Shown here: positions 1 through 64,000 of the stretch, piece by piece
How positions within the stretch are numbered: position 1 is the stretch's first letter
Layout: every line of letters begins with the position of its first letter
From: Pezizomycotina sp. ARF18
Lineage: Eukaryota > Ascomycota
Length of the DNA stretch: 64,000 nucleotides
Direction: 5' to 3'
Assembly: GCA_002224055.1 (NCBI GenBank)
Contig: AZLU01000003.1
Coordinates: 410,252-474,251, forward strand
Translations under genes and position numbers: made by a program
The notes under the pieces: generated by a model
Told to the model about the DNA's origin: nothing
Databases searched by the model: none
The model's input: only the letters and a program-made list of their open reading frames with translations

Positions 1-3000
1 CACGGGCGCCTGTGCGCTGTAAGCCTACTTACTTCACGTATCAAATTGTAAAGTATTGACTACCAGCACCGATAGCACTATACTCTATACAACCTTTGCT
101 GGACAACACCTGCTACGTGTCGGCTTGACTTGTCGAGTTCTACAGGCAATCCCGACGTACCATCAAAACTGAGCCAACCGACAGTCCTAGTAAGGTCCCT
201 CCGCCCCGTAATCAGCCTATTAAGTCTCTACCACAACCGCTTTTTGGAGAAAGTTGACTCAAAAACGGAGAATTGATTATGTAGCAAGCTAGCTAGCATC
301 ACCAATTTTATTTTTCGGAAGCCGATTAAACAGACGGATCCGCACGACACCGGGGTTCAATATCATTTAAGTTTGATTCCTGCAATCTGAGGTGGTCGAC
401 ATATATCCCATCTATACCTTTAAGGAGAATCAACTTGAACTGCAGTATAGCATTAAGGTCATTTTTTTCCATAGCGGTAGCTAGTATCTATTATTATTAC
501 TAGCACGGGGCCGCCGTCGAACGCCAAAACGACATTAACATGTTCAAATCTAGTCTAGACTGAGCGAAAAAATTATTCCACTCGGCCTCCTTTTTCATTG
601 AGCTCTCCATGCTCGGTACATATCTCCCTCTCCCTCTCACCAATTACCTCGCCGTTTAGTTCGTCGTCGAAATACCACAGGTCCAGGTTGCGAAAACACC
701 ATACGAATACGTCCAGCTTACTCAAAGAGTTATTAAGTCTCAGAACTGGAGGCTAATCGAGCTAATTCCGGCGGCCCACAATCCATTCATTGCCCACGGA
801 GGATTGCAAGGGTCGGTGACGTTGATATCCGAAGTGTTTGCAGACCCCATTACATTTGAAAAGATAGCAGCGGCAGACCTCAGCCCTGAGCCCCGCTCCA
901 CGTCTGCCCAGCAGGGAACTTTACCATGTTTGGTGATACCCAAATCCCAACAGATCAATTGGGATATTCACCAGAGTGCGGAACCAGACGAATATCGCCG
1001 GACATTACACGGGTTTGACAACGCAGTCAAAGAAGATTCATCATTTCCTAATAGACGTGCTGCGAGGAAGCTTTTCCCGCAGCGGGCAGCAGAGCGGTGC
1101 CACGGATACACCAAAGCACGCTATCGTGCATTTTGAGTACCTTGAACGACCTTTCGAAGGGGCAATATGCTCATTTAATTAAAAGAGCCAACGATGAGAC
1201 GGCTATGATTGACGACCACTGCAACCCCCACGATTCCTCCGGGTCACCTCGCGCAGGATATCTACCTAGCCGCCATGGCTTCCCTCGCCCATCCAACGAA
1301 TTCGGCCGCGAAGGAGTTCACAAGTGTACGATGAGCTGCATATTCTGTAGCAAAGACTCCATTCACGTGGAGGCGTATCTAACGTCTAAGACTACTAAAT
1401 AGGAGACTGGTCACTATAGTTCGCATAGGCTTCCCAAGCATACCCAACTTCAACGATTAATGAAGCCCTCTATCCCTACGCCAGAAAGACGCCTTATCGA
1501 TAAAAGGCGACAACAGCGGTCCACTTTGCAACAAACGAAGCACGAATCGTCAATGAAAAGATGAAACATCTCGACGTCCAGCGCCGTTTCATACAAGGAA
1601 AGGTGGAACATAGAAATTTCGAGGTCCTGGAAAATACATAATAGCTCAGATCCTTCAATTCATATCCGATAGAAGACTGCAATGTTCTCTTATTAAAGAG
1701 AGGCGACATAAGGCATCGGTCCATTGTGTCTTTGATCATATTGGGCTAGAGACGGTATAATTGGCCGTACATTAGGTCCGGAATCCTACCGCTGGCTCGA
1801 TAACCAGTGCCGAAAGCCGTGGAGACCCAGCCGATTAGCCGAAAGACGAGACTGGCGAACTCATGTTGAATTTCACAAAGCAACACTACAGAGCTGCACT
1901 CGCAAAATACCGTTCCTTTGTCGTCCCGCGGTTGACAAACTCGAACCCCCATAAGCGTTACGCAGCCGTCAGACCTACTGAGAAGGTTCAGGGTGTAATT
2001 ATACCCGAGTACCAGGCGTTCGCCCACAATTAAATGTCCCAGATGAAAGATTATGGCTGATTTCTAACTCGTTACTAAATAGAACAATGAAAAGTTTCGC
2101 GGATGATCTCGAGGATCGATTCAACACTGCTACCAAAGCTGTTTCACAACAGTCCGGCTTCCCACCAATTCTTAAATACGTTGCTAATATTTAAATCTTT
2201 AAACAACGGGCATATGGAAAACGTGCTCCTGACGTTGTTGAGCTCGTCAAGAAGGGCATTTGTTTACATAATGATAATTCCAGACCCGTGAAATCTACTA
2301 AGAATACAACGCTGCTGGCCCATCAAGAGAGGCACGAAGTACGCGGACGTGGAGTTCAAAAAGGCGTACAAGAAAGTCGGGTGTGTGGCTTGGAGGACGG
2401 GTTTCGATTTCGAGGTCAGTTCTCACTCAATTCCAGGACGATAAGCTAAGACCCACAAATAATACCTTGCGCTCCCAAGAGTGAGTCCGGAGGACGACGC
2501 CGGGAACATAAGTCGCCACATATATTTCCCCCCTAAATTGAGCAGGAACCAGCATTTGGAATGGCATCGGTACCAGTCACACAACGGATATTGTATTTTA
2601 TGCTCGGATACGGAGACCTTTGCCGCCGGCGCGTGGTTCCGGCGTGCAGAATGATCGTGCCTTTGAAGAGAAGGAAATTATTGCTTCTGTGAAGGAGGGA
2701 AGGATGTTCGTGCGCTTGGCAAGTTAACTCGGGATGGCTGCCGATGGCTATCCGAGATGACTGGCGAAAGGCCTGGAGATGACAATGCTGGATGCCTGAG
2801 ATAAGGAGCACCTCTACGACGAGCAGTTCATATACACACCGCGATGATCGATTTGTAGCATTTTAAGCAACCTGGTCAAGCAGCTTTGGATTTGAGGTGG
2901 GACATCAGTATTAATCCACTGTCTTTTCGACCCGTAAGTGCATGTGGAACCCCGCTTGGACGAACCTGATTTGTTATCGGTACTGGAAACCCTCGCGGAG

Positions 3001-3144
3001 GAAGCTGATTGGATATCGACAGAGACATGTCTCCGGTCTCCTCAAAAAGCCGTACACGTCGACAACACTCTAAGGGTCTATGCAGTTTCGACTACGAAAA
3101 CGATCATAAGGGCGGGCTAAAAGCCCGTAGTATGGCTTTTAAGC

Positions 3145-3492
3145 TTGGTTCGGAGGAAATTTTCATTACTCAGAAAGCGGAGCGCCTGGAAGTTTAGTTC
3201 CCTGGCCATGGTGCCCGACCGAACTCAACACATTAACACCAAACACCATCCCGTAAAAGGAACGACGCAGGAAGTGAAGACAGCGGATACCTCGGGAATT
3301 AAAGAACAGCTCTGGTATTTCAAGAGGAAAAGGTATAAGCAGGGGCACACTGACGAGTGTTTGTGCGATGACTTCGCTGTACCGGTTCGGTGCGCTTATA
3401 TCAAAAAGAAAATGTGCTTCACTGGACTGAAAACCGCAGCACGAGTGGGAAGCACTGAAATTCCAGAAGAGAATATAATTCAAAGTTACTAA
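3145..3492 (+). CDS. unrecognised 115-aa open frame
   Basis: This is a basic, fairly Cys- and Lys-rich reading frame that I cannot assign to a family. The C-terminal half (about residues 50-105) looks more protein-like than its surroundings, with a Cys-Leu-Cys pair and a run of three lysines. An overlapping frame at 3009-3197 also reads plausibly, so a short gene with a frameshift near 3190 is possible. There is no signal peptide and no neighbour that helps. Chance is a real alternative. Confidence 0.15.
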   Translation: MVRRKFSLLRKRSAWKFSSLAMVPDRTQHINTKHHPVKGTTQEVKTADTSGIKEQLWYFKRKRYKQGHTDECLCDDFAVPVRCAYIKKKMCFTGLKTAARVGSTEIPEENIIQSY

Positions 3493-4439
3493 TCGTTAGC
3501 GTATTAGCCAGCTATTATTTCAGAAGAACTAGAGAAGATTTCTTACCTTTTAATCTTCTCTGCGTACCGCACTTGTTGCCGATTCCAGTATTCTGTCTTA
3601 TTTACTACTACCGCTGCTGGCACCTTTTCACTTACTATTAAGCATTCCTTGTTTCTACTTATTCACAGGCACGACAAGGCTTTATACCTGTACGTCAACG
3701 CGTTCCCCACCCACGATCCTCCCAAATATTTCTTTTGCTTCCCGGTCTTGTTCCGAGGTCCTTCGCTACAAATACCACAGTATCTAGCGGCTGCCATAGT
3801 CAGCTCTAGTGACTAAAGATGCTTAAGCATTATACTCTATCTAAGCCAGTATACCTCTTTTCATCCACACTTCTTATCTTGATCGTCATGTACTACTGAA
3901 CTATTTGTGTATTATATCACAAACACTGAGTAATCTAGACCTTCCAACCCTCTACTAGCGCCACCAGCACCTCCAAAACAAATAGAAGCTCCTCTCCAAG
4001 ATAATAGTCTATACCGGCTTAATTTCGATAATTCCAAATACTTCGCAACTTGATGATCTGTCCAATTCCAAGCGACCTCTCAGCATCTGAATATCATTCT
4101 CGCAGAAACGTGCCGTAAGCGTGCTGTAAACGTCATAGGCGGGTATAAGCGAGAAGTCTAGATCTTTTTGCATTAGTCCGAATCCAAATATTGCGCCATT
4201 TTCACCTCAGCGGAATTTGTCCGTCTGGCACTGCCGAACACCAATTCTCTCGCAATCTGACAAATTAATCCGGGGTAATGCATGCGGCCATATCTAACAA
4301 GTGATACCCCACTTCCCAATTCCGTGGGCGGAACGCTTGGCCTTCCAATGCTGACTCCCCAGACTCTAGAGTAAACCATTTTAACCGTTTATGATGTGAT
4401 CCCCGGCGTTCGTAGATATATATCATCGTTCTCCTCCTT

Positions 4440-4547
4440 TCCCTCCTCCATGTGTTCATCAGCTATACTCTCTATCACCTGTATTCTACACTCCACAGCA
4501 GCACCTAAACAACCAACAGCCTATATCTAGCAGCAACAGAACCAAAA
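4440..4547 (+). promoter_or_regulatory. leader of the flavoprotein gene
   Basis: A CT-rich stretch is followed by a CA-rich, adenine-rich leader ending in accaaaaATGgcg, a good fungal start context. This supports 4548 as the start codon. No regulatory site is identifiable. Confidence 0.45.
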
Positions 4548-6479
4548 ATGGCGACCGCCGTTCTAACAGGCGACTACGACTTCCACCCGGGAGAGCTAGC
4601 GATGCAACGCCTCCTCCGCGTGCCCCTCTCCGAAAACCCCACGATCCCGTACCTTCCGCCGCAAGTAGCGTACTTCCTCTCCACGTGTCCCTCACGATAC
4701 TGGGACGCTGTCACCCGACGGTATGCCGTGGGTATCCATCGTCGGCGGAGCCCCGGATACGCTATGGCCGTCGGCGACGGAAAAATTGCCATGCGGGTTG
4801 ACGTCCCGGCTTGCGATCCGCTAGTTACAGATCTGAAAGAGTGGGATGGGAAGGGAAGGGGAAGGGGAAGGGGAAGGGAAGGGATGGTGGCGGGTTGGGG
4901 CTTGATTTGGAGAAGAGACGGAGGGTGAAGTTTTCGGGAGGAGCGAGAGGGGGTGGAGGAGTACGTATACTTTATCAGTCCATGACCCATTCAGCACTTT
5001 GCCTCGTTTAACCCCTGTCAATACCCTAAGGCGTCGCTATAGGATTTATACTGACGTATTTGATCGTGCCGCAGAAATCCAAAACGACGGCTCTACCTCG
5101 TCCATCGGCTTCATCCTCCAAGTCACCGAACCCTCGGAAACTGCCCCAAATACATAACGACCCGGCACATCGTTCTCACACCCACCTCTCCAACGATCCA
5201 CCCGAACCCACTACCCCTACCGGACTCCGCCGTCTCCCTAATCTCCCGCAGCGACATAATCTTCGTCTCCTCCCGCACGAGTTCTCAACAATGGACGCCA
5301 ACCACCGCGCGGTCCTCCCGGCTTCGTCCGCGTCCTATCAAACACGCCTGACGAAGTAAGCATAATATGGCCAGAATACTCCGGAAACCGCCTCTACCAA
5401 ACCTCGGAAACTTCAAAGTATCCCCCGTAGCAGGCGTAACGATACCGGACTTTGATACTGGCGACGTAATATACCTCACGGGTAAAGCTGATGTATTAGT
5501 GGGTAAAGCCGCCGACGACGTACTACCGCGGTCCAACCTCGCCGTAAAGCTCACCGTGACACAAGCGCGGTATGTTACGGACGGGTTGACGGCGCGCGGA
5601 AATTCATGGATTATTCACCGTATAATCACCCGTGCGCTACCTCATGAGTGAAAAGGTTGACGCGCTTAAAGCCACCGAGGGCGCGACGTCGCTGGGCGAG
5701 GCGAAGCTGGTTAACGTCGAGAAAATCGGAAGGGATGCGGCGAAGTTTACATTCGAATTAGAGATGGGTAAAAAGATGGAGTGGAAGGCAGGACAGTACG
5801 TCGCGCTCAGCTTGTTCGAGGAGCTGAGTACGGGGTACCATCATATGGCTGACCATGATCCTGCTAGGTATGTAAATCACCCTCCCTCCCTTCACTCCGT
5901 ATAAATAGAAGCTAACGTCTCCCCGCAGTCTAAATGACGACTACATTCGAACCTTCACAATCTCTTCCTCCCCCTCCACCCCTTCCCAATTCTCGATAAC
6001 GATCAAAAAAATCGGCGTAGTAACATCCCACCTCTTCCGCCAATCACCCGTTCCCACCTCAGCATTCCCATCCTCGGCGTTGGTGGTGACTTCATGCCTA
6101 CGCCCAACAGCATATGGGTCGCCGGAGGTGTAGGAATAACACCATTCCTGTCCGCATTTTCCACCCTTTCTGACGATGCAGATGTAGAGGTTATGTGGAG
6201 TATTAATAGTAAGGATATCGAACTGGTTAAACACGTCGTGACGGAGTATTCAAAGATGAAGGAGAAGATTAGTTGTGGGTTACTGGCGGCTGCGGTAGCG
6301 ATGAGGAGGACGTAAAAGGCTTGAGTCTAAAAGAAGTAAATATGAGGAGATTCGAAGAAACAGATTTCAAAGGGAAGGAGAAGGAATGGTGGCTCTGTGC
6401 TTCGAAAGGCGTTCGGGATGCTGTTATTGGGTGGGTTGCAGAGGCGGGGAAAGTACACTATGAGGATTTCGGGTATTGA
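4548..6479 (+). CDS. PNPOx-like / ferredoxin-reductase-like flavoprotein
   Basis: This is a two-part fungal flavoprotein, probably a soluble oxidoreductase of unknown substrate. The N-terminal half reads as an FMN-binding split-barrel domain (pyridoxamine-phosphate-oxidase-like). It contains SPGYAMAVGDGKIAMRV, then ILQV and LGNCPKY around 5110-5160, then the NHRGGPPGFVRV-like stretch near 5305 and YLTGKADVLVG near 5480. The C-terminal half resembles a ferredoxin-NADP-reductase module: WKAGQYVALS near 5800, RTFTISSSPS near 5950, WVAGGVGITPFLSAF near 6115 (NAD(P)-binding), WWLCASKGVRDAVIGWV and a terminal DFGY. Introns lie at about 4961-5073 and 5868-5927, both with CCGCAG acceptors. Several single-base shifts interrupt the frame: near 5306, 5402 (CCC to CC), 5627 and 6273 (TTT to TT). 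In each case the motif resumes at once in the next frame, so sequence error is likelier than gene death. The family call is confident; the reaction is unknown. Confidence 0.85.
4849..4884 (+). repeat. GGGAAG-type purine minisatellite inside the flavoprotein gene
   Basis: About six copies of a 5-6 base unit (GGGAA/GGGGAA) lie in the coding region between the two barrel segments and encode a Lys/Gly/Arg-rich linker. Copy number and run length are easily misread here, which may shift the downstream frame. Confidence 0.8.
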
Positions 6480-6859
6480 TCGGTGCTTTTGAAGAAAAAA
6501 AATTTTATTTGTAGAGCTCGGCCGATTCATCAGTTCGAAGTACGCATAGTCTTTTGTAAATATGGTCCAGAAGGCCTTAAGGAAGGATCGAGAGATAATC
6601 CCAATGATTACTGCCTTGTTCCCAGGTTTCAGACATCTGTAGCATGATTGAAGTATTTCAAACGTACTTATAAGAGTTGAAAGGGTTATACTTTTGTGAT
6701 GTTTAATTTTAGAGTGGCCATTGTAGTAGGAGAGAAAGGATCCCCTAGTATTTTGCACCAGAAGTGATAAGGACCTGAAGAAGCAAAGAAAGAGGTATCC
6801 CAACCTATACCAATAGCGAAATCTAAACACACAAGTGTAATCTACGCACCGAGGCGGAT
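6480..6859. other. 3' flank of the flavoprotein gene
   Basis: AT-rich DNA follows the stop codon. A minus-strand open frame covering 6327-6830 overlaps the C-terminal coding exon antisense and has no recognisable motif, so I treat it as a shadow. No clear terminator signal is visible beyond general A/T richness around 6495-6510. Confidence 0.4.
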
Positions 6860-9800
6860 CGAATGATGCACTTAGATTTCCTTGATAATATATCTTGGGT
6901 GTCGATTATGTTGCTTCACGAGAATGTTTCACGTTTATCGATCGTGAACGAAACAAATCTTTCAATATTCAGGTAGTAGGAGTTAAGTGGTTTCCCAAAC
7001 TGCAACCTGAGAAAAATCTAAGCTCAGTACCGTATTCATGAATATCAGAGGAGTTAAAAAATGCATTTGGATTATTCTGAGATGATGGTTTAAGGCGCTA
7101 TTATACACCTTTCATCATAAAAAGCCGTTCGTCAGTTCGCATGGCCGACCACGAACTCAAATTTAAAGAAATCGTGTAGTTAGGCTAACTCAACCTATAC
7201 CACTCAGTAAATCTAAGCATATCTTTGAATTTCTCTGATGAAGTTGAATTGGAGAACATATTCCATTTGCTATGGAATAGTAGTTAACGGAGCCGTTAAG
7301 CCCCTTTAATTGGAAAATAACCTTTCGTCAATGCATGTGGACGTCAACGAATCGAAATTTCAAAAATCTTGTAACTGAGTTACTTCAGCCTATAGCTAAC
7401 AGGAGATATAAGCATACAGTTGAACTTATCTCATAGAGCTGGATCGAAGTACGTATTCCGATTTTCATGAGGTGGTAGTTTAAGGAGCCATTACGCATCT
7501 TTCTTTAATGAAAATCCTCTTCGTTCAGCGCACGTGGCCGTTTGACGAATTAAAATTTCGAAATTTACAAATTGGTCACCTCAAAATACTGCGGATAGCA
7601 ATTTTTACTATTAGGATGGACCCGCCTCATAGAGCTGGATGCAATGTCGTGTCTATTTTCCGAGTTCGATTGGGTTCGAGGAGCGATTGTGCGCTTTTCA
7701 ACGCAGACAGCTGTTCCTCACACCACGTGGCCGTGAACAAATTAATATTCAAATAAAATGTGTAAATAGACCACCTCAACGCATTTCAGGCAACTGATTT
7801 AACGATGGTTTCAAACTCAGCTCATTAAGCTGAATACAATGGTATGTTTATTTTTGAAGCTCGGGTTTGAGGAGTGATTGTGTAGTTTTAGACGAAAAAA
7901 GCTGTTCGTCAAACCACGTGGCCGACGACGAACTAAACTTTAGCAAATATCTGCGACCAGACTGTCTCAACATACCTCAGGAAGCAAATACAAACACATA
8001 TTCAAATTCGTCGCGTGAAAATGCATTGGAAAGTGAGCTCATCTTTGAAGCCTCAGGGGGATTGGGAGACGCTTGCCCCTTTGCTCCTCATATGTTTAGA
8101 ATCTGATGCCGAGAATCGAGGAACCTCGGGACTAAACCTTTGAATTGTAAGGAATTGGCATCCCCAGCATATAACAACTCAAGATTTCAAGCGCATAGCT
8201 GGATTACACGCAGGGAAAGGCATCCGATTTTATTCTTCGATTCCATTAGAGAGGGTGCTTTAGGAGACAGCTCTCTGCTTGGATCCCAAACCTCTTGCTG
8301 ACCAAAGGACGAGTCAAGCCGACGTATAGCGCTTTTAAGGAGTAGTGTCCTCAACTATGGTAGATGAGAAACTCGAGACCATTTCTACATTCTACTAGCG
8401 AAGGGAAATTTGTTACTGTGTTTAAATTTTTCAGGAAGGGTGGTTAAGACACCCGATTGACATTGCGTTCAGAGTACCTCGTGAAACGTTGACGAAGTAC
8501 AAGGGAAACAACGTACCCGAAGAGGAGTGGTATCTCAAACCATAGTAGAATACAAATCTGCGGATAGATTTGGTTTCAACTCGAGGGCAGGCATCGATTT
8601 ATAAGCTTAGATTCTACCAAAAGGTTCTTTTTAGAATAAGCTATCCGCCTAGATTCAATATTCTCCCTACGAAGCAGTTGAGGATTCGACTGGATTATGC
8701 TAAAAACATTACATGATGAAGAGCCGGTGTCTTAAGCTATGACAGCTGAAAAAGTCAAGCACAAGGCTGAACTCCACCGAGTGAAGCGGTTCCAATTTTG
8801 TGTTTAGATGTTGAGAAGGTGACTTGAGGATCCCTCTACCTATGCCTTCAAGTTCCCCTTACCACTCCAAAATGTGCGACATGAAATCAAGTATAAAGCT
8901 ATACATGTGGCATCCCAACACATCCCGGTTTCTCAATCCAAGCACATCACTAGATTTGACTCGAAGAAGTGCATCAAGTAGCATACTCAGATTTCTTTAA
9001 GATAGTAGTTAGGGCCTCTTTTTAACCTAAATTCTCACTTTTATCAGCGAACGTTACTTAAGTAATGCTTCGTTGACGAATACAAATGAAAATGCTAAAT
9101 TGTGGAGATTATGTATCCTAACTATACCGTACGAAATCATCCGATTACACAGTTTGATTCAGCTCGATGAGCTGCATCGAGTAAGATTCTTAAAAGTTTT
9201 TATCAAGGAAGTTCGGGCTTCGGCAAAATATCGCTAGTCTATAAACCCCAATTCTTATGTGAGCGGCAAGAGTCGACCGTAAGGTCATGAAAAAGACGTA
9301 TCTCAACGTATACTCCGACTTCAATCTGTCTACAACGCTAGATTCTACTCGAAGAAGTGCATCGTGTAGCATGCCCGCATTACTTCAATTCTAGTACTTA
9401 GGACTTCACTGAACCTGAATTTTAACGTTACTGGACGAACGTCTACGACTCGGTAAGGAGTACGAATAGAAATGTGAAATTATGCTAATGAGCAGTCCTA
9501 ACTTATACCGGCTGGAAAAAATAATCACGGAATCAGATCTAGCGAGGAGAGGCGCGCAAGAGGGTATGCTTGGATTTCACTGAAGCGGTGGTTTAGGAAA
9601 CCACATTGATTATATCTTGAAATTCTTAAAAGTCTTAATCCACCATTGGAGATTTGGAGTTTAAGGAGTAGCGGGTAGAAAATGAACTGCTTAACCTACC
9701 TTAGATCTCGAACTAAATACCAGCATTAGATCCCCCAATTCAAGCTGCATCCAAAAATGCGATTAAGTTTGGTTTATAGGATCTGTTGGGAGTAAGATTT

Positions 9801-11335
9801 CCTTGAATTTTCACCTTTCTTGACGAACCAGTTTGCGCGCAGACTAAACAAACCAAATTTCTCAAAGAAGCAAAATCAGGATGTCCCAACATAGGTTAAA
9901 GAAGTAATTCGAGTATATTTTTAAACTCGCCGAGCCAAGCCTCATCGATTAATGCGTTCAAATCCTTAGTATAGTATACTTTGAGAATCATTTTATCTTT
10001 CAGATTTTAATTCGTCAAGTTGGCCTGACGTCGCGCAAACGTAGAACTAACTTAATCAAATCAAGGGAAAACATGATGCTTGAACACAGTACCTCCATGA
10101 AAGTTTTTTAAAGCACAGAATTCCATTGTGCGAGCTGAGCTGCGCCTGGAGGTGCATCATCTACTTTATCTCATCGATAGGCTTTGAGAATAACTAGTTT
10201 TTAATTTGAAAATAGTACGCTCGCGAACTCATTAAATAGCCTAATGTAAAACCTCCAAGGGAAAAGGCGGCTCCCCAAAGTATATTACCCACCAATCAAA
10301 AGCACATTCTCGGGCTCAGCAGACCGCAGTGCATTCAAATTGACCTTTCAGTTATCTTCGGAATATACGTTAAGGATACACCTCTCTAGGCTTAAGTAAA
10401 CGGAATAATATTCGCCGACGGATTATCTTGACGAGCGATTTCTTGAAGAATGAGATGTCTTGACATATATCACAAAGAAATCTAAGGCTGCCATTGGATT
10501 CCTGAGGCTAAGCTGCGTTGAGATCTGCCATTCGCTTAGCTCTCCGGTATATGTTAAGTGTACCTCCTTTGCGCTTAAGCAGGACGGAATAACTGTTCGT
10601 CGATGGATTACCTTCACCAGACGATTTGGAAAGAATAGGATACCTCAACATACACCCAGATACGAATCCAAACCCACCACTGGACTCCTCAAACCAGAGT
10701 GCATTCGAATATATCCTTTGATTATCTCTCTAATATACGTTAATGATACATCCCTTTAAGCAAGTGGACGGAACAACTTTTGCCGACGGATTACCTTTGA
10801 CGAATGAATTCTTTAAGAATGAGATGTTTTAACATATGTCATGGAGAAAATCCGACGCTGCCATTGGATTCCTGAGGGCAAGGTGTATTAGAATACATAT
10901 TTCCACTGCTTCATCAGGGTATGATGAGGAGTCATTTTCTGTGGGTTAACTCGGAGCGTTGCTGTTCCTCGACGAACCAGTTCTAACGCATAACCACCTG
11001 GTGAAGGAAGCGTCCGAACCCACTTCCAATTGGAGATCCAAATCCATAGTCCAATGACTTAGTTCAAGACACATCTCAATATAATTTTGATTTATCTCTC
11101 GAAGATATTTCAAGAATAAGCCGCTCGCCAAATTTTTCTTTACCCGTTAACGGAGCAACTGATTAACTGACGAACATCATTTTAAGAAGAATGGGATATC
11201 TTAACATATGCTATATTGAAAACCTAGCTCTACTTTCTGATTCCAGAGAGCCAGGCGCGTTAGAATTTGTCATAGAGCTGACTTGAGGTTGTAGGTTGGG
11301 AATCGAGCCCATATCGTTCATTTTTTGGATCGGCC
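6860..11335. repeat. decayed tandem array, period about 183-196 bp
   Basis: Anchors recur at a nucleosome-like spacing. A cgt-ca...catggccg/cacgtggccg block begins at about 7131, 7326, 7522, 7712 and 7903. A tcgaagaagtgcatc-type block occurs at about 8951, 9151 and 9338. A cggaataact-type block occurs at about 10401, 10584, 10769, 10952 and 11151. A ctcaacata-like core (variants cctcaacctata, tcctaactatac, ttaacatatg) recurs through the whole span, so I read it as one family of about 23 units that have drifted far apart. The DNA is AT-rich and no unit keeps a long open frame. Heavy drift suggests an old array that is no longer homogenised. The outer limits are approximate. Confidence 0.75.
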
Positions 11336-11568
11336 TGGCTGTATACAAAGTACTAATACTTTTCAACGTCTTATTTATAGAACACACGCACGGTACTTGC
11401 TTGTTCATTGAATATTGACTCGCTCGCAAGAGTGTTTACTCCAATTCGTTTATAGCATGGAGATGCAGTAATTATTCTGAAGTAGCAGGGCCCCTATGTT
11501 TTATATAAGCTAGATGGGTCGTTTTATACAAAATATCTACAAATTTAAATATCCCCTATGCTATAATA
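11336..11568. other. intergenic, 3' side of hem3
   Basis: AT-rich sequence lies between the tandem array and the hem3 stop codon. No gene is seen. It probably includes the hem3 3' untranslated region, which is transcribed leftward. Confidence 0.5.
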
Positions 11569-12745
11569 TCAGTCCGTCTTCGGTCCACCTTGCTCCGCGA
11601 TCTTCCCTGCGGAAGAAAGTTCCACCGCCTCCCTGATCTCCTTCAATATCGTATCCCCACCGCCTTCCAGCAGCTTCTTCGCAACCTGAATACCCAACGC
11701 CTCCGCACTGTCATAACCTTTATCCTCGGGTAATTCGACCTCCGCTTCCCTCTAATTTCTTTACTCCCGTTGGGTCTCGTAATACTTGCGATAAGCTTTA
11801 ATATCCTCTTCTCGCTATCAAAGGAGCTATGAACGCCGATGGGCGCCGAGCAACCACCCTGTAGGTACCGCAGGAGCGACCGCTCGGAGAGGATGCGGTA
11901 CATGGTAGGTTTGTCGTTGACGGCGTCGAGGAGCTGCCGGACCTGATCGGGGTCGTCGAGGCGGGATTCGATGCCCAGCGCGCCTTGGCCGACGGCGTGG
12001 AGGTATGTGGGCGGTAGGAGGCGGTCTGTTATGCGGTGTTGCAGGTTGAGGCGGTTTAGGCCTGCCGAGGCGAGGAGGATGCAGGAGTACTCGGAGTCGG
12101 GCGCATCGAGTTTCGAGAGGCGGGTGTCGCTGGAGTATTACTCGGGATGTTAGCAAGAGTCTTATCTCGAGTGATTCTTTTTACTTTTTTTTTTTTTTTT
12201 TTTCTTTTTTTTTTTATAGGTAATCACAGAAAAACTTACATATTCCCCCTGCACTCTTTAAACTCCAACCCTGGAAACAGGTACTTCAATTGCGCCTTCC
12301 TCCTCGTGCTGCTCGTTCCCACGACGCTACCCGCCGGTAAGTCCTTCAAGCTCTTGTACCCGCTATCCTTCCGCGCGACGAACGCATCCGTCGGATCTTC
12401 CCGCTCGCTGACGGCACCGAGCACGCAACCCTCCGGGAGCACGGTCGGCATGTCCTTCAGGCTGTGCACTATTATGTCCAGGTTTCCCGCTAGCATAGCT
12501 TCTTCGATTTCCTGCGTCCATAATGATTTTCCGGCGTCTGAAGGGGCGATTTTGGAGAAAGGGGCGGACTTGTTGGCGTCGCCTTTTACCATTACGGTTT
12601 CGATTGCGAATGATAGGTTCGGGAATGCGGCGGAGAGCTTTGAGGTTACCGCGTTGGCTTGGGCTAGTGCTAGCAGCGACTTGCGGGAGCCGATGCGGAT
12701 GTCCGCGGAGGCGTCGGTGGAGGTAGGGGCGTCGGTGGAGCTCAT
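11569..12745 (-). CDS. hem3: porphobilinogen deaminase (hydroxymethylbilane synthase)
   Basis: The enzyme joins four porphobilinogen units into hydroxymethylbilane, the third enzyme step specific to haem synthesis; in fungi it is cytosolic. Exon 1 (12745-12240) carries RIGSRKSLLALAQA, the catalytic-Asp motif HSLKDMPTVLPEGC, and GTSSTRRKAQL, which binds the growing chain. Exon 2 (12129-11569) carries RLSKLDAPDSEYSCILLAS, HAVGQGALGIE and LQGGCSAPIG with the cysteine that holds the dipyrromethane cofactor. The intron 12239-12130 has a GTAAGT donor and a CTCCAG acceptor, and splicing restores the RGN-I-DTRL junction. The exons total 1067 nt, one base short of a whole number of codons. The frame slips near 11755, after which VELPEDKGYDSAEALGIQ continues to the TGA at 11569. 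With one added base the protein is about 355 aa, normal for the family. The gene is essential, so this is probably a sequencing indel. Confidence 0.95.
12130..12239 (-). other. hem3 intron with a long homopolymeric tract
   Basis: This 110-bp GT-AG intron has its donor at 12239 and its acceptor at 12131-12130. Most of its left half (12186-12215) is a T run on the + strand, which is a poly-A run in the pre-mRNA. A GCTAAC branch-like site lies about 20 bases before the acceptor. Confidence 0.85.
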
Positions 12746-14800
12746 CGTGGCTAGGTCAATTGGTACTGGTTGAAGTGGGGGAATTGCAGGGAGAGATCGT
12801 GAAGTTGAAGCTCTACAAGTGGGATGGTTTTTCGAAGGTGGGATGTTGGGATGAAAATTTCAAGCGTTTGAGTTTTGGCGGGGTGCGAAACTTTCTGCCG
12901 CGGAGAGATCATTGCGCGCAACGACACGTCCCCCGACATTTTCATGTGACAAGCAAGAAGCTCCTCGCTGTGAGCTTTTGGTCCTAATCGCGATACTTAA
13001 GGATCACGGTGAGAGCATCATTACATTGGCATAGTCGGTGCGACGTTCTTATTATATGATAATAGTCTTGGTAACTTGGTATTCTTTCCGTTTATTAATT
13101 TTTCTTTTTTTTTTCTTCTTTTTAATTTTCGGTCCTTTACCACTGGCCTTTCACAGTCGTCGTGGTCATCCTCTTCATCGCTACCTGGTATTTAATGCTT
13201 TTATCGAGCTCGATATGCACCCCGAAGCTTTGGCCTTATTATCCTTCGGCGTTCATTTCCACTAGCTTCTTCCTTGAAGACTTAAGCTTGTTCAATCCTC
13301 TTTCTGGCTTTGGTAAAGGGGTCCGAGCTATAAATGACGAACGGCTAGTTAGTATAGCCTTCCATTGCTCCCTTCCTTGTCCTTCACCTCAAAGACAAAG
13401 TCATTTAAAGCATTCCGCACATATTTATATGAAATTAAGTGATCACTACTTCAGAATGATGCGAGCTATAAAAGAGGCGGAGCGCAGCTGGTAAGGAAGA
13501 AATAAAGTCATATCCGCGCTCAAGCTAACTTTACTCCCTGCTTTAAAGTTCTGCCTTAAATCTCCAGCCAATTCTGAGAGCTAAAATGTTGGTTCAGTTT
13601 ATCGTTGAGCTCCGAAACAATTACCAAGCTTTCTCGCAACCATGATATCTCCAAACGACTCTTAGAGCCGTTTCAGGTCGCTTAAAAGTCTGCTCGCTAC
13701 CATCGACAGGTTTTTTTTAAGCTGGGTAACAGAGCAGACGAAACGCGGCACAAGGGCAGGACAGGAATTCGTATCCATTACACCGCATCGCCGTTGGTAC
13801 GGCGCGCCGGAACTCCAGATTCCAAGATCTACCCTAGAAGAGAAGTTTTTTTCTCCAAGGCATGGGTATCCGATCTTCTAGGTTTCAACAAGGGTTACGC
13901 TAGTTTTATCCGCAGGGAGGAACCCTTTTTTCTCCTCGCTCCCCAGGAATTGGAGTCGTGGTATGCTCTGCCACAGGAATTCCTGGGATGTAACTAGGTC
14001 AATATACCTGCATTACGCAGCTGTTTCGCAGAAGTGTGTTTCAATTTCTTCTCCGGTTAACAGCTCTGGATCGTTAGTAAGTTAGGATTTTATCAGCTCT
14101 CATATTTCTTTTCGATGGGAGAAACGCGGAGTATATCATTATCTCCATGTCATCCGTTCCCACCAGGCAGGAATACTCCTGACTAACTTCTCCGCCTTGT
14201 TTATTAAAAAAAAAAAAAAAAAACGTCACGTCTCCCCGATGGCCTCGAAGCAGTATATTGTCTGATATGAGCACAGCGTGCGTTGCGCCCTTTTTTTAAG
14301 GTGGCTGGAGTGTTTTGTTTCAGCCGGGAAAGTTTTCAGCGATCATCCTTAGAGAAAGATTCCCGGCTTCTACATTGTTTCGTGAAACACCCACGTGTAC
14401 CACGCGATTTTGCAGAGTATTTTTGGTAAGTGGGACATACCTGTTTCGGTCGAATTCACGGAATACTAATAGTATTATTATGATCTTCGTCTTATTATTA
14501 ATTCCCTGAACCATATTTTGAAATTTTTCTAGGATAGCTTTGTGGTCACAGGATATCCAGGTAATCAACTGATTACACTTACCAAAGGCAAACATCTTTT
14601 TCAAACGCTCGTATCCATTCCTATGTTCGATATAAAATTATTATCGTTTTCAAATACGGAAACGTTATTCAACCGTGGTACTCGGACTACCCCGAGCAAA
14701 AAAGGTGGAAAACCTGGAATACGATCCTATAGAAGTACAACGCATGTTTCACAGTTTCCATGAGACAATAGATGACGGAGGTTCCTCGTTTAAATTTCCC
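12746..14800. other. intergenic, no gene recognised
   Basis: This stretch contains the hem3 upstream region (right of 12745) and T-rich blocks near 13098-13130. It also has an A18 run at 14206-14223 and several short open frames without motifs, such as 13794-13997. Nothing here supports a gene call. Confidence 0.5.
14206..14223. repeat. A18 homopolymer
   Basis: Uninterrupted A run on the + strand. Confidence 0.9.
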
Positions 14801-14814
14801 CCTTGCAATTAATT

Positions 14815-16500
14815 TTTTTATTCTTATTTTTCATCCCAATTTTTGGTAATAATGAACAAGTTTATTGAAATATACTCAAAACAACAGATCACCGAAACGC
14901 AAGAGAGCTGCTCTCAAGGCTCCTCCTCCTCCTCCTCCTCCCTGTTGATTAGCAACTTCCATGTTTCCTCCGGCCCATTCAGATAAACTGGATCGTATGA
15001 AGGATGTATTACTTGAAACTCTGACTGGATCAGAAGGCTTATTCCCAAGCTGCTCCTTATAAAGAATAAATTAAGGACACTTATAAACTCGTACCATTTA
15101 TCTGCTGCCAAATCCGTGGATCTGTTGATTTTTTCCGCGATGCGTTTCAACGCCTTACAATACCTACAATCCTCGTCGCAACATGAGTAGTAGACGGCAT
15201 CCTCGTCGGAGCCGCTTCGTCGACCTATATAACGCACTACAAGGGAAACGATCGTTGAGCACTTGCAAACCCTGCCCCGCCGAGAGCTCATTGCCGATAT
15301 CTAGTGATTAGCCTCGCAACCTCTGAGTCAATCCCGCCAGTTGGGCAAGCTAGGATGACTTTCAAGTCCCTACACATTCTGGTTGCTTTGAAGAACAGGC
15401 GGAGTCTGAGAGGTTTTGAGATTGATCAAGAAGTAAGTATTCGTGATTAAAAAGTTAGTATATCGCTTGATCGAGTAGTTCGTAAATTGCGAATTAAGCC
15501 CTAAAAGGTCACTTGGAGGAAAGGAGAGAGTAAAAATAAAATCTTTCTTCCATCAAAACTGTATTCATTTATATAGGCGATGAAATCCTTGAGCTTCAAT
15601 CGATAGTCAATGGAACCATGGTTATTCACTTGATAACTTAAACCTGAGTCCAAATCTCATTTAGAAAATACTTATATGATTTACCATTGGTTATTTCTTA
15701 CACAGCTTCAGATCCACAAAATATCCTTTCAAGAAACTTCAGGTTCATGTAATGTATATTGAAATTGACCGTCTCCGATCATCGATGTTCCAACTTTCAG
15801 GGAGAGAGCTACACAAACTCAAGCTTCTCATCCTTTCTTTCAGGTAACCAGATTTTAACCCAACAGATTCATAGAACATCTGAACATATTCCTAGAATAC
15901 TGATCCATCTCATTATTCGATAGCTAAGTGTAGAGCTAAGTTTGTGTTCAGCCTATATACATGTTCCCAAATTTCTGAAATGCCTCCAAAGCATGAGCCT
16001 GAAGTTGGTCGCTGCATATTAACCTGAAAATTCGGGACACTCACTTACTATTACGAAGCAGCTGGACGTAGAAGCACTTACCGCAGCTTGCCATAGATAA
16101 GGTCGTTGCTGAGCGCCCCAACCCAGGTCTCCGCAGAGAAAAGGAACCTGTCTAGCCATGACGTTTAAGCGGCTGTCTGCTGCTAGAGGAGCGATCGGTG
16201 ACCACGTCTCTGCTATATATTTCCCGCCATATATTGATGGAAAAGGATATTCAACTTTTAATGCTTCTTAGAGTCCTATATTTGAAGGGTTTTCCCGGTA
16301 TTGCTTTTCGGCAATAATCTTCATCCCAAGTTTTTTTTTATCGGGAATGAACAAGTCGTTGGATTATATCCAAAACACGTTCATCGAAACACAAAGGGAA
16401 CTGATATGTTTCCCGCCTTATATTGAGGGTATTCTAGCTTTTATTCTATTCTTGATCTCTATATTTGAAGTGTTTCCGAGTTTTTGCTTGGCTGGTTGTT
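14815..16500. repeat. small dispersed/tandem repeat cluster
   Basis: A block reading tcatccca...gaatgaacaagt...ccaaaac...atcgaaac occurs at about 14831 and again at about 16321, 1490 bp apart. A second block (tttcccgcc..atattga..., then ..tatatttgaag) occurs at 16220 and 16409, 189 bp apart. That spacing matches the array at 6.9-11.3 kb, and 1490 is close to eight such units, so this may be another decayed array of the same kind. The intermediate units are not clear by eye. Confidence 0.5.
14914..15291 (-). CDS. unrecognised 125-aa Cys-rich open frame with a Glu-rich tail
   Basis: The frame begins MSSRRGRVCKCSTIV and has a cluster of cysteines (CCDEDCRYCKALKRI) in the first half. A helical middle and then a C-terminal run of glutamates follow; the glutamates are encoded by a CTC/GAG microsatellite at 14919-14942. 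I recognise no family. The cysteine cluster and the absence of low-complexity sequence in the middle make it better than most chance frames. It overlaps the edge of a repeat block, and no intron or promoter supports it. Confidence 0.25.
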   Translation of the reverse strand: MSSRRGRVCKCSTIVSLVVRYIGRRSGSDEDAVYYSCCDEDCRYCKALKRIAEKINRSTDLAADKWYEFISVLNLFFIRSSLGISLLIQSEFQVIHPSYDPVYLNGPEETWKLLINREEEEEEEP

Positions 16501-16550
16501 TTATGTTTACTACCTGATAGCCCCGGAGCAGGTTTACACGGCAGAACTCG

Positions 16551-16778
16551 ATGGAGCTTGTCAAAAAGTGCGCAAAAAGCGGTGTCATGAGCTTTGTTCT
16601 CGGTGATAGTTTCCGGCTCTCCCCACATTTTCGAAACATAATGCTGGAATTTTATAGGTTCCGAATGTTGGAAAAGGTTTTCGGAGATTACCAGCTCATT
16701 GCGCAAGAATTATATTTTCCCCAGTTAGAAGGGAAATATCATTTCATGTATATCCCAGAATGCATCGAATTAACATGA
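16551..16778 (+). CDS. unrecognised 75-aa open frame
   Basis: The predicted peptide is mixed hydrophobic and charged and reads like a folded-protein fragment (for example VMSFVLGDSFRLSPHFRN), but I recognise no domain. It lies just right of the 14.8-16.5 kb repeat cluster. It could be a gene remnant or chance. Confidence 0.15.
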   Translation: MELVKKCAKSGVMSFVLGDSFRLSPHFRNIMLEFYRFRMLEKVFGDYQLIAQELYFPQLEGKYHFMYIPECIELT

Positions 16779-17159
16779 AAAATGGATCCTCTGGTTTTTC
16801 TCTTAATAATAACAACTTGCAGGGGGAACTAATAATTAATCGGAGATATTCTCAACCAACAGACTCTCTCGCTCGGGCGGAAGTTGCTTGTTTGCTGCCG
16901 GCAATTTAAACGGCGCCGCTCGGCCAATTCTCACAGAACAGGAAATCGAGCCCTTTCAAGCTTCGGTACTGTTTTGCGATTCGCAGGAAGTCTTTTTTGC
17001 TCCCGCCTACTTTTACTCCGAAGGAAGATTCGATCACCCGGCAGTTTTGCTGCCATGTGGAAAAAAAAAAGCTTGGAATAATAAGCTCTAATACCACTGT
17101 CAACTAAATCGTGAGAACTACCGATAATAATCTTTTACTTTCGAATTTTGGAGCCTGGG

Positions 17160-17180
17160 AAAAAAAAAAAAAAAAAAAAA
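17160..17180. repeat. A21 homopolymer
   Basis: Uninterrupted A run on the + strand. Confidence 0.9.
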
Positions 17181-19817
17181 GCAGAGAATTCGGCAATGCG
17201 ACAGAACAGTTCACTCTTAATTTTCTTTTCTGGTTGGGGTTCCTGCATGCATTGGATCCCTTTCTGCAAGCCCGAAACTCCCGCGATCACAACTTCGCGG
17301 GCGGCGTACACGTGCTCTTTTCAAACGCCATCTAGCAGGGCGCTATTATTATTGCTTAGGATAGGTGAGCGATTTCTGGTTGGATGGAAATTTAAGCCTA
17401 CAAAGCAGAGGGAAGACCCACTAGTAACAACAGAGTTGCGCGCGTACGTCGGGAAGTAAGAAGACCATGTCCCCACTTTGGGACCTGGCTAACATAGAAG
17501 AAACGCGTCCAGAACTCGTGAACTGCAAGGGACAAAACTTGGCCTCCACTTCGCTCCGAGACTTCTTTATTTTGTTGACGGTAAATAGCGCAGGCTTAGT
17601 TAGCACAAAGCCTCTAGCCACGGCGAAGCCTACCGGTACGTCGTAGAAAATGGGATCTTACGATTTTTTGGGGGGTGTTCTTCGACTTGCCTGAGCTGAG
17701 ATGATTTATTAGCCTAGCTCCACTATGGGCTTAAGTCTTGTGAAGAGAATCAAACCAAGCTGTCACGACCAGCTCTAAAATGTGCCTCCCGACTCCCCGA
17801 TCGTACTTTTTTTTTAAAAAAAAAAAAGCGCTCATCATTCTCAAGAGTCTAATGTGCCTGGGGCTATACATTAGCACGTTCTATTTTTGTGCGTAAAGCT
17901 AAAGTAGCTTTTGTTTATTCGGTACGAAAAGCCAAACAAGTTCGTCTTTTTCTTGTTCCTGGAACCTTGAACACATGTCGCAAGCATCAACCTTGTTCGA
18001 AAATATTTCTAACAAAGAGGGGCAAGAAAACGTTGCGTTTGGCGAATGTTAAGGCTCTTTTTCACCGCCAACTTTCTTGCTTCTTTGGAGTCTGTTGATA
18101 TTTCGGACGGTCGGTGGCACCATTTAATAAGTGTATCAGTGATATTTACTTTATATCATTATTATCGGGGAAGCCGGTAATTTGCTTCATTGCTTGGGAC
18201 AAATACCATGTTCTTGCAAGTATCACATAATGATATTCTTTCCATATTTGATCCTCGGTCGTATCGCACTACCTATTGTGTTCCGGGGGATTTCACAGAA
18301 GAAAATAAACCCCCAAGTCTCAGAAAGATGGCAAGTTATTATAGCCAGCTATCAAGCAATATAATATATTTGGCGGCTATTGCCTTGCAGAAAGTATAAT
18401 ACCAAGCCGAGTAGTAATCCCACAGGCGCAAATAGCACAAAATGAACAAACATTTTTTTCAGGTATAAATGAGCTTCTATAAGGCTTAAGGCAAAGTACA
18501 CAACTACGGCAGAGTAGCACAGAGAGTTGTTATACTGCAAGCTTAAGGAGAGTGGCCTGTTTGGACTTCTCCAAAGGAATGAGCCGAAGTTAAGACACGA
18601 AGGGGCACAGAAAAAATTCGATTAAAATCAACGGCAGCTAAAAAATTATTAGAGAGGTTACACTCGATTTTGTTGGTGGCTAAGGCAAATGGAAGCATTA
18701 AGCAGGATTTAATATCGCTTCGAAAAGCTCCTGAGCTCGGTGGCTACCGTTAGCCTTCCCCCCCCCCCCTTATAGGAATTTCAGGATAGAGAATATCTCC
18801 AAGCCTGAAGCCCGGTGGCTACGGCTGGTGGACTTGATCAAGCACAAAATATTCTCTCCAAGCTCAAGAAGCGGATATTCCTAAATAACGAGACCAAAAG
18901 CTCGGTAGCTTTTAGCTCATATATATCTCTCAGAGTCCCAGCTAAATGGCTTCAACTGCCTAGGCAAAAAGTCACGATTAAGAGGCTTGATGCGCTCCAA
19001 GCTGTCGGAGCCGTGGAGTGTCCGATGCATTGATCAATCGAGTTTAGACAAAAAAAAATTATTAGTTCATTCGAAAGAGCAGCTGTTATACAAAATCGTT
19101 AAACATTCCTAAAAGCGGTCACATAAGAAGGAATCAGGCGTGAGTGCCGGTTTCTCGGGGACAACGACGGTGTCGACATATTCGTTCGTCCGATATTGAT
19201 CTTTTACAAGTTTTCGCTTGAATCGTACGAAATGTCATGTGGAGAATATTTTATGGAATTAAGATTTTTTTTTTTCGTATTTATTTATTTGAATTATTTT
19301 ATTTTAATTTTTTTTTTTAATCGAGAGGTATATACATGGTATATAATATGTGCAGTTGTATATATGACCGCGTTATGTATGAGGCAAATCCTCAGATAGA
19401 GTATATTTTTCTGCCCAAAGTCTCAGACTAAGAGTTTGAGACTGGCTTTGTAGCATCATATTCTTCCCCGTGGGGGCAGCGAAATAAGATGCAAATGTGT
19501 ATAGGTAGCTTGCTACCATTATTTGTACATGTCGTCTTTTTCATCGTTAACATGGGAAAAGCAAAAAGGCCAAAAATTATGGGGGAAGATATAGGGAATA
19601 AAGAATCCCATGTAAAATGAACCCTAGAGTGTCGAAAAGCAGAAGCCATCCATAATGTGCATTTCGTTTTTGTTCCAAACAACCTCAAGAAAGAAAGAAA
19701 CCGCCGGTAGAAACATAAGGACGCATCCTTGTGCTTCCTTTTGCAGTAGTGTACAGTATTTAATTTGAAAGCAATAAAAATACTGAAGATTAAAAATATT
19801 TTGTGAAGAAAAAAGAG

Positions 19818-19850
<33 letters not shown>
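19818..19850. repeat. A33 homopolymer
   Basis: Uninterrupted A run on the + strand, preceded by a short GA-rich lead-in. Confidence 0.9.
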
Positions 19851-19851
<1 letters not shown>

Positions 19852-20302
19852 GCCGGTTCGCCAGGTAATTATGCAATATAGTCCTGTAAATGAGAGAGAA
19901 AACAAATGAAAGAGATGCCCAGGGATTAAGGAGAAATGAGGTACGTAAACGAAAAAGACAAAAGTAAAAGGTAGATTATTGGTAGTCCTTGGGAGACAAT
20001 AGGCCGGGACTTAAAATTGTCGGGATTGGTAACAGACACAGCAGATACCCTCCTGGCGTCGCTGATTTCATCAATTGGACTCATAGCGCTCAAGTCGCTG
20101 GAAGTGTCCGAAACGGACCTAAGGAACGTCGTCGCACGACCGTCGTCGGTGACGCAAGCTGCGCCAGGCTCGCGACAGTATTTTTCCTCTCGGGGATGTA
20201 CGCCGACGGTGGCGCCTTCATGTCGATAAGCTCTGACCCGCCGAGTTCAGGGTCATTGCGGGTGCTCCTGCTCCGCTCGGAGCTGCCTATGCAAAGGCAC
20301 CC

Positions 20303-21697
20303 TTAAACTTGTGCTTCTTCTCCGCTCCGGGAGTCATGCTGCGGCTGTGGGAAGGGTCCTCGTCTCGACGAGGTTGTTGTGCGTGCAGTGAGGATGCGGT
20401 AGGCTTTGCTGAAGAAGATTTTGGCTGGGGGGATGGATGCGCAGATGATGCCGATGCAGATTTCGAGCTGGCCCACATTCCTGGTTCGAAGATGGCCCCT
20501 GTGAAATAGTGCGTTAATACGATGAGCAAGACAAGGTATCGTCGAAAGGCTTCTTGCAAACTTACAGGTAAGGTCGTAGCCGTTGAGAACCGCATGCAAC
20601 GACACCATCCTCATGATAGGACAAAAGCAAGCCACTCCTCCAACGAGGAACATGACGATAATAGTTGCCTTCTTCTTGTTAGGGACCTTCAAGTGCCATC
20701 TACTTTAAGCGGTAGGCGAGCAGAAGGATATCTAAGATGACATGCGTAATGCCGAAGGCATAGAACAGACTCCCAAGGTCAAGCACCGTGGTTGGCTATT
20801 CAAGCGGACTCCCAGGTCTATCGAGGCCAACGGAGGGTCGCATTGTAACCCAAATACGAGCTCGGCGATAACAAAATACGCAATGTGGAAGACGAAGAAC
20901 GCATCGAGGACGCGCTGGAGGTAGTTCTTTTCGGAATAATGCGCCGGTACATGAACAGGATCGAAAGCTTGACCAAAAATATCCGACGATGTAACCAGCA
21001 ATATGAAAGTATATTAACTGCGAAAGGTTATGTTAGTTGTTGGGCATGATGATATATCGTTATCTGGAGATTATCTCGCTCACCTTGAATGTTATTGCGA
21101 TTTGTTGCGGTGTTGCGTCCCAAACGTGCTTTCCAACTCCGCCGTATGCCATTACTAAATTTCCATTATTAGTATAGTGTTCTCGCAGCGAGAAAATGGA
21201 AGGTGGATTTAATTTCTTACAGCAAAAGTTCGTGGCTGCGAAAAGAATTGTGGCCAACTTTGAAAAGTAGGCTATATTAGTATAGAGTGTTCATGTTAAC
21301 AAGGGAATAGGCACCTTACCATCGCAGCTATTATCAGCCAGTCGTCGATGCCGAAGTTCTTCATGATGAATGATCGACTGTATAACCGGCATATCACCGT
21401 AAGGAAAGCCAGTCCGAAAGTGACCGCAATTATAACGTTGAACTCGCCGCTTTTATCGGGAGGAAGATAGTCTATATATCGAAACATCAGTAAGGGAATT
21501 GGTCCAGTCAACAAAATAGCAGCACGAGAAAACTTACTAGGGTTGGCCATCCATGGTGGGAGAAAATCCGAAGGCACATTCTTTATAAGACCTGCTGCCT
21601 CTGCTTTTTTCGAAAAGTCGAGCAGCCAGAGCGCGTGCTCTATTGATGTATTAAAGCCCGCTGTAGCCATCACCACGGCATGGTTATTCCTCTCCAA
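20303..21697 (-). CDS. rhodopsin-domain (SAT4/PTH11-like) integral membrane protein
   Basis: This is a fungal seven-helix plasma-membrane protein family with receptor-like members; the ligand and function are unknown. The first exon (from ATG at 21697) gives an N-terminal segment, then EFNVIIAVTFGLAFLTVICR (a membrane helix) and the family motif GIDDWLIIAA. Later exons give AYGGVGKHVWDATPQQ (family GxGxHxWD), LVTSSDIF, NYLQRVLDAFFVFHIAYFV, FGITHVILDILLLA, LKVPNKKKATIIVMFLVGG, IMRMVSLHAVLNGYDLT and finally ICIGIICASIPPA with a basic, Ser/Thr-rich tail ending at 20303. GT-AG introns include 21319-21272, 21220-21155 and one at about 20570-20510 that joins DLT-W-AIFEPGMW. Several single-base shifts occur; one is a CCC read as CC at 20470-20471, and restoring it links GMW to QLEICIG. 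The alternative start MATAG, 9 codons in, is possible. Confidence 0.85.
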
Positions 21698-22822
21698 GCA
21701 ACGTAGAAAATGTCGTCGTATGTGTCAATTTGAATAATAGTTCGGTAGTCGCGATGCAATGTCGAAATTTTCCAACAAACCCTCCTGATGAATGCCCAAT
21801 TTCTACCTTTAACTCGTCGGTTGTTTTTCTGTCGTAATTGTTCAGCGGCCGAGAAATGTTGTCGATGCTACAAGAGACGTTACTTTCGAGGGTGTACCCG
21901 CGAAAGTTATATGTGTAGTCTGAGAAAGATCTAAGCAACGTCTTCCTTAGTACCGGTACTTCTTATATTACCAGAAAAACTGTATAGAACAAAATTCTGG
22001 TGTTGGGGAAGAATCCATTTATATAGGTGCTGCAATGAATACGTGCGCAGGTTGTAGGTTGTGTGTGCAAGAGAGGGGACCAAAAAGTGTGGTATAATAA
22101 GGCCAATATATTGGAATATAGTACCCTCTTTTATTTAATAAATAAAGGCTGCGATGTAGAGAGGGACGATCGTTGTTGGCACGTACCCACCCACTTTTCC
22201 TTTTTTCGCCCTATCCTTCGGCGAGGAGGAACAAGTACCTTGCCAGATAAGGCCAGGTCTTTAAAAGGTCTTTTTAGTTCCATTCTAACCACCTTTTGCT
22301 TTTCTTTGTGCTTTATTTTTCTTTTTCTTATTTTCTTTTCTCCTTTCCTTTCGTTTGAAGTTGGATAAGGGTGGTTCATTCTTTTTTCTCTTTTTCTCGT
22401 TCTCGTTCTCTTTTCTTTTTTTTTTTTTCTATACATTTTCCCCTTTTAATATTTTTTTTTTTAAAAGGCAGCGCGGTCGTTGGAAGGAAAAAAAAAAAAA
22501 AAAAAGAGGAAAAACAAGAGAGACGAAGACTGAGAGGGAAGAGAGAAAAAGCAAGAAAATGGTGTGGGAAGTCGTTTAGGCTAGGAGGGGTTAGTGTCCT
22601 AGCCTCTCCTCTCCTTTCCGTGCCTCATCCTCTGGGCAGATGCCCAAGACAAGCAAATGATGCGGTAATAGTCTCTCTTCTTCTCTCTTCTACCTCCAAA
22701 GTGCGTTCGAATAATAGTATCAAAGGACTTGCTTAAACTGCTGCTTCAAAAGAGCCGAAAAGTGGCTGAAATAATTGCCTTGCGAGAGCGAAAGAATTCG
22801 TTCAATATAGACCCTGCAGCTC

Positions 22823-22846
22823 AAAAAAAAAAAAAAAAAAAAAAAA
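22823..22846. repeat. A24 homopolymer
   Basis: Uninterrupted A run on the + strand. Confidence 0.9.
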
Positions 22847-23117
22847 CCGAACGTACAAGCCGGTATAAGTGGGATTCTCGCAATTTAGCGTACTGTAGAA
22901 ACCGGATCTAGTAGCTTTTCCTGGAACGTTTCTCAATCCTCGTCGTTTATTCTACCCAACTAGCAAAAACGAAACAAGTACCCTTGCTGCTGCTGCTTCT
23001 GCTGCTATGGAAAAGCAGATAATAAATTTCCCCGCCAAGGTAGTCGGTTTCAGGCAGGAAAATGGAGCTATAATAATACTGTAAAATTCTTTGCGACTTT
23101 GGGCCGTCAAGCTTATT

Positions 23118-23143
23118 AAAAAAAAAAAAAAAAAAAAAAAAAA
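23118..23143. repeat. A26 homopolymer
   Basis: Uninterrupted A run on the + strand. Confidence 0.9.
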
Positions 23144-25415
23144 CGTGCTGGGGTCCAGGTGGAGGTGGGCAAGGATCTTTTGGTGATGCTGTTAAGCGAT
23201 CACGATCAACTTGTCCATCTTTAGAAAGTCGTTCGGTTTCGAACACGGCATTAACACAACCCAAGTCAAATGCAATAAAATGCATGAATATTAAACCTCG
23301 TTTTGACTTCTTCACCTAGGAAATTATATTTCGCCGAAGTAACTGTAACCGCTCCATGGAGCAGCGATTCCATATCATCTCGGTGACCGCAACCGAATGA
23401 AAGACTGTGGAGAACGGTCGATTTTGGCATTAGCATTCGTAAAGAGTAATAACGATCTGATTCAAAGGACAGCCAAAGAGCAAGGAATCGATAATGATAT
23501 AGATCATATCTCTCTCAGGGTACGTTAAAAAGAAATAAAAAAGGTCATGCCTAAAATCAAAAGGCAAAACGAGAAACCGCTATTTCTTAAATTGAACTAA
23601 TACTTGTAACTGATAGTGAATTGAGATTTCCTTTGTGGATATCTGTTCCATTCACCGTCCTGGTAATTTATTTTCTATGTAAATACGAGAATTCGGAAGA
23701 GGGTTTCCCTGCTGTATATTTTGTTTTTGAAACTGAAGTATAGTATTTGTTTCAACTCAATCGGATTGGTGAGACAAACGATCGGCCGGGGTAGGGAACG
23801 TAGGGTTTCTCCCAAGACAACGCTTCGTCACTTTATTTTTCCCTTGGGGCGGCAAGTGCTCGTTTATTGTCAGCCAATAGCGAGAAGGACCGCTGAAGTA
23901 ACCAGAAACATTCCTAGATACACTTACTGCAGTTATCTTGTGGGTGAGTATCGCGCAAGCACAGATCTCAAGCGCGATAGTAATCTTCACGGTGTTAGGA
24001 AGGTACCATTAACTGGTAGCAAATTACTTGCGGTTGTTTGATCTTGTGAGGCATTGTTTTTCCCTACTTGTGACGATAAAGAAATCCTAGAATGGTAATT
24101 TCGTTCTAGAGCCCATTTGCGAGATCGAATGTTTGCATGGCTTCGCACGACGGTTGGAAGCAAGTATATCACTTGCCCATATACCGAAAACTGAAATCGC
24201 TAGGCGCCAGAGTTTTCCCTTCACGTTTTATCGCATTGAAAATATCCTAGCTCACCCAGATTTTTTCCTGTATTTTGTTCTCTCGAGGAGATGAAACCGT
24301 GCCTTGATTACTGGGATCGCGGATTACGACGAAGAAGGCCCTGATGGAAGCTGTCCTTAAACAATGCAAGGACCGGTACGTAAAGAACTCTGGTCATCCG
24401 ATTTCAATTAGGCAACTTCAATTATTTGCCGTTCCCCGGAATTTGATTGCACTGCTATGCGCCACGTTTTCGAGGTGTTTCTTCGTTATATATAGGTTGA
24501 TCAGTCCAAAAAATTTTTCCTTGTATATTTTGTAACAAGACTGACGAAATGTATGTATCGAAAAATAAATTAAAATAAATAAACTAACCACGTCAAGACA
24601 GTTCTTTCATTGTGGACGGATGATTAATTACAGGGAGGCGCAGATTCGTGACAGGAAACACAAAAAAGAACTTTTGGTGTTCGTATTTCTAGAATCATTG
24701 TTCTGTAATCTCGGGCACGGATCCGCTGAATATTTGAAGATATTACCCGATATAGCATATAATTGAATGGTTGCAAAGATGCAACATCGAGACTGGCGAA
24801 TCTGAAAGGAAAACCTGGGATCCGACCATGTTGCAAATGAATTAAAAAAAAAAAATCCCGAGGCATATCCGAGAAGATTAGCAGAAATTAATCAAAATTT
24901 CCAGAAGTTATGTCGAAAGCTGCCAAAATGTTTAAAGTGCACCGTATAATTTTAATTCGTCGATGTCGGATAAGAGAGTCTATCCGTTTTGAACATCGGA
25001 CGGAGAGTAAAGCATTGATATTTGGAAATTGTTGTCTTTTCTGCATTTTCATCCACTGCTATCGAAGCGGCTCTTCTGACCCTAATTTTAGATCAGTGGT
25101 ATCTCGAGTTGGAGGTTCTCAGGTAATCCTGACGCGGGCTCCAAGCTCTCCACAGAAGCTTTCTGAGGACGGAATAGTATAATCTCAAAGCTTGATTTTC
25201 GGGTGACCGAAATGGATTTTGCGCTAGTTGCCTGGCCGAATATCTTTTGCTTCATGCTCAAACCTATAAGCTGTTCTTATCGGGATGCGTTTTTTTCGGA
25301 GAGAGAAAAGGAAAAAATCTTGCAGATAATAATTATAAACTCGAGTTATTGCAAATTCGAGCGTTTGGCTGTTTCCTCTGCGAGAAGCTCCTTATTTGGA
25401 AACATTTCGTGATTA

Positions 25416-25805
25416 TCAAACAAAGAGGCTTTTCTCCACAATACTTACGAGAGGAGAACGCCACTCTTTTTGCGTCAACCCGTGAGTGGGTTTCGTTTGG
25501 GTGGTATCATCAAAAGGTCCGCTTAGGCTTGCTTGTTTCAGCAATTGTCCGCCCTCTGGTCTTCCTTTCGTGATTGCGAGGGACGGTGCGCCATGATTGA
25601 CTTGATCCGCAAGCGTTCCTGACCCAACGTCTGGTTGCCTGAAGCGTTTTGCTGCTGCGAGTATCGCTGCCAGCAATTGCTCCGTGCTGTCCGTAGATCT
25701 CCTGTGGCACCAGGGTCTCGGTCGAATTGCGGGCTTCGAAGAATCGCGAGAAACCGACAAGGTCCTCTTCCAAGTTTTCCAAGTTCTCAAAAATTCCTTT
25801 GTCAA
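25416..25805 (-). CDS. unrecognised 129-aa open frame
   Basis: This is a basic frame with an Ala-rich helical stretch (TEQLLAAILAAAKRF) in the middle. A second, overlapping frame on the same strand (25782-25510) also reads plausibly, so a small gene with a frameshift is conceivable. I recognise no domain, and no neighbouring gene supports it. Confidence 0.15.
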   Translation of the reverse strand: MTKEFLRTWKTWKRTLSVSRDSSKPAIRPRPWCHRRSTDSTEQLLAAILAAAKRFRQPDVGSGTLADQVNHGAPSLAITKGRPEGGQLLKQASLSGPFDDTTQTKPTHGLTQKEWRSPLVSIVEKSLFV

Positions 25806-26523
25806 AAAGCTCTAGTGTATAGGCGACAGAGCCCCACTTCCCCCGTATTCAGTCATGTGCGGCATGCCGTCTTGATGATCCGGTTCCACAATTCGAAAAT
25901 CGCCATCAGCATCAGCATCATCCTAGACTAGGGTTAGACAGGTACGTGGAATAGCTTGAATACTGAGGGCGGCTAGAGATCTCGGGCATTCTGTCCCTCG
26001 AAAACGTTTCGTATGTAATCAGCTCTTTGCGTGGACCTAACTGCCGCTTACCATTTTCCACGAAAGCTTTGTTAGCACAGCACCGTCGTTTCGCCTCGTA
26101 GCTGAAAACAACAACAACGAAAAAAGAAGTGGCATGGAAGAAAGATACCGTTTTGTATTCTCGGCTAGGATGCAGGGAATTTGAAACCTCGAACATGCAC
26201 TGCTACGCATTCTGCAGATAAACGTGCCCTTCTTCGTTCGTTGGAATAGAACGACACCAGTGTGAAGATAAAGAAGGTAGCCGGGGCCAGTAGGCGCTCA
26301 GAAGAGGCGAATTTTTAGTAATGAGGAATCGGAACGGAATTAGTTAACGCTTCGAGCTTTCTTCTTGGTCGTGACTTTGTGCTAATGAGAGCTGGATCTT
26401 ACAGGCATCATTGCGACCGTGACGTTGTGATTGTATCAGGATGTAGGTAGAAGGAATGGTATTTTGTAGAGGAAAAGGACCTTGAAGATGATGATTATGT
26501 TATTTGGCTTGAAAGAAGCTGTA

Positions 26524-26524
<1 letters not shown>

Positions 26525-26566
<42 letters not shown>
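26525..26566. repeat. A42 homopolymer
   Basis: The longest uninterrupted A run in the window. Confidence 0.9.
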
Positions 26567-26568
<2 letters not shown>

Positions 26569-27792
26569 CGTCGTCGGTAGCTCCCCTCGGCCACGACCGA
26601 AAATAATAATAAAAATAAATGATCGAGACTCTTGCATAACGTAGTCCTTCGCCTCACATTCAGAACTCCTACCAAACTCACAACGGCGCACCACCATGCA
26701 TCGATTATGGTTATCATCAATCTCCAGGACATCTTTCCAAAGACATATTTCAGCGTCCTAGCTTGCACCCGTTCTCTCGCAGGGTAAGCTTAAATTACCC
26801 AATTCCAGGCGTCTCACGTTGACCAGGGCACTTGACGGCTTCTCGGGGGTCTTGAATCAGGAAAAGGACTTTGGGGCCGGCTGCTCCCCGGTGACGCATC
26901 AAGGAAGAAATTTTCTAGCTCGCAGAGCATCCTCGCAAGCTCCTGGGGGTTTTTCTTGGAAGATGTCAAGTTTCGTTTTCCTTGCGTTCCTGGGCGTTTG
27001 TTCTCACGGGCCTTGTCCTGTCGTGTCACAATAACCGAACCAGCAGAGGTCAACAGGGATGATCCATTTTTCCACCTTCCGCTAATGCTTCCTTTCTTGT
27101 TTCTCTCGCAGGTATTTCGCATGCATGATTTTTTTTTTTTAAATCTCCGCATGGCAGCATCGAAAAAGGTGGTCCATGCCGCATATTGCCGGCTGCTACT
27201 TCAACTAAGCTAAAATCACGAAGCAACTGGTTATTCGGCCGCTGACTTTTTGACGTCTGATAGCCCAGCGAGCTCAGTTATAAGCACCTACCTCTGATGC
27301 TTGATATCGTCATGCCTGTCTGACCTCGGCAGTTGTTTGACCGACGTTTTGGGGAAATCTGCCGACATAGACGAGGAAGTTTGAGAAGATATATCCAAGT
27401 GGAGATGCTCAACCTCAAACTTGAAGATGTACTGTAGGTAGCCCGGTCCTCCTGGCCAAGGACTATATCTCAAACCAAAAATTCAATTGACATACCATCC
27501 GAACATCATTTATCGAAGACGACAATGGTCATGGGTCATGATCATTGAAGAGCCAAGAAATATAGTTGATATTACTTCTGCTTCGAGATTCCTCGAGTTT
27601 CTAGGCTACAGTGGAACCCTTCACTATCGAGCTTCAGCTGCTCTATATTTCTCTCCTTTTTTCTTTTTTTTTTAGGTGTATGGGCGACTTGCGATACTAA
27701 GTAGCTTGCGAAGAGTACGTCGGATGATTTTCTTGCCTTCACTGGCATCGTGCAATTTGCGATCCTATCTTTTCTTCTGTCTTCATTCATTC

Positions 27793-27816
27793 TTTTTTTT
27801 TTTTTTTTTTTTTTTT
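27793..27816. repeat. T24 homopolymer
   Basis: Uninterrupted T run on the + strand, next to an A-rich block. Confidence 0.9.
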
Positions 27817-29599
27817 GAAAATAAAAAAGAGAAGAAAAAACATTCCTTTTTCTCGTTGTGATCCACTATATCATTTTAATAATTGTTAGGAGTTGTTGGA
27901 TGTCCACTAGCTGATATATAGTATCGAATATAGAGTCAACTCAATCCTCTCTTTGGCAATTGAGTGGATAACCTTTTTTATCGGCGGCTCATCTGGCGTG
28001 TTAAGTGGTCGTTCAAGCTCCGTCGATCAGTGTTGACCGGGCGCGGGAGCTGGGAAGAATGAGGATCCCAATTTTTGTTTTTGGTCCGGCCGCACGGCCA
28101 AAGCTTCCCGAACCACTAAATAGTCGAATTAATACACCAAAGAATCGGGAAACGGTAAGCTCTTTTTTGTTTACTATATATTATAACATTCTCACTTCGT
28201 TGGCGCTAACAGTGTGCTCAGAAACGAGAGTTGTGTTTTTTTATTTTCAAGATAGTTCCAGCAATTCTTTTGGCTTGCATGGCGATCGCCATTGTCAAAA
28301 TAACACCAATTTTTTTTATATTACAAAGTTTGGTCCCAACGGTGTGTGTTATAGTACTCGTGTTGATCTTATCGCTAACCACGCAGCCAGGCTCGAGCAC
28401 CTCAAATACGATGCTCGTATGAAGTAGGTCGTGAATTTTTGACTAAGAGGTTTAGTTTATATTAACTATCGCTATCTACTTGCCAAAGACTGTATAGCTT
28501 CACTGGAATAAATATTTTTCTGACTACTGCTAATACAATCTTGCTCACAGATAACTTTCTTCGAGATTTTTTTCGCCAGACTGAAATTTTACAATATCCA
28601 TAAGAGTGGAGAGCCTGTGGAGAAAAATATGGAGACTCACAAGGGAGGACTAGGCACGATTCTTGAGTCTGAATCCCGCGAAAAGCACCGTCATCCCGAG
28701 CGCCACCCGCGGCCACGCGAAATGGATGAGAAAAAGGAGAACAGCTGCCTGCAGCCGGTATCAATTACCGTCGCCCTCTTTTCACTCTTTATTCTCTTCT
28801 TTTGTTTTTATACGATTAAGAAATTACGTCGATCTCAATAAAAAACAGTATATTATAGTTTGTAGTATATTATAACCTTTATTCTCTGATTTCCAAAACC
28901 AAAAACTCTTCGCAGCAAAGGGCAATATATATCTCGCTCGCTCACGTATTCACCTCTTTTTTCAAGCGCACGGCCCCGCACTTGCATATGCAGGCGCAAC
29001 GTGGTTGCTGGAAGACTTACCCGACGGGTTACGGGGAGAATCACCTTGCGGTTCACGGAGGCTTCGAGGCGCAACGAAAGAGTTGTTATTCGATAACTGT
29101 GTGAGCCATTCCTCCTTTGATCTTGGGATCTTCCGGAGATTTTCTAAATTTGGGATTTTTTTTTTTGGCAATATTTCGGTAACGAGATTCCCGCGCACCG
29201 TGCATTATCACAACAATTAAACGAGAGATTTGTTTTTTGGGACTGGTGCCAGAACCAGAACTGCCAGGCGGTATTAAATTAAAATTTTTTTTTGTGATAG
29301 TATTTTTTTTCCTTTGTGATAGCGCTAATAGCTGTGCATGTCCCCAATGGTTGATGTTTACGTTAAATTTCCTTTGTGCTCGTGGTAGACGAAGACCGCA
29401 ATGCCCCCGTCTGGTAGGTACCCCCCTGGAGTTAGTGCTTACTCTCTAGACACCCCGGTAGTTCCGCCAATGTTCGCCGGATAGGCGGCAAATGGAGCCG
29501 GCATAAAGCCTCAACGTCCTTGCAGTCTAGGGTAAAACTCGCCTAACGAGTGGAACCAATCACTGGCGGTTTCACCACACACCCCCCGGTGCTCGGTAT

Positions 29600-29853
29600 C
29601 AAAGGAAAAGGCCTCAATTGTCTTTGATATTTTCCCGGTTGGTGGAAACGAGTTTGCCATGTGCGACGCCTGTGGGAACAAATTCCAACACTTGAGCTTT
29701 GAGAAGTCCCGTGCTCTACACGTTTGCCGTCGCGTCGCGAAGCGCGTCTTGAGAAAGGTTCGAGTTGCGCTTGTCGTATGTTCTTTGATGCATATCGTCG
29801 CCGAGCGTAGAGGAAGTGTGTCGCAAGCCCTGGTAATACTGATTAGCATATGA
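29600..29853 (+). CDS. possible short zinc-finger-like fragment
   Basis: The frame reads FDIFPVGGNEFAMCDACG, then NKFQHLSFEKSRALHVCRR. The spacing is C-x2-C, about 12-14 residues, then H-x-C, which resembles a small zinc-binding finger. It is followed by a basic helix. The frame stays open from about 29600 to the TGA-free end at 29853, with an in-frame ATG at 29659. There is no second finger and no flanking domain. It could be a gene fragment or chance. Confidence 0.25.
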
Positions 29854-30480
29854 AAGGTTCTCTCTTCCCAGCTTAACGGTAGTCTTCTGATATTTTAACT
29901 CTGCGTACTTTAATACCTGCTTTTCGACACTTCCGTACGATTCAAGCTATAAGGGTAGTAGATAGTAAAAACGTTGACCACCCTATAATAATATCGTGAA
30001 ATATCTGGATAACCTTCCGGAGCAAGCACTGAAGAGATATCTATAGCAAGCAAACAACTCTTTAGCAGTAATAGAAGGTTCCAGCTTACCAACGAAGGGA
30101 AATAAAGAATAAATAATAGGAAAAAAAATTACTTTAACGGAAGTTTTTTTTTCACTTACTGTGCGTACTGCTAGCTATACCCTTTTTTTTTTTTTTTTTT
30201 TTTGACCCTTGACTTGGCTTTTCATAGAAAATCGTAGAAATCGTAGAAATCGTAGACTTAAATAATTCGCACAAACAATTTTTCGCCAACCTCGTTTGTC
30301 CCTCAACGTCCACAAACAAACAAACTACTTTTCCTCCTTCCAACTATCTATACAATTAAAATCACAAATTTCCCCTCCTGCTTTTGTTTTACTCTGTCTA
30401 TTACTCACAGTAAAGCATCTAAACTGTGTTATTTGTACTTTGGGTTAACTGTGATATATATCTGTTTCGTTGAGTACGAT
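29854..30480. other. intergenic before the DUF3638 gene
   Basis: AT-rich DNA with a T21 run at 30183-30203 and a small triplet of cgtagaaat-like units near 30233-30256. No gene seen. Confidence 0.5.
30183..30203. repeat. T21 homopolymer
   Basis: Uninterrupted T run on the + strand. Confidence 0.9.
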
Positions 30481-30990
30481 TCGAAGTGTCTACTGAAGAC
30501 TGTTTTGAAACGGTAACTATTCTCAAGGGCTTAAGGCTTTTCGTGCCGTATTGCTTTGAAAACGAGGTTTTCGTACGAACTCATTAGACAAACTTCGTAG
30601 AGCTCTGCTGACTTGATGGAACCGTTAGGTTAACGAACTGGAGAGAATCTGATTGACGAAGCAGAGCTGAGGAGTAAATTTGAAGCCTGTTTCGAAACGG
30701 TGAGTATCCTCGAAGGTACTCCCGTGCCATGTCGTTTTGAAAACGAGATCCCTTCGATTTACAGAGATGAAATTCGTGGAGCTCTGCTACGTAGCTAACC
30801 TGACGGAATCTTCAGATCAAGTAAGGAACTAAAGAAAATCCAACGAAGCGGAGCTAAGAAGGGAATTTGAGCTTGTTTTGAAACTGTGAGCCTCCTCAAA
30901 CACACTCCTTTGCCTTCTTTCTTCAAAGAGAAGATCCCTATGACTTAGGGACGAAGTTCGTAGAGATTTTTTTTTTTCTAACTCGATGGT
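30480..30990. repeat. three tandem copies of a ~186-bp repeat upstream of the DUF3638 gene
   Basis: A gttttgaaacggt...atcctcgaagg block starts at 30502, 30689 and 30874 (spacings 187 and 185). Each is followed by a gttttgaaaacgag-type block and by a ttcgtagagctctgctgac-type block. Copies 1 and 2 are close; copy 3 is more diverged and its end merges with the gene's leader. The unit length matches the array at 6.9-11.3 kb, but the sequence does not obviously match. The repeat therefore occupies the probable promoter of the giant gene. Confidence 0.8.
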
Positions 30991-31022
30991 TCGTTAGATT
31001 AGTAAAATCGTCAAAGGTCGTC

Positions 31023-34000
31023 ATGTCGTCAAACTTGATGGCGAATAGTGATGCAGTGGGCAGCGACGAGCTCACGGCGCAATACATTGTGGACCATGTC
31101 TTCATGCCTCCGAGGTTGCAGAACCTTAGCGAAAGCATAGATGACGAAACGTACGGAAACATGTCTATCCTGAAGCACCTGCTGGCTGCTGCGGAGGCCT
31201 TCGGAAGGGAACTTTCCAATGCGAAGAGGCCGGCTTGGAAGCATGTGGTCAAGATGATTGAAAGGGCAAAGTACCACTACGGCGTGTCTGAGGAATGGCT
31301 TATCTCAAAGTCTGTTGAGGAGGACTTACGCAAAATGGACAAGCAAGGTAAGTTACTTATCGACGAATCCCTCGCCAGTCTGCTTAACGAAATGCCAGCT
31401 TACTGATAATAATGTCTAAAAAATCCCTCACTTATAGACTCCCTCGTGTTCCATTTGAGGAGCCAGAATGCGGGCGTTATTATCCACGCGGAGGCTGAAA
31501 AAGCGATCTTCGAGCTCTTTGAAGTTTCGCCGCCTCCCGAGAAGGTGCTTGAATCTAGCGGCCGCGTTGTCAGGTCATTCCCCGGACCGCAGTTCTCTGT
31601 CGTCAATAGCAAATTCACGGACGCCAATTTTCGAAAGGAACTCTCTGTGTACCTATCATCCATGGACCAGGACAGCTTTGACAGGACCGTCGAGGAAAAC
31701 AAGAACCCTAAAGACATTGGTAACGTTAGTCCCATGATGGTTACTTCGATGCTCAGCGGGATACTGCACGCCGTTGGCAAACCTCTTGTCAATAATAAGC
31801 GCATTTCAAAGCGCACGCAGGACGATGTTGTTTCTACAGAGAAGAAAGTTTGGAGGAGGTCCCCCTCTGGATGGTGATCCGCGTGGCCCTCCAGACAAAT
31901 ATCCTTCGTTTATACGGGGATGTCATCGGTCGTAAGAAAGCGGGGCGCTTTATAAGTCCTTCGTAATTTTCTTTTTGACGCGCCTCCTATCCAAGTTGCA
32001 TGCCAAAGTCAATAGCGAATACGCGCACGCAATGCTGGTGAAAATCGCCAGGAGGATGAACAAGCTTGGGGAGCTCGATGTTGAAAGCTGCGCCCTTACG
32101 GCAGTCCTCGATGTTACGACCAGTGTGAGCGATAACCTGGATAGTGTATGGTATCATGTCCAGAGGCACGATGCGCCAAATCTCCCCTGGAACCCACAAG
32201 CCCTTTCTATTAGAGACGACTGCAACCTGAAATTGGAGCAATCAGGGCAGTATATCCTTTCAGCCCTTAAACGAGAGGCTCCTGACTTGCAGGTTCAACA
32301 TCCCGCATTCAAGCCGAATCATCCTCCAAGACTTGGAAACACCCTCCTGGAGCTCGTGAAGACACTCAAGCAAGGCGATGTCCGTACGGCCTTATTCGAT
32401 ATCGAGCAGTATGTTGCCTATTACTTTTAGGGACCTGATTTCCACGCTTCCAGAAGATGAGGTGGAAATCATGTGCACCCAGCTGGCGACATTATTCAAG
32501 GAGTACTTTTACACTGCGCTCCAGATTTACAAAGATAACCCGGAGAATACCTCTATTGCTTTCTTGACCGGCCTCAACATCTGAATGCAGCTCGACAGTT
32601 TGGTGGTTTCCCATTGCCGTTTGTTGAGCGAGTACCCGACCCAGGTACCCTACGGCTTCTTTGAGTACCTGTTGCTGCCGGGCGAATCCCACATGCGCCG
32701 CTTGGCTGAGATCATGCACTATATCAAGAACCGGGATAAGAAAGCCGCCAACCACAACTATCCCGCATTCTCTCAGACAAGCTCGACAAGGAGAACAGCT
32801 TCGGTGCCCGGTATTACGATGAACAGGTATTACCAGAAGAAAGATCAGGAAATCCAGAAGGAAGCACAAAAGCAGCGCGATGAGCGCATTAAAGAAATAG
32901 CTGAGAAGAACAAGAGATACCAAGAACTCTCGGAAGAGGCGAGCGCCTTGGAGTGCGCCTATGGCTATGTCGACAGAAGGAAGAGGAAGTCTACGGATTG
33001 TCGAAAGTGCACGATCGGCAATGAACTCAAAGCCATGAACTTGGCCAGGCACGAGTGGCCACTTCCTGAAGACGAAAATGAAGGAAGGTGGTACTATTCG
33101 AGTTAGATTTGCCGCCCTTCTTCGCCGCTTGGCGAGATACCACCCTACATCTTTTGGTGGATACTTCAGCTGTGATCACATACCCTGAAAATCACAAACA
33201 GCTGAAAATGGCGAGGAGCCTCGAGGACTATTTACCACTGGAGGGCCAATTCGTCCGACATGGTTCCGTAATGCTCGGCTCAAGGACTAACGCAGCACAG
33301 ACGACGAATCTGGGGACGGTCCGAGTACCCGCAGAAGAAGACAAGGTGATCTTCAAACACGCCTTGAAATACAAACTGTTCTTCTCGACGAAGGACACAA
33401 AGATGATCAAGAGGGCGGGAACTGGGTAATGGATCTTCTGGACCCGGTTTCGGCGCGCGTTGGAAGCCAGAGCGGTTCGTCTACAAGCTCCAAGGCCCCT
33501 ACCGCTGCCTCCAGTTTGCGATGGGTACCAGTCACACTTCAAACGATGTTCTGGCGAGGCAGTCCACGGCTTCCAAGGAGCTGTCACTTCACGAATTCTA
33601 AGCTTTGGAACTCTAAGGTCCGGATTCAGGAATCAATGGCTCAACATCTACCGAGAGCTCTGGACCAGGACCCTCAATTTTTCTGACGAGGCCGTTAATG
33701 CGCTTATCCTCCAAGCAATCTGGGAAGCTGGCCCGGCTGCGGATAACTCCGATTTCCGAAGGGAGGTCCACAGAGTCTTAGACCGCAACGACTTCGCCTT
33801 GAGTGTCCTCAAGGTGGTTGAAGAATTCCTAGCAAGCGTCGCAGGAAAACTGGATGGAAGTTATCACGGCTTCGACCTCATCGCGCTGACATGCCGCATT
33901 TTCGCCTTCTCCAAGCACCTAGACGTCGACGCAGCCGCGATCGAGATTCTCAGGAAGCTCCGCTTCGTCGTCCATAGATGGATCCTGGACCACCGCGAGC

Positions 34001-37000
34001 GATCGCATCACGCTGAAGGGGAAGAGGAAATGGCCGGCATCATGGAGAGGATGCTTCACGCGAGCGCCGTTTGCCGGATGACCTTCGAAGTGCCAGACGC
34101 GAACCTGTCACAGGTCTTCGATGAAGAGTCAGTGCGGTGTACATCGAGTGCGGCGCGATCATTTGCGACAACACCCCCACCGCCACGAGAGTATTTATTT
34201 GAATGTTTTACTCGAAAGGGATCGAAGACTGGCTCATCGTCTCGAGGAGCTCGTTAGGAGACGCATCTTGGCGGACTGCCACGCAATTGACATCGCGATT
34301 GTAGGCTCTGGCCGGATTACAGTCCCGGGTCGGCTTGGAAGGAGTTTCCGTCACCCAACGACCGCTGGGTAGAATCTCGTACTAAGGACATCGTGGCTCC
34401 GGTCCTCAACGGTTTGTTGTAACATCTTGGACGGGAATCTCCTCGTCGATCATCCCTCGTAGACTCCCCAAACAGATCACAGAAGATGAAACTTTCGTCC
34501 GTCTTTTCGGCAGAGCTATTCTCAACGTCGGTCCGTCGGATGACGACATGATGCAATTCCAAACCATTTTCAAGATTCGACAACGTTACTCGGTAAGCTA
34601 CTTTCATAAAAAAGATTTTCTTAAAAAAAAAGAAAAAAGCTGTCCTTCATGTTATATTCTCAGCTACTAACATATTTTAATAGGCGTACTTTGCTGTCAT
34701 TGAAGGCCAGCTTGTTATCAGAATCAAAGATGAAAAGGGGACCTTTGAACTCATCCCTCATTCGAAATTGAGGGGAGACCTCCCCGATCCTTTAGTCGAT
34801 TCGTTCTTCCATTGGGCTCACATCGGTAAAGGGGTTGTCGAGCTTCGTCCTATGGATTCCAGGTGGGATCAGACCGAAGCAGCTGGCGCTCAAGCTTGGG
34901 CGCAAATAGAATGAAAATGGGCAGTGGCAATGTCTATCTGGTCGATATCAAGAGCGGAACCGCGGCAGCGGTGAGCAATATCTTATCGCTCTTGAGGATG
35001 CCAACCAGATTGTAGTCACTGCAACAATCTCTGGCGATAGTAGTACGCAGTCGACATCGAGCTCCCCAGAATGAACCTCAAGTTTTTCGACAATGGGCCG
35101 GATCGCTTCAGTGCAGCACGCTGCAGGGTATGATCATTGACCAGGACCAGACGTGCGGGACCTTTGTCGGATTGGCAACAAACTGGTCCTTCGCGGGCTA
35201 GACGACCAGAGCCACAGGGTCATTCTGGTCCCCTACGGAGAAATCTCGGCATCTCGCAGCCAATACCATACGAAGATAACAGTTTGTGCCAATGCGGAGC
35301 AAAACACTAGGCGTATATGAATATCGAATCGACAGCATCTTGGGTAGGCTCGTTAGCAATGGGTCTCTCGTCGGTCGGCTCTATCAGATTCTACTCCACG
35401 CTTACACATCGTCCTTCACGTGCCGCGAGGATCCGCTCACTGCCGCTCCGGAACGGAGGAAGCGCTTTGCCTGTTGACTTCCGCGGCGACTATATCGTTC
35501 CACACTCTTGAGGCGAGGAGCTCGAATTGCTCTCGGAAATCGCCAAGTTAACTCCTCGTCGCAGCAGGGAATCCCCTAAAGGAAGTCCACAAGTCGTCGA
35601 TTGCACGAAACCATACCCTTTACGTGTCAGAGAGTGGATTTCGCGCACAATGTCACTTCCATCTTTGAGTACTGGAGGCGACTTAGATCCCTTCAGGTGA
35701 AGAGGATCCAGAGACGGAAGAGGTTGACCTGGAGCAGCTCTTCAACCGCGGCGACCAGGAAATGCTAATTCGCGCCCTCATCTCCGAGTCTCATTGGTAC
35801 TCCGTTTGGTGTCCGCCCGAAAATATCCTTGAAGGCGACGATAACAGCTACTCGGGCCGCGAATACTCCGCCGAATCTGAAAGGGGTTCCGGGAGCAGAA
35901 AGTCTACCGAGTAGCGACGCCGATCGGGGACTGGCGCTGGGATCAAGTCAGCGGCCTCAGGCTCTGGGAAGCTTTCGAACAGGAAACCTGGAAACCGTTC
36001 ATCGGTGCGAAGGAGAGTTTCACTCTTGCCCAGGACCGGCTCTTGCACGAGGCACCGCTGCAAGAGTTCTGGTGCTCGCTGTACTCGACTTTGAGGCGGG
36101 CTTCTTCGAACGATAAATATACCGTGATGTTCTGTCTAGCCGCGTTGGCGATGAGGTCAAATATTGGGATATATATGGTGTACGCGCTGGCGGCCGCCGC
36201 GACCGATAACGAATTCACGAAGAGGATATACAAGTTACGGTTCATCCAAACTATGACCTCTCCTTTGGAACCAAATTAGATAGGGAGCGTCTGAAGGAGA
36301 AGATTATGGTAAGCTCCGAGAATATCCAGAAATACTAAACTTTCACGATATACTAATAATAATATAGGAGTGCGTCATTCCATATGACGAGGCCGAAGAG
36401 CTATTAGATTCAAGCGACGAGGAAGATGAAATCGACGATGAAAAGAAGGCGCGGAGGCTGTACGTGACCAAGCGCCGCAACCAAGTCGAGGACATGGAGC
36501 TCAAGAAGGCATCGTGGACTTCTATATGAAACAGTGGCCGGTTCTGCAGCCGGCCGCTTTCCCCAATACGTTCGATCTTATCAGCAGGAAGGCCGTTACT
36601 CGCAAGATCTTCCCTATGTTTGCAAACACCTTCAAAAATTACGAGCTCAACAGGGCCGTCAAGAACATACAAAGAAGGCTCAACGAGCTCGACAGCTTGC
36701 CATGGGGAGTTATTGATAAACCTTCCTTCTAGTACAAGCTCCCGGCGAAGCGAAAACCATCTGATTACGCGATGACCACATTCAAGCATCTATTTGCGCC
36801 TGAGCAGGGTCCCATGCTGGACGATGGCCCGCCGCCTCTGACGCTAGACGACTTCCCGACGCAGAGTGTATCGGCAAACCACGGGACGGAGAACGCCGGA
36901 CTTGAAGAGCTGGTGCGATCCGTACGTGAAGGCGGGCTTGATTTCAATGATCAGTATGCTATTAAGCTCGAAGAGAGCGTTAGCGCTCTTGCGTCGTATG

Positions 37001-40000
37001 ACGATCGCATATGTGAATTACAGCCTGACCTCGGGATCCTCGAGCCTCACGCTAAGAGTTGCTCAGAGCACGTGAAACGTCTCTTCGCGAAACTCGAGAT
37101 TGCATCTGAGCCTCAGTGGGAAACTGAGTCAGTGATGAAGAAAGGAGGCTTGTGGCCACACCTATCTCCGGTTTGGGTTTTATCCCTTCTGAATCACAAG
37201 AATAGAGATGGCCTTTGCCCAACTTGGAAGGAAGCTATTACGGTATACGGGAAGCTATCGCGAGAGCAAATAGAGCTAACGGCTGCTCTACTATGGAAAG
37301 TCGGGCCAGGTGCAAGCGTTGATTCAAGAGTTGAGGAACGTAGGTCACGAGGCGTTTTCGCCTCTCGACCGTCCAGACTGGTTTCTGCTCGAGATCAAGT
37401 ACAACATCTTCATCAGGGACGTCCAAGCGGAGATCGCCAGCCAGATGCTGGATCCGCCGTCGAAGTCGAACGCAGTTATGCAGCTCAACATGGGCGAAGG
37501 GAAGTCTTCGGTGATTGTTCCGATCATCGCCTCTACTATCGCCGACGGAATACATTGGCGAGGGTCATCGTCTTGAGGCCGCTACTCCGCGAAATGTTTA
37601 ATCTCTTGGTGGCAAAGTTGGGAATATCAGCAACCGGCGCATTTTCCACCTCCCGTTTTCTCGCGGGTAGACGTCCACAAGGATAACGTTGCTGCCATCA
37701 GAGAGATCTACGAGGATGTAAGTATTCCTTTTTTTCCTATTTTGATCTCGGTTACTGCGAGCTAGTGCTTGCGTTCTTCCTTTTCACTATCATCCGTGAC
37801 TATGCTGAAAGATTGCTAACACAAAAACTTAACAGTGTATCAAAGAGCGCGGTATCCTCCTGGTCCGGCCTGAGGATATTTTGTCATTCAAGCTTATCGG
37901 TCTTGAAAAACTCTTCACGGGTCGGGCCGTGGAAGAAGACAAGATGGACGAGGACAACGATGGCGAAAAGACAGACGGCACCGCTGACCTTCTCGAGACG
38001 CAAAAGTGGCTTGAAGACTGCAGTCGGGATATCTTGGATGAATCAGACGAGATTCTTCATCCAAGTACCAACTAATCTACACCGTCGGCCTGCAGCAGCC
38101 CTTTGAAGGTTCGCCAGATCGTTGGACAATCACCGAAGAGGTTCTTGGACTTCTGGCTCGCTGTGCAAAGGAAATCATGCAGGCTTATCCGAACGGAATT
38201 GAGATGGAAGATCGCGGATCGACTTCGTTCCCCTATGTACGTATCCTTCAGGACGAAGCCGGCGATTGCCTTCTTGAAACCGTTGCTCAGCGAATTTTCG
38301 CCGAGAGCCCATTGAGTAACGTCGCATTAGATGTTTTAAAACCGAATTCAAAGAATCCGTCTATCGCTTCGTTACGGAAGAGAATCCTCCGATGGAAGTA
38401 CTCACGCAGATATCCGCGGAGGATAAAGGGCACGACCTGTGGAGAGCGATTCTCTTGCTTCGTGGTCTGTTCGCGAACGGTCTTTTGCGCTTCGCGCTCA
38501 AGTCGAAGCGATACAGGGTGGATTACGGGCACGACTTTTCGAGAACGCGGGTCGCGGTACCTTACAAGGCGAAGGACGTACCTGGACCGGCCGATTTTGC
38601 ACAGCCGGATGTGCTACTTCTCCTCACGTGCCTGTCCTACTATTACTCCGGCTTGACGGAAGAGAATTTGGTCAAATGCTTCCAGGAATTGAATAGCTCG
38701 GACAATCTATAGTTGAATACGAAGCCTGGATTAAAGACTGCCCTGAAATCCCGGACTTCTTGCGAGAGCTGAAAGGTTAGTTGTATAAATCACTGAACTT
38801 ATTGTAATACATGCTAACTGGACTTATAGGCGTCAATATCGAGGACCGTAGGCAGCGGGACAGACACCTTGTCCCCCTCTTCAGCACAACAGGGCCGTTA
38901 TCGACTTTTATATGAATGTTGCGTCTTTCCGAAGGAAGCCAAACAGTATCCCTACAAGCTGTCGACGTCCGGCTGGACATCGCAGCCAAGAAGGCCAATA
39001 TCACGAGTGGCTTTTCGGGTACGAACGACAACCGATATCTTCTCCCACTGTCGATCCAGCAGGAGGATCTCAAGAAGCACATCCATACCAACGCCCTGAT
39101 ACTTCGTTACCTCTTGCAACCGGAGAACAATCACTTCCTGCACCTAACCAATGACGACGGTGCGCGCATGACCATCGGTACATCTTCAATTCGATCATCG
39201 CTCAGCAGCCTGAAGTCTCAGTCCTCCTCGACGTCGGTGCGCAAGTCGTCGAACTTTCGAATACCGAGGTAGCCAGGCTTTGGCTTTCGAAATTGCCGGA
39301 AGGCTTGCACAAACAGGCTGCTATTTTCTTCAACTCCAAAGACGAATTGTGCGTGGTCGACAGGCACGGGTTGAGCTCTTGATGGTTTCCAACTACTCCA
39401 AGAAAATGGACAAGTGCGTTGTTTATCTCGACGATGCTCACACTCGCGGTATTGACCTCAAGCTCCGCTGGGTACTCGCGGAATGGTAACCTTGGGTCCA
39501 AAGACGACAAAGGACAGGCTTTTACAAGGTGAAGATTTTCCTCCTTGTGTTAACATTACATTTCTAATTCGTCTTTGCTAACTGTACTGTTTAATAGGTT
39601 GTATGAGGCTAGGCAAGCTTGGCAGGGCCAATCCGTGCTGTTTGCCGCACCGACGGAAATTCAGGATGCGATTCTAGCCACGGCAAAGAAACCTCCCAGG
39701 GGAACCGTCGAATCCATCGACGTCCTTCGGTGGTCGATGCTTGCAACCTGCCAACAGACAGTCGAAAACTTAGGGCTTTGGGCATCTCAAGGCATCGACT
39801 ACGTCGTCCGCGAACTCTACTGGGCCGAGTATATGGCCGTACCGGACAAGATTGATAAGCACATTCGCGCCCTCCGCGAAAATTTCCTGGAGAAGGAAAA
39901 TAAATCTCTCGAGGACCTCTACGCAAACAAAGGCACGCCAACCGTCTTTGAGAAGACCAACAAGGTCTACGAGACGTATGGGATGTGGATTCTAGGATAA

Positions 40001-41088
40001 TGGATATTGTCGGCAAGTGTTTGACCTTTGGCGTTACGAAGTTCTCCCATGCCAACCGCGACGAGGAACAGGAGCGTGAAGTCACGCAAGAGATCGAGGT
40101 CGAAAGGGAAATCGAACGTCCGCCTCCCGCGATTGCTCTGCAGCACGAGACCCATCCGGATCTGAAGAAATTGTCAAAACGGGCACCATCACTGAGAATT
40201 CTGATTGCTTTATTCCGGCGTTTGAGTCGTTGATCAAAACTTCTATCGACCGGTTACGCGCCGCGGTGCCTTTTCCAGGAGGCTCCTGGTAACCAAAGAT
40301 TTCGCCAACACTATCGAACTTGGTCCCGAAACAGTCCAAGACGACTTTATCCGCCCGGTCAATTTCATCCTCAGCATGAAGACGAAGAAGAAAGACATGC
40401 ACTTCGTCGTTATCAGCCCCTGGGAGGCTCACGAACTCATCAACGACATCCGCAGGTGAAGAAGGTGCGCCTGCACCTTTACGCTCTCAAGGTCACCAAA
40501 GGATAGTGTCCTTCGAAGACCTCCTCCACCCCCAAATCACCTTGCCGATAAAGAACATGCCGAGCTGGAAAGCGCCGTCCTTACTCGTTAACCAGCTAAA
40601 TCTGTTCGCCGGCCAGCTTTACCTCCGCAACCATACCACCTACCTCAACACCGCCGAGTTCCTGGGCCTGCGTACTCCGAAGCTGGATATGGAGCAGGCG
40701 AGTGTGTTTATGGACGGCTTTGTGCACCCGGAGTACCGCGTGCTCGACGACGGCAAGACGTTTAGGTCGACCTTCAAGAAGAGTCCCGTCCTTTCCTTCA
40801 GGGACTTTTCTCCATGAGACGCAAGGGGCAGCGGTACTTCCCGACGCCAATGGGGCAGGTGATCCACGGCCGCATGCTGTACGAGCACGACCTTGAGCCG
40901 TCGGACGAGCTAGGCGAGAAGAACTTTGACGAGGACGACGGGGTCTCCGACGATCCCGATTCCGATGAGGATGGCGATGTTATCATGAAGCAGGAGATTA
41001 AGACTGAGCTGCCCAACGGTGATGCCATGGACCTAGACGGGGATGAGGAGGGGAGGAAGATGACGAAGACAAAGAAGACTCGGATTGA
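31023..41088 (+). CDS. giant DUF6606/DUF3638-family P-loop protein
   Basis: This is a very large fungal protein (about 3,000 aa) of unknown function. The N-terminus begins MSSNLMANSD and contains AQYIVDHVFMPPRLQN, the DUF6606-type opening. Around 34,770 it has LVDSFFHWAHIGKGVVELRP, a family signature. Near 37,480 it has MQLNMGEGKSSVIVPIIAS, a Walker-A-like motif of the DUF3638 region, followed by VIVLRPLLREMFNLLVAKLG. Near 40,520 it has ITLPIKNMPSWKAPSLLVNQ and an acidic tail. Introns with good borders lie at 31348-31437, 34593-34683, 36309-36367, 37718-37835, 38776-38829 and 39529-39597; several have CTAAC branch sites. At least a dozen single-base shifts and a few stops interrupt the frame, but each segment resumes in family register. 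Examples are a short G run at 31942-31945 and one at 41051-41053, where restoring a G gives the acidic end EEDDEDKEDSD and the TGA at 41088. Sequence error is my main reading; a decaying gene is the alternative. Confidence 0.88.
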
Positions 41089-41815
41089 AGGCTTCTTCAA
41101 TGTTCATTTACTTCAACTTTTCTACAAAAAAGCAGTCACCGTTACCTTTATATTCTGGGTTTTATCAGGAAAGGTTACTACTTTATACATGTTTAAAAAG
41201 GTGCTTCTATGTTTATTAATTGTGGAGTTTTTCGTTTCTAACAATGTTTCTCTTTTCTTTCTACTCTCTTCATTTATAAAAAACTCGTTTAAAATTCTTA
41301 TATTTCGTCACCATTAATTATTCCTCCGTCTTTTAGTCTTCTTTTTATAATTGTTCTTGTATTCCTTTTGTTTTTGAAGGTGTTATTCGAGGGCTCGATC
41401 AAGGAATTCAAGGAGTTAAATCGTTCAAAGGTTCAGGGAGAATAAAGTCATCATTATAGCCATTTCTACTATTAGACACATCTTACTTCGTCATGCGAGT
41501 TTCTACACACTACTTGTGTGACCTTCGTGATTCTAGAGTACTTATATATCATTCCTACCCCTAAACCAAAAGGACTTCATTACTAAAAGAGCTGGCGGCA
41601 AGACCTTTTATCAAAGATCAAAGCAGCTCTATCACTAGAAGAATAGGAATCATACGAACAAATGCAGCTTGACGTATATTTTCTAGTTTTCCTACGTCCT
41701 TCTCTGAGATACGTACATCTTGAAACCTGAAAAGGTCTAGAATAATGGTCTTCTTGAAAAAAAAAAAAAAATCATTAGCATCCTACCAGAACAGCTTGAA
41801 TTGCTTGTGATCGGG

Positions 41816-41854
<39 letters not shown>

Positions 41855-42190
41855 GAAGAGCACCTTTCGCACGATTTATGGTTAAAAATACCCGAGTATT
41901 GCACCATTGCCCATGTATACAGCTATTTCTACTAGTCTCCACTGCTGCTGTTGATAGTAATTATTGATATAAGTACTACTACTTGGTATGCGTTTACTCC
42001 AACTTTTGTTTCTGCTATTAATATTGACTTTGCTAATGCGATGCGTGAAATTAGACTAGCGAGAGTTTGTCGCCAACAGGGGCAGCTTCCTCAGCATTTG
42101 GTGGGTGAAAGCTTTTTGATAGCAAACATCTCATCTAAATTATCACTCACCCAAAAAAGCTACCATTACCATCGAAGTATCAATTCCACT
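41089..42190. other. 3' flank of the giant gene, gene-free
   Basis: AT-rich DNA holds no supported gene. An apparent hydrophobic extension of the giant gene's frame to 41317 is probably 3' untranslated sequence. An A run at 41756-41771 and a T37 run at 41817-41853 lie here. Confidence 0.5.
41817..41853. repeat. T37 homopolymer
   Basis: Uninterrupted T run on the + strand, about 45 bp after a 16-base A run. Confidence 0.9.
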
Positions 42191-42239
42191 TCATTCTTTT
42201 TTTTTTTTATCACCATTGACGGTTTCAGGGAACAGGTTT

Positions 42240-42990
42240 CTCACCTTTTCAATCTTTTTTACGGTATTGGCTTCTGTTTGGAATCATCCTCTGTCTGCAA
42301 GGTCTCTAAAAGTGCCAAAGCACCCTTCTCAAGCTGGCGTAAAGGGGCACGTCAAATTCCACCCTAGCCACGACATCAGCACAGTAAACCGCGTTTCCTG
42401 AGCAATCCTGAGACCTTCATCCCACAGCTAGATCCTGAGCTGGGGTACTTCCGTGCTTTGGTATCCTCGATGGGGCAATAAAGACGACGAGGATGATGAC
42501 CACGAACAGGTGGATCCGATGCAACGCATCATAGCGAGCATGATGAGCGGCAATCTTTACCTTGGCGACCTTAAACGCCCCGAGGTTTAGTTCGTTCAAA
42601 AGCTGGCAGAGAAGAAGATCAAGTACCTGCGCGGCGAAGCAGACAGAAAGTCTCAGAGGAATCGGAGATTCGCGTAGCGAACAGGAAGCGCGATTACGTG
42701 CTTGAGATTTCTTTGCAGGGCGCAAAGAAATCTCAAAGATGAGGACATGATTTGGCGCAAGTTACAGCGACAACAAAACCTATTTCTTTCATCTATTGTT
42801 TTATTTATTTATTTGTTTTTTTTCTAAAAAAAAAAAAAAAAAAAAATTTGCGCTGACGCACCGAAAAAGATCAAAGTCCCCGCTCCATGCCTCAAACGAC
42901 CTCCAGGACCGCGTCATCCAACCAGCCATGGGCTGGTGCCGCCGCTACCACATGTCCCTCTTCACACATCGGAAGCAACCGGGCACATGA
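42240..42990 (+). CDS. unrecognised gene candidate, charged/helical protein
   Basis: Protein-like segments follow one another in shifting frames: HPSHDISTVNRV near 42370, LDPELGYFRALVSSMG near 42430, then NKDDEDDDHEQVDPMQRI and IASMMSGNLYLGDLKRPE near 42480-42590. Next come FVQKLAEKKIKYLRGEAD near 42600 and SEIRVANRKRDYVLEISLQG near 42670. A basic, Pro-rich end follows an A run (42828-42846) that may lie in an intron. The pattern of good segments broken by single-base slips matches the known genes in this window. I recognise no family. The limits are approximate and a pseudogene is possible. Confidence 0.35.
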
Positions 42991-44569
42991 AATAATATTC
43001 AAACGCGCTTTTTCTTTCTAAAAAATCAAATCAAATAAAAAGAAGAAGAAAAGAAAAAAAGAAAAGAAAAGAAAAGAAGAAGAAAGCACACTTGAGCATA
43101 GGTTATGTATCTGGAGAAAAATCTAGGATATAAAACGAAATAAGAAATAAGGAATCACTGAGGAATGCTTTATCCATCTTCATTTGTATGTCTCTCTCTA
43201 TGTTCCTATCCTCTGGTTTGACTTGAAGTACAAACACATCGCGGCGCCATGAGAAAATGCGGAATAAACCGTCTTGTCCCTCTTCCCTTCAAGCAATTCG
43301 CCTATCTTTCTCTTTTCCTCCCAGTTCCGATTGGAATTCCAATCGGCTATTCGGAAATTTTCTCGACGATGCGATGTTTTGGTTGATTTTTGACGAAAAT
43401 GGAACAAATTTGCGAAACCATCCCACTAAAAAGAGGGGTAAAAAGTCCATGAGCTAGAAGCTAAGCGAGCTTTATCCATGCAGGAACTTGAAATAACTAC
43501 ATAGCTGAGCGAAAGCTTGAAAGTGGGGAGGGATCGAAAAACGCTCAATTCGAGCCGAAGCATGGGCCCACCGTAGAAGCTAATAGCGCGAGTTTCTGGA
43601 CAGTTCTTCTTTTAACTGGACGTTCTCAACCCGTTAATAAATCACACCGTCCACAAATTCGAGCACGGTCTTTTTGTTGATCCTTCCATGTTGGGGTAGG
43701 GGTAGCTAACTATCTAAGTAGCTTCACTGACTTAGCTGAGGTAGCTAGCTAGCTCTAGCCCGTCTTTTAGCCTCCACTTCCCTCTCGCCTGAAGGAAACA
43801 AAGGCATATAAAGGACAGCTTGATCTCCCAAACTGCGTGTTTTTCATCAATTCCAACCAAGTCCTCCTCCTCTCGTCGACATTTCATCGACCTCAATTAA
43901 ACAAGTTAAAAAAACCTTTCTCCCCTTTCAGAGTTAATAGCCTTTTCGATTTACAATGGGTTGGTTCGAAGGGATCACGAGAACCAAGAGCGTACGAGAC
44001 GGCCGCTAAATATGATAGGGGGGAGGGGAGTTAATTAGTCTGTAGCAGTATTTTGTAAATACTACGCAGCCAATTAAACCAGTACCTCTTGCCAATGTGC
44101 TTGTTCCACTGCTTCCGTGACAATTTTTTGGTTATTATGATGGCTATTGTAAAGTTTACTAGAGCTAGAGATCGGAATCCATTATTTTTAATCGCAAGCT
44201 AATCGAAAAGCTTGATCTATAAATCTAACACATTCCTTTGAGGCGCGCAAAAACGCTCTTTCTTTATAACTGCGTCAATAGATATATATATATATCTAAG
44301 GATGCAAATTTTTGCTATAGTTTTCCGTCCCCGTGTGGTTTACATGTTCATGTACCACGATCGATCGACGTCCTTAGCCCTGGAATAGATCTGCTTTTAT
44401 TCTGAAGTACTGATATCAACTAGTATAACCAGGTTAATGCTAGCCTGGAATCAACCCTGTCTATGATATCTTGAATATAAGAAACCACCAATACATCGTA
44501 ATGTATCTCTAATACTGCATGAAATATAACGGTCTCTCAATGAAAGCCTCGTCTGGTTTTATAATAAAA
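42991..44569. other. intergenic, nothing recognised
   Basis: An A/G-rich microsatellite-like block at 43030-43090 (AAGAA/GAAAA units) is followed by AT-rich DNA. A TA-rich short repeat lies near 44280-44297. No supported gene. Confidence 0.5.
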
Positions 44570-44840
44570 TAATGCCTTAGCATGTAGCAAGGTTCGCAGC
44601 CGGGGGGGGGGCATTAGTGTAAGTGATGATGAGCTGAGATCCCTCCTCATGAGACTGTACGGCCTGGTGAGCCTGGCACGAATGTTACTCCGTGTATACA
44701 ATGCTATCAGTAATCCATGCACACTCATTGTGCCCTCTTATGCAGGCAAGAGAGAACGGGATGCTTTGAGACGACTTGACATTTCGCTCACAGCTGTCGT
44801 GCCGCTCAGGATACTATCGCCCACCAAAAAAAAAAAATAA
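44570..44840 (+). CDS. unrecognised ~90-aa open frame without a clear start
   Basis: From about 44570 one frame stays open through a G9 run and reads ISVSDDELRSLLMRLYGL, then VSLARMLLRVYNAISNP. It continues to a basic end that runs into an A stretch and stops at 44840. The amphipathic helix content is protein-like. An in-frame ATG occurs at 44649. No family is recognised, and the G run makes the upstream frame uncertain. Confidence 0.25.
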
Positions 44841-45155
44841 TCACTACTAATATCTTAGTCGTGATCTATATACTTCGTGACTGTCAAAAAAAGGCAAACG
44901 GTATAAATATAATCTCCCCTATTCTCACGCCAACTAATCCACAAAACTTCAAACCACTTCCTCCCCATCAAAGAAAAACATCGCGAGTTATATGAAAAAT
45001 ATACCGAATCAATTCTATAAAAGCAAAATAATAAACCAAGAAGTAAAATCAATCTAAGATCAAATCACTTCCAAGCTTCTTTTAACGAAGTAACTTATCC
45101 TCCTCGGCTTTTTACGTCGTTTCTATTCAGCGTCATCTGTTCATCTCTTAGCAAG

Positions 45156-45648
45156 ATGTCTGAAAAAGAACCCAATCTTACCCCCTTCCTGCCTCCCTTG
45201 ACCTCCCGGCGACAATAAGTCTGAGGTCAGCGACACCAATGAGGCCACCGCCACCGCCATAGATATCTCCCAGGGGCCAGTCTCACCATTGTCGCTCAAT
45301 TCCTCCCCTCAGGCGGCCTCCCCGCGGGCGACCACCGGAATCTCGGCAACCATGGAGTCCAACGATCTTCAACTCCGCACTCCTGTGCACTCCAGGAGTC
45401 CGTCTTTGGCCAGCAGCCCCGCTCTCGCCCGTAACCACAATAGTCCTTCTCTCGCTAGCAGCCCCACTCTGGCCCGTAACTACGGCAGCCCGGAACGCCA
45501 AATGAACAAGATCCATGAGCTCAGGGCGAGGACCGAGTTCTACCACAGGCAGATGGAATTGAGCCTCGGCCAACTCAGGATCACCAGTTCCTCTGAGGCT
45601 TACTTCGATGAGCTCATTGAGCGTCATGATAACGCCTCGATGAGGTGA
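45156..45648 (+). CDS. small serine/proline-rich hypothetical protein
   Basis: The start ATG at 45156 gives MSEKEPNLTPFLPPLTS. After one frame slip near 45215 the reading continues as NKSEVSDTNEATATAIDIS. It then contains two imperfect tandem units, SPSLASSPALARN and SPSLASSPTLARN. A charged helical C-terminus (QMNKIHELRARTEFYHRQM and further) ends at the stop at 45648. The whole is about 164 aa. The DNA here is clearly more GC-rich than its flanks, as in the other genes of the window. It has no signal peptide or membrane helix. The family is unknown; the helical end may mediate self-association (inference). Confidence 0.5.
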
Positions 45649-46780
45649 AGAGTGCCCAGAATGAACTCTGGGAGATCTTGGACAATATTTAGGGAGCAGG
45701 GTTACGTCTACCCCTTTCTAGATTTCTGTCTGGAGTGCATACGGACAAAAAAAAGGGGGTGGTTAATAGTTGAAAGATTCATGCTTTTGTATCTTTTTTA
45801 TTCTTTTCTTCTAGTGCAAATGGGTTTACTTACACGTTTTTTCTTTTCTTTTTTCTTTTTTTTTTTTTAAATAAATATCCTGGATTGTTTTTGTTTTGTT
45901 TTTGTTCTTTATCATATCACGGATCCATGGTGTTCTTGTTTATCTTACTTTCTCATCTAAGAGCTGTTGTTTATTTATTATTTATTTATTTATTTTTTCT
46001 GCTTTTTGTTGATCTAGGTTATTTGGGGTTTTGTTCGATGTTTATTTGTGGTTCTTGTATCATGAATATGGATGTTTACATAAAAAGAGCAACGGCCTGG
46101 GAGGCGGACATGGAAATAGGTTCTATACTAGCGTGCAATCCAGACAAAAAAAAATGGCCACCGCTACACTTTGTTAAACATCTCGGATCATCTCGGATAT
46201 CAATATCAGAGTATAACAAGCAGTTAAGATGTGAGCAGTCTTGTGACGGATTTTGTAAGATGCTATAGCTGTTCATCTGTTTCCGTCTAACTCCCCTTCC
46301 CTCCGAGGATACAAAACCCGAGCTTACAATGTATCCAAGCACAACCTGGCCTGGCATAGATAAACGCAGAACTACACCTTAGGAAACATCTGGCTAGCCA
46401 CAGAATACCCATGAGTAAAAGACTCTTTGGTAAGTTATAAACTGTCGACGTATATAGTGGCTAGAAACAGAGGCGTTCTTTTCCTTACTCTTTGCCTTTT
46501 GTATTTTCCAATGCCTCCTAGAGCAGTTATAGGCCCCGTATCGACGAAATGTTCCACCATTCTGCTTTTATAATACTGGAGAATTGAAACCAAAAACGTA
46601 TTGAAAATGGGTAGTCTCGGATCGGTACCGTATCTTTATTATATTATTAACTTGTTCGAAGACTGTCACCCTAAAGAAAGAAAAGAAAAGAAAAGAAAAG
46701 AAAAGGACTAAGAACTAAAATAGAACACTGCTTACCTTCCAAACTGGCAACAATTTCGATGGCGACAAACCAACACCTCT
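45649..46780. other. intergenic, T-rich, nothing recognised
   Basis: T-rich DNA at 45785-46020 yields hydrophobic chance frames. A GAAAA microsatellite lies at about 46675-46706. No supported gene. Confidence 0.5.
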
Positions 46781-46842
46781 TCTACAATCATCTCTTCTGA
46801 TCCACCAGTTACCACCGGGCTTCGTTCCAAAACCTCGGAACC

Positions 46843-47435
46843 ATGCTCATTACTACTCAAGACCGCCTTTGGAACACCCTAATAGGCCAAGCCCGAGTTC
46901 CCAAACCCAGTTTCCAAATCTACTATTATACTGCAAAACTCAACGGCACTGAGCGCGCCATGACCACCCAGCCTGGTGACGAAAATAAAGAGCGTGTCGC
47001 TCCCGTCGCCAAGCTAAAAAGACTACTCAGGTTGCCGATAAGGGGAAAGATTAAATTGAAGAAAACCCCCTTACGCTACATTGATGCACTTGACAAACTT
47101 GGGAAAACCCGGATTTCGGCGATACAGAAGATCCGAGAAGACGAGAACTAGCAAAGCGTCGAGAAAGAATTTTTACGCTAAGCCGTGGCACGCGTTCAGG
47201 ATCAATATGGGCACGATTTCGCATCCGTATAATAGCAGGCTACGTAATTTTACAGTCCTCCATTGCGACGCCTCCCGAGACGTTCATCGCTGCCAATGAA
47301 GGTGGCTCGCAAGGTAGATTCGTCCGAAACGTCTTGAATCCCGTAGAACCGTCCCCGAAGCTTTTCATACTATTCGGCGATTTAGAAGCTGCGCGTGATA
47401 CCAAGGAAGCGTGCCAGCTGCCGAGGACAGCGTAG
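46843..47435 (+). CDS. unrecognised gene candidate in two frames
   Basis: An ATG at 46843 opens a frame ending ...PLRYIDALDKLG near 47100. At that point a second frame, open from 47094 to the TAG at 47433-47435, continues as ENPDFGDTEDPRRRELAKRR. It later reads IRIIAGYVILQSSIATPPE and then PSPKLFILFGDLEAARD. The join falls on an A run (GGGAAAA, 47101-47107), where one added base would fuse the two, as in the recognised genes. A stop-free second frame of about 113 codons in AT-rich surroundings supports coding. I recognise no family; one possible membrane helix lies in the middle. Confidence 0.35.
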
Positions 47436-47661
47436 GATAACAGGTCGAGATAATAGCGGTCCTTGTCCATTTCGAGCTCTCGCGGCTGTCTAGAGGCTGA
47501 TATAAAGCCAGAGCATGGTTCTCGAATTGAAGACTTCTTGGTCTATGTTTGTACCCAAAGTACACAGACACATTTCCGTCGTCCGCGGGTATCTCTCAAC
47601 AATAGTCCAAATGGCTCGGCGCACAAAGCGTTAGGTTCGTTTTTAGATTCCCCCCTCGTTT

Positions 47662-47664
<3 letters not shown>

Positions 47665-47693
<29 letters not shown>
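47665..47693. repeat. (TA)n microsatellite
   Basis: About 14 TA units in a row. Confidence 0.9.
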
Positions 47694-47699
<6 letters not shown>

Positions 47700-48109
47700 T
47701 TGCTCCTCTATTAGTGCAAAAAGGAAAAGGAAAAACCTGAGCTGAAGGCTAGGCGAGATATCGAGTATCCTTCTTCATCAAACATATTGCAGATCTTGAT
47801 GCGCCTAATGTCAGGAACATTATTTTTATTCTCGAATTTGAAATACGTATCCGAGGGAATGTTGCTTAATCACGGATCCTCCGAAGGTATCGCGCCGCCC
47901 GTTTAGATGTAAATCACAATCACAGGATCTAGCAAAATAATGCGAGAAGAGAGCCATCTATAACATCTAACGTAGCGATGTTGATCAATTGATCCGTCAA
48001 CTCTTCTTATTCACGTTTCCCCACCTGGGAGAGTAAGTTCATATATCTAGCACGAAGAACGTTGCTAAATACAGCTGATTCTCGCTAATACAATTATCAA
48101 AAACTTAGG

Positions 48110-48134
48110 TTTTTTTTTTTTTTTTTTTTTTTTT
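48110..48134. repeat. T25 homopolymer
   Basis: Uninterrupted T run on the + strand. Confidence 0.9.
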
Positions 48135-48735
48135 GGAAACATCCGAGGTAAAACACGTTAATAACCGAATATACAATCGTGACTCGAGATCCCGCGACAG
48201 GTGGAGGATATTAAGTCCACTCTGGACTCTCAAGAGCCTCAATTCAGCCTCCAGTGTTAGGATTAAGGCTTCTTGAAATGCGACAATGACAAATATCTAG
48301 ACTGCTAATACACAGGATTCAATTATCATCAGTAATCATCTATCATCTATATATTCGTGGTGTTGAAAGAAAGGATTCCCCTATCTGCACATCAGACGGC
48401 GAGCTAAACGACACCAATAACGGAGGATGGATTAACTACTTCTCCGTGAAACCAACTCCGCGTCGGATAAATTAGGGTTATTTTTACTCCGCCAAGGTTG
48501 TAACTTGTAAGCTTTAAATTTCTGCCAAGGTCCTGCAGGATCATTCGTACAGCGGAGGAATAAAGCAATTTTTACATTTTTATCGTCCTAATCCTAATGT
48601 TGTTGATTGGGGGGGGGAACAGGTTCGGAAAAGGTCAAGACCGACGAGCACGCAATTCTATCGAGATAGCAAGCAAGCAAGCAAGAAGAACTTTTTTTTG
48701 AACAACCACACTGTAAATAAAAACTCAGTATCTCT

Positions 48736-48738
<3 letters not shown>

Positions 48739-48777
<39 letters not shown>
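48739..48777. repeat. A39 homopolymer
   Basis: Uninterrupted A run on the + strand. Confidence 0.9.
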
Positions 48778-48779
<2 letters not shown>

Positions 48780-48989
48780 CAAATCTTGTATCCTTGTATC
48801 TGATAAATGTAATAGGATTAAGTAATGTAATAATAATAGCTAGAAAGATTATATCATACCATAGCTTTGTACTTTATCAAGTAGCTGGAGCTCCGTTACC
48901 GGCACCGGCGTGTATTGCCCCGTTTGAATTGTCGCCTTAACTTAAGAAGGGTTTGGGTGTTTTCGCTGTTGAGTAATTATAATTATTCT

Positions 48990-49165
48990 GTCCAAGGTAT
49001 TTATTTAAATAGCGACCGGGGTGCCCCTCTTTTTCCCTTGAGGATCATCATCCACTGTTGAAAATTTTGTAAACTTCATCTTCTCTGCCTCTATACTTCC
49101 CGAGTTATCGCCTTCATCTCATTTCATCACTTATCTCCTTAACTCTTCTACAAAAGACATTCGCA
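48990..49165 (+). promoter_or_regulatory. cysD promoter and leader
   Basis: A TATA-like tatttatttaaatag lies at about 48998. It is followed by CT-rich leader DNA from about 49075, ending in attcgcaATGgcc at the start codon. The CT-rich block before the ATG is typical of well-expressed genes in filamentous fungi. I did not find a convincing sulfur-regulator site. Confidence 0.45.
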
Positions 49166-51236
<2,071 letters not shown>

Positions 51237-61980: not shown

Positions 61981-64000
61981 GTACTTATACATGCCACCTA
62001 TATTCCAACCCATAGGTTTTGGCAGTGGTGATGCACGGTAGGACTGTTGGGAACTGTTCTGGCTCTGTCTTACGGGTATGGGTATGGGACGTGCGTACCT
62101 TCCCGACTCATGATCAGGAGAGGGGTATAGTTCATGGTATTGTAGCTGCGAAGAGGTATACGCGCTGCCGTGGAACGCACTTCCTACTACGTCCCGCAGC
62201 CCCGCGGGTGAAATTGCGCGTGCGCAAGCTGAGGGTCGAAGAACCCGGCGGCGGTCTCGTGGGATGCCCTGCGGGGAAGGTTGCTGAAACGGAGGAAAGA
62301 ACTGCGGCGGTGCGCCGGGACTGGGTCCCCATACCTGACCTCTGGAAAATATTGTACATGTACGGGGTTTGCAGGCCCCAGTAGCTACCGGACGGCGGCG
62401 CGTCTCGATAAGTATTCGTGGCAGATTGCGCTTGTGCCTGCGTTTGTCCGATACTGGGGCGAGGATCGGTCGCAGGCTGCTGGCTCCTCCTTGGCTAAAC
62501 GAAGCCGAAGAGACCTGGACGGTCTGTTCGGCACTCATCTCGTAGACGTACGATTGTCCGCCGTACCCTGATTCTCGGTGTTGCTGCTGCTGCTGCTCTG
62601 CTCTTCGTCGCTCGCGCTTGTAAATTGCTCCGGAGGTGAAAGCGAATGGGTAACGTTACTGTCGGCTTTCGGATGAGTTCTGCGGTTATCATCTACCCGC
62701 GACTTCTCGTCCGGCACCGCGGATACTGCAGAACGAGCAGGCTCGCTAACGAACTCGGATCCCCGACGCTGCGCTGGCCCTCATTACGATATCTGTGAAG
62801 GTTTGCGACAGTCATCCCCCGGGAGCTCGGATATGGCTAGCACCTGAGCTCTTTGCCCGAGCAATTTTACCTCGTAGCCTCTAGTATTGTTTATCCCGTC
62901 AAAGCTACTCGATTGGAGCGCCCGATGACGCGAGCCACCAACGGATTTTATCCGACCGTCGGTCGTACCGTTGCCCTTCAAAAGTCGCGATCGCGGATCT
63001 TGCGATTGGAGCCTCGGAGAATTCATCGTAACGAGGAATATCCGCATCATTTCTGCGGCGTCCACGGGCGACGGGGGTTGCTTCTGTTCTATCAGGAATG
63101 ACATCACATCGGCTGCCAACGCCCAGAGCGTGTTTCCGAAAGCGGAACTTTCTGGCTTAGCAACGCTCCGGAGGAGATACGAAAGGGTATCGGATCGAGC
63201 CTGGAGTGGAACACCTTCCAAGTCTGCCAGCCCTTTTATGGCTACGGCAGCGACTGCAAATCGCGAGTGAGATCCGAGCGTGCTAAGGCTACTCGCTGTT
63301 CGAAGGTATTGGACAAGCCCTTCTCTGGCGGCGGTGCAGAACAAAGTAACGCGCGGGAGGAGCTGCAGGTAGCCAGGACACTCCTTAGCTATATCCTGCA
63401 GCCCGTACAGGAGCACGGACCAATTGCAGGAGGAGATTCTTGCAGCGACGGTAGCTGAGAGTTCCAGGAAGCATTTTCCTGTGCTGGTACATCGTCCCAT
63501 CGACATGTTGAACCATTCGCTCTAGATCGGCGTCCGACAGGTTAGGCCCCCTGCAAAGGGCAAAGATATTGCGGACCCAGCGGAAAGTGTCGTCCGCGAG
63601 GAAACGAACTCCCACCGGGAGACGTCCTGGGATTTCAGCATCGAAATCGACGCCCGGCAAAGGGCGAGTACCAACTTCATTTGAGGCCGCGCTGCAACCC
63701 GGCGGCAGATTTCGCTCAAGACGTCTTCAGAGAGGATGAATTCGGCGACGGTTCGGTGTAAATACTGCACAAAGGGAATTTGAAAGTTTCCGCGCCACAC
63801 GCCGCTGCTGCGGAGGCGTCGATACACGTGCCCACGGAGTCATGGGCATCGGCGCGTTGTAAACTTCAAGCAGGCCGCAACACCGGCTCCTAATGCGTGC
63901 TTCTATATGATCGCGCTTCCACTTCGCGGTCACCACATCCAGGGCCTCCGGCTCGGCATGAATTGCCTCCGGCGTAAATTCACGTAGCGAGCGCCAGAGT
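61980..64000 (-). CDS. C-terminal part of a NACHT/DUF7791-type NLR-like protein (cut by window edge)
   Basis: Fungal NLR-like proteins act in self/non-self recognition; the N-terminal effector and NACHT domains would lie right of 64000. The visible start, LWRSLREFTPEAIHAEPEAL, runs into KWKRDHIEARIRSRCCGLLE and then, after a slip near 63830, FQIPFVQYLHRTVAEFIL. This order (RIxSRCCGLLEV followed by xYLHRTVxxFL) marks the DUF7791-type region after the NACHT ATPase. Further slips near 63620 and 63480 lead into a helical region (SVLLYGLQDIAKECPGYLQL to about 62784). A low-complexity tail rich in Ser, Pro and Gln follows, with QFFPPFQQPSPQGIP and YTSSQLQYHELYPSPDHES, to about 61980. The exact stop is unclear, because one frame continues into an A/T run. 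The tail belonging to the same gene is inferred from strand and spacing. Confidence 0.65.

What the first reader, a model, noticed from the sequence alone, without database searches (positions are those of the whole stretch)
4548..64000. Single-base homopolymer slips in every conserved gene: probable assembly error, not mass pseudogenisation
In hem3, cysD, the flavoprotein, the rhodopsin-type protein, the DUF3638 protein and the NLR-like gene, the frame breaks by one base and the family motif resumes at once. Placed cases are nearly all one base missing from a short run: GCT(T)TAG at 49831, CCCC at 50489, GGG at 50799, TT at 6273, CC at 5402, CC at 20470 (minus), and G runs at 31942 and 41051. 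The hem3 exons sum to 1067 nt, exactly one base short. Gene loss would give larger deletions, stops and mixed indel signs, and would spare essential genes. Annotation pipelines would mislabel these genes as broken.
Basis: partly seen in the sequence, partly recalled or inferred. Interest (0 to 1): 0.75.

Follow-up and report, generated by a model that had tools for sequence, protein, structure and literature searches.

The report
Assembly errors mimicking broken fungal genes
The broken-looking genes in this stretch of a fungal genome are almost certainly sequencing and assembly mistakes, because essential genes on other contigs are broken in the same way at about the same rate, so this is an ordinary data-quality problem and not a biological discovery.

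Summary
The window is part of a 46.4 Mb, 408-contig fungal assembly. The frame breaks are real in the given sequence but not peculiar to this locus. Nine genes (cysD and hem3 in the window; RPB2 and six CCT chaperonin subunits elsewhere) were aligned to solved relatives with a frameshift- and intron-aware aligner. Nine of nine are broken: 49 frame changes in 10,572 coding bases (4.6 per kb), 41 of 49 of the one-base-missing class, no in-frame stops. Intact controls gave 0.07-0.21 per kb. Five of seven Hsp70-type loci add 18 changes, 15 in that direction. No slippage motif. Four rDNA copies differ mostly by single-base run lengths.

The homopolymer part is only partly so: at coding breaks, runs of three or more are no commoner than chance, though rDNA differences are nearly all in runs. 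The flavoprotein and NLR-like genes were not confirmed by Pfam. No reads were available. A known kind of artefact, low interest.

The parts
11569..12745 (-). hem3-like gene (porphobilinogen deaminase), two exons 12745-12240 and 12129-11569, one frame change at about 11.70-11.76 kb; intron 12239-12130 holds an A-rich tract
   Evidence: PF01379 and PF03900 in two frames; translation; alignment to solved PBGD
49655..51146 (+). cysD/MET17-like O-acetylhomoserine sulfhydrylase: 5 introns and 7 frame changes with FUB7 as reference (near 49829, 50300, 50493, 50786-50799, 50830, 51062, 51133); N-terminal part upstream not aligned
   Evidence: PF01053 in three frames; FUB7 and Met17 alignment
31086..38628 (+). 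DUF6606/DUF3638/DUF3645 protein with domains over three frames; DUF3638 itself lies in two frames, so at least one frame change or an intron lies inside it
   Evidence: Pfam matches per frame; no reference aligned, so individual breaks not placed
20408..20929 (-). fungal rhodopsin domain protein (PF20684), profile 88-236 of 237
   Evidence: break at 20470 not tested
   Evidence: motif resemblance to ferredoxin-reductase-like domains is recalled, not tested

Best explanation
The frame breaks are consensus errors of an insufficiently polished assembly, most likely from noisy long reads. Single bases were dropped, and less often added, at about 4-5 per kb in the nuclear genes, so most genes read as two or more frames although the living gene is intact. 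Shown: the breaks exist, occur on eight contigs, are mostly one-base losses, leave codon content intact (no stops called) and are spread evenly. Inferred: that reads would not contain them, that long reads were used, and that the lower rate in the mitochondrial pieces reflects deeper coverage.
For: Nine of nine genes are broken, 49 frame changes in 10,572 nt. By frame class 41 of 49 are -1/+2; by the aligner's own choice 40 are -1. No in-frame stop in 3,524 codons; this is helped by the aligner, which pays 12 for a stop and 15 for a frameshift, and two stops appear at a frameshift penalty of 35. Raising the penalty from 15 to 20, 25 and 35 leaves 44, 42 and 31 breaks, with the -1/+2 class still in front, 33 of 42 and 24 of 31 at the last two. 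The false-positive rate on back-translated intact genes with real introns is 0.07, 0.09 and 0.21 per kb. Hsp70-type genes: 18 frame changes at gaps too short for introns, 15 of 18 in the -1 class, in 5 of 7 loci; the other two loci had at most 2 pieces. Breaks fit one common rate across genes (heterogeneity p 0.44) and lie evenly along the proteins (KS p 0.16). Mitochondrial coding sequence: 2 frame changes, both in nad2, in roughly 2.5 kb read by eye (6 of the 13 profile matches), against 11.6 expected, P 0.0007, indicative only. Four rDNA copies, six pairwise comparisons that are not independent: 64 one-base length differences, 5 longer ones and 11 substitutions; 63 of the 64 are in runs of 3 or more, where 27% of the bases lie. 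Frameshifts that make genes look like pseudogenes are a described effect of long-read-only assemblies (PMC8812927 and PMC12007338, passages seen).
Against: No reads were available. Homopolymer association, usual for long-read errors, is not seen at the coding breaks. Perfect A and T runs up to 42 bases are present, which some long-read methods would shorten (recalled). The mitochondrial contig is not free of breaks (nad2), and seven of its 13 profile matches, some with TAA or TAG inside, were not examined. rDNA copy differences could be partly real. The nine genes were chosen because references could be had, not at random.
Confidence: 0.97

Rival explanations
1. Mass pseudogenisation of this region or genome, with the genes dead and decaying.
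For: Frames are broken in each of the nine genes aligned.
Against: Essential genes on seven other contigs are broken equally. No in-frame stop is called in 3,524 codons and 48-77% identity is kept. All 23 introns found start GT, end AG and are 59-121 nt long; the aligner accepts only GT (or a rare GC form) to AG introns of 40-400 nt, so this is weak support. No second DNA copy of the cysD region was found in the assembly.
Confidence: 0.01
2. Programmed ribosomal frameshifting used throughout the genome, as in some ciliates (recalled comparison).
For: Frame changes keep the protein continuous and favour one direction.
Against: Of 40 -1 sites, 1 has an X XXY YYZ heptamer within 24 nt (null mean 0.5). 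No shared 4-, 5- or 6-mer exceeds chance. Counts per gene are as for random events.
Confidence: 0.005
3. Insertional RNA editing restores single bases in nuclear transcripts.
For: About five frame changes per kb, mostly single-base losses, in otherwise conserved genes; the genome sequence alone cannot exclude it.
Against: No motif; rDNA copies also differ by single-base run lengths; a minority of changes go the other way (8 of 49). No such system is known to me for fungal nuclear genes (recalled, no literature search made for this).
Confidence: 0.005
4. Repeat-induced point mutation damaged the region.
For: It is an ascomycete process that breaks fungal genes (recalled).
Against: RIP makes C-to-T changes, not single-base losses (recalled). 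The window's TA/AT index exceeds 1 in only 1 of 32 bins and the composite index is above zero in only 2 of 32 bins.
Confidence: 0.005

Closest known systems
Residual indel errors of long-read-only assemblies (Polypolish paper PMC8812927 and Kastor paper PMC12007338, passages seen; Watson and Warr 2019 seen only as a cited reference in PMC8812927)
   Same: Single-base indels spread over the assembly break reading frames and inflate apparent pseudogenes.
   Different: Those papers stress homopolymers; here runs of 3 or more are not enriched at coding breaks. The rate, 4.6 per kb of coding sequence, is higher than the below 0.05% of the genome given in the Kastor abstract for its example.
True fungal pseudogenes
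   Same: Broken reading frames.
   Different: No stops called, breaks nearly all of one or two bases, constraint kept, essential genes included.

Membership tests
Consensus error of an under-polished long-read assembly | Breaks occur in essential genes across the assembly, not only at one locus | tested here: met
   9 of 9 genes on 8 contigs; 5 of 7 Hsp70-type loci
Consensus error of an under-polished long-read assembly | Single-base indels far outnumber damaging substitutions | tested here: met
   49 frame changes against 0 in-frame stops in 3,524 codons (31 against 2 at the strictest penalty); rDNA copies 64 one-base differences against 11 substitutions
Consensus error of an under-polished long-read assembly | Bias toward lost bases | tested here: met
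   41 of 49 in the -1/+2 class; 15 of 18 in Hsp70-type genes
Consensus error of an under-polished long-read assembly | Concentration in homopolymers | tested here: inconclusive
   Not at coding breaks (low power for doublets); 63 of 64 rDNA one-base differences lie in runs of 3 or more
Consensus error of an under-polished long-read assembly | Fewer errors where copy number and coverage are high | tested here: inconclusive
   Mitochondrial pieces 2 in about 2.5 kb, 6 of 13 matches examined; coverage itself could not be seen
Consensus error of an under-polished long-read assembly | Raw or accurate reads lack the indels | not testable with these tools
   No reads held
Pseudogene | Stops, larger deletions and relaxed constraint | tested here: not met
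   No stops called; identity 0.48-0.77; 44 of 49 breaks called as one base and 5 as two
Programmed frameshifting | Shared slippery site at the breaks | tested here: not met
   1 of 40 sites, null mean 0.5; no enriched k-mer

The most novel reading that the evidence does not exclude
The genome really lacks about four to five bases per kb of coding sequence and the cell puts them back in RNA, or reads across them, in nuclear genes throughout. The sequence alone does not strictly exclude this; accurate reads would.
Probability: 0.005. Interest if true: 0.95.

Novelty: not a real feature. Interest (0 to 1): 0.08.

Why it matters
Anyone annotating this assembly would count most genes as broken, miss domains and infer false gene loss. 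The practical value is a warning, with a measured rate of about 4.6 frame-breaking errors per kb in nine genes, that gene-level claims from this genome need accurate reads first.

Tried and rejected
RIP as a cause: rejected on dinucleotide indices. A redundant intact copy of the cysD region in the assembly: none found. Slippery-site and k-mer enrichment at breaks: none. Homopolymer enrichment at coding breaks: a first null (33 events, p 0.08 for runs of 3 or more) ignored that a deletion shortens its own run, so it was replaced by simulated deletions; neither is significant. Pfam scans for the flavoprotein and NLR-like gene gave nothing over cut-off; a scan of 21.5-31 kb plus strand was empty. 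Eight chaperonin loci were found and six aligned; the C53 plus-strand locus and C70 were not. Actin- and tubulin-family matches and the Rpb2-type loci on C15 and C236 were not aligned or identified. Naming the organism: the ITS was read but I did not recognise it. One literature search returned nothing. C257 as an error-free control was dropped: one open frame of 879 aa is intact, but its second Rpb2-like region lies in two overlapping frames. Mitochondrial genes as a clean control were weakened by two breaks in nad2.

Full report
What was examined. The window is G000:C3:410252-474251 of a 46,361,250-base, 408-contig assembly. Its genes have spliceosomal introns, their closest solved relatives are mostly fungal (FUB7, yeast CCT, fission yeast RPB2; organism names partly recalled), and the assembly carries a mitochondrial contig and an rDNA array, so I take it to be a fungus. 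I did not identify the species.

The breaks are in the sequence. cysD-like PF01053 matches fall in three frames, hem3-like PF01379/PF03900 in two, and DUF6606/DUF3638/DUF3645 over three (introns not excluded there). The fungal rhodopsin domain is there. The flavoprotein and the NLR-like gene could not be confirmed by Pfam. The named local contexts are present at eight of eight coordinates. Three of the eight (49831, 50489, 50799) were confirmed as frame changes against FUB7 and yeast Met17; five were not tested.

The breaks are genome-wide. I wrote a protein-to-DNA aligner that allows introns and frame changes and applied it to nine genes with references taken from solved structures. The genes were chosen because references could be had, not at random; six of eight chaperonin loci found were used. 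Per gene: cysD 7 changes in 1,059 nt; hem3 1 in 891; CCT3 3 in 1,419; CCT2 5 in 1,239; CCT4 5 in 1,203; RPB2 12 in 1,782; CCT5 7 in 1,218; CCT8 5 in 789; CCT6 4 in 972. The total is 49 in 10,572 nt, 4.63 per kb, with no in-frame stop in 3,524 codons. The aligner's choices were -1 (40), -2 (4), +1 (4), +2 (1). Only the class modulo three is certain: 41 of 49 against 8 of 49.

Controls. Intact back-translated genes with real introns gave 2 calls in 21.6 kb, 1 in 14.9 kb and 2 in 9.7 kb. Stricter penalties of 20, 25 and 35 left 44, 42 and 31 breaks; in-frame stops were 0, 0 and 2. A second method, using only the coordinates of Hsp70 profile matches at gaps too short for an intron, gave 15 changes of the -1 class and 3 of the +1 class in 5 of 7 loci.

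Pattern. Breaks are even along proteins (KS p 0.16), fit one rate across genes (p 0.44), and share no slippery heptamer or k-mer. Near 36 of the 40 -1 events (four with wider placement dropped) the longest run averages 2.17 bases, compared with 2.28 for random deletions, 2.16 for losses from runs of 2 or more, 2.46 for runs of 3 or more and 3.17 for runs of 4 or more. Loss mainly from runs of 4 or more is therefore rejected, while loss from doublets cannot be told from random loss; misplacement of breaks by the distant references would also blur a homopolymer signal. In the window, G/C runs of 5 or more are slightly fewer than a first-order model expects, 49 against about 62.

High-copy DNA. 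nad4, cox1 and nad5 pieces in contig C50 read through without a break, but nad2 has two; by eye that is 2 in roughly 2.5 kb, against 11.6 expected at the nuclear rate, P 0.0007. Only 6 of the 13 mitochondrial profile matches were looked at, so this is indicative. Four rDNA copies (8-kb stretches, partly masked) differ pairwise by 64 one-base length differences, 5 longer ones and 11 substitutions over six comparisons that are not independent; 63 of the 64 lie in runs of 3 or more. Part of that could be real variation.

Conclusion. Essential genes cannot be dead, the remaining codons show constraint, and the pattern is close to random one-base loss. Consensus error is by far the simplest account and is a described effect of long-read-only assemblies (passages of PMC8812927; passages of PMC12007338). 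The read technology and coverage are inferred.

Noticed in passing
window 26525-26566, 48739-48777, 41817-41853, 50170-50198 and others: Sixteen A/T runs of 16 bases or more in 64 kb, where a first-order model expects none; two of them lie in the hem3 and cysD introns. Perfect runs up to 42 bases.
   Followed up: partly
G000:C50 (231,088 bases; L027-L031, L076-L078, L085): Mitochondrial contig of 231 kb with cox1 pieces spread from about 136 to 206 kb and a further match at 91.8 kb: a very large mitogenome or a mis-join.
   Followed up: partly
G000:C257 (L038, L040, L041): AT-rich stretches (GC 0.35-0.36) with an unbroken 879-aa frame weakly like RNA polymerase subunit Rpb2 (best solved matches 4qiw_B, E 5e-15, and RPC2 5fj8_B, E 2e-14) and a second similar region; possibly a linear plasmid or virus-like element, not tested.
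   Followed up: partly
G000:C189: Tandem rDNA array with units about 10.87 kb apart; 5.8S found at four places, one below the cut-off.
   Followed up: partly
window 31086-38628: Large DUF6606/DUF3638/DUF3645 protein, families of unknown function.
   Followed up: no
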